Shown here in pieces: positions 1-64,000 of a stretch of DNA of 64,000 bases. The translations under genes were made by a program, and so were the position numbers. Numbering within the stretch: position 1 is the stretch's first letter; each line of letters begins with the position of its first letter. The notes under the pieces are model-generated. The model saw only the letters and a list, made by a program, of their open reading frames with translations. It had not been told where the DNA came from and searched no databases. Source of the stretch: Ricordea florida. Lineage: Eukaryota > Cnidaria > Anthozoa > Corallimorpharia > Ricordeidae. The stretch lies in NCBI GenBank assembly GCA_949710005.1, contig OX453287.1, forward strand, positions 8,180,386 to 8,244,385, given 5' to 3'.

Positions 1-41
1 TGATTTATAGTGAAACGACTTTTGATTTATAGGGAATCAAC

Positions 42-233
42 TTTGACTTCTAGCAAAGCAACCAGACACCAAACGATAGGCAAAATATAAGAGTTGCTTG
101 CTGGAAGAACAAGCGGAGATTGAAATTTTTGTTAAGCTGTGCATGCTCATGGACTAATGTACTGGCATGTGGTTTACTAATATGATTATTTCACATATGG
201 AAATCATATCTTAATCCTCCTTTGTTTGTTCAG
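42..233. other. Intron upstream of the first ENTPD exon in the window
   Basis: No coding sequence; ends in the acceptor at 231-233. Confidence 0.6.
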
Positions 234-540
234 TATAACAGGTGCCTTGCTGGATCACTGCTTACCAGCTGAATGCACAGAGAAAAGCTCCTACAAAGGA
301 AAAGAATTCAGCTTTTTAGGAACTGGAGAATATTTAAAGTGCCAAGAGCTTGTTACTCCCCTTCTTAACCTCAGTCAGCCCTGCCCAAGACAACCATGCT
401 CATTGAATGGTGTTCACCAGCCTATAATTGACTTCGAAAACAGTGAATTTTATGGCTTCTCTGAGTACTGGTACTCTATGAATGATGTTTTAAGAATTGG
501 AGGGGAATACAATGCAAGTTTAATGAAGCAAGCTGTGGAG
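234..540 (+). CDS. ENTPD4/7-like exon (catalytic domain)
   Basis: The acceptor is tttgtttgttcag at 221-233 and the donor GAG|gtgaga. The exon starts in codon position 3 and ends on a codon boundary. It encodes a cysteine-containing stretch (ALLDHCLPAEC) and then the conserved NSEFYGFSEYWYS region. The reading continues into the intron only as far as a stop at about 604, so the donor is well defined. Confidence 0.88.
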
Positions 541-3500
541 GTGAGATACTTATTTTGGCTGTGCTATCCACTTTTTGTGAAATTATGGCAAGAACTTTGG
601 TTGTAAATACAACAAACTGTAGTGACTCTCACATAAAGTGCTAGCATCATACCAAAACCAGATGATATTAAAAATTATCTGATTAGCAAGGCCTCTTATC
701 TCCCAACATGAAACATAGTGGAGATGGTGTAGGTAATAATTAAAATGAATTTCAGGTCAGAATAGTTCCAAACTAACTTAATTTGTTTTTTTTCCTTTGT
801 TTCGGATTAATTTCCATAATCCTCCAATAATATGAAACAATGGAAAAAACATCAAACTATCAAGTTATAGAAACATGAATTCTAACCAATCAGCATGCAT
901 ATTTTCTTAGGACTGTTTTCTAACACAAAATAAAAGGATAAGCACCCACTGACTGCTTGAAAGTGAGTTTTATTTGAACCCCTACACTACTTCTACACGT
1001 AGAATGGAAAGAACACATTTGTAGGTTAAAATGACTATCAAGCCAAAACCTTCCACTCGTGTTTCCATAACTCTATAGAAACACAGTACATGACATTGTT
1101 TTCTGTTTCTTAAATAAGTGCAGCATGCCTTGCAAGTGGTGCTGCTATGAAGTACATGGGCATTGTTGATTGTATATTGCACATAACAGACTCACCACTG
1201 ATACGCTGCATATTACATGTCACTCACTCATTGTTGCCCTGACACACTAATCACTATACACTTAATGTATGGCCCTGAGGGAAACTAACTAGTTTCCCGA
1301 GGGACCATACATTAAGTGCTTTGTTATATATTTAGACTTTCCCTTAAACAAAATATAGCAGAAACAAACAAACAAAGACAGCACAACTGGCGCGCAGGCA
1401 ACAACTTCGCAATTGTATCCTGGTCGGGATACATTTAAATTTAATCAGGGGCACGTGACCAAAAATCAACCAATCACAGTGCTCGTTTTGTTGAGTGAAA
1501 GTCCAGGTATATAACAATGCTGATTAATGTTTAATCTTCATTCAATGTACTAAATCCATGTGCGTGATTGGCTAAACTCAATCACGTGATTTTGTGATAC
1601 GTCACGTCATCACCTAGTAACCGTGCACTACCCTCGTAGAAATCCTACCTAGGATCCTAAATAGGATCCTAATAAGATCCTGATAGGATCTTGATTAAGA
1701 TCCTTTCAGGATCCTACAGGTCTTTCTGTTAGGATCTTGTAGGATCCTACAGGATCCTATAGGATCCTACTTAGGATCCTGTAGGATCCTGTAGGATCCT
1801 ACAGGATCCTGTAGGATCCTACAGGATCCTGTAGGATCCTACAGGATCCTACAAGATCCTACAGGATCCTGTTCAAGATCCTGTTCAAGATCCTGTTCCT
1901 ATCCAGGATCCTAGGAAATGCGTAGGATCTTGCACAGGATCCTAGGAAATGCATAGGATCTTGTACAGGATCCTAGGAAATGTATAGGATCTTGCACAGG
2001 ATCCTAGGAAATGTGTAGGATCTTGGGCAGGATCCTAGGAAATGTGTAGGATCTTGCACAGGATCCTAGCAAATGTGTAGGATCTTGCGCAGGATCCTAG
2101 GAAATGTGTAGGATCTTGTACAGGATCCTAGCAAAATAATGTGTAGGATCTTGTACAGGATCCTAGCAAATGTGTAGGATCTTGTACAGGAGTAGGATCT
2201 TGTACAGGATCCTTACAAATGTGTAGGATCTTGTACAGGATCCTTGCAAATGTGTAGGATCTTGCACAGGATCCTAGCAAATGTGTAGGATCTTGCACAG
2301 GATCCTAGCAAATGTGTAGGATCTTGCACAGGATCCTAGCAAATGTGTAGGATCTTGCACAGGATCCTAGCAAATGTGTAGGATCTTGTGCAGATCCTAG
2401 CAAATGTGTAGGATCTTGTACAGGATCCTAGGAAATTCGTATAAGTATTCTGATTGGTTCTTATCTCTACAAATCCCTCTGATGTCATGTTCCCTTTCAG
2501 TATATCAAGCATCCATTTGAAAAAGCACCTAACTTGATAACACATTATTTTATTCAACCCTTATAATACAAGTTATGACAAATATTAACTTTTCAAAGAG
2601 CACGTAACTGTTGTTTACAAAGGCTTAAACTACACAGATCTGATTTTGCACTTAGAATAATACACTAACCACAAGGAATTGACAGTTCTAATTTCTATTA
2701 ACCCTTTACCTCCCAGAAGTGAACGGCATGGAACTTCTCCATACAAGAACAGTGCAATGTACTATCAGTATGGCTAACTGTTAATGAGAATCAGAGAAAT
2801 GATCAACTCAGACATAAATTCTTCTGATACCAAATTCTCCCAACTAACTTAAAACCAAATATATGGCAGTTGCTAAGAGAATTGCTTCTCAGAGCATGGG
2901 AGTTAAAGGGTTAATTAACATTATATGTAGCTAACAACAAAGATTAGTTTGTTTATCAACATCTGCAAGGATTTATTGTACAGGTCAATGTTTGCTAAGA
3001 AAAACCCTTGTATTCAAAATGATTGTACTTGGAATGCCAATTCATTGTATTGTATTTATAGTCTGAAACTGCATTGAGCATTAAGACTGCTCATGAAATG
3101 GAGGGTTGTCCAATACTCCAACAAATTTTATGCGTAGCATTGTACTGTATTATATGGCCATAACAAGAGTTCAACAATGCATTCTAGAACGATGCAATAC
3201 AACGCAGTGCATTTCAATACAAAGCTGTGCATAAATTTGTCAGAGTATTGGACAAGTATGAGGAAATGGGTTTTCATCAGCCTATTAAAATTTCTTCTTG
3301 GTACAATAGATGAACATTCCAGGCACAGAGATTAAAATTTTGTTACAAGAATTCTGCAGTTAATCAGCAGTAGAAGTATGCCTATGCTGTTTTAATTTAT
3401 CTTAACATTTTTGGTTCATTGATGTCGATATCTTGCTGGAATTCAGAACACCTTTTAAGAACCAAAAAGTATATTTTACTTACACTTAAAGTAGACTTAA

Positions 3501-6500
3501 ACTGTACTAATAGAGGTATACTTAAATTACAGTACTCTCGGTTACTTAATCTTATTGAGTATGTAGTTTATAATTATAATAAAGTATACTATGCAACATG
3601 CAGGCATTCTACTTTTGATATAATCATTAATATCAAAAGTGCAGGACATCTTGGTAAGTTGTATATAAATATGGTCTCTTGTAATGCACACTGACAGTAA
3701 CCCTCAGACAGCAAATACTACAGGTATTTTGAATCTGCACCTTATACTATTTATTCAAAAAAATTAACAATGAAGTCATGAGTCTTCTTGTAGTTATTGT
3801 GGTAGTTAGCTTCATTTTCATGAAACAAAACTTAGAAAATAAGATCTGACTGACGAGATTTTGTTTCCTAATAACAATGATGATCAAGACTTAGCTGCTT
3901 TTGATCTAGCTATCTCTTGATTTTGGTTTCTCTTGCACAGCATCTGTAATATAAAAATACCCAGTGAGATGTATATGTAGTTTATATAGCAAGGTTGAAA
4001 TCTTTGCAGAAAAAGGGCTAGGTCTATACTGGTAATTGTTCTAGGTCCAATTCCGCAAAATATATTATGCCAAACAACGAACAGCTAGGAGGGCATCTAG
4101 CTACATACATGTACTCAAAACCAAATCAAAATCAACACGGAAATTCTGACTCAAAAAATTTAATGTCCTGATACAAAAATGAAAAATTTATACTATTCCT
4201 TACGTGTGTTCCCTTTTGCTCCAGTTTCTGCTAGTTTTCAAACCAGAATCCATTGAAAAACTAAAGGAAAATCTAGGAGGGTGCTTGATTTGCAAGCCAA
4301 ATGTAAGCCAGCATTTCGCATGAAGTTCGTAAACCAAGCTATAAAGCAGCACCCGAGTTGATTTTACTTTGTACTATGTCGTGATATTAATGACGACCTT
4401 TCCACAGAAAAATTTTTAAGTTCATCAAAATAAACACACAGCCCTTTTTCATTTGTCTTTTAAGTTAAATTTAAGCTGCACCGTAAAGTATGTGTGAACA
4501 AAGGAAGTCGTTGTTGTACTCACCACGAACTGCGCGCTTTTGAATGGTTCCCAAACGAATCTTGATTGTGACTTCCAAAATAAAAACTTTTTAAATTTAT
4601 ACGGCCTTGCTTCTCACCAAGCCATCGAAAACGTTTGATTCAATCGACGTACTGTACCACACCTGGAAGTTTACCTTGATTTTCATTCACCGCTTGAGCT
4701 CGCTGCACGACCAGGAGCGTTTGCCACCATGAAAATATGCATGCTCTGATTGGTTCAGCAGCAAAGCATCTCGATCCAGGGCCTTGACGGCAGTCTTGTC
4801 TCAATATGGCGGACCATTATTGAGGTGTGTTAGCTGTTGCTTCAGAAGCAATTTATGGGAGTTACAGAAAGACGAGGTTCTTTTAAGTGTTCTATTGGTC
4901 TTCCAAGCTCAGAAAGCGAATACAAAAGACCTGTTTAGAATATCAGCTTCGAGTTGCGCGGTGCGGTATTTTGTTGGCGATCGATGTGAAAGTGATGATT
5001 GGAGATAGCTTATGAACTCCAGTCGCAGCTGACCCGGACTACAGCAATACATGTACACAGGAGAAAGGCAACGTAAAGGAAAATTACACTTAGACATTTT
5101 ATTGTACAGTGCATCCTCTGATGCATTATGTCACAAGTTCCTAACGATAGGAATGGTATACAATGAGCCACAACCTCAAAAATGACCTAATAATTATGCT
5201 ACCTGAAACTACAGTGTCTCACAACTACAGTGTCTTACACCTACAGTGCATAAATGAGAAATGCACGACCCAATAAATTGACATAATGCCTCTCTTGGTC
5301 AATTTATTAAAACATGACTTTAGAAACTTGTGTTTGAGGAACACATGTAGCATATATTTGAATTTGATAAGGTCAATTTAATAAAAATGCATTTGCAATT
5401 TCAAAGAACTGATTTCATTGTACCTGACAATAAAGTTTTGCCGGCCCCCTTTATCCCCTCCCTCTGTCAGTGAACCATGAAACTGGTATTAAAACTAACA
5501 GCTACATCACGATCAGAGGAAAGGTGGAAATGCTTCTATAGGATTTTATCAAGATCCTCTAGCAAGATCCTATAGGATTTTATCAAGTTCCTACAGGATC
5601 TTATCAAGATCCTTTAGCAAGATCCTATAGGATCTTATCAAGATTCTTTAGCAAGATTCTAGGATTTTATCAAAATCCTATAGAATCTTATCAAGATTCT
5701 TTAGTACAATCCTATAGGATTTTATCGAGATCTTATAGGATCTTATCAAGATTTCTTTATCAAGATCTTATAGGATCTTATCAAGATTTTTTAGCTGGAT
5801 CCTATAGGATCTTATCAAGATTCTTCAGCAAGATCCTATAGGATTTTATCGAGATCTTATAGGATCTTATCAAGATCCTATGGATTATATCAAGAGTGTG
5901 CATTAATATCCTTACCCCATTCAGGATTCTGATTAGGTTCTTTATCCTATTCAGGATCCTGATCAGGATGTTTATCATGTTCAGGATCCTGATTAGGATC
6001 CTTATCCTATTCAGGATCCTGATCAGGATCGTTATCCTGTTCAGGATCCTGATTAGGATCCTTTCCTAGTTTGAAATCCTGGAAAGGATCCTAATCCTAT
6101 TCAAGATCCTACAGGATCCTATGGAATCCTAAAGGATCCTGCAGGATCCTATGTAGGATTTCTACCAGGGTAATGAGAATACGTCATGCCATCACACAAC
6201 GGCTGGCATCAAAATGGCCGGCTCAAGCAGGTTTGCAAGTGTTTTGTATTTCATTGAACTCAGATTGAATATTAAAAGGGTTAGAGACTTGAAATTCGTG
6301 CTTTGTTTACAAAGACACGTACTTGCTGGCTGTAAAATGAACAAGAAATTGTCAATACTGCACGAAGCGAAGCTGAGTGCAGTATTGACAATTTCGAGTT
6401 CATTTTACAGCCAGCGTGTGCGTGTATTTGTAAACAAACCACTCATTTCAGTCTCTAACCCGTAATTGTTGCATCCTACAACATGCCAACAAATCAAACT

Positions 6501-9500
6501 GGTTTGGAACCATTTTGACCTGAAATTCATTATAACCTACAACAGAGACAAATAATAGTAGAATGATGATGATGATAATGAATTTGTACAGCACACGTTT
6601 TCATATGGAAATGTTCAAACTTTAAGGAACTTTACATCAATTCTTCTATTAATTAATTAATTACAATCAAACTTTACAAAGGTTGACCACAACACCAGGG
6701 TCTACGTCCCCTGCTCTTTTCAAACAGTGTTGTGGGATCTTTAATGTCCCACAAGAAGAGTGCTGTGAGACTGGGCCTATGGTTTTTCATCTTTTTCTGT
6801 GAAGACTAGAATGTCTAACCATTTGAAGATGTCATAACAAAGGCAGCACATATCCTCAGTTATTTCAAGACCTAGAGGGTTGGTCTGGCCCGGGTTTGAA
6901 CTCATGACCTCCTGCTCGACAGGCCAGCGCTCCACTGCCTGAGCTAACCGGGCGGTGGATTCCTTGCAGTACAAACTTTTTTTTCTGGGGATAACTAGGT
7001 TACTTTTTTGTACTCGTTAGCCTGCATGGTGGGCATTTGAAGGGGAGAGTTTGATTTCAGGTGTACATGTACTTCTGGCCCTTATACCCCTCCCCTCCCT
7101 TCCCACTACACTACTGTGCTTATTGTCTAGAGTTATTGAAGTAACTAAGTGATTTGTGTTTATAACAGGAGTTTTGTGGGACACGTTGGTCAGTTCTGGT
7201 TAAGCGGCATGCGAAAGGCCTCTATCCATTTGCTGATGATCACAGACTGAAGTAATACCAGTTTGGTTGTTTTAACATTTCAGCGCGCAAGTTCTGCTCA
7301 CAATATCAGTGAAGTCTCGAGCAAACAAATAATAAAAATTGGAAGAAAATGCATAGATCTTTTGGCCTGTATTGACTTAGAAAGTGAAACAACTTGAGGC
7401 CTTGAGGTAAAAATGGTGCCATTGAGCTAACATTATTGCATAAGCTCTGTCATTTAATAGGAGACCTGTTTTTCGTTTTGGAATTCCACTTTGGAGAAAC
7501 CAGGTGTGCAAGAAAAAAACTACATAAGTAAATAAAAATTGTTAATTGAATTATCTTTTTGATAGGGCAGAACAAGATCCTAAGGTTTTTACATGCATGA
7601 TTTCCTAGAAATGTCATCCTTCAGTTAAATGGAAATAAATACAAGACACTGCTCTCATATTAAATTAGTAATTCCTTGCAAAAAATAAGCTGAGTCCGAT
7701 GATCTTCATTTTTTCCGTCCAGATCCTCATATAAGATACTTTCACATTAGAGTCTTTTTCAATTGCTTACAGTAAACCTTTCCATATTACGAAGCACTGT
7801 TTTATATCATTCACTGAAATATGGATTGCGATTTAATGAGTGAAGGGAATGATCATAGAAGTACGGACGAGACCAGTTTTTAGCCAGTTGTCTGTTGGCT
7901 GTGGTATTCACTCACGATAACCACTTCAGTTGAAAAAACTAACCATGGAGTGCATTTTTAAGATTTCAGTGTTTCAAGGCAGCATGGATGACATCAGTTC
8001 TTCACCGAGGCTTCCACTTTCCTCTGAATTACGGCGGCCTTCACACTGCTTTCTTGATTGGAGACAAAGAAGTTCAGTGGACATTAGGAGCTATTCTCTA
8101 TCGCACAAGATTTCTCCCTCTGCGGTAGGTATATCCTCTATTGATATTGGTAGGTATATACCACACAAGAGAATAGTGCATTTCGCGCGTTCTGATTGGT
8201 TTACTCGGAGGTGATTAGCAAAGTGCTATTCATTTCTGCAGCCGAAGAGAAACAAAACGGCCTCCTATTTCGGTTTCCGAAGAGGACGTTATTTGAAAAA
8301 ACGCTAGTTAATTAGGGTGAAGTAGCAATCCAAACCGCCAAACAATGCTAAAACAATTTTTACAATAACTGAGCGAATTCTCGCGCGCTGATTGGCTAAT
8401 TTTTATCATCAATAAGAGTACAGACACATAAAATTTTAATTTATGCAAGGTATTTCGCGTGATAAGTGAGCTGTCAAACAGTCAGATTTTTACCCAATCA
8501 AATTGTATTACGTGTTGTCACAAACCAATGAGAAGGCGAGAAAAGTTATTGAGAATAGTTGCGCCCTGATTGCGTCAATTTAAATAAAATTCAGCAGTTT
8601 TCGAGTTTACTTGCTGTTTACTTGCGTTTTCTTTTCATTTAAGTCTTGATTTGACCTTTTTCGCGTTTTGTTATTGTAAAAAACAAATTGACGGCAATTT
8701 TTTATGCGTCTGTCCTCTTATTGATGATAAATTGCGCCATAACATTGTTAAAGTGACGATTGAAATCTGTTGTTTGGCGGTTTGGGTTGCAAACCAATTG
8801 GCTTAGGTTTTAGGACGAGCTGCTACAGTAATGGTTAATTAGCTTGTTTGGTATATGCTAAAACTATTATTCACCTCGGTGTCAGTGAAAGTGTTGGATA
8901 TTTACCTCCTCTTCGGTGAATAATTGTTAATTAGTATGTCAGTGGAGATCCTATACTTGGAAAGACGAGTTGATTTCCCAACTGGGAAGATAGTTAATGA
9001 GTTTATTTATTTCTGGTTGGGAGGGTTTTAGGAGTGTGTAAAAATTCGAGAAAAAAAAGTACGCAGCTTAAAAATTGTAAAATTCTACATCAACACTTGC
9101 CTAAATTTTGAAGGGGCCCCAATTCAAGAAATTCATGTAGTGAACGTAGGACATTAACTCTTGTTAAGCTACAGAGCCATTTTTTGCTTGAAGACTAAAA
9201 ACTGAAATAACTTTCAAATTTGTTATTGCTTGTTCTCTGAAGATTGTCCCCTTTCAGAAGTCCGTGATCAGAAGTCTCAATCTCATTTACCAGACCTAAC
9301 TAATCGATGATCAATGGCATCAATTGGTAATGAATGAGTAATCGATAGGTAATCAGTTGATTAGTCATCGATAATTGGCGATGATCAATGGGTAATCGAT
9401 GAGTAATCGAGGCCCAAACGTTTTGTGGTCTATCGATTACTCATTGATGTAATTGATTACCTATTGATGTTATTGATTACTCTTCGATGACCCATCGATT

Positions 9501-12116
9501 ACTCGTCGACTATTATATTATACTGCGCACGAAAGACAAATTTCTTGCTTTCTTGTACCATTTGTTTTTCGTTCGTGATTCTTTTATCTGTGTTAGACGC
9601 ATTTTTCTTTACAACTGGCGTTCTTGTGAACCACGAGATGATATCGATGAGTAATGAATGAAATCAGTGACTAATCGACGCAGTCAATGACTAATCGATG
9701 CAATCGATGACTAATCGATAACCAAAAATATTGTGGCCTATCGATTAGTAATAGATTACTCATTGATGATCGGTAATAATCAATGACTAATCAACTGATC
9801 ACCTATCGATTACCTATCGATTAGTCATTGATTTCATTGATGTCATGGGTTAGTTGTCTGGCATTTAGCACTGGCCTATCAGTTTACTAGGGTTATCAGA
9901 AGTTTTTTTAGCCTTCAACTAAAATATAAAAACACACGAGTTTCTAGGGGGGTGGGGTAGGGGGTCCGAAGGCATGGGTCCCAGGAAAATTTGAAATTTT
10001 AGGTCACAGGAGATGCGATTTCCTGCAATTTGGGGCCAACATACTAGTTCAAAGTATTAACTTGACTCACCCAAAATGACTTGTTTATTGAAGGTAAGAT
10101 TTAATTTGACACCGATCGAGAAGCGAATAAGTGATCTTTTTTCTTATCGAAATGTCATCATCTAAACATCACATGAAGAGTAAATTTTATTTTTTTGCAA
10201 CTCATAACTATAAGGGACTTTTCTCAGCCTCAAGAGGCAGCTACCTTAGTGCTCTCAGCCAGCAGAATTCCGGCCTTCACTGAGAATCCTGGTGGTTTAT
10301 ACTTCATGTCAGTATGCCGTATAGTCTCCCACGCCCATCACAATGGTGCTGGAGACTATATGGCATACTGGCAAGAAGTATAAACCCTCCCATTATCAGG
10401 GTTCTTGCTACTCCTTAAACTCCTTAAAAACTCCTTAGATTTGATTTACACTCTAAAGGGCGCTTAAAAACTCCTTAAATTTACAAAATTCAGCAAAAAC
10501 TCCTTAAGAACTCCTTATTTCTTGTCTAACAATCTTCAAACTAGAGTATTGCAAAAGCAGAGTACCATAAAAACTATGAAATGCGAATTACCGCCGCAAA
10601 TACACATAAACCGACAAAAAATATGAAAGTCATTGCGTCTTTTATTAGTCAGGCGTTCCTGTTCCAGTTGTATTGGTCCTGGGAACTTTTTCAAAGAAAC
10701 AAACAAACGAAATACTCCTTAAAAATTGTATTTTGGTCCTTAAAAACTCCTTAAAAAGTCCTTAAATTCTGTTTACTCACCCCAGCACGAACCCTGCATT
10801 ATGCCATATAGTCTCCCGCACTATTTTGATAGGCGCACTTTTTCAAATACAATTCTACGTTTTACTGCATTATATTTAGACCGTTAGGCAAGTCCAAGGC
10901 TGTCGGACTTCAAACTAGTCTCTTCAATTAGAATTGAAACATCAATTTCATCACGCTCGTGGTCAGAGTCAATTCAAGGGGAGGGGGTAGCGCTTATTGG
11001 AGAGGGGGGCCTTATTAGGGGGTTTACAGTAAATGTGAATGCCACAGTATAATGCAAATACAATACACAAAGAATCTTAACCCCGGGAGATTTGAATTGG
11101 TTACAACATTGAGTTAGCCGATTAAGTGTATGAGTTTCAGATATTATCTACATTTAGAATGCAATTACCACACATATGGATCAATCGCCGGGGACCTTAT
11201 GACCAAGACACCTGATTTCTCCCAAACTAAGAAAACGTACTTTATTTCACAAGTGACCAAAGATCGGGGACAAAACACAAAGCCACCATTTGTTTTCCCG
11301 TGATTCGAATCCGTCACTTCGTCCCGGGGGGGGGGGGGGACGATAAATTTCGGATAAATTTCGGATAGGTGTGTGCCGCGAAGGGTCTTAAACCCTGATC
11401 CTATCTAAGGATGCAGCAAACGAAAATTGATACCCTATTTAAGGCCCAAACACGAAAAATGAGACCCTATGCAAGGGAAAAACAAAAACTAAAAATAGCT
11501 TGAACAGGTTAACTTTATTTCGTTTCTGTAAGATTACTGGAAGTTAGCATCAAGCATAGTATAGTAGACTGCCTAATACAATTTAGGCACCCTATCTAAG
11601 GATCACACCGGAAACACCATGCCAACATGGGCTAAAATGATACCCTATTTAAGGATCGAGAACCTCAAAAACCATACCCTATCCCGCGGCACATACCTAT
11701 ATAGCCCATATATGGAAGTACCCCTCCCCCCCGGGCACTTCGTGAATACTGAAAACCAGCCGTCCATGCTGGAAGCGGATCAATAGCGCGTTCATATATA
11801 CCCGCGTAAGGAACGATAACAAAGATTTGAGTATATTTAAAATAAATCATATCTTTCAACTGCGTTTTTGTTTTTCAGGGAGATGCAGTTACATTCTCAA
11901 TACAACAGTTCATATCACGTGTTATGGAGTTACGTGAGCGACCTTCAGTTTCGTGTGATTTTCATGGTTTGTAGTGTAACTGTCGTGTCCGCCATTTTAT
12001 TGTACTGTCGACGGTTAAGAAGAATGAGCAACTCCAGGCTCTGGAAATACAATTCACGAGTGCTGTTTGACAGTTCTGATGTTTTTTTACAAGGAAAGGA
12101 AAAGATGCCGGTGTAA
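234..12116 (+). CDS. ENTPD4/7-like nucleoside diphosphatase, 3' part (exons 234-540, 7169-7251, 7963-8124, 11879-12116)
   Basis: The GDA1/CD39 apyrase family hydrolyses nucleoside di- and triphosphates; ENTPD4 and ENTPD7 are intracellular, membrane-anchored members of the Golgi/lysosome/vesicles. Four exons in compatible phase encode the C-terminal part. Family-like stretches are NSEFYGFSEYWYS and DVLRIGG (exon 1), EFCGTRW and HRLK (exon 2), FQCFKAAWM and EVQWTLGAIL (exon 3). The last exon encodes a hydrophobic segment (VIFMVCSVTVVSAILLYC) followed by basic residues CRRLRR, fitting the second membrane anchor of the two-TM subfamily. The N-terminal half, with the first apyrase motifs, lies before the window. 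The gene is convergent with the LRP2BP-like gene. ENTPD4 versus ENTPD7 cannot be decided here. Confidence 0.88.
1258..1318. repeat. 61-bp hairpin
   Basis: CACTTAATGTATGG(C)CCTGAGGGAAACTA is followed by its near-perfect inverse. Probably the core of an old fold-back element. Confidence 0.8.
1631..2440. repeat. GGATCC-palindrome minisatellite block 1
   Basis: First a ~10-bp unit (AGGATCCTAC / AGGATCCTGT), then about 17 copies of a ~31-bp unit combining AGGATCTTG and CAGGATCCTAG with AAATGTGT. It begins with CCTCGTAGAAATCCTAC, an inverted match to the end of block 2. Confidence 0.92.
2698..2914. mobile_element. MITE (TTAACCCTTTAxCTCCCA ends)
   Basis: TTAACCCTTTACCTCCCA and, inverted, TTAACCCTTTAACTCCCA. 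About 217 bp, non-coding, TTAA-like target. Confidence 0.75.
3107..3254. repeat. Fold-back repeat
   Basis: GTCCAATACTCCAACAAATTTTATGC and an inverted GCATAAATTTGTCAGAGTATTGGAC 148 bp apart end to end. Confidence 0.7.
5530..6170. repeat. GATC-rich minisatellite block 2
   Basis: Degenerate copies of ATAGGATCTTATCAAGATCC, then CAGGATCCTGAT(T/C)AGGATC. It ends GTAGGATTTCTACCAGGGTA, the inverse of the block 1 start, so the two blocks may be the ends of one 4.5-kb unit. Confidence 0.88.
6262..6463. repeat. Fold-back element with ~95-bp arms
   Basis: GGGTTAGAGACT, TTTGTTTACAAA, TGGCTGTAAAATGAAC and AAATTGTCAATACTGCAC recur in reverse order around a short loop at about 6362. The frame 6214-6465 is due to this. 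In the ENTPD-like intron. Confidence 0.85.
6640..6962 (-). mobile_element. tRNA-derived SINE, minus strand
   Basis: On the minus strand the head reads CCCGGTTAGCTCAGGCAGTG (A box) and GAGTTCAAACCCGGGC (B box and arm). A body of about 250 bp ends in TTAATTAATTAAT at 6650. It lies in the ENTPD-like intron. Confidence 0.78.
7169..7251 (+). CDS. ENTPD4/7-like exon (EFCGTRW...HRLK)
   Basis: Acceptor tttataacag, donor AA|gtaata. It encodes EFCGTRWSVLVKRHAKG and ends in HRL plus two bases of a Lys codon. This matches the segment between the VLRIGG and FQCFK motifs in ENTPD4/7 proteins. At 83 nt it is too short to stand out as an open frame. Confidence 0.87.
7963..8124 (+). CDS. ENTPD4/7-like exon (FQCFKAAWM...EVQWTLGAIL)
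   Basis: Phase requires the acceptor ttttaag|ATTTCAG, which gives K-FQCFKAAWM. The CAG seven bases downstream would shift the frame and hit a stop within a few codons. The exon carries the last apyrase-conserved region (EVQWTLGAIL). Its donor is CTGCG|gtaggt and leaves two bases that join the last exon as an Arg codon. Confidence 0.87.
8327..8790. mobile_element. MITE (GCAATCCAAACCGCCAAACA ends)
   Basis: The left GCAATCCAAACCGCCAAACA and the inverted right GCAACCCAAACCGCCAAACA match, and TTATCATCAATAAGAG recurs inverted further in. Non-coding. In the last ENTPD-like intron. Confidence 0.75.
9290..9861. mobile_element. 572-bp TIR element made of ATCGAT/GATCAAT palindromic repeats
   Basis: Ends CCAGACCTAACTAA and, inverted, CCAGACAACTAA. 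CATTTA flanks both sides (9284-9289, 9862-9867). The inside is mostly TAATCGATGAGTAATCG-like direct and inverted repeats around an unrelated centre at about 9510-9640. No coding potential. Confidence 0.75.
10291..10388. repeat. Fold-back repeat
   Basis: GGTTTATACTT then AGTATGCCGTATAGTCTCC is followed by the inverted GGAGACTATATGGCATACT and AAGTATAAACC. This explains the short frame starting at 10195. Confidence 0.8.
10397..10796. mobile_element. CAGGGTTC-ended MITE (ACTCCTTAAA-rich)
   Basis: Ends CAGGGTTCTTGC and, inverted, CAGGGTTCGTGC; CATTAT flanks both sides. The inside repeats ACTCCTTAAAAACTCC. Inserted next to a separate fold-back (about 10291-10388). Confidence 0.75.
11323..11735. 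mobile_element. MITE with CCCGGGGG ends and 8-bp target duplication
   Basis: Starts CCCGGGGGGGGG and ends CCCCCCCCGGG. CACTTCGT occurs directly on both sides (11315-11322, 11736-11743). Inside, AGACCCTAT / ATACCCTATTTAAGG motifs repeat. The 8-bp duplication suggests hAT-type mobilisation. It lies 143 bp before the ENTPD terminal exon. Confidence 0.78.
11879..12116 (+). CDS. ENTPD4/7-like terminal exon with C-terminal membrane anchor
   Basis: Acceptor gtttttgtttttcag. The frame (R)EMQLHSQYNSSYHV runs to a TAA at 12114-12116. It contains a hydrophobic helix of about 20 residues followed by CRRLRRMSNSRLW, a short basic tail. This fits the cytosolic C-terminus of the two-TM apyrases. Confidence 0.82.
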
Positions 12117-12133
12117 TAAGGAAGAGCCCTTTA

Positions 12134-12460
12134 GGGACCGTTCATTAATGTGGGTCGGGGGGGGGGGGGACTGGAGGAAAATTAGGGGGGGCATCGAAAA
12201 AAATTTTCAACAAGGAGGGGTCTCCCAAAATAGTTTTACCTGATAAGAGGGGCCTTGAAAAAAACATAAACTTGTTTTAAATAATTTATTTCAACAGATT
12301 ATCCTAAGGAGGGGGGGGGGTCGAAAACATGTGCAAAGAAACTTGGGGGGGGGTGGGCTTGAAGAAAATTACTTTCTATGGAGTGGGGGCAGGGATAGTT
12401 TTTGAATATTGCTTAATTTTCCTCCAGCCCACCCCTATGTTTAATTAATTAACGGTCCCC
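12134..12460. mobile_element. G-run MITE family 1 (GGGACCGTTCATTAAT), copy 1
   Basis: The ends GGGACCGTTCATTAAT and, inverted, GGGACCGTTAATTAAT surround G-rich sequence with poly-G runs. A second copy is at 18550-18902. Confidence 0.75.
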
Positions 12461-12470
12461 TATTACAATG

Positions 12471-12476
12471 AATAAA
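12471..12476 (+). terminator. Candidate polyadenylation signal AATAAA for the ENTPD-like gene
   Basis: An AATAAA hexamer lies about 355 bp after the stop codon, just past a MITE that occupies most of the interval. It is the first canonical hexamer I see downstream. No transcript evidence is available. Confidence 0.4.
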
Positions 12477-13082
12477 AGACCTAAAAGACTATTATGAATT
12501 AAAATTTCTAGACACAAGTGTTATTATGAGATAAATTATTTGGTGGTGAGAAGATGAGAGGTCAGTCGCTGCACCTGATATCTGCTTAATAAAAAAAATG
12601 CTCGGTCAGCGGTAACTTGGTTGCTCTCGTGTCTGCTGTTTTGTAGTTCAAACAAGAAATGCATGGTTATCATACGGTTTCAAGTTCAATATGTGATTTA
12701 TTTGCACAAGTGAGCTTTTTGAAAAAACGCACGAGTGCAAATGGATCGGTAAGTACTTGGTGCAGGCTTTGGTTCGAGTGGTTCACCCATTAAAAGAGTG
12801 GTCTGCGTTATAAACATAATCGCCAAGCTTTACTTTAGAAACCTCAGCTGTACTCTAGCCGTACTCATCCTTAGCCGTACTTCAGTGTTCTTAATCATTT
12901 CTAGCTCATGCTTACATTAGTATCCTTAGAGGCACTTGCACGTTTCAGTTCTTAGCAGTTCTTGATAATACCTGGTACAACATCAGTTTTTCATGTTCGT
13001 TTAATAAGTTGCATCCGAACTCGTGCTCGTTTGTATTCTTATAAAATACATCCAAAATTTACTCGATTGTGATTAGCTAAGA

Positions 13083-13394
13083 GCAGTGCAGTTCAAGTGT
13101 AACACCAGTGCGAAAAGTGTGACACCTGTGCAGAAAGTGTAACACCAGTGCAAAGAGTGTAACACCAGTGCAGAAAGTGTAGCACCAGTGCAAGAAGTGT
13201 AACACCAGTGCAAGAAGTGTAACACCAGTGGAGAAAGTGTAACACCAGTACAAAAAGTGTAACACCAGTGGAGAAAGTGTAACACCAGTGCACAATGTGT
13301 AACACCAGTACAAAATGTGTAACACCAGTGCACAAAGTTTAACACCAGTGCAAAATGTGTAACACCAGTGCACAAAGTGTAACACCAGTGCAAA
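13083..13394 (-). repeat. 18-20 bp minisatellite (AACACCAGTGCA), ~17 copies
   Basis: Near-regular copies of GTGTAACACCAGTGCA(G/C)AA. Several minus-strand frames (LHWCYTF) come from the repeat. The array starts inside an inverted repeat shared with 14384-14432. Confidence 0.93.
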
Positions 13395-13759
13395 TTACAA
13401 ATAAAAAAGAAACTCACTTGTGCTAGTAAATCAAAAATTGAACTCGAAACCGTAAGACTACCATTACCAAACGTGATAACAATTTTCTGTGTATTAAACT
13501 GGCAAAGATGACACAACTTGAAAAAGCTCAATTTATTTCACAAAATAAATAAATGTACTACATGGAGGTATTTATACAAACTAGTGTACACGGGTTTTGA
13601 CGGAAAAGCAATCGTATGGATTGCTAACCAGAGAAATTCTAGATGTAACCAAAGATTGTTTTATCTTGTAGTCTCGCGACAACATCCAGGTCAAAAGAAC
13701 CAGCCTGTTGGAAAAGAAAATCAAGGAATAGAATAAGACAAATGAGCACAACAATCTGT

Positions 13760-13940
13760 TATAGAGCGTTTTCACATGACGTCACAGCAGCCATATTGGT
13801 GTTCCAAAACAATGAAACGGCGGCCATGTTGGTGTTCCAAACTAATTCTCTGGGAGTTGAACTCTTTTCTTATGCAAAAACTTTCTTTTGTTCCAAAAAA
13901 TTTGCATGGCTGCTGGCCACGTGAGTGAAAACGCTCTATA
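13760..13940. mobile_element. MITE family 3 (TATAGAGCGTTTTCAC), copy 1
   Basis: The ends TATAGAGCGTTTTCAC are inverted copies. The body has GCCATGTTGGTGTTCC twice. Second copy at 36400-36577. Confidence 0.82.
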
Positions 13941-14085
13941 AGTCTATACAGTAACCAGAAGGCTCGATTTGCAATAGAATGCCGCCCGTCACGTTTCGGA
14001 TTACCATTCGTTTCGTGCACTCGGAAGATTAGATACATGAACAGCTTGGGTTTATAATTTTCCAAATTCTTGTCCCGTATTTGTA

Positions 14086-14192
14086 ATGGTAATCTTACGG
14101 TTTTTCTCGTTCAATTTGGAATTAATTTGCACGAGTGAGTTTTTAAGTGCAAATTAACTCCAAATTGAACGAGAAAAACCGTATGATTACTT
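14086..14192. repeat. 107-bp near-perfect hairpin
   Basis: GTAATCTTACGGTTTTTCTC, GTTCAATTTGGA and TTAATTTGCA are followed by the inverse. Related sequence flanks the 18-20 bp minisatellite (12671-12750 and 13400-13462), inverted to each other. Confidence 0.8.
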
Positions 14193-14530
14193 AATAATAA
14201 TAATATAAACATGAAAAAAGTATCCTTTCTTGATTTAATGTAGCCATTTTTGTTTCACTCGAGAGGACTTTTTTCAAAGTTTCCGCAGAAAATGTTCGTC
14301 ATCATTTTACGTTATATCATTGGCTTAAAAAATTTCCTAGTCTTTCAGCCAATCATAATCCAGAATTTCGATGTGAAATTTTCACTGGTGTCACACTTGA
14401 ACTGCACTGCTCTAAGCCGATCAGAATCGATTACTTTTTCATGAGTGTTATTGGCTGAGTAACGTATTACAGAGAGAAGTTGCAAATCGGAGATTTCTGT
14501 AAGTAGGGGTTTAATGCGTGATTGTTTAAG

Positions 14531-14720
14531 TTAAAGGGTAATTTCGTCACTAACCCTTGAATACCAGTACTTCGCGTCTTCGCCGCTTTTTCCCACTCCT
14601 AAACCATGATGCAAACAGCGCGCGTAGATGAAACAGCCCAGTGCGATACCCTTGGCAACGTACTGTGGAAGGCAATCTGTTTCCTGTGAGAGTCCCTGTA
14701 CATCTTCTAGTTCACCAACA
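14531..14720 (-). CDS. LRP2BP: LRP2BP-like exon 5 (3' end uncertain)
   Basis: Acceptor tccattttag; the frame joins as S-VGELEDVQG. TDCLPQYVAKGIALGCF and YARCLHHGLGV match the last conserved part of the family. The frame stops at 14531 after KYWYSRVSDEITL. However, TTCAAGG|gttagt within the last codons is a good donor, so a further short C-terminal exon downstream is possible. Confidence 0.8.
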
Positions 14721-17700
14721 CTAAAATGGATTACATAAACAACGATCAAACATTCAGTCCAACCTACCATAGCTGACCATCTAAAAATATTATGCACGGT
14801 TGCATCTAGAGAAAGTCCCCACAGGTAATGAGCCTTCTAACGACTGTATGTTGAAACAATGGACGGCGGTCGCTTGCGAGAGGTTTAACCACAAAGTATC
14901 GCTTATTATCTGCAATCGGTTATTGACAGCAAGATTAGAGATGTTTTCAATTGACTGTCGTAAATATAGAGTAAGGCAGTTAGTTTATTAAGCCAATCAC
15001 AACCGATGCACACGGTCCACTGAACCAATCAGAACGCTTCTTCTGATTGTTTGATAAAATTAGTTGATAAAGTACATGACAGCTAGTAATTGGTTTGAGT
15101 TTTACTTCTGATTGGTTGATAAAATGCATGACAGCCAATAGCAATTGGTTTGAGATTTACTTCTGATTGGTCAATTAAGTGGCCCAAAATTCTTTTACCG
15201 CGCTTTTTTTAGCCATACAAAACCAAAGAAAATCGTATGTACAAAGGTGTACAGTTTAATACGTTTCTTCCCACTTATTAAGCATTCTGAACAAATTTGT
15301 TTTAAGAATATCTGGCCCAGTGTAAGTTAGAGTACCAACCTCTTAGCAACATCAACAGCTTTGTTCAGTAACTTTCTTCTGTAATAATGAACAGCTAAGT
15401 TCCCTTGTGCATAAACATTTCCCCTAGTGGCTGCTTCCTTGAGACATTTGAAGGCAGCAACACTATCTCGTGCAACACCAATTCCATACTCAAACATAAC
15501 ACCTAATGCTCCTGAAAGGTTAAAACAACAGTCACTTTCTATGCCTGCCTCGCTCCAAATTTTTATCTATTAGAAAACAGTTCTAAGAAAATACGCACGC
15601 TGATTGGTTAGAATTCGTGTTTCTATTAAAACTCGATAGAAACACAGAACTTGACGAGCTGTTGACGTAATGATGACGCGAGCAAAGAGAATTTATCGGA
15701 TCATGTATCTTATGGGGGGCCTCGACCGATACATCGGTCGACACATCGATCGAGATATCGGTCGATGTCTCGATCGATACTCGACCGATACTCGATCGAT
15801 ACATGGTAGATATGTCGACCGAGTCTCCATCGATACTCGACCGACACTCGGTCGACATACCACCGATATAACGCTCAATTGTCATCTCAGTGTCGACCGC
15901 TGGTATCGATCGCCATAGTGTCGGTCGGTTATCGGTCAACTATCGGTCGCATGTCGGTAAACTATCGACCTTTGTCGGATAAGTTTTACAGTTCCTCGAT
16001 CGACATATCGTCCGATATGTCATTTACAAGAGCAATAGAGAAAGCACGAGAGAGGAAAAATATGAGAGACTGGGTTATTCCCATTAACTTACTTGAAAAG
16101 TCAAGTTGTTTAATAAAAATAGATATTTTAATTTTTGAGGTATCAGTAAAGTATCGGTGAAGTATCGGTGAAGTATCAACTATAGGGCCGGACATGTGTT
16201 TACAGACATATCGGCCGATACGTATGTCGGCCGATAGAGGGGTTTATTGTCGACCGAGTCTCGATCGATACTCGACCGACATATAGGTCGAGTATCGATC
16301 GAGACATCGACCGATATCTCGATCGATGTGTCGACCCCCCCCCCCCCCCCCATAAGATACATGATCCAATTTATCTACATTTTGGTCATCAAGTATAACA
16401 AGTTGTTTTTCTTTTTTTCTTCGCATTTCTCGTTCTCCCAAACTTCCACTCGTGTTTCTATAACTCGATAGGAACACGATACATGTTTTCTATTTCTTAA
16501 TTATAACTGACGATCTGAAAGCAAAAGTAACACGTTAAGGAATGGGTTGTTGTTCATTGTGGAAAATGTGATAATATATAGAAATTCTCCTTTTGTCACA
16601 CAATGTAGTCACTGGATGTTGAATGCGACTTTTTGACTGCTTACTGCAAGTCTTGTTCGGGCAATGCAGGAGTTGACTGATTCCGGCTCACCATTACGTA
16701 GCTGTGTAGTCTGCTTTGATTGGAGAAAGCAGGAACAACAGCAGGATCGAAACGCACCAATAAGAGCAGACCACGCAGCTACATAATGGTGAGCTGGAAT
16801 AAGTCAACCTAGGCCTGTCGCCTGAAGAAGACCAGCAGTAAGCAGTCGAAACGTCGCGATCAACATCCAGTGATCACCACATCGTGTGACAAATGAACAA
16901 TTTATATTATCAAATGGAACACGTCCAAAAGTTTGGAGTTAAAAATCAAACATGATCAGAATCAGCTAAATGTTCAAATGGGCCAGGCTGTTATGAAAAT
17001 GAAACAAAAAGAGTTGTACATATTTTTTAGCATTCCCTTTGGAGAAATAAGGCATACAAAAATGGCACGATGTTCCACAGACTCTCTAGACTGAAAGAGT
17101 AATCCAGTTAGTAAAACACTCAAAAACAGGCCAGCATAGGGAAGTCATTTCTCCGTTGACATGCAAAGACGAAAAAAAAAATCTAAAAATTAAAGAATAA
17201 AATAAATTTAAAAAAGGAAGCAAAAACTCAGCTCATTTGACCCAATAGTGATCCTTACAAGATCCAATGCTCTTTCTGCTTTAGATATTCAATTTTGGAC
17301 TCCTACTTTCTGAATAAGTATAATAGAAAGACGCAAGTAGTCTTATACAGACCTTGAGATTCAAGGCTTCCATTACCAGTGGCTTCCTGGTGCCAGAAAT
17401 AGGCCTGCAAGTTCAAAACAAGCAAATTAAAACAACCCTTATTAATAATTATTCGTCAATAACTGATAAAATGATCATGATGGCTAATGCACCTATCAAT
17501 GTAAACCCCGTGGGGGGGAGGGGAGTGCGGGCAAGGGGTGGGGATTTGACCAAGGAATCCATCTCCTCAGTGGGAGGTTTGATCGAGTACCTTTGCTCGG
17601 GGGTCGGGACATTTGATTTGTTCGGCAGAGAGACTGAGGCCGAGACAAAGCGTGGCTACCTGGCATCGTCTTTCTTGTCTTTGGAATGGCGTGGGTTTCG

Positions 17701-20000
17701 GAGAAGGTGAGTTTTTTACCGATATTTATCTTCATACTTCAAGTTTAAGTCACAAGTTGTTAAAGGTATGTTTATAGCTTGTCTTTTAATATTTGTTATT
17801 TTGCCCCTGGGTGGGGATTTTGACTACATTTGACGAACATATGCTGCCCCACCCTTGGGAAATTGACCAGAATTTTTGCTCCTTGGTCAAATCCCCACCC
17901 CTTGCCCGCACTCCCCCCCCCCCCCCACGGGGTTTACATTGATAGGTGCATAATGATTAAACACTAATAGAAATTCATTTTTGCTTACAGAAAGAGGGCA
18001 GTTTATATGCTGCGTATCATAAACAAAATCTCCACATTCAGTATGGAAGGGATGACCAAACTTTTGAAACTATATTACCTCCACCAACATCGAAATCACT
18101 GGAAAATGCCAGAGGCAAATAAGTCTATGTACCTTTTAAAAGTGTGGTATTGAAAGGATTTATAATTTGGGCAGGAAAAACACAGATTGTTCATTTGAAG
18201 GGCATCAAATTAGCATATCAAACTTGGTGATAATTGCCACAATTTTGAGATGAATGCACTGACCTTGCTGAGGTCAAATGTGTCCTCTCCGGGCCGCGAG
18301 TAAAACAGACCAAGCATACTTTGTGCTTTTATACTTCCTTTGGGACTGCCATCTTGTGCTGCTTTGAGGAACCACTTTTCAGCCATTTGATCGGACTGTT
18401 TAACTCCAAATCCCTCATAGTATGCCCTGCCAACATTGTACTGGGCAAAAGGAACCAAGTGCAATGCATCTGGACTCACTGACTCAGCAACTTCCTTAAG
18501 AAGCTGGAATCCTCTTTCCTGGACAGACATGTTTGAAACATTAACTATTGGGATCGCTCATTAATTAAACATAAGGGTGGGCTAGAGGAAAATTAAGCAA
18601 TATTAAAAAACATTTCCCTGCCCCCCCCCCCTCCATGAAATGTCATTTTCTTTCAAGGCCCCCAATTTTCTTTACATATGTTTTCGAGCCCCCCTTCACC
18701 CTACCTTCACCTTTCCAAAAACCTTATTAACCAGGAAAAAAAAACTGAATGTACCTTCAAAAACAAGTTTATATTTTTTCAAGGTCCCCCTTAAAAAGCA
18801 AAACAATTTTGGGAGTCCCCCTTGTTAAAAAATGTTTTCCTCCCCCCCCCCCCCCTAATTTTCCTACAGCCCCCCTTGACCCATAATTAATGAACGGTCC
18901 GTGATCAACATTTGAATTACACTGTATACAGACTGAGGAAAGAGGAATGCAAGAGAGGCCAAATACTGCAATACTGCACAAGGAAAAGTAAGAATAATGC
19001 AATACCCTATTACCGCAAACCCGTAAGTCTCCTCTGAAGTGCAGTTGAAATAATGGGTTTCTCTGGGAAGAGCAGTTTAGTATTTTGAATTTTTCAATCA
19101 ATGGTAAGATATGTATTACCTTGAAATTAACTTATTATTAGCAATAATAATTAAATTATTATAAATAATCATATTTAATTAATTAATTTTAGTAAAAAGG
19201 AAATTTACCAAGACCTGCCTGTCATATCATATATTCGAATAGTACATGTACAGTCCATAATAGCTCAAAATAGACTCAATTTTGGAAAAAAATACTAAGG
19301 AGCATGTTATGAAAGTCATGTATGCCTCACAGACCAATTTTTTTTATTTTAAACTGCGTACATATTTCTTTCATTTGGCCACACGAGCGTGACCAAACGA
19401 AATAGTGAGCAGTGTTTAGGTTTACAAACAAATGAACAACTATTTTCTGAAGGTTACTGGTTAAGATTAACATAGCACCTCATACTTCATTATATAGGCC
19501 GAAGCTGTACCATTTCGTTGTTTGGAAAGAATAATTTATGTTTCATGAAGTATACTGGGTGATCCCGGATGGTTATACGAGAATCTAGCCAGAAACAAAA
19601 TCAGAAAAGAAAAAAGTTAGGTAATTATAGACGACGATAAAAATTACGGTACCGGGTTTGATTTTCCTCCAAGTCCATCGTAGTAAATAACTCCTAGCTG
19701 GTATTTCGCTTGAGGATCACTATTCTTGATTCTTTCAAACGCAACTAACGCTTTGTCGTATACCTCTCGTTCAAAGTAAAACTGGCCTAGTTGAAATTTC
19801 GCCAGGTTGTCACCACTGCTCGCCCGCTCGATCAATATCTCTTCTAAATCTGCTTCAGGTATTTCATCTTCTGCTACTTCAACACCATGAAACGTGTACG
19901 GCCTTGTAGCAGGGAGTTTTTCAGAGCTCAGTTTTCGATCCGTCAATGGTCCGACTGGACAGGAATAAGGTCGACTGTTTTCGTCCGCCATGTTGGACAC
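14531..20000 (-). CDS. LRP2BP: LRP2-binding protein (LRP2BP)-like, Sel1/TPR repeats (exons 20000-19653, 18518-18264, 17404-17353, 15511-15340, 14720-14531)
   Basis: LRP2BP is a soluble protein made of a TPR and Sel1-like repeats that binds the cytoplasmic tail of megalin (LRP2). Five minus-strand exons in matching phase rebuild nearly the whole protein in family order. They carry KFQLGQFYFE with AKYQLGVIYYDGLG (exon 1), YNVGRAYYEGFGVK with KAQSMLGLFYS (exon 2), AYFWHQEATGNGSLESQ (exon 3), GVMFEYGIGV with GNVYAQGNLA (exon 4) and TDCLPQYVAKGIALGCF with YARCLHHGLGV (exon 5). ATG candidates are at 20000 and 19991. The C-terminal end is uncertain because exon 5 contains a possible donor. Divergent to the GPCR gene, convergent to the ENTPD-like gene. 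Confidence 0.9.
15340..15511 (-). CDS. LRP2BP: LRP2BP-like exon 4 (Sel1 repeats)
   Basis: Acceptor ttttaacctttcag, donor AAGAG|gttggt; 172 nt. It encodes GALGVMFEYGIGVARD, AFKCLKEAATRGNVYAQGN and LAVHYYRRKLLNKAVDVAK, two Sel1 units matching the family. Confidence 0.9.
15690..16355. mobile_element. TIR element with TCGATCGA/CGACCGATA palindromic arms
   Basis: Both ends read GGATCATGTATCTTATGGGG outward-in, then arms of CGATCGATACTCGACCGATA-like repeats. The right arm includes a run of about 15 C. The centre is unique. It sits inside an older MITE whose halves (TTAGAAAACAG...GTGTTTCTAT at 15570, ACTCGTGTTTCTATAACTCG at 16447) flank it. Confidence 0.7.
16570..16905. mobile_element. MITE/fold-back near LRP2BP-like exon 3
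   Basis: TTGTCACACAATG..CACTGGATGTTG and the inverted CAACATCCAGTGATCAC..GTGTGACAA at the ends; CTCACCATTACGTAGCTG inverted inside. Non-coding. Confidence 0.72.
17353..17404 (-). CDS. LRP2BP: LRP2BP-like exon 3 (52 nt)
   Basis: Acceptor gaacttgcag|GCC, donor TCAAG|gtctgt. It encodes AYFWHQEATGNGSLESQ plus one base, in phase with both neighbours and in family order (Sel1 WH-EA-GNG-L motif). Confidence 0.87.
17488..17950. mobile_element. Harbinger-type MITE (TGCACCTATCAATG, TAA duplication)
   Basis: The ends TGCACCTATCAATGTAAACC are exact inverted copies followed by CCCGTGGGGG and a 30-bp AGTGCGGGCAAGGGG-type extension. TAA lies on both sides, the 3-bp target of PIF/Harbinger. The frames inside are not genes. 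Confidence 0.82.
18264..18518 (-). CDS. LRP2BP: LRP2BP-like exon 2 (Sel1 repeats)
   Basis: Acceptor ctgtccag|GAAAGA, donor AGCAAG|gtcagt; 255 nt, phase 0 at both ends. It encodes YNVGRAYYEGFGVK and AEKWFLKAAQDGSPK, typical Sel1 helices, then KAQSMLGLFYS. An upstream in-frame Met (MSVQ) falls inside the acceptor and is not the start. Confidence 0.9.
18550..18902. mobile_element. G-run MITE family 1, copy 2
   Basis: Ends GGGATCGCTCATTAATTAAA and, inverted, ACGGACCGTTCATTAATT, with C-runs inside. Opposite orientation to 12134-12460. It lies just upstream of LRP2BP-like exon 2. Confidence 0.72.
19653..20000 (-). CDS. LRP2BP: LRP2BP-like exon 1
   Basis: It starts MSNMADEN; the second Met (19991) has the usual ATGGCGGA context and may be the real start. 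It contains LTDRKLSSEKLP, then TPR/Sel1-like helices KFQLGQFYFE and AKYQLGVIYYDGLG. It ends AACCCG|gtaccg on a codon boundary. Confidence 0.88.
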
Positions 20001-20047
20001 GAATTGAGCAACGATGATTACTATGGCAACAAGTGCGGGAATCGAAG

Positions 20048-20786
20048 TAGTCTACGTGTAGCCGCACCCTTCCCCGCGAAGGAAAAAACGGGAGGAGGGA
20101 ACGAATAAACGAACCCACAATATAATTCTTCCTTTTGTCACACAATACCACCCAGCGGTGCCTATTTAAAAAAAGTTCATTGAAAAAATGGCATTTAATA
20201 CAGGATCAACCTTTAGTAAGTGAGATATACAAAGAGCCTCACATCATCTCGTACAAAAGAGGAAAATCGCTCAAGGACATACTCGTGAGACCCAAACTCG
20301 AAAGGCAAAGAAACTACACTTGCGAACAGCGGGAGTCGTGTAGGCCTGTCACAACTTTTCTTAAACCAAAGAGCAGAGGCGATCAACGGTATCGCTTGAA
20401 ATATTATCGACTTCCCGGAACCGGTTGGTAGAGAAACGAAGATATCGTTCCCTTCAAAAAACAAATCGATGGCTTTCTGCTGTTCTCCATGAAATTTCTC
20501 TATTCCGAGAGCCGCTCAAGAAAAATTCAAAGCCGCGATATAGCTCGTTGTTGTGCGAGAACATGGATAGCCCGGCACTTTCTTTTATGGTTCTCACGAG
20601 ACTATAACAGACTTAAGCCAATCAGAGTTCATGTAAGTACTGAGAAAATGGCTCGCCAATGAAAAAGTACTACACATTTTCTTGCTAAAGTGTGACGTCA
20701 CATAACACGATTTGTGTCAGGTTTTCGTAGACGCTCCCTCCTCCCGTTTTTTCCTTCGGGGGGAGGGTGCGGCTACACGTAGGCTA
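20048..20786. mobile_element. 739-bp TIR element with 9-bp target duplication (Mutator-like) carrying a RecQ helicase fragment
   Basis: Left end TAGTCTACGTGTAGCCGCAC and right end, inverted, TAGCCTACGTGTAGCCGCAC. The inverted similarity goes on about 53 bp through an AAAAAACGGGAGGAGG block. GAATCGAAG flanks both sides (20039-20047 and 20787-20795), a 9-bp duplication as expected for Mutator-like elements. No transposase is inside, so it is non-autonomous. It sits 48 bp upstream of the LRP2BP-like start codon. Confidence 0.8.
20213..20515 (-). pseudogene. RecQ-type DEAD/DEAH helicase N-terminal fragment inside TIR element
   Basis: The frame reads LGIEKFHGEQQKAIDLFFEG then NDIFVSLPTGSGKSIIFQAI, the N-terminal Q-like region and Walker A motif I of RecQ family ATPases. 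After about 60 residues (SALWFKK) the resemblance ends, and motifs Ia to VI are absent. A TGA closes the frame upstream at 20516-20518. It cannot be a working helicase; it looks like a captured first exon. Confidence 0.78.
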
Positions 20787-20998
20787 GAATCGAAGGGACA
20801 CGAACCAAATGATTGCACTGTCATTAGAAGCTTGCCATTCGAACGAAAAGTCCATCTAGCTTGCCTTTAGGAGAATTTCCCGAGGAAATGGGACGCTGAA
20901 CGACCATGCCAAAAAGACCCAAATTTTGGAAATCCTCGTTCTATGGCCATTCAACCTCCGAGCGTTAATCCCGGAAATTTCGGTTAAATAGGAGGTTG

Positions 20999-21572
20999 TA
21001 GGTCGATCAGCCCCCAAGTCGATAAGCCCCTAGTCGATTAGCCCCCACTAAGTCGATTATCCCCCAAACTAAAAGTCGATTAGCCGTCAAATAACTTATC
21101 TATTACCGAACAAACTCGCGATCTAAGTTATCTACTCGTGACACTGACATCGGCATTCTAACAAACCTGCGATGGTCTACGAACCAAACTTTTTTGATGT
21201 TGATGAAATTGTAGCCTGTTGCGATCGAGAAAAATCAGTTGATCTGATCGATTAGAACTGTATCTTGTAAATATTCTTTACTTCATAAACATTCAGAACT
21301 AAACTCGTTCTAAAGGTCTTAAACCAAACAAAAGTCATGAAGTTTTTAAACGCAAAGTAAAGATTAAAGAAGAAAGGAAATCCGGTCACCCTCAACGGAC
21401 GAACCTGAACGAACAAACGAACGATCTTAAAGTTATTGACTTCAATTCCAAGCATTAGTAAAACAACGAGAAACCCGAAGAAGGGCAATCTAGTAAGTTG
21501 AAAATAGATTTTCGTTTGGAGCTAATCGACTTTTACTTGGGGGCTAATCGACTGGGGGCTAATCGACCGGAT
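20999..21572. mobile_element. TIR element with GTCGATTAGCCCCC subterminal repeats
   Basis: The left end has four copies of (A)GTCGAT(T/A)AGCCCCC. The right end has inverted copies (GGGGGCTAATCGAC). The centre is unique with a short unsupported frame. Non-coding MITE-like unit in the LRP2BP/GPCR spacer. Confidence 0.7.
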
Positions 21573-22762
21573 ACCGAATAGGACGTTGCAGGGTTTTTTT
21601 TAATTGACGTTTTTTTTCTGAAACCTTTTACGAAAAAATTTTCCTTATGTTCGCTTACGTTTCAAATCCACGGAAATTTTTCGTCGAACGGACGTAAGAA
21701 ACCAACGTTAACGGATTGCATTTAAACTGAGAAAAGACGCTAAAAACTCCTGACTCCAGGAAAAAAAATTTTCGAAGTAATTTCCATAATAAATTGATTG
21801 TAAAACACACTTAAAAGCTTTAAGTGGGCACATTTTAAGTTAGTTAGCACGCAGTAGTGTACGTAAATTAACTACGGTGGCTTATACGTACGGTGGCTAG
21901 CACTTATAAAATTAGCTCTCTTTTTTGCTTCGACATTATCTGTCTATCACTGTTGAACGAACGTTAAGTCGTATCAAAGTATGGGCATTTCGAGCCAACC
22001 AGGAGATAGTAAACGCTGGCAAGGGTTTCTGGAGTAGTTTTAAAACCGAAATACCGACAAAATAAATGGCTAAACCGTCAAACCGAAAATCCTAACAACA
22101 CTCCCCACCCCCACCCCCCCCCCCCCCAAGAAAGAAAAAAGAGAACAAATTGATAGCCTAAAGACTTCGGCGTCGCTCTGACGCCAGCTTCAAGATATGG
22201 AGAAAACCTTATGGAACGGTTAACCCGTTCTTCTTGTTTACTAATTTTTAAAACAACTACAAAATCTTTTTACGAAACATTTTTTCCCACTTCCCCTGTA
22301 CAATGTTGAACCACAAAAACTGTACAATGTGTTTCACACGCCATGTTAGACTTCGGATGATCAGCTTTGTCCAGGGGGTGGTGGTGACAGAGGTAGGGGA
22401 ACTCAGAGATTCCTAAATATAAAACTGAAATCTCTCTCCCAAACATTTGTCCAAGAACGTAGGATTGAAAACCGCAACAGAAAAAAAAATTAACTTTACC
22501 TCAAAGAAAACATTAGAGTTCACCAGCTGGTTACAAGCCGTGAGAATCATTTACGACCATCTTGACGAAATAATCACGAAAGGCATTCAATATTTTTATA
22601 TACTAAGCTTATTACAAAGATAGTCTTCTAGCCTCAAAAGAAGATGTTATTCCAGGCTTTCTTGTTTACCGAAAAAGTAACAGTTGAAGGAAGAGAATCC
22701 AAAATTGAAGGCCCAAACTCTAGTTAGTAGCTTAATTAATAGAGTTTGGATTAATTAAATAA

Positions 22763-23032
22763 GGGACGGACTATTAGAAAAGTGATGGGAAGGGGGGGGG
22801 GGGTGGGGAATTTTCAGCTTTGACGATTTATTTTTTCGCTTACTGCTTGTGCAGGAATTTTTTTTTCAGGTGAACCCCTCTGCACGAATTTTTTTTACTA
22901 CGTGTGAAAAAGTCACAATCACCTTCCTTCTGCATGAATATATTTTTTTTACCTTCTTCTTTGCATGAATTTTTTTTGTTTTTTTTTTTGCCCACCCCCC
23001 CACCTCTCATCACTTTTCTAATGGTCCGTCCC
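22763..23032. mobile_element. G-run MITE family 2 (GGGACGGACCATTAGAAAAG), copy 1
   Basis: The ends are inverted copies of GGGACGGAC(C/T)ATTAGAAAAGTGATG. A G-run follows one end and a C-run precedes the other. The inside has AAAAAATTCATGCA-type repeats. TAA-like flanks suggest Harbinger mobilisation. Confidence 0.82.
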
Positions 23033-23489
23033 TTAATATAGAGGTTTTACTTAAAATATTATTCTACAATTTTTTCGGGACTTTCATTACTGGCTGTTAA
23101 ATAGAGGGTGGTGGCTTAATGGAGGTTCAACTGTATCTAGCCGGCGAATTCAGTTGAATATTTGTGAGAGTTGATTGATCTTAGAATAAAGTTTGCAGAA
23201 TGTCGGGACATTTTTAAAAACTTGCCGTCCAATTTTATATGCAAATACCTCTCACAGCTCATAAGTATTATGACCAGCTGGTTACGTGAACTGTACTGCC
23301 AACTAACGGCTACTTAAAAATGGTTTAAACGACTTAGGCAGTTTAATTTTGCACTCACTGAGAACAAAGTAAGTTTGTTTTGCTGTTTCCTTTTTCCTGC
23401 ACCGAACGGAGGTTAGTTAGTTTGTCTTCATAACTGTTGCTATCTCTGTTTAGAAACTGAACTTTAGTTTAAGAACTTTACAATTCCCT

Positions 23490-24040
23490 TTTGAAACACT
23501 GTGGTCCTGTTTATTATACTTACCAATGTGGTTATAAAGTTTATTTATCTCTGGATCAAACTATGCAGAGTGATCATTCTTTTACAAGCTACTGGACAGA
23601 ACTATATGTACTGTTTGCTTTACTATACAGTGTGGTTCAAAGGTTTTCAACAGTCGATAAAACCATGCAGTTTAGCCATTCTTTGAAATGCTACAGTATT
23701 GTACTGTGGTACTGTTTGTTTTACTATGCAGTCAGTGGTTCTAACGTTTTTATCCGTGGATCAAACCATGCAGTGTAACCATTCTTTGCCGGTAAAGCTA
23801 CTGAACAGTAGTGTTCTGTGGTACTGTTTGATTCACTATATAGTGTGGTTCTAACTTTTTCATCTGTGGATCAAACCATACAGTGTGATTATTCTTTTGA
23901 AAACTACTGAACTGTAGAGTGGTCGATCCGTTTGTTTTACTATTCAGTGTGGTTCTAACTTTTTAACCTTGTGGGCCAAATCATGAAGTGTAGTAATCCT
24001 TTGGAAAGCTACTGATTAATACAATACAATTTCGTTCCTA
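23490..24040 (+). repeat. ~110-130 bp tandem repeat, about 5 copies
   Basis: Each unit has GTACTGTTTG, TTTACTATACAGTGTGGTTC, CATCTGTGGATCAAACCATG and ACCATTCTTTGAAAGCTACT. It ends about 180 bp before the GPCR start exon. The same unit occurs at 49440-49633 and 50100-50240. Confidence 0.85.
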
Positions 24041-24217
24041 TTGTCCTGTTTTTAGATAAAGTAAAAATATCAATTGGTTGCTGGAGAAACGGCAGAAGCA
24101 ATTTTGCCATATGTCATCAAAACATTTTCTAAGGAAGGAACTGAGTACATGTGCTGATTTTTCTAATTTCTTTGCTACGAATGTAAAGAACTAAACTGAG
24201 TATTTTTTTTGTTGCAG

Positions 24218-24305
24218 ATGCTTCCCTTTTTTGATAGAGTGCGATTAACGCTTCTAAGCATCTTTGTTGCGTTTATTCCAGGTGTCATATTTGCACAAAC
24301 GACAG
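24218..24305 (+). CDS. GPCR exon 1: start codon and signal peptide
   Basis: ATG follows directly after the acceptor-like tttttttgttgcag, so an untranslated exon probably lies upstream. It encodes MLPFFDRVRL then a hydrophobic core LLSIFVAFIPGVIFA and QTT, a good cleavable signal peptide. Donor ACAG|gtaaca leaves one base (phase 1), the phase shared by the ectodomain exons that follow up to 37009. Confidence 0.75.
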
Positions 24306-27300
24306 GTAACACTATTTGAGATACGTTTAACAGACTAATCACAAAAAAAAATCAAACAAGTATTGTGGGGGTAGTTTCTAAAGAAACTGGTGCTGCGTCG
24401 GTGGGCAATTGAAACACAAGAAATTGGGATAATCAGACAAGTTGGTAAAGTAGTTATACCACCGTAAGGTAAAAGGGAGGTGCTGACGTTTCGAGCGTTA
24501 GCCCTTCGTCGGACTGATGCATAAAAGGAAAACGGGTTGGGAGGAACAAATATGGATAGGGGGAAGGTATATATGCCAATCTTGACAAAATAAATTAGCT
24601 TTTAGAAGTAAAAACTCTATTTCGCGAGGGCTTGGGGATTATTTCATATGGATAGTACGCAAAAGTTAGTAACCACCTCTAACGAACTTCGGGCCCGTTT
24701 CTCAAAACGCCCGTTAACTTACCGGGCCCGGAAAGCAATTTTACGATCGCAATTACAACAGAATTTACAATTTTGTTGGCTTTTAAGTTTGGGCTAAGCC
24801 ATTCTAACTTAACTTGCACATTAGCGTACTTTGGGCGTCAAAAACTACACAAGCATTTGATAGAGTGCAATTTAAAAATGGAGCTCCTGCCTTTCACGAA
24901 ACGGTACTCTGTAGCGTTCAATCTAGCTAATACATACTTATTAGAGACCTTTAGATCCGACGACGACTTCGAGGACGAGTACGAGTTTTGGCCGCGTGGA
25001 GTCTGGCACTGTTGGCTTGCACTCGTACTCGCTGTCGTCAAATATGAACGTTTAGATGTTGCAAATTAAGACGAGTGCGAGTTTTGTGCTGGTTTACTTT
25101 TCACTGAAATGTTTTCCAAGAAAAATATGCCAGCAGCATCTCTGATGCTCTATAACGACGACGTGCTCGATGAAGAACAAGTGATAGCTATGTTTAGTCA
25201 CCTTACCAGAAAGAATCAGCCGTTTCCGTATTGGAAATTTGATCGAATTGAAGTCCAAATGGGAGACATGTCGGAAGCAGAGGTGAAAGCCGAGTTCAGA
25301 TTTGGTCCCCCCGAGATTGATCTTCTCGGTCAAGCTCTCAGGATACCTGAGACATTTACCTGTCCAAATGGAACTGTGGCTTCCGGAGAAGAAGGGCTTC
25401 TCATGCTTCTGAAAAGATTTGCGTTTCCGTGCCGGCTCAGTGACATGGTTCCTCGTTTTGGTCGCTCGGTTCCTGAAATAAGTCTAATTTTAGCGGAGGT
25501 GATGGACCATGTGGTCAATTCTCAAGGCCATCTTCTTGAAGATCTCAACCAGCCCTGGTTACAACCCCAACACCTGCAGGAATTCTCCCGAGCAATCCAC
25601 CAGAAAGGCGCAGCCTTGGACAACTGCTGGGGTTTCGTCGATGGAACTTTAAGACCGATCTGCCGGCCTGGAGAGAATCAGCGTATCATGTACAACGGCC
25701 ACAAACGTGTCCATGGTTTAAAGTTTCAGTCCGTTGCCGCCCCAAATGGGATGATTGCTAATTTGTTTGGTCCTGTTGGTAAGCACACGTTTTGATTTCA
25801 ATATAAAAAAAAATGATCTGATATCGCCATGATGTTGGTGCCTTGCATGAGCAATGCGTGTTTCGCAGTACTTTGCTTCCTCTCCCAGTAGGAGAGGAAG
25901 ATGTTTTAAGTTCTTACAGTCTGTGGATACAAATTTTTTTCATTAAAGTTAATGTGTTTTCGTAGCGTGTAGTCAAATGGCTCAATGCGGACCACCGAGG
26001 AAACAGGTCAATTCTCATTCAGATAGAAAGAATTGAAAGGTGTTTATTTGCGATTAAGAAAGTACATAACTGTTATTGGGGACACTATTTTCAATACTGT
26101 AGTGATGTGGTTTCCTATCTCCTGCTTCAATTTCAACCCTGACAAGTCCATTATTTTCATTTTGTTGTTTTAGTTTCCAGTCTCAGAAACAGTTTCTTTC
26201 TGCATTTTGCATTTCAAACAATCATATGCTAAAACTAATGTAAATTATTTGGGTTTTATTAACAGAAGGAAAGAGACATGACTCTGCAATGTTGAGGATG
26301 TCAGGACTGCTGGGCCAGCTGGAGCAGTACTCTTTCAACCAAACTGGCCGCCCTCTCTGTATATATGGCGATCCAGCTTACCCCTTGAGGGTACACCTGC
26401 AGGCCCCTTTTAAGAAAGGCCACCTTACAGCAGACAAAGCGGCATTCAATTCCTCCATGAGCAAAGTGAGATCATCCGTCGAGTGGGTGTTTAATGACAT
26501 TACCTCCTATTTTGCATTTTTAGACTTTAAGAAAAACCTGAAAATTGGACTTAGCCCAGTTGGTACGATGTATTCTGCATGTGGTCTGTTGAGAAATGCC
26601 CTTACCTGCTTTTATGGCTCAAGCACCAGCACTTATTTTGATTTGCAGCCACCAACCATCCAGGAATACTTTCAGTTTTAAGAACTACCTGTTCTGGACT
26701 TCCAAAAAAAGAGACTAATGTTTGTGTTGCCTCGTTAAATGTGGCCTGGATCCGAGGGCGGTTCCTGAATACATAGTGTTAATGTCAGGTGAACCGCTCG
26801 ATGACAGTGATGGGATTTGTAATGTTTTTGTCAATCTGTTTTGTAACGTATACGTTGTCTGTTTTCTCTTCTATCATGGTTCTGATTTCCTTTGTTTTAA
26901 CTTGATGTATTATTTATGAGTTTAAGAAGTATATTTATTTTCTAGTTTCCCAAAAAAATTTTTGGGAGTATCCTGACTCCTGAGTTTTGTGATAAGCTGT
27001 ACTCACGATGTTATGTAATTTTGTTTGTCAACTCACCAAAATTAAAAGGCTCCCAGCCTTAAGGAAACTAATTTTAAGTCAATAACAAAAGGGAAATTAG
27101 GATAGGCTGAGTTACTAAATATGGCTTCAGTTGTCTCTTATGAAAAACAAAAAATGGTTTTTGAAACTGACAAGAAAGAATATATGTGTACTAGCCTATA
27201 ACTCAAGAAAGCTTGTCTACAAGTAAGCAGACAGTGATTAGATTGATAAACAAGAATGTGACTGCTTTGTTAATTCTTTGGGATTATTTTGTTGTTTATT

Positions 27301-30300
27301 GGCCAAAAAAACAACAAAGTACAATATAGCTTGCAACCATGTACATGGAATAAGGCAGCATGATTTAACAGTTTCTTGCTGCAATAATTAAATGTTAAGT
27401 AATAAAATTAAAGTTTCTTGTCTTTGAAAAATTCTGTTCAAGTTGACCATTCACTTAATAAATCACTATGTGTGAAAATATGCACATAATATAAACTTGA
27501 ACATTTTTAAAGAGAAATTTAATTTTTGATTTTTTTGAAAAGTTCATTTAGAGTAGTGAACATGGCCATGGTCATTTGTTGTTGCTGTTGTTGAAACTGC
27601 TGTTGCTGCTGGATTAGCATGCTTTGAAACTGTTGCTGTTGTTGCAACTCAGCTGCCCGTAGTTCCAGCTCTCTGCTCCTTATCTGACTCTGGTCGTCCT
27701 GGTATTTTTGCTTCATGGCTACACTCTCCTTTATCATGTCAACCATGCTTGTTTGACTCTTTCTCCGTTTTGGTGAAACTTCTTCCTCCGATTCGTCACT
27801 TCCAGCCGTGTCGGCTTTGTTTCTTTTTTTCGTCAAACTTAACCTCTCAGTGGCTCTCTTTCTCATTTCTGCAGCTGTTGCCTTCTCCTTTGTCTCTTTC
27901 ACTTGTCTTTCCTCTTCGTACTCTGATATCCTCTCATGGATTTCTGTAAGTGCCCTGTAGTTCTCGTCATACTCGACATCCACTCCACTTGCTTGCTTCT
28001 CCTCCCTTTCTCTCTCTTTGAACTCGCTGTAAAGTTTTTCAAACTTCTCCCTGACTGATCTTTGCGTCACCTTCATACCATGTTGAGCTAAGGACTCTGC
28101 AATTTTTGACCATACAGCTCCTTTTTCTTTTGAACCATTATTAAATTTGAATGGTTCCTCCAATAGTATTTCACTCAACAGAAGAGATTCATGATGTTTT
28201 TTCCAGATAAACAACTCCCGCTTGCTGGTCATGATTTCTGCATTGAAAAATAATGTAAAAACTACATAAGTTGTGAGAATTTCACTATAGCCCAATGTTT
28301 ACATAGCAAAAATGTGTAAACAAAAACTTAATAAATGAATTACAGACATTAGAGTCAAAAAGTACAGAAGAAACCACCAAACGAACCAGCCTGCATTACT
28401 TCCAGGTAGGGTACGTAGAAGTGACTCTTTTAGTTCCTTCTTGTGGGATTAGACCAGACGAATGCTTTTACCAAGTTTTGTCGTGTGTAACAAAAATGTT
28501 GACTCGCACAGTTTTCTAAAAATACGTCGCAAACAGCTAAGTTTTGGTCTATTTTTTTTCGAAGCCAATGCGCTCTAAAACAAAGCAAAATCCACAGAAG
28601 CGTAGAAGCTCGGTAATTTCATTTTCACCTTAAAAATTCAGGTTGTTTTATTTTAGTTTTCAAAACTTCGGGTTCGCAAAGAGACAAAGAATAACATTGG
28701 AAACAAAGTTTGTTTTTCTCTTTAAATTTCGCAACAAAAACACTTATTTATATCTAACTAAATTCCTTACAGGTTGCCTTTAACTCAAAGCATTTATCAA
28801 AGAAACAGGGTTATTCTAAAAGTGATAAAAACCTACCTTGGAAATCTCGTACTCTTGTGAACGACTTCTCACAAAAATCTCGTCGTCGACGAAAGTCCGG
28901 CTACGAGTTTTAGTCTTACGTGACAGTGTCACGGTCATGACGCATGCGCGTTGGCCAGTAAATTGAAAATCTCGTACTCGTAGTCGAACTCGGAGTCGAA
29001 TCTAAAGGTCTCTATTTTGAAATTACAACTATTTCATGATAGAACATTAACGCGTAACATATCGAAAGATTGACGACGTAAGACAACATAAGGGATCCGG
29101 CCCAGGCACGTTAGCTGTTAACTTTGTATCCTAACTGTTACACAACAAAACGAGTGGAAAAAGAAAAGGAAAGAAAAGAAGAAAGGATTAAGCGATTGCT
29201 TCATTTTTCTGTCATGATTAGCTTATCAAAGGAACGGCTTCAGTCGATAATAACATCGTTCTATGACTTTTACAGTACCCACGACTTTGTTGTTTACAAC
29301 GCCAGATGTATTGGGTATGTAAAAATATCTAACCTCTTTGGAGAGGATTTATTATAAAGCCTGATTTTTTGTTGTTGTGTCTGTTAATTATTCTTTATGT
29401 TATATTCAGGATGTACGAAACTTGTAAATTACTGTCAAGCATTTCTGATTAATTAATAGACTTTGGAATTCTTTTTAGCTTTCTCTCGTGTTTACATCAG
29501 CCGTTTTTCGACCCAGTTGTATGGTGCGGGCCCATACAACAATGTACATATTTTTCAAACAATGAATTGGATAAAAAAATTTTTGTGTCTACCTCATTAA
29601 GGAATCACAGACCAGCCAGCACCATCAACTCACTCAGTGACACCTACGAAAGGTATTTAACATATTTATTGCACGCAATTTGACAGATGTTTCCTCCAAG
29701 TGCGATTATATTTTTCTCAATAACATCTCTTCATGATTTATTGATAAAAAACGTTATATAACGATGATTAAGTAATGGTATGGTTAAGAGGCAGGCAGAA
29801 AAACCACAGCGCTCGGCAATAGTTAATTTTGTGGTACTAATTGGCGCATAGAGCAAAGCCAAATTTGGCCGAAAGACAGAAAATAGGGATATGGAAAAGA
29901 CAAGGTCTAAAATGACGGTTTTTGAAATGTTTTCATTGTTTTTCGTTTTTTTGTATTAGCCAATGAGATGAGGCGATTTAAATGGAATTAACAATTAACT
30001 GTTCGCACCTTTTTATTGAGTTTTGCCGTACGCCTGCCTACCTTTTAGCCGGACCATTCAGACTTAAATGACAGTCATAAAACCAAAATTACTACAGCCA
30101 ATCATAAGATGTGTACATAATCAAGAGAACCAATCAGAACGCAAAGGAAATTTATTTTGTTAGCAACACCTTGTGCAGAAACTCGCGTGTGAGCTAATGA
30201 CGATTTTATTTAGTTTTGTGTGATATTATTGGAACGTGCAGTAACCCGAGATTCCCTACTAATCGCTTATTTTCAAAATGTAAAAGCAAATAACGTTTGA

Positions 30301-33300
30301 CGCGATATATACTCGAATACCAGATACCAGGCTCGTTATTAAAACAATGTATATCTAAATCTCCTGCTTAAGAGAAATTGGACGAGTTCGTGATTGAAAC
30401 GTTAGTGATGTATTTAATGAACTATTTTGAATGAGCAGTTACTAACTAATAATTTTTGGTGCGGCATAAAAGAGATTGAAAGGTTAATTAAGAGCAGCGA
30501 AAATTCAGTTTAGACAACTGTTTTGTTAAGCTCGGTCTAAACTTCGTTGAAATAACCCGCGCACATCAAAGACCGAGAAAAAAGCTGACACTACGACGCG
30601 CGGCAGAATAGTATTGATGAAGTGCGAGGTGTTTGAAATGTGATGTGTGAAGTGTTTGATAAAGCTATAGCTTCTCAACCATACGGCGTATAAATGTTTT
30701 AAAATATTTTCAAATTCATCTATGATGCATAAGAAAAAGAGAGGGGAAATCAGGTAGTGTAACTTGCTTGGATAACCGACGAAACATGTCTTGTTTAACC
30801 TTGTTCATTTTTTTCTTCTAAATACTTCGTTTTAGAAGCTTTATCAAACACTCGATACATGTATATCAGCACCTATCAAACAACACCACTTTAGTCAAAA
30901 ATACTCCGCTGGTTGTTGTATTTTCAACTCTCTTCTTGGTGCTTTTATGTGATGAAACACTGTATCTAGTGTTTGACATGTGATGAAACACTGTATCTCG
31001 TGTTTAATATGTGATGAAACACTGTATCTCGTGTTTGATATGGTACTTAAAAACTCGATCCTCTCGTAACAAGACACGTTGCGCCTTTAGGAGCCCCTAC
31101 CTTTATGCTCAAACCACAGATGCTACCATCAGCATTTGCCTGGATCGCAACCTCAGTGTACAAGAGCCCTATGAGGTAAGGCTTAGTAGCCCAAAGTTTT
31201 ATTCATTTTTGTCTTTTGATAGTGAAATGCATGGATGAAGAAGGAAGTGTCTATATTATCAACAATGAAGAAGGTGGATGGAAAGTGTCTCCATGTCTCA
31301 CATGCTATTGTAGAGAAGGTTTGATGTCTTGCCAATGGGATGTTACAGTCCGTTTTCCAGGATTTTACTGGGGCACAACTAAATTGAAAGACGTCTGTTC
31401 TCAGCCAAAGTGCAATGTCTTCCAATTTATTAAAGACAAGAGAAGCATTTGCAAAGGTAAAGAGACTAGGTCATTTACAGCCTAAATGAATGATTTTGAC
31501 CAGTGTTCATGATAATTCAACTTTATTTCAGCAAAATACTATTATGACACGGATTAAGTCGTATACGTAGTAGGAGGGTCTCAATGGGGTTAACCGTTAG
31601 CAGTTAAATGGGTAAAAAAAAGTAGCCGTTAGGCGTAAATATTGAAAAATTTTACCCGTTAGCCGTAGAAAATATTAACCGTTAGTCATAAAACAGCCAA
31701 AAATATTAACCGTTAGCCGTAAAACAGTCAAAAATATTAACCGTTAGCCGTCAGTAAAAGTCATCATCCCATTGAGACCTTCTAGTAGAGGAGTGTATCA
31801 TAAAACAAGCATGATATTTGTTTTTGTGATATCCAGAATTATTATCCGACTATGCTGTGATATCCAGAATAATGAAGGTCTTGATATGTTGGTGTTCTTT
31901 ACTTATGCTATGATATCCAAAATAATGAAGGTCTTGATACGTGAGAGTTATCCACCCAGGTATCTGACTTTCACAGATAATTGCTACCTCGCCCCTGGTG
32001 ATTCTAGAATTTTACAAAAATTTCATCCAGCATCATCCTAGAACTAACATAGAGCGCGTGTAAGGCAAACTCGCTTAGCGATGGTGCTGGTAAAAATTCT
32101 TCGATCGGGTACAAATTTCGCACGTTCTTTTAATTCTTATAACTAGTTTATATCTAATGCAACATCTTTTGCCAAAAAGAAAACTTATGATTTTGTGGAA
32201 AAAAGTGATCGACCTCATCAGGAATAATTAATAATTAATAAATAATAATAATTAATTAGCAATTATTATTAATCAGCAATTATTCTGCTTTGCTTCGAAA
32301 GCTGCCGAGCTGATAAAGGATGGTGGGCTTCTTATGGAGGGTCAAACTTGGAACTACGAAGGATGCGACTTTTATTTTAACGGATCTGAGCGTGTTCAAG
32401 ACAAAGGAGTGGTATGTCCTACTTCAGCAAGGCCCGCTTGTTATGTCTACAGAGGAGCAATTTGTTGTGCAACTGAGTGTCAAGGTATGCTATGGGGATG
32501 GTGATGATGATGATATGGATAATGATAATAATAACAATAACTGATAATAATTTTTCAAAATACTCCTAAGCCTTATTCACATTCCAAGAATCCTATATAC
32601 ACACGTTCTAAAGGAAAAGCAACTTATCTAAAAACCTATTAAAAATGTTTTTTTTTTTTCAGTTGTACGACCGTAAAGTATTGAACCTTTAAAATCTTAA
32701 AAACTAATAATGATAATAGGCAATGACGATAATGATTGGTAACACTGATTGATTTGGTTGGATGATAACGGTGGTATAAGAGAAAAAGGCGATGATATAA
32801 CAAGGTTACCATGACAACATCATGAGGCTAACTTCGAAACTGTTTTGATTAAAAAAAAAACAATGGTGGAGAGATTTCCGGAAATTTCGAAGGAAGAAAC
32901 TGAACAGCTTGCCGAGAAGGCAATAAATTAAAACACAAAGAAAACTACTGAGACTTAACTAAATGTTTAGTTGACGAACACAAGCCAAAAACGAGGACAG
33001 TTCAAAACTCGAGGCCAAAGAATTAAGGGACGGACCATTAGAAAAGTGATGGCGGGGGGGGGGGGGGGGTGGGGGAAACAAAAAAAAATTCATGCAAGGG
33101 AAAATGCCAAGAAAAAAAATTTATGCAAAGAAGAAGGTAAAAAAAAATTCATGCAGAAGGAAGGTCCAATTGTGACTTTTTCACACGTAGTAAAAAAAAT
33201 TCGTGCAGAGGGGTTCACCTGAAAAACAAAATTCCTGCACAAGCAGTGAGCGAAAAAAAAAATTCGTGCAAACTGAAAATTGCCCACCCACCCCCCCCCC

Positions 33301-36300
33301 CATCACTTTTCTAATGGTCCGTCCCTAAAAAACAATATATTGCACAAATAAATCCTACAATCCTTTCCCACTACAAGGACTGAAAAGGACTTTCAGTGAA
33401 TATTTTCCCGTTGATTTGATGCGTACAGCGAAAATAAATGTGGATCACTTTTCATGCAAACTAGAGAGAATATACAAAAAAGTGGCCAGCCATGTTTGTT
33501 CATTCCAGCGAGCAAAAGAGCTTCATCCAACAACAAATTTGAAATGATTTAGGGGAACTAGAAAAAAGATAAAAAAAAATTAATTCTCTAGGTTACCTAA
33601 TAACGGAGCAAGAATTACGCACAGCCCTCGTGAATAAAAACATACAAAATCGCCGTTTTCCGACAAACTAAGAAATGAAATGATCTTAGCCAGCCTTGAA
33701 CCACGCATACCTATTAATCTCAAACTTTTTAATCATGTTCTTAACTCTGGTAACAGGGTCTGAAAGGAGGGAGGGGGGAGGGGGGGTCCTAATCCCGTAT
33801 TCCCGCTTCTTTTTCACGGGAATCCCGCATCCCGCACTCCTAATTAACTTTATTGACTTTATTAATCAGACAAGCTCTTTGGTTTGGTTTGATTCGTGTT
33901 AACTGGATGATTTGCTTTCACTGCTGGTACTCTTCTTTGGGTCGTAAAGCTTTCCCTCACCTAATTCCCGATAGACAGGCAAAAAATCCCGTATTTTGTG
34001 CAAACATTTTGAATGACAATCCCGCTTCCCGAAGAGCAGTGAATTCCCGAATCCCATCAATAAATTTTGCGTTTTACCGAATCGCATATCATATCTTGAT
34101 CAAATCCCAGATCCCCGGGAATACAATTCCAGACTCTGTGGTAAAATGCCAGACGTTTGGTGTAAAGGCGTTATAATGCCAATTCACAAATCAGAAGATA
34201 ACAATAAACGTACAAACTACAGAGGATTCTGTGTTTCTAGTTGTTTGGGAAAATTGTCTTGCTTCATTTTAATGGCAACCTTTAGATAAGCTGAAAATGT
34301 AATTGTTGAGAAATTACCTCAACACGTTTTCAATTCCCTATTAACATTGCTCACTCTTAGATTCTTCTGAGTTGCTATCTTTATTTTACAGCATTAAAGA
34401 ATTTATCACAAGTATTAAGATTTTCAACTAGAGTCTGTCCCAATGAACGTATGATAGTGTCACCTGACGTACCATGCGAAGACCCAAAGCCCATGTGCTT
34501 GAACGATTCAGTTACTGCACCGCACACAAGACCCCATATCAGGTCATACATGCCGTTTTCTACAGAAAAGCCGTATGGCCAGACCACAGGTGAACCACAT
34601 AATGAAACAGCCTCTACAGCTGCAAATGGGAGGAACCACAGGCAGACGTGTAACTCAGGTATTTGATTTCTTCAAGAGAAAATGAGGTAAGAGAACGTAT
34701 CTTTCATACTGGGTTCTCTTACTATGATAAGGGGACAGAATCAAGAGAAAATGAGGTAAGAGAACGTATCTTTCATACTGGGTTCTCCTACTATGATAAG
34801 GGGACAGAATCAAGCGAAAATGAGGTAAGAGAACGTATCTTCCATACTGGGTTCTCCTACTATGATAAGGGGACAGAATCAAGAGAAAATGAGGTAAGAG
34901 AACGTATCTTCCATACTGGGTTCTCTTACTATGATAAGGGGATAGAATCAAGAGAAAATGAGGTAAGAGAACGTATCTTCCATACTGGGTTCTCTTACTA
35001 TGATAAGGGAACAGAATCAAGAGAAACTGAGGTAAGAGAACGTATCTTCCATACTGGGTTCTCCTACTATGATAAGGGAACAGAATCAAGAGAAAATGAG
35101 GTAAGAGAACGTATCTTCCATACTGGGTTCTCTTACTATGATAAGGGGATAGAATCAAGAGAAAATGAGGTAAGAGAACGTATCTTTCATACTGGGTTCT
35201 CTTACTATGATAAGGGGACAGAATCAAGAGAAAATGAGGTAAGAGAACGTATCTTCCATACTGGGTTCTCCTACTATGATAAGGGAACAGAATCAAGAGA
35301 AAATGAGGTAAGAGAACGTATCTTCCATACTGGGTTCTCCTACTATGATAAGGGAACAGAATCAAGAGAAAATGAGGTAAGAGAACGTATCTTCCATACT
35401 GGGTTCTCTTACTATGATAAGGGGATAGAATCAAGAGAAAATGAGGTAAGAGAACGTATCTTCCATACTGGGTTCTCCTACTATGATAAGGGGACAGAAT
35501 CAAGAGAAACTGAGGTAAGAGAACGTATCTTCCATACTGGGTTCTCTTACTATGATAAGGGAACAGAATCAAGAGAAAATGAAGTAAGAGAACGTATCTT
35601 CCATACTGGGTTCTCTTACTATGATAAGGGAACAGAATCAAGCGAAAATGAAGTAAGAGAACGTATCTTCCATACTGGGTTCTCCTACTATGATAAGGGG
35701 ACAGAATCAAGAGAAAATGGGGTAAGAGAACGCATCTTCCATACTGGGTTCTCCTACTATGATAAGGGAACAGAATCAAGAGAAAATGAAGTAAGAGAAG
35801 GTATCTTCCATACTGGGTTCTCCTACTATGATAAGGGGACAGAATCAAGAGAAAATGAGGTAAGAGAACGTATCTTCCATACTGGGTTCTCCTACTATGA
35901 TAAGGGGACAAATGTTTTTTATAGATCCGGAATCTTTTTTAACTGACCAACAGCTAATGTCCTTCTTATCACGTGGTTGTAATTTCAATGCGCCATGTTG
36001 AAACCGCGGAGCCATGGAACGAGATATAAATAGATTCCGCGTTAAAAATAGATTTTGTTCCCTTATCCTATCAGACGGAGTTATGTTCTCTTTCCTCATT
36101 TTCTTTTGATTTCTTATATCTTTATCTCCAATCGAAAGCTCCTCGGTAATCTCTTGACCTTTTACGTCAGATATCTTGTGTCAGGATGAAGAACTCAACA
36201 CATACTTTGACCAAGCCACATGGTCTGTGGGTCACTGCATCCAGTGTTCGTGTAGCAATGGCAGCATTCACTGTTCTAGAAAAGTGTCATTTCTGACTAG

Positions 36301-39300
36301 AGGAGGAGGCCATTTTACAGACCGCTGTTACCAACCACAATGTAATGTCACTGCTTTCTTGAAAGTAAACCAAGGTGTTTGCAAAGGTGAGCTCTAAAGT
36401 ATAGAGCGTATGCACATGTCGTCACGGTAGCCATGTTGGTGTCCCCAAACAAAGAAACGGTGGCCATGTAGGTGTTCCAAACTGATCCCCCAGGAATTAA
36501 TTTCTATTTGAATGCAATCATCTTCTTTTGTTTCCGTTAGACATGGCCGCTGATAATGTGAGCGAATAGGCTCTATAAACCTATGCAACGCCACATCTTA
36601 TAATACAATAAAATACAATACAGAAAAGTGCTGTGCAATTTTGCAAACTAAAAAAAAATCTGTTATTTTCTTTCTAAATTCTGAGTCACTAGGAAAGCTC
36701 CATTAATTCTAGAAGCGCCCATCGGTTGACATGTTATTTTACCTCTTAGCATGCAGATGGAATGGTACACTTTTCTTTGATGGTAATCGGTGGAAAGAAA
36801 ATGGCGTCGATTTCTACTGCAGCACTGCTTGGCAGAAAGTGAGGCCTGGATGTTATGTTGAGTGGAATAAAGTGAGCTGTACTGGGGCCATGCCAGGTAA
36901 GAAATTTGTTCCTGTCAATGCTACGCTGCTTGTGACATTTTAAAATAATGCTATTCAGCAGAAAGCGGGATAGTTGAAAATGTTGCTTAAAAGGTACTGG
37001 AATTGCAGGTCTAAGGAATCTATCGTTAATATCCAAGAATGAACTTTTTCTGTGTGAAAGCGGTGATGAGATCAGAACAACCAATGTTCGTTGTGACTCA
37101 AGGCCAGACTGCGATGACTTTTCAGATGAGCGAAACTGCAGTCACTGTAAGTAAAAGTTTTTCTCGCTTTACTTAGTTACAACACATCTTGCGTGCCAGC
37201 TTGTGTCAGCCAGCTATTACGGCTTGTGCCACACCTTCTATCACTTTTTGTGTGACGCCTCTTATTGCACATGGTGTCACATCTTATATATATCACGCCT
37301 TGCTTCACGCCTTTTATTACACCCTAAGTGCACCACGTGTCACGCCCAGTATCACACCTGCTGTCACAACTGACACAACACCAGATGTCGCACCCCATGT
37401 CACACCTGGTGTTACGCCGCGTGTCACACCTTCTATCACTTCTTGTGTGACGCCTCTTATTACACATGGTATCACATCTTATATATATCACGCCTTGTTT
37501 CACGCCATTTATTACACCTTAAGTGTACCTCGTGTCACGCCCAGTATCACACCTGCTGTCACAACTGACACAACACCAGATGTCGCACCCCATGTCACAC
37601 CTGGTGTTACGCCGTGTGTCACACCTTCTATCACTTCTTGAGTGACGCCTCTTATTGCACATGTTATCCCACCTTACATATACCACGCCTTGTTTCACGC
37701 CATTTATTACACCTTAAGTGTACCTCGTGTCACGCCCAGTATCACACCTCCTGTCACACCTGATACCACGCCGTATCACGCCGTGTCACACCTGGTGTTA
37801 CGCCGCGTGTCACACCTTATACCACATCTTGTGTGATAACACGTGCTACGCCTGGTGTTACAACTCTCGTCACACCTTTCATCACACCTTATGTCAGACC
37901 CCGTTTTACACCTGGTATTTCATCTCGTGTCACACTCTCACATTTAACTTTGTGATATGCTGTAGTTATCAGTTCCTACAGATTGTTCGAGATTCGATGG
38001 AGTAGAAATATCCACCCTTTAATACACTTGTTCCGATGGAAGCTAAATGTTTAATACTCGCTCATCGCTCGTACGTAAGCAAGCAAGCAAGGTTTGCTAT
38101 AACATAAATTCATATACAAACAGTTACAAAGAGTAAGCAAATACGATAAAATAAATCAGGTTATGATTACTTACAACCTTGTGGGGCTCCACGAAAAACG
38201 TTCAAAAGAAAAGGGTGGAAAAAAAAAACATGACGATTTGTACATGTAAGCCGGCCAAAACGTGATCGTAAAAAACTTAAAGCGCGAGGTCCGCTGCCTT
38301 GTGGGAGTTGGTACAGATTCCTGTTAGTGCGAGCATCACATTGGTCAATAAGATTTATATATTACAGCTTGCTTCGCGGATTGGCTGTGATCAAAAGAAC
38401 TTAAAATATCATACTGGCAATTGTACTTAGTAAGTGACAAACTTCTACTTCTTAGACTACTGTGCAGCCCAGACAGCGTTTGGCATTTATTGGCCAAGAT
38501 CTGTTGCTGACCAGGAAATAACTAACAATTGTTCATCATATGACCCTTCACTGACTGGTAGGTCACTTCAACAAGACTGTTATATTATTGGTAGAATTAA
38601 TCAGTGGATAATTAGATGATATGAAAATAAAACCTAACTTGCTTATATTTCAGAACCCGCTCACAGGTTGTGCTCTCAATTACAAATTAGTTATCATATG
38701 AAATTTGAAAACCTTTTTGATGGATTGTGCTCTGCATGTCATTGCTTAGTTGCTGCATTCTAGGTAGGTAGGTAAAAGGTGCACACGAGCCTTAAGGCCC
38801 ACACGACCGGAGCTTATCCCGGTTTCAATAGCATGACGCACTTGGGAGTATTATTACTCCTCCCTGGATGGGATGCTAGTCCAACGCAGGGTTACCCCCA
38901 GCATTACATTGCAGGTGCCACAGGAGACCCACTAGTGCCACAGGAGGCCCAGCGTATTCATGTTTCAATAGCATGAAACACCTGGGAGTATTATTACTCC
39001 CTCCTGGATGGGATGCTAGTCCATTGCAGGGTCACTCCCAGCATTGTATCACTGGTACCCATTTATACACCTGGGTGAAGAGAGACAGTGTGGAGTAAAG
39101 TTTCTTGTCTAAGGAAACAACACAGTGCCAGCACCAGGGCTCGAACTCCAAACCTTCTGTTCGGAAGTCCGACACGCTAACCACTACACTACTGTGCCTC
39201 CACATTCTAGGGTGATGTATAATAAAAGTCGTTTTTCGTGAAATTCGCTTCCATCGAGCGTGCAATTTGGCTCATGAATGTTTTTACGAAAGCAGGATCC

Positions 39301-42300
39301 CATAACAACGATTGACTGTGCAAAAATGTTTCTCTTTATTTCAAAATTAGAGGCATCTTTCGTTTTACATGTAATCAGAATGTGAAGAGGAATAATGGAA
39401 TACGAATAACGGACAAACTCGTTCCCGGGGCTTTTCCCTAGAAAGAAAAATGGCGTACGGGAAAAGCCCTGGGAACGAGGTTGAATAACGAACTGTTTTT
39501 TTCTTTGTTGAAATAATAGAATATTGCCATTTTTGGGGCGCAATAAATGGATTAATGACCTCCTTGAAATAACAGTTTTCAGCGGAATGCTGTGTTTTTT
39601 TTGCTGGTACAATGGAGTAAATAAAATTTCCGAGCAGAAATAATGAATGCCAAGAGAAAATACCTCATTTTCTCTTGTGGAATACTCAAACCCCGATTAT
39701 TCCTCTTCACTCCCCGAATGAAATGAGACAAATATAAATAAAGAATGTTTTTCTTGTAGTGCTATTCTTTAAAGATGTAATGCTTCTTCTTTCAACTCAT
39801 GAACCATTGAACGGACCATTAGAAAAGTGAATGGGGGGGGGGGGGTTGGGGAAAAACCCAAAAAAAAATTCATGCAAGGGAAAATGCCAAGAAAAAAAAT
39901 TCATGCAAAGAAGAAGGTAAAAAAAATTCATGCAGAAGGAAGGTCCAATTGTGACTTTTTCACACGTAGTGAAAAAAAAAATCGTGCAGAGGGGTTCACC
40001 TGAAAAAAAAAAAAATCCCTGCACAAGCAGTGAGCGAAAAAAAAAATTCGTGCAAGCTGAAAATTCCCCCCCCCCCATCACTTTTCTAATGGTCCGTCCC
40101 CAACATGGTAGCTCAGGTTCAAATATAACACACCAGGTATAATATGTGGAAAATTTCTCCGCAGGAACATTTACCAGTAAATGCATAAGTTCTGAATATG
40201 GAAAACGCACTTATTGGTCTCACAAAGAAACGTGCAAGTGTGAGCTGAGGACTCTGGTAGAACACTTTAATAAAAAGGTGGGTAATTACACGTGACAAAA
40301 AAAAAGAGTGTAGTTACTCTGATTAATCTTCGGTAAGTACTTGGTGTAGGCATTCACACAGTAAGGACAGTAAATTAAAGTAAGCATGGGGTGATTAAGG
40401 ACACTGAAGTACGGCTAGGATGAGTACGGCTAGAGTACAGCTGAGGTTGCTAAAGTAACGCTTGGCGACTATATTTATAGAGCATACCACTCTATTAATG
40501 GTGAACCTCTCAAACCACAGCTTACACCAAGTAGTTACCTAATCTTCATCTATGCCCGCTGACCCGTTAAGACATAGACAACAATTTACTTTTTTAGTTC
40601 AGAAATAGAGACATTTAGCACCGCGTTATTCGCTTTCACGGCTGGCGTTTGGCGTTTGCCGTCCGAGGTCTTAGCCTTTAATGTTCTTTAGCAGAACCGG
40701 TGATCACGTCAACTAACAGCGTAAGAAAACATCGGAATTGTAAAGTGTTAATTATTATCATAAGCTTAGCTTATCGGATAACGTCTCACGGTCCATGCAG
40801 TGAAATTCATCGAAGTAACACATGATTCAGGTAAATAAGGTATTGTGTGGTACACGTAATCCAACAAGGAGTGAAATATCCCCGACATCGATGTATGTTG
40901 CAAAAGCATGCTACGAGCCGCCATATTGAATTTACCAAACATGAGCAGTGGTGTCAGACAACGACAAAGTGCTTCTAATTTTCCCTTTGCCCCGAAATTA
41001 TATCTAAACTTACAGAAAAAGAATTGTCCCACATGAGTTTCGTATTTTAACGTGACACAAACATGTTTTGAACTCAAAGCTCTTCAGGTAAATCACTTAT
41101 GCGAAATCGTTCCTCTCCACGTTGAAAAGGCGCGTTGTTAGCGACAAACGTTACGCCGAGGCCTGGTCACGTGACCTCTAGCTTTTCGCCATTTGAGGGT
41201 TCTTCCGGACCGAAAAGCCTGGTGCTAAATGTCTCTATTTGTGAATATTGCACGCGCTAAAAGATGTCGGGTCGAACATTACGTCATCCAACCGGTTTGA
41301 ACCAGTTGGATGAGCACGAGGGGAGAGTGTGTGACAGTTTTTTCTTCGGATGAAGTGATTCTTGTAACGTTGACATTTACTTGCACACTGGTGAATAAAT
41401 TGTTCGTAAAAACACTACGACACAAAGTGGCGACCCCGCCAGGACAAGAACAGGAAGGAGTTTGTGAGTTACAGTTACTTAGCGAAAAAACAAACCTGGA
41501 ACGTGTGAGTAAAATCTAAAGTAAACATGGCCACCGATCTTGATCTTGACGCCGCGATAAAAAGGATCGACGCGAAATTGCGAATGTTGAAGTTTACACG
41601 GGAAGATGTACCTAGGATCAGAGGAAAAAACGAGCTGAAGGCGCTGGAACGATTACAAAAAGCTATGGAAGGTCAGATCGATGGCGTTCACGAACAGATG
41701 TTCCAAATACAAGCTCTCAGAATAGAGAATGGAGATGATCCAGTTGAGGTGAGGGAATGGTCTCTTGAAATAGAAAGACAACTGGAAGAGTTTCAGGAAA
41801 CTGCCGACGATGTGAGAGAAATGGCGAGAAACAAGCAAGAGGAGGCATTACGGAGACAGCGAGACGAAGAGGAAATGAGAGAAGAGGAGAAAAGGAGACG
41901 CCATTACGAAGAGGAGTTGAAGCTCGAGGAAGCGCGAATGAAAATGAAGCGGGAATATGAAAGGAAATTCGAGGAGGATCGAAACAAATCTATCAAGGAA
42001 AGCGGTGCCAAGTTACCCAAGCTAACAATCACGCAGTTTCAGGGAACGCATTTGGACTGGTTGAGATTCTGGAGTCAGTTCGAAACAGAGATAGACAAGG
42101 CAAGTATCTCTCAGGTTGCTAAGTTTTCGTACCTCAAGGAGCTATTAATATCAACAGTGCGAGTCTTTGTTGATGGTCTGCCCTATAATTCTGAGGGATA
42201 TGAACGAGCGAAATTTATTCTGAGTAGCAAATACGGTAAGTCAAGTGAAGTAGCAAATGCCCACATGCAAGAAATTATTGGCTTGTCCACCATTACTGGC

Positions 42301-45300
42301 ACACGTCCAGCTCCAATCCAGGAGTTTTACGAGAAGCTAACAAGCCACGTTCAGGTTCTTGAGACTATGGGCAAGATCAAGGAGATTCATGGATTTGCCC
42401 GCACAACCCTTGACAAACTACCTGGGATCAGAGCAGACTTAGTAAGACTAGATGACAATTGGCAAGAGTGGGGTTTTTCTGAATTGATTGAGTCCTTAAG
42501 GAGGTGGTGTGACCGTAACCCTGTTCCCAGTGACAACCCAAAGCAAGACCTCCCAAGGCGTGACTTGTCGAATCGTGATTTATCAAACCGGAAACCGTCA
42601 TTTCGAAGCCCATCAAGTCATTCCCTGCCCAAGAAGAACACTGTTTACCAAACAAAGGATGAGGTTGGAAGAATGGGACGTGGCTGCATCTATTGTAACA
42701 GTGAGGACCACAAGGCCACGGAGTGTAAAAAGGTCCCTAACTTGAACCAGCGCAAAAAGATCTTAAGTGACAAGAGGTTGTGTTTCAACTGCACAGGTGC
42801 AAAACACCAAGCGCAAGATTGCCGCAGCAAAACCAACTGCCAGGTTTGTGGTCACAGGCATCACACATCCATTTGTGATAAACAGCATAGCAACAATCAA
42901 ATGATGTTAGCAACTGGTGAAGGATCTGTCATTTACCCAGTGGTGGTTGTAGTGGTTGATGGTATCAAATGCAGGGCTTTACTAGATACAGGTTCTGGAA
43001 GTTCCTATGCATCAGCAGCCCTTGTTGCTCGTTTGAATAAACGCCCTTTCCACGTCGAACATAGACAGATTGAAATGATGCTTTGCTCAACAGTCCAGAA
43101 GGTCCAGAGCTATTCTGTTAAGGTTGGCAGTGTTGATGGGAAGTTTGAGATGACAACGAGGGTCAGCAAGGTTGACAAAGGTCTTTTGCTCACTGTCCCC
43201 AATCCGAATTATGAAGATCTGATCAGAAAATATTGTCATCTACAAGGAGTGGTCATGAACGATGACGACAAGAAGAGTGAGTTGCCCATCCATGTAATCC
43301 TTGGGGCTAGTGAGTACTCAAGAATAAAGACGGAGACCAAGCCAAAGATTGGACAACCATCCGAACCAATTGCCGAGCTCACCAAGCTAGGGTGGACCAT
43401 GATGTCTACAGGAGAGGAAAGCGTACTCTCAAATGTTTACTTTACAAGGACATCCACAGCAGACTACCAGCAACTCTGCAGTTTAGATGTGTTGGGGCTT
43501 GAGGATAGGGCGGAAGAAGACCAACAGGACGTCTTTGATGAGTTCAGCCAACAGTTACAACGGAGTGAGGAAGGATGGTATCAAACAGGATTACTGTGGA
43601 AGGTGGGACACGCTCCCCTGCTCAAGAATGAACGTGGGAGCAAAAGAAGACTTGAAGGTTTGCTAAAGAAGTTACAGAGAGAACCGGGGATGTTAGACAA
43701 GTACGATGAAATCATACAAGAGCAGTTGGCTGATGGGATAGTTGAAAGAGTTACAGATGTGGCGACCAGTAGGGAATTTTACATTCCACACAAAGGAGTA
43801 AAGAGGGAATCAGCAGAGACAACCAAACTGAGGATTGTATTTGATGCGTCGGCAAAGCCAGGAGAGGAGAAGCCATCACTAAATGAGTGCCTAGAAAGCG
43901 GACCGCCCCTTCAGAATCTGTTGTGGGACGTGTTAGTGCGTAATCGTTTTAAGCCAGTCGCGCTGGCAGGTGACATCAAGCAGGCGTTTCTACAAGTACG
44001 AATAAGGGCAGAAGACAGAGATGCACTGCGCTTTCATTGGATCAAGGACAAGGACCCATCAGCTATTGAAGTCTTGAGGTTTACGCGAGCATTATTCGGC
44101 TTGGTTCAGTCGCCATTCCTATTGGCAGCGACACTAAAATTGCATCTAGAGAGCCTAAGGGAGAAGTACCCAGAAGAAATTGAAGAGATCCTAAGGAGTC
44201 TATACGTCGATGATGTTATCACTGGTGGCAGTACCACGGCAGAAGTCCAAGAACTGAAGAAGACCATAGTGTCAGTGTTTGGAGAGGCAAAGTTTACTAT
44301 GCACAAGTGGAACTCTAATGTGTCTCAGCTGGAGAGTGAAATTATTAGTGTCGAAGAGCAGCCAACCTTTGCAAAGCAACAGTTGGGGGTCAAGGAAGGG
44401 GAATCAAAGCTGTTAGGACTCCCATGGAACAAATCAGATGACTCAATTGCTGTGAAATTTCCTGAGGAACCTATTGATGTTACGAAAAGAGGGATCCTAC
44501 GTTTCCTAGCCGCTGTATACGACCCACTAGGTTTAGCATCACCTGCAACACTTGTGGGAAAGTTTCTGTATCGTGAAGTATGCGACTTGCGTCTGCCATG
44601 GGATGAGAAGGTATCAGACAAAATTGGGCAAGAATGGTTCAAGTTTGTGAGGAGTCTCCCAAGCATGATTGAAGTGCCACGAAGCCTACCAAGGTTTAAA
44701 GAGCCAACTGAGGGAGTTGAGCTACATGTCTTTGGCGACACAAGTGGATCTGGGATATCCGCAGTTGCATATGCAGTAATCCAACAAGCCTCAGGGTTGA
44801 GCCAGGGTTTAATTGCGGCTAAGTCAAGATTGGCAAAGAAGAATCTTACCATTCCGAGACTGGAACTTGTAGCAGCACATATGGCCGCAAACCTTGCAGA
44901 GAATGTGCGAAAGGCATTATCTGACCAACCAATCAAGTCAGTTTATGGCTGGAGTGACAGCAAGGTTGCCCTCCACTGGATCAAGGGGGGCGGTTCTTAC
45001 AAGCAATTCGTGGCTAATAGAGTCCGCAAGATCAATGCCAAGGATTTCATTGAGTGGAGGCACGTGGACACCAAACGGAACCCGGCAGACGTAGGAAGCA
45101 GAGGTTGTAAGGCAGGTCATCTATCCAGTTTGTGGTTACCAGGTCCAGTGTGGCTTCCCAATCGGGAAGAGTGGCCAGAAGAGATAGTGACGAACCCTAG
45201 CAAAGAAACAGAAGCAGAAGCTAAGCTCACTAAGGAGATCTTTGCAGTTGCAGTCGAACCAAAGGATGATCTTGATGAGTTACTGGAGAAGCATGTTTTT

Positions 45301-48300
45301 TGGCAGATGGTCAGAGTTACGGGATGGGTCGGACGGTTTTCTCAGAACTGCCGAAGCAAGAAACTGTATCGAATCAGAGGTCCCTTGACGACAGCTGAAA
45401 CCGATAGAGCAGTGAAGTGGTGGATAAGACGTGAACAAGGGAGATACAGTGTGACAGAGAAGTTCCAGGAGGACCAACAAAGATTAAATCTTCAAAAGAA
45501 TGATGAAGGGATTTATGTATGCAAGGGAAGAATCCAGGGAGTTTATCCGGTGTATCTGCCACCCAGGGTGACCTTATCAGAAAAAATTGTGCAAGATGCC
45601 CACATCATGACCCTGCATGGGGGAGTTGGACAGACTATGGTGCTTGTACGACAAAAGTATTGGATACCCCGTCTTCGGCAGCTGACGAAGAATGTCATTA
45701 ATCACTGCTTTGGGTGCAAGAAATTCCATGTCACAAGGTTCCCCAAGCCAAAACCAGCAGATCTCCCAGTTGATCGTACAGATGGATCATATCCCTTCCA
45801 AGTAATAGGAGTGGATTTCGCTGGTCCTATAGCGTACAAGGCCTCCAAGAAGAAACAAGGCAAAGCACACCTACTCCTGTTTGCATGTAGTCTAACTAGA
45901 GCAGTCCATTTAGAGTTGCTGACAGACCAGACTACTGAAAGCTTTATAAAGTGCTTAAAGCGGTTTATTGCGAGACGGGGGAGACCTAGGAAGATCTATT
46001 CTGACAATGGTAGGAGCTTTGTAGCTGCCAGCAAGTGGCTAAAGAGTATCATGAGAGACGAGATGACCCAAGATTATCTTGCCCATCACAACATGCTGTG
46101 GCAGTTTAATCTTGCCAGGGCCCCGTGGTGGGGCGGACAATTTGAACGGTTAATTGGAATAGTAAAGCAGGCTTTCTACAAGGTTATTGGACGGGCGAAC
46201 CTTACTTTCAGTGAGCTAGAGGAAGTGTTCCTTGACGTGGAGGTGGCCGTCAACAACCGGCCCTTAACCTATGTAGAAGATGATGTTGAATTTCCGGTAC
46301 TTACCCCAGCAGTTATGATGTATGGAGAATCATATGTCCTTCCAGAGGAAGACGTGGACTTGTTAGAGGATGTGGAATTACGGAAGAGAGCAAGGTACCT
46401 TCGGCGTTGCAAGGACGTTTTATGGTCGCGATGGTCCGCAGAGTATGTAAGGAGTTTAAGGGAACGACACAACCTAAAGCACAAGTCTAAGGAACCAACC
46501 CTCGAGGTTGGAGATGTGGTGCTGATACAGAACGAGGAGCGTAATCGTGGGAAGTGGAACATCGGTATCGTCACCAAGTTGATCAAGGGAAGTGACGGAG
46601 TCCTCCGAGGAGCCAGACTGAGAGCAGGAAAGTCGTACCTGGAACGGGCGATCCAACAACTTTGTCCAATGGAGCTGTCTTGCGACGTGACACACACAGA
46701 GTCGAATCAAGTAGTACAGCTCAATCCCAGAGCCAGAGAATTTGCTCCAAGACAAGCAGCCATAGCTGCAATAGAGCGTATTAGAGGTATTGCAGAAGAA
46801 GAAAAAGCCAATGAACTGTCCTAGTGACTAGTGTGATTATGACTAGTAGTACTTGAACTCGTTACTGTTACTGTTTATAGGTTTTCAGAACATTGGAGAT
46901 GAGTTATATTTGCTCCACATTTGTGAATCAAATAGGGGGAGAGTGTCGGGTCGAACATTACGTCATCCAACCGGTTTGAACCAGTTGGATGAGCACGAGG
47001 GGAGAGTGTGTGACAGTTTTTTCTTCGGATGAAGTGATTCTTGTAACGTTGACATTTACTTGCACACTGGTGAATAAATTGTTCGTAAAAACACTACGAC
47101 AAAGACAAATTCAGCTCCAGTAGAACAGTTGGTGCCAAACTTTACTATTTCAAACGTAGATTCCTTTACTGGTATACACACTTGCGTAGTTCAGATTTTC
47201 GTGACTTAAGTGAAATTATTTCCTGCTTCTACGTTAATTATAATTAGGTCTTAATTTATAAACTAGCCTGCGTTGGCTGGCGCCCAGCGTGGTTAAGAGC
47301 GTTTTCTGTCTTTTCTGTGAGTTCTGGTCCGTCCTACTCCTCTTCTAAAACTTCAATCCAATTGTCATCATTACTTAAACGTGCAATATTGATTGACTTA
47401 ATATATTTTCTACCATTTTGATAATAAGTGCCTCCTTTCTGGTTTTAAGATTTCAGAGCTCAATGAAGGTAACCTCATGAATATTTCAAATGAGCTTTCC
47501 AGTTCAAGAACAAAGTTCCGGAACAGACGCGTTTTCTATGAGCTGTTTTCGAGTTTGTTTAGTGCAGCAACAAAACTTTTGATTCCACTGACCGCACAAA
47601 ACGAGGACCTGGTTAGACGATACTACCTGGTAAGATAATTAGTACAACATAAGGTCTGGTAAACAATAGGCCATATTTTTCCATGTGGTGCACGACCGCA
47701 GCAGTGGAGCCTCCAAACTGCTCTAATATCCAATCCTAACAAGAATAAAAGCCAAGGAAAAAACCTAACGGCGCTATGTCCCTTCTCTCAAGGCGTTCCA
47801 AAGATACTTAGCTTAAGTTACCATAACGTTCGTGTCCGATGAAGAGACTTGCTATAGTGTGTGTTTTTAAAAACGTTTGAATTCTGATTCTGCGAAACCC
47901 GGTGTCAGATTCAAAACAGAAAATTCACCAAACGAACAATTTGTTTACCGGGTATAAGCCGCACCTTTTTACTTAAGTTTTGGGCCAAAAATTGCGGTTT
48001 CGGCTTATACACGACACCATTGCTTTTAGAGCGAGTAAACTGGCTTTTAGGAGTCACAAATTGAACTTGCCCTTCACTACTTTTATGTCGTGTTTGTCCA
48101 CGGGTTGTTCAACTCGTTTAGCAACACGTTTTTCTCCGATCGGTGGCTTCCATATGTCTTTATGGACATAATTAGTCGTTTACTAAGTGACGTATCACCA
48201 AGTGATTCGACGGCACAGAAGATGAAGAAATCTGGGAAGAGGATTCCGATTCAGATCCATTCTGATGTCCAAATTCCCTCGTTAAATGACTGCGTGGTTA

Positions 48301-51300
48301 CCAAGCAAATGTTTTGCGTCCTTTTCCTGCGTTTTACTTTCGTTTAAATTCCATCATTTTCATGTGAACTGTGGGCTTAAGCAATGACGACAACTGTTGT
48401 TAGCTGCAGGGAATAGGGACATCAATTAAAGGGAAGCTTTTAAAAGGCATTTCCAGAGTTGATTAACATATTAATGTCGCTGCAAAAACACAAGATTACA
48501 TTTAGCGGAGTCAAGTTTATTGTGAACATCTCGGAACAAACGACCAAAGTTTTTTTACAAGACTGAGTTTTTTAGAGTTCTTACTTTTTTCCTCCTGTGT
48601 CGGATGATACAGAATTGTTATGTGATATAATGTTGTGTATATCTAACCAATTTGTCGGTAAAATGGATTTCAATTACATGGAAAAAGACGTTATCGTTGG
48701 TTGGAGTATTTTGTAGTGAGATAAGGCAAGTAATCGATGTAAAGAATCCATTTAGGTGCCACATAAACTGACTGAATGGGATAGGACAAAACTGAATACA
48801 TTTGGCCGTAAGCTGTTAAGCAATAAATCAGAGGTACTCAAAAGTATTTCTCCTTGGCAAGTGCTAGATGGGCAAGTTATCTTATGTAGAGGTAATTTCA
48901 GGGTTCGCACGCATCTTCAAAACCCTTGAAAACCCTTGAATTTCAGAAGTCCGATTTCAAGACCTTGAAAGTACTTGAAATCGATTTTTGGTCCGCGAAA
49001 GTCTTTGCTTTTTTATTCAGCAAGATCGAAAAATATTAGTGCTCAGGTTTTAAAGTAAATGAAAGCCAGTGAAAAGAAATGTTCAGGTAAATAAAGTATA
49101 ACGTTCTCGAAATGCATAAAATGCTCACAAAAGGCGTCAAAATGCTTGTTTTCGTTTCCAATGCTCTCTCGTTACTCTCGCGCGTGTATACGTTCTCACT
49201 GAGAAAAGTCCCTGAAATTTCAAAGTAGAGTCCTGGAAGGCCCTTGAAATGTTCTTGAATTTTTGACCTGAAAGAGTGTACGAGCCGTGTAATTTAGACA
49301 CCGTTTACTGACCAGTTTTCTTTTTTGCATCACAGCATGTTATCGACACAGCTGCTGAGAGAAAGCGGCGTACAGTTGTTCATTTGGGCGAGTGGTTTTG
49401 TCCTTATGTTGCTCAAGTAAGCTCGCTTCCTCTATGTTATTGATTTTAAACATTGCTGTTTATTTCACTATACAGTGTGGTTCTAACGTTTTCATCTGTG
49501 GATCAAACCATGCAGTGGGACCATTTTTTGGAAAGCTACTGAACAGTAATGTACTGTTGTACTGTTTGTTTTACTATACAGTGTGGTTCTTACTTTTTCA
49601 TCTGTGGGTCAAACCATGCAGTGTGACCATTTTTTGAAACGCTGTGGCTAAATGACCGGCAGCCGGTCAAGGTTTCAAAATCACTAAATGACCGACAGTC
49701 TGATATTTTTCTAAAATTTAAGGAATCGAAGGAACCCATCCAATTCAAAGTATCATATGTCGATTAAGAACTGCCAAGCAATCTAGAAGAGCTGTATAGA
49801 TGGTGAGTCTAACGCTCCACTCAGAGAGAAAAGCAATGGTTTGTGACACTTAGATTTCATTAGGTCGACTGCCGGTCACGGTTTCCAACTCACTAATAAT
49901 AAGTGACCGGCAGTCCGAGTTGAGGGAATCGGGCGAACCAATCATGTTTCTCTCAATATGTCGACTGAGAAGTTTTAAGCGATACAAAACTTTTTCTCTA
50001 TATTTAAGTTCCTTAAAATTTGAGAAAAATATCAGACTGCCGGTCATTTAGTGATTTTGAAACCTTGACCGGCTTCCGGTCATTTAGCCACAGCGTTTCT
50101 GCAAAACTACTGACAGTACTGCACTGTGGTACTGTTTGTTTTATTATACAGTGCGGTTCTACCTTTTTCATCTGTGGATCAAAACATGCACTGTACATGA
50201 CCATTCTTTGGGAAGCCACTGAACAATACTGTACCATTGTAATCGCAATCGTTCATGCAGATATCATTATCGTTAACATTATTCTTATGCTAAAGTCAAA
50301 TTTTTAATCAGGTGAATCAGAGGCAAGTTCTCATCGACACTGCCAAGATATTTCTGTCCGGGATCCTGAATGAAACGGATCATATATTTGGTGCACCTTA
50401 CACGATATTGGAAGAGGAGAGGTTCGTGCCAACCAGGCCAGTAGAAGAAATAACACAATGCAACTGATCCTTAGCTTACATTACTTGTAAAAAAGCTAGG
50501 TGGAATGGGGATCAATGTCAGTATCTGGGCAACCGTGTTCCTCCCCTAACCCAACAAGCAATAATAAGGTAAAACGTTAGCGTTAATAGTGGGTTAGGGG
50601 AGGGGTAGGTGCGCAGTTGCCAAGATACTGATATTGATCTTCAAATGCTGACCGAGGGAGCCCATGAGTCCGCATTTGGTTTCTTGCAGTGATCGTTCAT
50701 GGCTCGGAGCGATTTTATTTTCAGCTGCTGAATCATTCGGTAAAAGCAAGTATGTGATAAGGAAGGCGCCTAGGCGTTTTTCGTATAAATGAACTCTCTT
50801 CATTTTTTTGACGTCAGAGCGGAAGCACGTTTTGTTAATTATGCACAATACTTTTAACTATTGTGACACCCTTTCACTTTTCATTTATATTCTCTTTTCA
50901 TTTATATTCTCTAGGCCGCTTGTTGTAGGTGAATTAAAGTGGGATTTCATTTTACCTGAACAAAGCGAAGTTCAAATCGACCAGATTTGTGTTCAACTCA
51001 ATACAGCGCCGCTTGTCTCGCCACCAGATGTAGCCACGGATAGCACTTCAAGCCCAAATAAAAATAGCGGCTTACATTTTGCTGATGACAGTGCATGTAA
51101 CGTAGTAATAAGCGAAATAGAGGCTCAAGATGAAATGATCATCTGGACTTCGCCGTCCACAAAGGTGATACGAACTGATGTTTGCCAAGTTAGTTAAACT
51201 TTTCACCGAGCTATTTTAGCCTCTATTTCTAATGTAAACCTTCATAAGGTCCAACAGTGAATTTGTCATAAAGAAATTCCTTTCGTACGAAACTTCTGAA

Positions 51301-54212
51301 AATCCTTGTCGTTCAAGGTCAACAAAGGCTCGATTTGAAAACCTTGAATAAGCGCGCACCCCCACCCCACCCCTCAAAAATTAAGTGTCCCAGGCAGCAC
51401 CTGAGAATTTACTTGTTAACTTGTAATTGAGTGACAATGATTAGACTATTATATCGTTTCATCGTTCAACAAACACTTTTGAGAGCTCAGATGCGAAACG
51501 TAAACTAATTTTTCAAAAACACTCGACTGCTGAGAAATGGACTTGGAGTGATTTTAAACCGATGATTACAGTCTATTCTAAGTTTATTCAGTGTTTATTA
51601 TGTCAACATCGACACATCGAGTCAACATGTTACTCACTATATGAAACTTGCATTGCATCCGCCAGCGCGGCTCAATCTCAATCTTCGGCGTAATGTTTCG
51701 ATCTATCAGGAGCCCTATAGACCTCTTTCATAATGGCGGCCAAACAAAAAAAATATTTAGTTTTCATGACAAACTAGCCTTACTGGCCTCGCTAGGATGT
51801 GGAAAATTCAATATAGTTTTTGTTCCAAAATGAGGCTTGTAGGTCTAATTAACATACATACAAAAGAACGATAAATCGGCCGCCATTTATGAAAGTGATC
51901 TATTGATGGGTACCTGGTTCCATTGGTAAATATTTCCTTTGGAGTTCAAATACCAAAAGAAAACAGGTTGAAAAATGGACCGGAATGACTTAAAATCAAA
52001 GATGAGATTGTATCACTCTTTATTATCTGACGGAATCGAGGATTTGCCCTTAGTGTCTGCTGTAGGAACAGTGGTTGATGAACTAGGAAGAATCCTACAG
52101 AGAATAAAATCTGTATTGACTTCACTTTTACTTTTTAAATGATTGTTCATTTTAATTTTTGTGTGCTTCTTAACAAGATTGTTAACATCTTGCTCTTTAT
52201 TTGTAGCCGAGAACATCACCTCCTTTGGAAATGGTCCCACCGGTATCATCAGCCAACCATGAGGTAGATAAAAGGAGCCTTTGATGCTATTTTGCTGCAC
52301 ATACTAACACACACTGGATTGGTAGAAAAAAAAAGACATTACAATTGTTATGCAATAGCAGAAAGAATTTACATTATAGGACTGGAGTGCGCTAGTTTTT
52401 TTTTTACAATGATTCTACATTAGCTGTTACTTTAAGGTTACAAAAATAATATCAAGTTTTATTATAGAGACGTGAGTGTTTTACTGGGAATTACTCCTCT
52501 TGTAAAATTATACGAAACTACATCCGGGACCGTAGTGGCGTACTTTCCATGTTTAGTGTATCATGTAAGCCTTTACAAAATATCCCGAGATCTCCTCGGG
52601 GTGGGGGGGGGGGGGGGGGGTAAGCAGAAGATCTCGGGATACTTTGTAAAGGCTTACATGATATACTATCCTTTACATATCCTTACTAGTGAGGATATCG
52701 ATGACGTCATTTCCCGCCTTGCACGATTCAGTTTGTCTACAAAGATGCTAAACGAACGTCTTATTGTGTTTTTGTCTCTAAAATAAAATAGAAAATTACA
52801 CGTTAGCTCGAAGATATGAATTTTATGTTCTTGTGGCAAGAACACGAATATCTCACGAATATCTCAAGAATATCTCACGAGTGAGCATTGTGGCACAAGC
52901 GCACTCGTGAGATATTGTTCTTGCCACTCGAACATAAAATTCATACATTGTCTCTACTGTGCAGTATTTCCTTACAGAACATTGATTGTTCATCTTATTT
53001 TTTGTTAGCTCCTTAAACACGGTTGTAAACATCTTGTATGTTTATTTTCAGCACAAGACAATACCTCCTATGGAATTGGTCCCTCCGGCCTCACAAGCCA
53101 ACAATGAGGTAGATACAAGGAGCCTGTGTTTCTATTTAGTTACACATACTGAGACACTACATGGCGGGCGTACTCGCGGTGCCTTTCGGAGTTCAAAATT
53201 TGGTTCAAGCGTCACTTTTTCCTTTGTTTTTGAATCGGTACCTATTGCCAGGGTACAAATTTTGTTGAGCAACGCCTATCAACCTAGATTTTTTAAAATA
53301 CCTTTTGACGTGCTTTTTCATCACCCCGTCTTTTTTTGTGGGAGTCTCCCCGGGGCTTGTATGTCATGCGGTTACTAAGAAAGGAGGGAATGTGTGAATG
53401 ATTCGCTGAAAGAGGGGTTAGCCGTTCAAAAAAGCTTCTAGTTAGAGTGTAACGAAACTAAACTTACTTGTAGAACCAGTCAAAAGATTATTTATTTATT
53501 TATTTTATTACAATCTATGGATTTAAAAAAAAAACAAAGGATGAACTGTAAAGGAGTCATAGACCCCCAGGTCACCTGAAAATATAAAGAAACACAGTAA
53601 AATAATAGTTTCAGAAAATACAGAATTATAAAAGCTACTTAAAAAATCACTGAAAAATTTCTTAACTCTAGACTTAAAAATATTTACATTATCAGAAACA
53701 CGAATGTCTAACGGCAGTTGATTCCACAAAGGACTAAGTACTGTGTTTTTCCCTTGATTCATGACCGCGCCCCGACTAATCTACGTCATACTGAGTGGTG
53801 CTACCACTGTCACAATAAAATTTTTCTCGATTTGCAACCATTAGCACTGGGTGTACCACTAAATTAAATATAATAAAAAGAAATTTACTTGGTAGCTTGG
53901 AGATATGAAATCTTCCCCTTGTGATATCTCTTGCAATATCTTCTGGATCAGGGTTGGCGCAGTGGTGAGAGCGCTCGCCTTCCACCAATGGGGCCCGGGT
54001 TCGATTCCCGGCATCATATGTGGGCTGAGTTTGTTGGTTCTTTACTCTGCTCCGAGAGGTTTTTCTCTCCAGTACTCCAGTTTTCCCCTCTTCACAAAAA
54101 CCAACATTTGATTTGATTTGATTGATTTAATTTAATTTAATGATTTGATTTGTACTTCACAGTGTCCCCAATTAGTACCTGAGTGCTAGATACAGTTCAA
54201 ACTCAATAAAGT

Positions 54213-54254
<42 letters not shown>

Positions 54255-57200
54255 TATATATGTTTCACCTAATGAATAGGGAAACTGCATCAAAGGCTGG
54301 AAAGTTGGAAAAAAATTGACAGCCCTGGCCATCCTATGAACATCCGTGAGAGCGAAACGCTCTTAAGGGTGAAATAAAAAGATATGACACCGAGTAGTTT
54401 GGTTCAATGCCAGATCGTTGCGGGTTCAGTGGGCACGATTCAGTTCAGTTATTTTGATTCCCCTTTTTCGGTAGTCCTGTATCACTAAATCTATTGTAAT
54501 TAAAGATTATTCTTCAACAGAAACAGGACTCGACAAATAAAAGTATAAAAAAGCTGCTTGAGGAACACGGCTGTAGGTTCATAAACAAGGTACGACATTT
54601 TGTAGGATTCAAGCGAGTGTCCATGTTTCAGAAAACCCAACTCGTGAGTAAAAATCGCACGCATTGTTATCAATTAATCTCTACTTATTTTATAAGTCAC
54701 TATATCTCTTACTTTCTATAAAAGTTCAAAAATGTTCTTTTCTTGTCGTTTAGTCATAATTCGCTTTCTTGTTTGTGCGACGAATGCGTGAGTTTTTGCG
54801 GGAACAACCAAGAAATTCGACTCGTCCCCAGAGTTCCCTGCGGTCATGCGCTAGCTAACAAAGAGTGGGCTCTGGGTACGAGATTGCAAAGAAACCTGCC
54901 CGAAGTTTACATAACCAAAAAGCTCTCTGAGGCTCAGGCCGCAAAAAAGCTCTCTGAGGCCCCCAGGCCTTCTTGAGACACGGGCCCCAGAGCCTGCAAA
55001 CAATAACGGGGATATCAAAGAGTGCAACAGATAATTAACAATTGTCCCACTCAATTGCAATCTCGTCGTACATGAGCTAATAGCCAACGAGGCGCGTAGC
55101 GCCGAGTTGGCATTTCTTCATGTACGACGAGATTGAGTGGAATAATTGTTTTATTACACCACTAAACCCTCGCTTATGAGGCACTGGAAGTAGTTTGTAC
55201 GACAAGAATTGACTTTGTTATTGTTTGTAAACAGAACCATATTATTATCGAGCCGATATGTAAAAACGTTTCAAACACGAGTCCGGCTCGTTTTTAAGCA
55301 TCTCTTTGATGCACTTGTCAAAATTTTCGAGTTTAGCAAATTAGTCTGAGAATTAAAAGTTGAAAAAGCAGGCAGAAATAAAATAAAAACTCAGTTTACG
55401 GGCTCCACAGATCTTTCAAAATGGCGGCTGATTGAAAGAGTTTTAAACAATTTCCCCACATAATTTGCTCACTTACCGTCGAATAATTTCATGCCATATT
55501 TATTTGCTTCGGTAGTATTTTTTGGTATATTCGTTTCAAGCAAGACTTGAATTTTTCCCCGTCTAATTCAAGAAATAATTCCTCCATGATGGCCGTTTTC
55601 CGTACTAATGGGATATGAGCTGATGGCCTGTGAGTAGGGAACCAATCAGAGCGCGCGTTTGCTCATATCTTGAGGTTGCAGATATAATAACGTGCTTTAT
55701 TTGCAAAAGAACATCCATTTTAGTTGATGATAATACGAAAGAAATTGATCACAACTAAATGCGTCATCTGCTGAGGCTGTTAAAAATACATAAATTAACA
55801 AAATTAGGTCAAACAGACAGTGTTTCAAGAATCACATGTGGCAATATCAAAAGAACTACTGCTCGATCTGCGACACCAAGCCTTAGGTTTTGTGCCCGTG
55901 TTTATGTAGTTACGCGTCTAGTTGTATTCATGAGACACAAAGACTTCGAGTTCATTTGTAATACATGGCACATATTTGAAATGACGCCTTTTAATTTCTT
56001 TTCTAATCTTTAGGGGAACGGAATTACATCAGTATCAAGGGTTTCCAGTAGTTCACAGAGTACTGCAATACAGGATACTCTGGAGTTGGTCCTACTCTGC
56101 ATCTCAATAGCTGCTGTGATAGTTTCTCTTGTACTGTTGAGCGTCTTGAGGTAAAAACATTCAAACGGCAACTAAGCTCCACCTCGGAATTTAAGAAAGT
56201 GCTCGTAACTGGAGCTGGTTTCTCGCAAGAGCTTTAATCTAATAAGCATAAGGCTTGCGCAATATAAAAACATGTAGTTATTACAAGAGATTTGTTCTCT
56301 TGGTTATTATTAGTCTATTAATTAACTGTAAAGTTACAAAGTCACTTTAGTTTTGCCTGCCAAAGAAGAGATTTGCAAATGTGCTGCTAACTCACACACA
56401 GAGATTATAAACTTGTTGAAAGTCTTGAGTTATAAGAAACAGACTCCGAGTATTTCAGTGGCTGCTAACGAGAACTTAAAAACCGGAAAAGACCAGTCGG
56501 TAATTTTTAAAAGTGTATTGATGGTTCATTGTTATCGAAAAGAGATATAAGTATAAATACTCAGGTGATTATACAAAATCGCGCGCTCTGATTGGTTCGC
56601 TATCTCGGATTATCAGCCGATAATCAAGTCGACGAACAAAATGGCTGTCAGTCGTTCGCGCGCTTTTGATGAAATAAAGTTTTTCCTATTGTACAATGCC
56701 TTTCCTTTTCTTTTTTTTAATTAATCACCTGTGTATTTATACTAAAACAATTATTCGCCTAAGGCTCAGTGATTATCGGTGAATAATTGTTAATTAAAAA
56801 AGGTCTTAAGAGGATAATTTTCTGAAGCTTCATCATCTTTTTACTTGACAATTTATTGATATTGTATGGAGAGTTTGTTCATTGATCATCACTGGGAGTA
56901 AAGGAGAAACACCAAACCATCACTTGTCAACATAAAATGATACATTTTGTGGTATTTTATCTTTTATTTAATAACCCTGGAATTAAGCGCAGTGTAGTTT
57001 TCGCTTGTATAATTCAAATGTTGATTTATTCTGAATTGTTCTATCTGGGTTAATGGTATTTTTCGCTTTTTTGTAAAATAGACTAAAACGCTCCGAAAGG
57101 CTGTTTGTGCATAAGAATCTTTTGCTGTCCTTGGGACTTGGAAATCTTGTGTACGTCCTCGACTTAAAGTTGTTCACCACGATGGAAAAATACCCGGTAT

Positions 57201-60200
57201 GTGCACAATGGGGCTATAATTAAAGGTGTCCTTTCGTATAGTGAATCCTGAAAGAATTTGCCTCAAATGATTAAGAAACTTGAAGAGGACAAATTTAGCT
57301 TGTTGAAACCGGATTCGCAACGGCTTTGATATATGCTGTTTTGTGTCAAACATGCTAAAGTACGTAAGTAAGTAAGTAAGAAAGTGAGAAAGCGAGTAGG
57401 TGAATAAAGAAGTAAGTGAGTGAGTACGTGGGTAAGTTAGTGAGTAAGTGAGTAGGTAAGTAAGTGAGTAAAAACGTGAGTGAGTGAGTGAGTAAGTGAG
57501 AGAGTAAGTGAGTGAATGAGTAAGTGAGTGAGTGACTAAGTAAGTGAGTGAGGTAAGTACGTGAGTAAGTGAGTGAATGTGCAAGCAAGGAAGTGAGTAA
57601 GTGGATGAGTGTGTGAGTGACTGAGTAAATGAATGAGAAAGTGAGTGAGTGAGTGAGTAAGTGAGTGAGTGGGTAAGTGAGTGAGGAAGTAAGTGAGTAA
57701 GTGATTTAGTATGTGAGTGACTGAGGAAGTGAATAAGTGAGTGAGTGAACAAGCAAGTAACTGAGTAAATGAATGAGTAAGTGAGTGGGTAAGTGAGTGA
57801 ATGAGTAAGTGAGTACGTGATTTAGTATGTGAGTGACTGAGGAAGTGAATAAGTGAGTGAGTGAGTGAGTAAGTGAGTGAGTGCGTGAGTGAGCAAGTAA
57901 GTAAGTGAGTGAGTATGTGAGTGACTGAGTAAGTGAATGAATAAGTGAGTAAGTACGTAAGTGAGTAAGTAAGTGAGCAAGTAAATAAGTAAGTGAATGA
58001 GTAAGTGAGTGAGAGAGTGAGTAAATAACTAAGTGAGTGAGTAAATAAGTAAGTGAGTGATTGAGTAAGTGAGTGAGTATGTGAGTAAGTAAGTGAGTGA
58101 GTGAACGAGTAAGTAAGTGAGTGAATGAGTGAGTAAGAAAGTAAGTAAGTGAGTGAGTAACTAAGTAAGTGAGTGATTGAGTAAGTGAGTAAGTAAGTAA
58201 GTGAGTGAGTGAACGAGTAAGTAAATGAGTGAGTGAGTAAGTGAGGGAGTGAGTAAGTGAGTGAGTGAGTGAGTAAGTAAAGGAGAAAATGAGTACATAA
58301 GTAAGTGAGGAAGTGAGTGAGTGTGTGAGTGACTGAGTGAGTGAATGATTAAGTGAGTGAGTGACTAAGTAACTGAGTGATTGAATGAGTGAGTAGGTCA
58401 GTAACTAAGTCAGGGACGGCGGAGCCGGGGGGCTGGGGGACAGGCTTTACCCCCCTCCACTTTTTACGACTATGACATTTTTTGTCATTTTACACTTACC
58501 AAGGTTGTCTCTTTTTTAAGAAACATCCTATGGAGAATGTTGAAAATACCATTTCCGAGCCTCTAGATTTCAAAATGTTCTGGGGCAGGATTCCCCCAGA
58601 CCCTTCTAAAAACTCGCGACTTTGGCGCCCGTTTTCAAGCCACTTCACTTTAAGATACGCTTCGCCGTCCCTGTAAATGAGTAAGTTAGTGAGTGAGTAA
58701 ATGGGTGAGTAAGTGAGTGAGTGAGTGAATAAGTGAATAAAGGAGTAAGTGAGTGATTGAGTAAGTGGGTAAGTGAATGCGTTAGTGAGTGAGTGAGTGA
58801 GTACGTGAGTAAGTGACGAAGTGAGTGAGTGAGTAAGTGATTAAGTGAGTGAATAAGTGAGTATGTGAGTGAGTGAGTGAGTGAGTGAGTAAGTAAGTGA
58901 ATGAGTGAGTGAGTATGTAAGTGATTGAGTATGTGAGGAAGTGAGTAAATGATTGAGCGAGTAAGTGAGTGAGTAAGTAAGAAAGTGAGTAAGTGAATGA
59001 GTAAGTGAGTCAGCGTGTAAGTGAGTGAATGAGTGAGTGAGTGAGTGAGTGAGTGAGTACGTGAGTAAGTGAGTGTGGAAATTAGTAAGTGAGTGAGGAA
59101 ATGAGTAAGTGAGTGAGTAAGTGAGTAAGTAACTAGGTGAGTATGTGAGTCAGTGAGTGAGTAAGTAGGAGAGTACGTAAGTGAGTGAGTAAGTAAGTAG
59201 GTGAGTACGTGAGTAAGTGAGTGAGTGAGTAAGTGGGTGAGTACGTGAATAAGTGAGTGGGTGAGTGAGTAATTTAGTACGTGAGTAAGCGAGGTCCATA
59301 AACAAATATGTCGGTGACGTTATCTAACCTCACGAACATAACTTGTCTCCTGAAAATGATTTTGAATTCCAGAGAATTGGCCTCAGATTAAGTGTTTAAG
59401 TACAGGATTCCGTAAAATTTACACAATGCAAGGCGTTTTTCTGCAATCCTGCACCTATGAGAATCACTGATAGGCCTTTCCCGATTGTGCTCATAAAATG
59501 CTGGAAAGCTTCTCACTGAAATGCCAATCAGTTACTAAAAGAAATTGCCAAAAATCCAAAAATTTGCAACCTAAATTTCTTAACATTTTTATATAAACGT
59601 TAATAATAATTACTAACATCGGTCAAAAAAAATAGCTGGAAACTTACAGAGTTGTTCGCAAATATTGGCGAAACTTAAGGATACTCTTAAGTCTAACAGA
59701 ACAAAGCACATGGTTCATTTGACGTCTTGCCGAATGATATGAGGGAGCTTGGACGAAACCAGCTCTACTGATTGCATTCTAAAACCATATAAGACCAAAA
59801 TGTTACACATTCTTTGCATTATTATATCGAAGCATGAGAGAGAATTCAAGGTAATCTTGGAGGGCGGACTCTTGCTGTGGGCCAAGCGCATTGGTCAGAA
59901 GACTAAAAGCCCTTTCTGCAGAGGCCGAGCTTGGCTGAATCAACAGGAGTTTTTTTTTTTTTTTAACGAGTGAAGACCAGTGCGGGAGGGTGTCTTTGTG
60001 ATTTACGCACCTAATCAGCTTGTCATCCTCGCATGTAACTGTGACCCCATCAGATGACCCCATCATCTACGAAATCGTTGGCTTTTTCGTGCTTGATATG
60101 TGCTCTAAACCTATATTTTGCTCAAAAGTCGCTCAGAAAGGCGAAATTTGCTCGAGGTTGCTAGAACCACGAAAAGTTGCTCTCAACGCCCAAAGTTGCT

Positions 60201-63200
60201 CAAAAGTTGCCGAGCACAATCGGAAAAGGCCTAATCACTGGTTGTCCTGTTAGAACTTGCATATAACATAGAGGAACTTTCCTCTCCTGAAAAAAAAACC
60301 GGCAGAGATGACACAAGTCAATTTATGAAATAAAGCACTGTGTCAAACTTGACAAGACCAGCAACAGTACCGCGGCCCGTACCTCACCAGCCACATGTAC
60401 GCACTGCGTACCTATTTTTGTTTTTTAACACAGGCCCTCTGTTCCACAGTGGCTGTGGTTCAACACTTCCTCCACACATCGTTGTTCACTTGGATGTTGG
60501 TTGAAGGGATCAACCTGTACATCATGTTGGTCAAAGTGTTTTCAGTCAACAGACAGTATATAACCTATCTGCTTACAGGATGGGGTGAGACTACAAAATT
60601 CAAATGCGTTGAAATCTTATGCACGTATTAGTTTCTGTAAACGTTGCTTGAGATCAAATTGTTTTCAATAACCGAATTAGTTTGAGAGGCTCACATCGTA
60701 ATTCATTATAAAGAATCGAGTGGTATACCAAGTGGTAGCAAGTTGATAAAATCCATATCACACATGTGCGGATATAAATTATATCTACACATTTGTGACA
60801 TAACTGTCCGTGCAGCGTTTTTATCGATTTGCTGTCACTCAGTATTCGGTATACGATAGCAATAAAAGTTTTTTTCATGGTCACTTGGAAATATGAATAT
60901 TCAGTCCTTCTCACGTTGAAAATTATTTCACTCGTTTGCTGCCCTCACTCATAACATAGTTTTCAACACTCAAAGAGAGATTTTTTATCTCCGAGCGGCC
61001 ACTGATGTAATATCATCTACGTTTATTTTCAAACAGGAATCCCAGCCATTATTGTGGGTTTAGTTGCTGCCATCAAACCCTCTACCTATGATATGTCAAA
61101 AACTATTTACGATGAGATCACATGTGGACCAGCGACAATTACCGGAAAGGTCAAGCGAACCAGGTTTGGTTATCATGTATACATCGCATCGTATTGACCA
61201 AGCGCGAGGGCCGATATTCTCGCTGTGCGGTCCCAAGCAAGCTTAGTCAATAAAAGACTTATTACATGCCAGTCCACGATTGGAAACTACGTTTCAATTT
61301 TGTGTAGTCACACGAATACTAGCCTGTTTGCATGTTTGTATTTTCACCGGCTTTTTGTCTAGCATTCTGTTCAGGAGCTGTTTGGCATCATTGAAAATCG
61401 GCAAAAAAGTCCATACTTGACTGACGAAAATATGACTTTGAATTCCGTGAAATCGGTCCGATACTGGACAAATATTGGCCCTCGTATGGACTAGAATTGA
61501 AGGATTCTGATTCAGCCATGTTTAAGCATCCATAGACTCTGGTATCACGAACTTGGTACACATTTCCGATTGACCACGCGTGAGGCAGCATTAGTTTGCC
61601 ATGATGTCGTCTCAAACACTAGCTCGTGTTTTAATCGTGTTTGTACCGAAATGAAAAATTAAGTTCGATATTGAGGCGTAATCACGGCTTGATAATGTCG
61701 GCGTTGGAGGGAAATAAATTTTCTCATAACTGACAGCCCTTATAAAGCCGTGATGTCGTCTCAAAATGGAATTAAGCTTATAGAAACCTTGAAATTGAGA
61801 TAATCAAACGAATTAAGTTATACCACCGTATGGTAAAAGAGAGGTGCTGACGTTTCGAGCGTTAGCCCTTCGCCGGAGCGAATGTCGAAACGTCAGCACC
61901 TCCCTTTTACCTTACAGTAGTACAAATTAATTTACCAACTTGTTAGATTATCCCAATTTCTTGTGTTTCAATTCCCCACCGACGCAGCACCAGTTTCTTT
62001 AGAACTATGCTCAAAATACTTACTTCTTTAGAAACTATCCTCAAAATACTTACTCATATTATTGTATTATAAACTCACAATTTCCTCGCATCTGGAAAAC
62101 TGCGCGCATCTCACCCATTCCAAAGGTAGATCACCCCAAATCTGAATCGGACTTTCGCCCAGTCTCGATCTTGCCCGCCCTTTCGAAAGTTTTCAAACGT
62201 CTGGTACTTAAACAATTAGTTCAATACATCAATCATCAGTCACTATTACGACAAAGCATTTCTGGCTTAAGGAGAGGACACTCTACAACTACTGTTCTAC
62301 TTGGCAATAGGGACGATCTTATAAGGGCAATGAAGAGAGGCGAATCGAAGTAACATTGATGGTCACTGCAGACTATTCCAAAGCCTTCTATACTGTGAGA
62401 TTCAAATCAGTCTTGGAAAAGATGCATGCGATGGGTTTTTCAAAGAACTTTCTTCACTGGATGCTAAATTACCTCTCCGACAGGCAGCAGTTTGTCCAAA
62501 TTGATGCTAGAATGTCTGACTACCAACAGTAGAGTTCGGGGTGCCTCAGGGATCAATTTTAGGACCATTTATATTCAAACTACATGTTGCAGATCTCCAG
62601 CAGCATGTCGACTGTACTTGCTTTCAGTACGCAGACGATACGACTTTTTATGTCCACTCCAAGGTTACTGACTTGGACGAATGTGCAATCAATCTAAATA
62701 CTGCTATATCAAGTCTTGAAACATACTCTATTAACTCTAATTTAGCACTAAAGTCGTCGAAGACGAAATGGATGCTTGTTTCAACGAGACAAATGGTTCG
62801 GACGCATGGTCTCGACTCCCACACACTGGACGTGAACTGCCAAGGAACAACGCTGGGGCGTGTACTAACCACCAGGCTGCTCGGATTACAACTGGACCAA
62901 CATCTGACTTGGGAAGATCACATCACAAAGCTGCTCTCATCATGTTATGGCACTCTAGCAGTACTTCGAAAGTTAAAGAACTTGGCACCTTTCCATGTGC
63001 GCAGGCAACTTGCGGAGAGTCTTGTTCTATCTAAGTTGGACTATGCGTCTGCTGTCTTCGACCCTCTGCCAGCGTACCAGATGCGGCGCCTCCAGCGCGT
63101 TCAAAATGCTTGCGCTGGATTCGTGTTAGACACCTACGCTAGAGAAGCTGACTTGAAAAAGTTAAATTGGTTATCCATTGAAAAAAGAAGGGAGTTTTCA

Positions 63201-63620
63201 ATTCTGAAATTAACTTTTAAGTCACTTTCCGATAGAAATTTTCCCGAATATATTAGGCCTAATCTCCATTCAGTCTCGAACTAAAATTTAAGATCCTCAA
63301 CAGCACCAGTCATAAGTATTCCTAAAGAAAGAAACACTTTTCAGGACCGTAGTGCTACACTTTTTAATAAAGTACCTGCTAGAATTTGAAATGTAGATGA
63401 CTACGGACTTTTCTGTAGAAGTGTTGGGCAATGGCTTGCTTAATAGCGGTCTTAAGCGTCTACAAGTCGACTCTGTATGACTACTAGTTTTGCATTTTTA
63501 TTATCTAGTTGTAAATATAAGTCGTTTTACAAATATCTAATTAGTTAGGCTAGTATAGTTTTAGTATTTTAGCATATTGAAAAATGAAGAGCCACTATGT
63601 GGAAATGTTTTCCATAAAGG

Positions 63621-63667
<47 letters not shown>

Positions 63668-64000
63668 CTTATAGAAACTTCGGTATGTCACTGGCATTAC
63701 GAAGCAATGGCCGAAATCATGGAAAGGATATAAAATTGTTTAGATATCCATTCCAGACGTTCCAATTAATGTATGCGCGTCTTTCTATCGCTGTTCCTTT
63801 CACAGTTCTTAAATTCCTCTCCGAATCATAGTTATGCATTAACATACATCCTAAATGTTCATTTCTCTCAGTCATAACGCATTTGACTGCTCTTCTTATT
63901 TTTTGATTAGGTGTTGGCTGAACGGGAGTCTGTGGATTTTTAAGGGCCCTGTATTGGCGGCTATTCTGGTATGGACACTGCTGTTTTCAGTTCCTCGTCT
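24218..64000 (+). CDS. Giant adhesion-type (family B2-like) GPCR gene, 21 exons seen, 3' end beyond window
   Basis: A cell-surface seven-helix receptor; ligand and G protein unknown. Twenty-one exons of fully compatible phase encode about 960 residues: signal peptide (24218), VWC-like Cys-rich exon, second Cys-rich exon and degenerate LDLa (31223, 32302, 34392), the same trio again (36171, 36750, 37009), HRM-like exon (38456), GAIN-like helical exons (40165-51164), Ser/Pro linker (52207, 53052, 54521), TM1 (56014), TM2 (57082), TM3-TM4 start with FTWMLVEGINLYIM (60434), TM4/ECL2 (61037) and ECL2/TM5 CWLNGSLWIFKGPV (63911). TM5 end to TM7 lie past the window. I see no canonical GPS (HLT-FA) motif before TM1. 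Introns hold a Harbinger and a BEL/Pao element. Confidence 0.87.
25109..26681 (+). CDS. Harbinger transposase (HARBI1-like DDE nuclease), exons 25109-25778 and 26266-26681
   Basis: Exon 1 ends GGTCCTGTTG|gtaagc and exon 2 begins after tttattaacag, in phase. Domain order follows HARBI1-like nucleases. An N-terminal helical region ends in a FGRSVPEIS helix-turn-helix-like segment. The catalytic Asp is in GFVDGTLRP (about residue 178), the second Asp in YGDPAYPL and the Glu in SSVEWVF. The frame is open and all three acidic residues are present, so it may be active. It ends in IQEYFQF-stop. Confidence 0.88.
27519..28232 (-). CDS. Harbinger Myb/SANT (trihelix-like) DNA-binding protein
   Basis: About 237 residues from MTSKRELFIWKKHHESLL; an in-frame upstream Met at 28295 is possible. 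The N-terminal SANT/trihelix-like segment includes GAVWSKIAESLAQHG and QRSVREKFEKLYSEFK. A charged coiled coil, a nuclear-localisation-like KRRK and a Gln-rich C-terminus follow. This is the second protein of PIF/Harbinger elements, which helps the nuclease bind its ends and enter the nucleus. Tail-to-tail with the transposase. Confidence 0.85.
   Translation of the reverse strand: MTSKRELFIWKKHHESLLLSEILLEEPFKFNNGSKEKGAVWSKIAESLAQHGMKVTQRSVREKFEKLYSEFKEREREEKQASGVDVEYDENYRALTEIHERISEYEEERQVKETKEKATAAEMRKRATERLSLTKKRNKADTAGSDESEEEVSPKRRKSQTSMVDMIKESVAMKQKYQDDQSQIRSRELELRAAELQQQQQFQSMLIQQQQQFQQQQQQMTMAMFTTLNELFKKIKN
29014..31222. other. GPCR intron 1, part after the Harbinger element
   Basis: Nothing supported apart from the 32-bp repeat at 30950. 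A splice-flanked open stretch at 31096-31174 is discussed among the rejected items. Confidence 0.6.
30950..31045 (+). repeat. Three copies of a ~32-bp repeat
   Basis: TGTGATGAAACACTGTATCT recurs three times with (A/G)TGTTTGA between. It ends about 180 bp before the GPCR exon at 31223. Confidence 0.8.
31223..31456 (+). CDS. GPCR exon 2: VWC-like Cys-rich module (copy A)
   Basis: Acceptor cttttgatag, donor AAAG|gtaaag, 234 nt, phase 1-1. It begins VKCMDEEGSVY; GWKVSPCLTCYCREG carries the W...C..C.C pattern of von Willebrand C-like domains and VCSQPKCNVF closes it. Clearly related to the exon at 36171. Confidence 0.82.
31577..31777. mobile_element. MITE with GAGGGTCTCAATGGG ends and TTAACCGTTAGCCGT repeats
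   Basis: GAGGGTCTCAATGGGG and, inverted, GAAGGTCTCAATGGGAT. TAGTAG occurs before and after. The inside repeats AATATTAACCGTTAGCCGTA. In the GPCR intron after exon 31223. Confidence 0.75.
32302..32484 (+). CDS. GPCR exon 3: second Cys-rich exon (copy A)
   Basis: Acceptor tgcttcgaaag (AAG, forced by phase), donor CAAG|gtatgc, phase 1-1. Encodes TWNYEGCDFYFNGS and ARPACYVYRGAICC. It shares the W-x(3)-G-x-DFY and CYV patterns with the exon at 36750. Confidence 0.75.
33027..33325. mobile_element. G-run MITE family 2, copy 2
   Basis: Ends GGGACGGACCATTAGAAAAG at both sides; TAA directly before and after. The open frames on both strands here come from A-rich repeats. In the GPCR intron after exon 32302. 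Confidence 0.85.
34157..34275 (+). pseudogene. Short LINE reverse-transcriptase fragment
   Basis: The frame reads WCKGVIMPIHKSEDNNK then NYRGFCVSSCLGKLSCF, the RT start region (W-x-G...P-x-H-K-x-x-D...NYRG). Nothing recognisable follows. About 40 codons, a dead fragment just before the GPCR exon at 34392. Confidence 0.75.
34392..34658 (+). CDS. GPCR exon 4: degenerate LDLa-like exon with Thr/Pro-rich tail (copy A)
   Basis: Acceptor ctttattttacag, donor CTCAG|gtattt, phase 1-1. ALKNLSQVLRFSTRVC resembles the start of the exon at 37009, but the LDLa calcium motif is lost (CLNDSVTAP). A hydrophilic stretch rich in Thr, His, Pro and Asn follows. The donor is ten bases before an 18-copy minisatellite full of GAG|gtaaga sites. 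Confidence 0.75.
34668..35911 (+). repeat. Minisatellite: 18 copies of a 69-bp unit
   Basis: The unit contains AATGAGGTAAGAGAACG and CCTACTATGATAAGGGG. Copies differ at only a few positions (AGA/AGC, A/T, GGA/GAA). Since 69 is a multiple of 3 and the unit has no stop in one frame of each strand, it gives long open frames both ways (427 and 418 codons). I do not think these are genes: the exon before it has its own donor, and read-through meets TGA before the array. Confidence 0.95.
36171..36386 (+). CDS. GPCR exon 5: VWC-like Cys-rich module (copy B)
   Basis: Acceptor ccttttacgtcag, donor AAAG|gtgagc, phase 1-1. CQDEELNTYFDQATW then GHCIQCSCSNGSIHCS and CYQPQCNV follow the same order as copy A. 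A second CAG just inside would create an immediate stop, which fixes the acceptor. Confidence 0.83.
36400..36577. mobile_element. MITE family 3, copy 2
   Basis: Ends TATAGAGCGTATGCAC and, inverted, TATAGAGCCTATTCGC; body with GCCATGTTGGTGTCCCC. It starts 13 bp after the donor of the GPCR exon ending at 36386. Confidence 0.8.
36750..36896 (+). CDS. GPCR exon 6: second Cys-rich exon (copy B)
   Basis: Acceptor ttttacctcttag, donor GCCAG|gtaaga, phase 1-1. Encodes CRWNGTLFFDGNRW, ENGVDFYCSTAW and PGCYVEWNKVSC. Paralogous to the exon at 32302. Confidence 0.83.
37009..37146 (+). CDS. GPCR exon 7: LDL-receptor class A-like repeat (copy B)
   Basis: Acceptor ctggaattgcag, donor TCACT|gtaagt. It encodes GLRNLSLISKNELFLC, then CDSRPDCDDFSDERNC, the calcium-binding C-terminal half of an LDLa repeat. 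Only four of the usual six cysteines are present, so one disulfide is missing. Confidence 0.87.
37189..37945 (+). repeat. TCACACC/ACGCC minisatellite with higher-order units
   Basis: A roughly 12-bp motif (TGTCACACCTGG, CGTGTCACGCCC) is organised in larger units of about 200 bp that repeat from about 37206, 37429 and 37618 (each with CACACCTTCTATCAC). It directly follows the LDLa exon's donor. The Thr/Pro/Val-rich frame 37189-37641 is repeat translation. Confidence 0.9.
38456..38557 (+). CDS. GPCR exon 8: hormone-receptor-motif (HRM)-like
   Basis: Acceptor tctacttcttag, donor ACTG|gtaggt. Encodes YYCAAQTAFGIYWPRS and NNCSSYDPSL. The G-x-YWP...NCS pattern is that of the HRM domain found before GAIN domains in adhesion GPCRs. 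Confidence 0.82.
38763..39203 (-). mobile_element. tRNA-derived SINE, minus strand, with internal duplication
   Basis: The minus-strand head AGTAGTGTAGTGGTTAGCG is an A box and GAGTTCGAGCCCTGG a B box. The body carries a roughly 130-bp stretch (GGGAGTATTATTACTCC...GGGATGCTAGTCCA) twice, and the far end is a TACC/GGTA microsatellite at 38763. Confidence 0.75.
39413..39482. repeat. Short inverted repeat (CTCGTTCCCGGGGCTTTTCCC)
   Basis: CTCGTTCCCGGGGCTTTTCC is followed 30 bp later by GGAAAAGCCCTGGGAACGAG. A short MITE-like hairpin next to the SINE at 38763-39203. Confidence 0.75.
39811..40100. mobile_element. G-run MITE family 2, copy 3
   Basis: ACGGACCATTAGAAAAGTGA with a G-run, and inverted CCATCACTTTTCTAATGG before GTCC. 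The body is close to copy 2. It ends 64 bp before the GPCR exon at 40165. Confidence 0.83.
40165..40277 (+). CDS. GPCR exon 9: end of HRM-like region
   Basis: Acceptor tttctccgcag, donor AAAAAG|gtgggt, ends phase 0. GTFTSKCISSEYGKRTYW and CKCELRTLVEHFNKK continue the HRM region into a helix. The intron after it holds the BEL/Pao element. Confidence 0.8.
40331..40539. mobile_element. MITE (GGTAAGTACTTGGTGTAGGC ends)
   Basis: The ends GGTAAGTACTTGGTG are inverted copies; the body has GTACGGCTAGGATGAGTACG. A partial relative is at about 12750-12890. It starts 54 bp after the donor of the GPCR exon at 40165. Confidence 0.75.
40603..41240. mobile_element. TIR element (AAATAGAGACATTTAGCACC)
   Basis: The terminal 20 bases are exact inverted copies. 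The 638 bp between have no gene. The BEL/Pao element inserted 24 bp after its right end. Confidence 0.75.
41265..41422 (+). repeat. Left LTR of BEL/Pao element
   Basis: 158 bp, starts TGTCGGG and ends GACA. It includes TGAATAAATTG, whose AATAAA may serve as the polyadenylation signal. By eye there is no difference from the right LTR. Confidence 0.93.
41527..46824 (+). CDS. BEL/Pao gag-pol polyprotein (1765 aa)
   Basis: A single uninterrupted frame. In order: a charged coiled-coil gag N-terminus (to about residue 160), a capsid-like region, three Cys/His knuckles (CIYC near 387, CFNC near 419, CQVC near 438), aspartic protease with DTGSGSS (Asp near 487), reverse transcriptase (LRIVFDASAKP near 768, active site YVDD 893-896), RNase H (VFGDTSGSG near 1071), an H2C2 zinc-binding and integrase core (Asp in VDFAGP near 1430, Asp in YSDNGRSF near 1493, Glu in GGQFERLIG near 1540), and a C-terminal chromatin/DNA-binding-like domain. 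The order protease-RT-RNaseH-integrase and the FDAS/YVDD wording are those of BEL/Pao. No stop or frameshift. Confidence 0.95.
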   Translation: MATDLDLDAAIKRIDAKLRMLKFTREDVPRIRGKNELKALERLQKAMEGQIDGVHEQMFQIQALRIENGDDPVEVREWSLEIERQLEEFQETADDVREMARNKQEEALRRQRDEEEMREEEKRRRHYEEELKLEEARMKMKREYERKFEEDRNKSIKESGAKLPKLTITQFQGTHLDWLRFWSQFETEIDKASISQVAKFSYLKELLISTVRVFVDGLPYNSEGYERAKFILSSKYGKSSEVANAHMQEIIGLSTITGTRPAPIQEFYEKLTSHVQVLETMGKIKEIHGFARTTLDKLPGIRADLVRLDDNWQEWGFSELIESLRRWCDRNPVPSDNPKQDLPRRDLSNRDLSNRKPSFRSPSSHSLPKKNTVYQTKDEVGRMGRGCIYCNSEDHKATECKKVPNLNQRKKILSDKRLCFNCTGAKHQAQDCRSKTNCQVCGHRHHTSICDKQHSNNQMMLATGEGSVIYPVVVVVVDGIKCRALLDTGSGSSYASAALVARLNKRPFHVEHRQIEMMLCSTVQKVQSYSVKVGSVDGKFEMTTRVSKVDKGLLLTVPNPNYEDLIRKYCHLQGVVMNDDDKKSELPIHVILGASEYSRIKTETKPKIGQPSEPIAELTKLGWTMMSTGEESVLSNVYFTRTSTADYQQLCSLDVLGLEDRAEEDQQDVFDEFSQQLQRSEEGWYQTGLLWKVGHAPLLKNERGSKRRLEGLLKKLQREPGMLDKYDEIIQEQLADGIVERVTDVATSREFYIPHKGVKRESAETTKLRIVFDASAKPGEEKPSLNECLESGPPLQNLLWDVLVRNRFKPVALAGDIKQAFLQVRIRAEDRDALRFHWIKDKDPSAIEVLRFTRALFGLVQSPFLLAATLKLHLESLREKYPEEIEEILRSLYVDDVITGGSTTAEVQELKKTIVSVFGEAKFTMHKWNSNVSQLESEIISVEEQPTFAKQQLGVKEGESKLLGLPWNKSDDSIAVKFPEEPIDVTKRGILRFLAAVYDPLGLASPATLVGKFLYREVCDLRLPWDEKVSDKIGQEWFKFVRSLPSMIEVPRSLPRFKEPTEGVELHVFGDTSGSGISAVAYAVIQQASGLSQGLIAAKSRLAKKNLTIPRLELVAAHMAANLAENVRKALSDQPIKSVYGWSDSKVALHWIKGGGSYKQFVANRVRKINAKDFIEWRHVDTKRNPADVGSRGCKAGHLSSLWLPGPVWLPNREEWPEEIVTNPSKETEAEAKLTKEIFAVAVEPKDDLDELLEKHVFWQMVRVTGWVGRFSQNCRSKKLYRIRGPLTTAETDRAVKWWIRREQGRYSVTEKFQEDQQRLNLQKNDEGIYVCKGRIQGVYPVYLPPRVTLSEKIVQDAHIMTLHGGVGQTMVLVRQKYWIPRLRQLTKNVINHCFGCKKFHVTRFPKPKPADLPVDRTDGSYPFQVIGVDFAGPIAYKASKKKQGKAHLLLFACSLTRAVHLELLTDQTTESFIKCLKRFIARRGRPRKIYSDNGRSFVAASKWLKSIMRDEMTQDYLAHHNMLWQFNLARAPWWGGQFERLIGIVKQAFYKVIGRANLTFSELEEVFLDVEVAVNNRPLTYVEDDVEFPVLTPAVMMYGESYVLPEEDVDLLEDVELRKRARYLRRCKDVLWSRWSAEYVRSLRERHNLKHKSKEPTLEVGDVVLIQNEERNRGKWNIGIVTKLIKGSDGVLRGARLRAGKSYLERAIQQLCPMELSCDVTHTESNQVVQLNPRAREFAPRQAAIAAIERIRGIAEEEKANELS
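46944..47101 (+). repeat. Right LTR of BEL/Pao element
   Basis: 158 bp, same sequence as the left LTR by eye. It is preceded directly by a purine-rich tract at about 46931-46943. Confidence 0.93.
47450..47629 (+). CDS. GPCR exon 10: GAIN-like helical exon
   Basis: The acceptor is ttttaag|ATTTCAG (phase 0 forces AAG; the CAG downstream gives a stop within eight codons). Donor CTG|gtaaga. Amphipathic helices ISELNEGNLMNISNEL and VFYELFSSLFSAATKLL resemble the helical GAIN subdomain A. Confidence 0.8.
48899..49289. mobile_element. CAGGGTTC-ended MITE (CTTGAAA-rich)
   Basis: Begins CAGGGTTCGCACGC and ends GTGTACGAGCC; TAATTT on both sides. Inside are CCCTTGAAAACCCTTG repeats. Same terminal type as 10397-10796 but a different body. 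It ends 46 bp before the GPCR exon at 49336. Confidence 0.68.
49336..49416 (+). CDS. GPCR exon 11 (27 codons)
   Basis: Acceptor ttttgcatcacag, donor CTCAA|gtaagc, phase 0-0. Encodes HVIDTAAERKRRTVVHLG then EWFCPYVAQ. Helical; no family motif by itself. Confidence 0.72.
49440..50240 (+). repeat. Second locus of the ~120-bp repeat (about 3 copies, split by a MITE)
   Basis: Same unit and orientation as 23490-24040. It lies between the GPCR exons at 49336 and 50312. Confidence 0.82.
49634..50099. mobile_element. MITE with ~90-bp inverted ends, nested in a tandem repeat
   Basis: The ends GAAACGCTGTGGCTAAATGA are inverted copies extending through TGACCGGCAGCCGGTC-like and AAAATATCAGACTG sequence. 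It splits one copy of the ~120-bp repeat of 49440-50240. Confidence 0.82.
50312..50421 (+). CDS. GPCR exon 12 (GAIN-like)
   Basis: Acceptor tttttaatcag, donor GAGAG|gttcgt. VNQRQVLIDTAKIFLSGILN is a GAIN-A-like helix; NETDHIF may hold an N-glycosylation site. It leaves two bases for the next exon. Confidence 0.75.
50915..51164 (+). CDS. GPCR exon 13 (GAIN-B-like, 250 nt)
   Basis: Acceptor tatattctctag, donor AAAG|gtgata, phase 2 to 0. PLVVGELKWDFILPEQSEVQ and CNVVISEIEAQDEMIIW look like the beta-rich subdomain, separated by a Ser/Asn/Pro-rich loop. No GPS cleavage motif is present. Confidence 0.75.
52207..52263 (+). CDS. GPCR exon 14a: 19-codon linker mini-exon
   Basis: Acceptor tctttatttgtag, donor CATGAG|gtagat, phase 0-0. 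Encodes PRTSPPLEMVPPVSSANHE. Its length, phase, protein and flanking intron sequence match the exon at 53052, so the two are a tandem duplicate. They may be used together or as alternatives. Confidence 0.7.
52556..52668. repeat. Hairpin around a G-run
   Basis: TATCATGTAAGCCTTTACAA and TATCCCGAGATCT recur inverted on the other side of a run of about 17 G. In the intron between the duplicated GPCR mini-exons. Confidence 0.82.
52813..52948. repeat. Fold-back (ATGAATTTTATGTTC ends)
   Basis: TATGAATTTTATGTTCTTGTGGCAAGAAC and its inverse surround AATATCTCACGA repeats. Also between the GPCR mini-exons. Confidence 0.8.
53052..53108 (+). CDS. GPCR exon 14b: 19-codon linker mini-exon
   Basis: Acceptor tgtttattttcag, donor AATGAG|gtagat, phase 0-0. 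Encodes HKTIPPMELVPPASQANNE, matching the exon at 52207 at most positions. Its acceptor is the better of the two by eye. Confidence 0.72.
53490..53765 (-). pseudogene. LINE 3'-end fragment, minus strand
   Basis: The minus frame has LWNQLPLDIRVSDNVNIFK then SRVKKFFSDF, the usual last motif of LINE ORF2 (WN-LP--IR---N---FK). On the same strand a TAAA/TAAATA tail follows at about 53490-53510. Confidence 0.7.
53948..54253 (+). mobile_element. tRNA-derived SINE with (ATT)n tail
   Basis: The head has a pol III A box (GGCGCAGTGGTGAGAGCG) and B box (GGGTTCGATTCCC). A body with CTCTGCTCCGAGAGG and a pyrimidine-rich stretch follows, then AATAAAGTTC and (ATT)n. The head does not end in an intact acceptor arm, so it is a SINE rather than a tRNA gene. 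Confidence 0.85.
54521..54589 (+). CDS. GPCR exon 15 (juxtamembrane, 23 codons)
   Basis: Acceptor ttattcttcaacag, donor AACAAG|gtacga, phase 0-0. Encodes KQDSTNKSIKKLLEEHGC then RFINK. It sits where the last GPS-bearing strand would be expected but shows no HLT/S-FA motif. Confidence 0.68.
55039..55153. repeat. Fold-back repeat
   Basis: CAATTGTCCCACTCAATTGC with ATCTCGTCGTACATGA, then the inverse TCATGTACGACGAGATTGAG. In the intron before the TM1 exon. Confidence 0.75.
56014..56150 (+). CDS. GPCR exon 16: TM1
   Basis: Acceptor tttctaatctttag, donor TTGAG|gtaaaa. A Ser-rich leader (GNGITSVSRVSSSS) is followed by the hydrophobic segment LELVLLCISIAAVIVSLVLL, taken as TM1. It leaves two bases. 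Confidence 0.83.
57082..57196 (+). CDS. GPCR exon 17: ICL1 and TM2
   Basis: Acceptor tttttgtaaaatag, donor TACCCG|gtatgt. RLKRSERLFVHKNLLLSLGL and GNLVYVLDLK follow the family-B pattern R-x(5)-HKNL-x-LSL-x-x-N. Confidence 0.88.
57361..59292 (+). repeat. GTGAGT/GTAAGT tetranucleotide-type array (~1.9 kb), interrupted at 58411-58673
   Basis: Almost pure mixture of AGTA and AGTG units on the sense strand of the GPCR intron after exon 57082, with occasional variants (ACGT, AGGT). The minus-strand frames of Leu/Thr/His/Ser are translation of the repeat, not genes. A 263-bp MITE splits the array. Confidence 0.95.
58411..58673. mobile_element. MITE (CAGGGACGGCG termini) inside the GTRAGT array
   Basis: Ends CAGGGACGGCGGAGC and, inverted, CAGGGACGGCGAAGC. 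The sequence between is unlike the surrounding array. The hAT-like CAGGG end suggests an 8-bp duplication, but the flanks are repeats and do not prove it. Confidence 0.75.
59465..60240 (-). mobile_element. Degraded hAT transposon remnant
   Basis: The ends are inverted copies of each other (left CACTGATAGGCC, right inverted CAGTGATTAGGCC, then CCGATTGTGCTC in both). Inside is a minus-strand fragment of a hAT transposase C-terminus. I see no clean 8-bp duplication. It lies in the intron between GPCR exons 57082 and 60434. Confidence 0.7.
59803..59985 (-). pseudogene. hAT transposase C-terminal dimerisation-domain fragment
   Basis: The minus frame reads PSSASAERAFSLLTNALG then QQESALQDYLEFSLMLRYN, the conserved hAT family dimerisation motif (SSAS-ER-FS). 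An A-rich run (KKKKK) interrupts the upstream side, and the catalytic domain is absent. Confidence 0.82.
60434..60584 (+). CDS. GPCR exon 18: TM3 to start of TM4
   Basis: Acceptor tttttaacacag, donor TGGG|gtgaga. ALCSTVAVVQHFLHTSLFTW then MLVEGINLYIMLVKVF is the hallmark TM3 of adhesion/secretin-type receptors, with the disulfide Cys and the FTWM-x-x-EG-x-x-LY motif. It ends in YLLTGW. Confidence 0.93.
61037..61163 (+). CDS. GPCR exon 19: TM4 and ECL2
   Basis: Acceptor tattttcaaacag, donor ACCAG|gtttgg. GIPAIIVGLVAAIKPSTYD continues the GW-x-IPA TM4 motif; the rest is an unusually long ECL2. Confidence 0.87.
61818..61916. repeat. Hairpin (GAGGTGCTGACGTTTCGAGC), copy of a family also at 24365-24520
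   Basis: AGGTGCTGACGTTTCGAGC and its inverse. The surrounding ~200 bp (CCAATTTCTTGTGTTTCAATT, CGACGCAGCACCAGTTTCTT) is an inverted relative of 24365-24520 near the GPCR start exon. Confidence 0.75.
62062..63666 (+). mobile_element. 5'-truncated LINE (CR1/L2/jockey-type), reverse transcriptase and 3' tail
   Basis: RT motifs in order but in shifting frames: RISPIPK and SDFRPVSILPALSKVF, then TADYSKAF, then FGVPQGSILGP and FQYADDTTFY, then a C-terminal region RRLQRVQNACAGFVLD. It ends in a 3' UTR and an (ATT)n tail at about 63624-63666. The endonuclease is missing. The last GPCR exon in the window starts 245 bp later. Confidence 0.85.
62090..63284 (+). pseudogene. LINE reverse transcriptase, broken by frameshift and stop
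   Basis: The first frame stops at about 62353, just before the TADYSKAF block. The second stops (TAG) at about 62530, just before FGVPQGS. The third runs 62541-63284 and carries the YADD catalytic motif and the long C-terminal domain. So at least two breaks occur; it is not functional. Confidence 0.85.
63911..63968 (+). CDS. GPCR exon 20: ECL2 and start of TM5
   Basis: Acceptor ttttttgattag. CWLNGSLWIFKGPVLAAIL is the conserved ECL2 CWL followed by TM5. A donor candidate is ATTCTG|gtatgg at 63968. Without it the frame stays open to the window end (VWTLLFSVPRL), so the 3' boundary is unsure. Confidence 0.75.

Follow-up and report, generated by a model that had tools for sequence, protein, structure and literature searches.

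The window analyzed here, a 64,000-nucleotide (64-kb) stretch of the genome of the corallimorpharian Ricordea florida, carries on its plus strand a chain of 23 candidate exons that spans 24218-64000 and is predicted to encode a receptor with a long modular ectodomain (Table 1). As rebuilt, the chain is phase consistent, with 22 of 22 junctions in frame, and the predicted protein runs without a stop for 992 or 993 amino acids until it is cut by the end of the window. An open reading frame runs through all 23 candidate exons; each of the 22 whose 3' ends lie within the window has a GT donor, and no frame break is required. The initial annotation had joined 21 exons without a phase conflict; frame preservation was borne out, whereas the exon number differs. 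The signal peptide that it had placed at the start corresponds to a hydrophobic segment in E1 in the hydropathy profile.

Table 1. Candidate exons of the putative receptor gene in the R. florida window.
Exon	Position	Strand	Content and phase	Basis
E1	24218..24305	+	start Met and signal peptide, phase 0-1	hydropathy; first-ranked acceptor and donor of its ORF
E2	31223..31456	+	VWC-like copy 1, phase 1-1	VWC Cys motif; PSP94 0.026 and VWC 0.043, below cutoff; 36% identical to E5
E3	32302..32484	+	Cys-rich copy 1, phase 1-1	36% identical to E6; no Pfam match
E4	34392..34589	+	degenerate LDLa-like copy 1, phase 1-1	duplicated block; three Cys; no Pfam match
E5	36171..36386	+	VWC-like copy 2, phase 1-1	VWC 2.1e-4, 22.0 bits versus cutoff of 27.6; PSP94 0.0073
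E6	36750..36896	+	Cys-rich copy 2, phase 1-1	paralog of E3; no Pfam match
E7	37009..37146	+	LDLa copy 2, phase 1-1	Pfam LDLa 4.7e-6, above cutoff; PDB LDL receptor 0.0033
E8	38456..38557	+	HRM-like, first half, phase 1-1	E8+E9 Pfam HRM 0.015, below cutoff
E9	40165..40277 (or end 40281)	+	HRM-like, second half	E8+E9 HRM match; donor rank
E10	47450..47629 (or start 47457)	+	GAIN-like stretch, first exon	open, phase compatible; no Pfam match
E11	48756..48833	+	doubtful exon	weak sites; 83/200 shuffles as good
E12	49336..49416	+	GAIN-like stretch, phase 0-0	phase chain; splice sites
E13	50312..50421	+	GAIN-like stretch, phase 0-2	phase chain; splice sites
E14	50690..50749	+	GAIN-like stretch, phase 2-2	phase chain; splice sites
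E15	50915..51164	+	possible GAIN subdomain B remnant without GPS, phase 2-0	motif scan; Pfam; splice sites
E16a	52207..52263	+	19 residues, proline rich, phase 0-0, possible cassette	tandem twin of E16b
E16b	53052..53108	+	twin exon, phase 0-0	43/57 nt identical to E16a
E17	54521..54589	+	stalk exon, phase 0-0	top score among 37 candidate exons in 51165-56013
E18	56014..56150	+	Ser-rich juxtamembrane stretch and TM1	hydropathy; 7tm_2
E19	57082..57196	+	TM2	7tm_2; ADGRL3 alignment
E20	60434..60584	+	TM3 and start of TM4	7tm_2; ADGRL3 alignment
E21	61037..61163	+	TM4 and extracellular loop 2	7tm_2
E22	63911..64000	+	TM5, cut by window end	7tm_2

Splice sites were scored with textbook-style weights. 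Taken regardless of frame, the top-scoring sites within the open frame of each model exon were compatible at 17 of the 22 junctions, compared with the one-third expected by chance (binomial P, 3.1e-5), in a test that was only partly blind because it took its frames and exon cores from the same model. The incompatible junctions were E2-E3, E4-E5, E9-E10, E11-E12, and E16a-E16b. The acceptors of E3 and E5 each rank second of seven, and both model borders were kept because alignment with the paralogous exon supports each of them; for E3, the alignment of E6 begins at almost the same position. At the border between E9 and E10 there are two in-frame solutions, 40277 with 47450 and 40281 with 47457. 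Among seven E9 donors, 40277 ranks first and 40281 third, and the 40277-47450 pair has the stronger combined score and yields the 993-residue protein. Exons E2 to E9 were all phase 1-1 in the first model, and E9 becomes 1-0 with the better-scoring border; phase 1-1 exons are the pattern expected of shuffled modules. Over 24306-40164, phase 1-1 candidate exons number 20 on the plus strand and 7 on the reverse strand, against a mean of 1.4 and a maximum of 10 in 30 shuffles; the 20 comprise the six model exons E2 to E7, three nested alternatives, nine in two transposase ORFs, and two others. E1 is linked to E2 by splice sites and phase alone, across a 6.9-kb intron. E11 is no better than chance and is doubtful as an exon, with weak splice sites and at least one equally good candidate in 83 of 200 shuffles; skipping it keeps the frame.

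The ectodomain is dominated by a duplication: E2-E4 and E5-E7 are one three-exon block in two copies (identity in 53 of 178 alignment columns; E = 2e-22), arranged in each as VWC-like, Cys-rich, and LDLa-like, with phase 1-1 exons in both. The LDLa domain in E7, extended by three initial residues of E8, scores 27.2 bits (4.7e-6) versus a Pfam cutoff of 24.1, and the same domain inside longer queries scores 19.8 and 22.4 bits, under that cutoff. Of the six cysteines of an LDLa domain, E7 lacks the first and third, which pair together in known LDLa domains; the other four are present, as is the acidic tail, CDxxxDCxDxSDE. Its counterpart E4, with three cysteines, no longer has this tail, gave no LDLa match in Pfam, and is recognized only as a paralog of E7. 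A six-cysteine LDLa pattern had no match, and the LDLa tail pattern matched E7 only.

By sequence, E2 and E5 are VWC-like, in that the Cys pattern is present at Pfam VWC scores (E5, 2.1e-4 and 22.0 bits; E2, 0.043 and 14.5 bits) below the 27.6-bit cutoff; VWC is absent from the match lists of longer queries. The VWC core motif occurs three times in the six frames of the 64 kb, on these two exons only (overlapping matches at 31210 and 31228 in E2 and one at 36179 in E5), and did not occur in 30 resampled sequences. Searched against the PDB, an E2/E5 profile found nothing significant, its six weak matches including beta-microseminoprotein and small serum protein 2. Structure models built from single-exon peptides (E2 with E5, E3 with E6) had a pLDDT of 73.9 for E2 and 59.3 for E3, and a Foldseek search with the E2 model returned 216 matches at E values up to 10 and none at up to 0.001; its top rows were small heat-shock proteins, which we judged uninformative. 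The middle Cys-rich exons, E3 and E6, are unclassified as far as their sequences go: searched exon by exon, E3, E4, and E6 matched no Pfam family, and the best of 11 PDB matches to an E3/E6 profile was a phage protein at 0.026. Downstream of the duplicated block, E8 and E9 together match Pfam HRM at 0.015 (16.1 bits versus a cutoff of 26.2), a match that falls to 0.57 in a 385-residue query and is missing from the match list of the full protein. Hence, of the ectodomain order proposed by the initial annotation, the doubling and the LDLa domain of E7 hold, with E4 degenerate and VWC under its cutoff, and the HRM-like stretch lies in the expected place at a score short of the Pfam threshold.

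The membrane part gave far stronger matches. Pfam 7tm_2 covers residues 809-988 (E = 7.9e-31; 107.6 bits; profile positions 7-176 of 250, with TM6-TM7 lying beyond the window) and is the sole match of the full protein above a curated Pfam cutoff. Among the 60 of 90 PDB matches listed, the best chain is ADGRL3 (1.5e-18), followed by ADGRG6, ADGRG5, ADGRL2, and ADGRD1, and the top hormone receptor is VIPR1 (7.8e-13); within the same 60, the first 18 rows consist of 16 adhesion chains and two of VIPR1, and VIPR1 and the PACAP receptor rank above several adhesion chains. TM1-TM5, in which family-B motifs were first noted, are confirmed by these matches, and the sequence securely places the membrane part in class B. 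Within that class, the 7TM region is nearer to adhesion than to secretin receptors, as judged by pairwise sequence ranking rather than by a tree. The earlier label of adhesion type accordingly suits the 7TM region, which finds its closest solved structures among adhesion receptors, but not the full definition, as a GPS was sought and not found. NCBIfam gave two subthreshold, unrelated matches for the 7TM region, and a weak DUF1180 match (0.0079, below cutoff) overlaps the stalk and TM1-TM2 region. Viral contigs scanned with TM3 and with E2 yielded no confirmed relative.

Our preferred reading, which we hold to be reasonably probable, is that the chain is one gene for an orphan class B 7TM receptor that descended from, or stands beside, the HRM-GAIN-7TM adhesion GPCRs. 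On this reading, it seems to be an atypical representative of an established receptor class, not a new type of system.

Adhesion GPCRs are set apart by a GAIN domain with a GPS and a tethered agonist, as described in passages of PMC12716839 and PMC11697300, and the region between the HRM-like stretch and TM1 is where such a domain would lie. Counted from the final cysteine of the HRM, TM1 follows after 284-348 residues in variants with E17 and after 261 residues if E17 is dropped together with E11 and E16a/b; HRM-bearing adhesion receptors of choanoflagellates, filastereans, and metazoans have a spacing of roughly 280-330 (passages of PMC12716839). The predicted length therefore suits a diverged form of the GAIN domain, which consists of a helical subdomain A and a beta subdomain B. 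E10-E15, in two versions, matched neither GAIN nor GPS nor any other Pfam family at E values up to 10, and the nine PDB matches of the HRM-to-TM1 stretch are chance matches with no GAIN chain among them. Because GAIN domains typically share low sequence identity (passages of PMC11697300), the missing match is not decisive alone, and the GAIN-like region of the initial annotation agrees with a GAIN domain in length and position only.

The GPS, which forms the conserved end of a GAIN domain, was sought in several ways. Three strict GPS patterns had no match in any of the six frames (chance expectation, 0.1 to 0.5). A loose GPS-tail pattern had 11 matches in six frames versus 3.5 expected, one of them inside E5 and none between E15 and TM1. 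Within 51165-56013, 37 candidate exons with both splice sites scoring at least 4 were judged by eye and none was GPS-like, in a scan that would miss a GPS interrupted by introns or encoded by an exon with sites scoring under 4. The cleavage site and tethered agonist thus seem to be absent from the predicted protein.

Open phase 0-0 exons rich in proline and serine lie between E15 and TM1 instead. Three candidates at the score of E16a, E16b, and E17 arose in 2 of 200 shuffles (shuffle mean, 0.26), and each of the three can be skipped in frame; other high scorers in the interval, such as 52468-52619, were omitted because their phases do not fit. The E16a/E16b twins belong to a tandem duplication at 52140-53157 with a spacing of ~845 bp (79% identical over 117 nt). 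Since their codon differences are eight nonsynonymous and one synonymous, the twins show no sign of conservation at the protein level. They may be cassettes, possibly alternative stalk exons; that they are not exons at all is less likely.

These results bear directly on whether the receptor is a canonical adhesion GPCR, cleaved by autoproteolysis and activated by a tethered agonist, whose GPS exon was missed through intron splitting, poor splice sites, or assembly loss. The HRM-to-TM1 spacing is right for a complete GAIN domain, subdomain B might begin in E15, and identity among GAIN sequences is low (passages of PMC11697300); yet the strict GPS motif is absent in all six frames, no GPS-like exon occurs among the 37 candidates, and the interval before TM1 is occupied by the proline/serine-rich exons, a set rarely reproduced by shuffling. 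We consider this explanation unlikely. If it were correct, the receptor would add one more unusual ectodomain to a family already known for such ectodomains. A bolder variant of the single-gene reading is that a family of HRM-bearing class B receptors with long ectodomains lost the GPS and tethered agonist, kept the HRM-to-7TM spacer, and is gated via its cysteine modules or its HRM, making it a living form of the proposed step from adhesion to secretin receptors. We regard this as improbable. A GPS-less HRM-bearing receptor would bear on the origin of secretin receptors from adhesion receptors, a descent proposed in work cited in passages of PMC4302439, and a long modular HRM-bearing relative with neither a self-cleaving GAIN domain nor a tethered agonist would suggest that the ectodomain may work by another route.

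The two largest introns of the chain are E1-E2 (6.9 kb) and E9-E10 (7.2 kb). An LTR retrotransposon at 41265-47101, which we take to be of BEL/Pao type, lies in intron 9 and accounts for 5.8 kb of its 7.2 kb; without it, the intron would measure about 1.3 kb. The direct repeats of this element (158 nt; 41265-41422 and 46944-47101) are 100% identical, and a 200-residue piece of its ORF (41509-46824) matches RVT_1 at 8.7e-8; it looks like a recent insertion. The size of these introns, and the phase disagreement between the best single donor and the best single acceptor at E9-E10, would fit two same-strand neighbors with phases agreeing by chance, namely, one gene for a secreted protein with VWC, LDLa, and HRM modules (E1-E9) and another for a class B receptor (E10-E22). 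Against this, most of the E9-E10 intron is the element with identical repeats, there are two in-frame ways to join the exons, and passages of PMC12716839 report the HRM in both secretin and adhesion receptors, a single nucleariid being the only organism for which they name HRM proteins that are not GPCRs. A single gene is the simpler reading of the sequence, and we hold a pair of genes to be improbable. Still less credible is a decaying or misjoined copy (a pseudogene) that kept open exons and lost its GPS exons. The failure to find those exons and the mobile-element ORFs in several introns speak for it; against it, every candidate exon is open, 22 of them have GT donors, and no frame break is needed.

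As a single-gene receptor, the R. florida protein can be placed against known relatives. It resembles the latrophilins (ADGRL) among the HRM-GAIN-7TM adhesion GPCRs in its class B 7TM region, whose best PDB match is ADGRL3, in having an HRM-like stretch followed by a spacer about as long as a GAIN domain, and in its long modular ectodomain. The latrophilin ectodomain modules are lectin and olfactomedin, whereas those of the R. florida receptor are doubled VWC-like and LDLa modules, and no GPS or tethered agonist was found in it. With secretin (class B1) receptors, such as VIPR1, it shares a class B 7TM region (7.8e-13), an HRM-like stretch, and the lack of a detected GPS. Secretin receptors, which have peptide hormones as ligands and the HRM as hormone-binding domain, have a short N terminus in which the HRM adjoins TM1; the R. 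florida receptor differs in having 261-348 residues between the two and an adhesion receptor as its best 7TM match. Among the adhesion receptors of the sponge Amphimedon, a GPS is present in 28 of 40 and absent in as many as 12 (passages of PMC4302439). The GPS-less sponge receptors are similar in carrying 7tm_2 without a GPS, and at least eight sponge adhesion receptors have an HRM; some of those lacking a GPS have short N termini, and their models are possibly incomplete, unlike the long modular ectodomain seen here (passages of PMC4302439). Amphioxus adhesion receptors are similar in containing LDLa, said to be absent from the mammalian ones, but differ in that many have a GPS and that VWC is not named for them in the passages of PMC2246102 concerned. 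Uncharacterized cnidarian and cephalochordate receptors group with filasterean ones (passages of PMC12716839). The first 300,000 of the 412,533 characters of a 2026 review on adhesion GPCRs (PMC13197933) contain none of the terms cnidaria, VWC, and LDLa. The initial annotation knew of no named receptor with this ectodomain order, and none was recognized among the open-license papers listed, as judged mostly from titles, abstract openings, and passages.

Given that no GPS or tethered agonist is visible, we predict that the receptor probably remains a single uncleaved chain from synthesis through function. In such a receptor, the doubled cysteine modules would bind an extracellular partner, which might be the matrix, a membrane protein, or a secreted factor. 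The HRM-like and diverged GAIN-like stretch, together with a flexible stalk, would couple this binding to the 7TM region, which would signal through G proteins, and gating would occur by ligand or by stalk movement, not by shedding of an N-terminal fragment. The length of the proline/serine-rich stalk may vary by splicing, as the twin exons could be skipped in frame.

Several other features were observed in the window. Intron 1 contains, at 25070-28298, two ORFs matching DDE_Tnp_4 (0.0022, below cutoff, and 4.8e-13) and, within the same interval, a Myb/SANT ORF on the minus strand (4.8e-8); together these presumably represent a PIF/Harbinger-like transposon. The intron after E4 holds eighteen 69-bp tandem copies at 34672-35910 (96% matches) with a long ORF on each strand, and the near-perfect splice donor GAGGTAAGA occurs 14 times in this array. 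Long arrays of short-unit repeats, with AGTG and GTAAGTGA units, lie at 57411-59293 in the intron between E19 and E20, and the GC skew over 56001-60000 is 0.39. In the intron between E21 and E22, an ORF at 62520-63281 matches RVT_1 at 2.1e-12 and is presumably a LINE-like fragment. Rfam had no match in the 64-kb window. Upstream of the receptor, a plus-strand GDA1_CD39 nucleotidase match lies at 181-606 (6.4e-21), and the minus strand of 14531-20515 carries Sel1 repeats (18213-18557 at 1.6e-10 and 14534-14836 at 0.0034, below cutoff), a weak TPR_6 match, and a DEAD helicase fragment at 2.4e-6.
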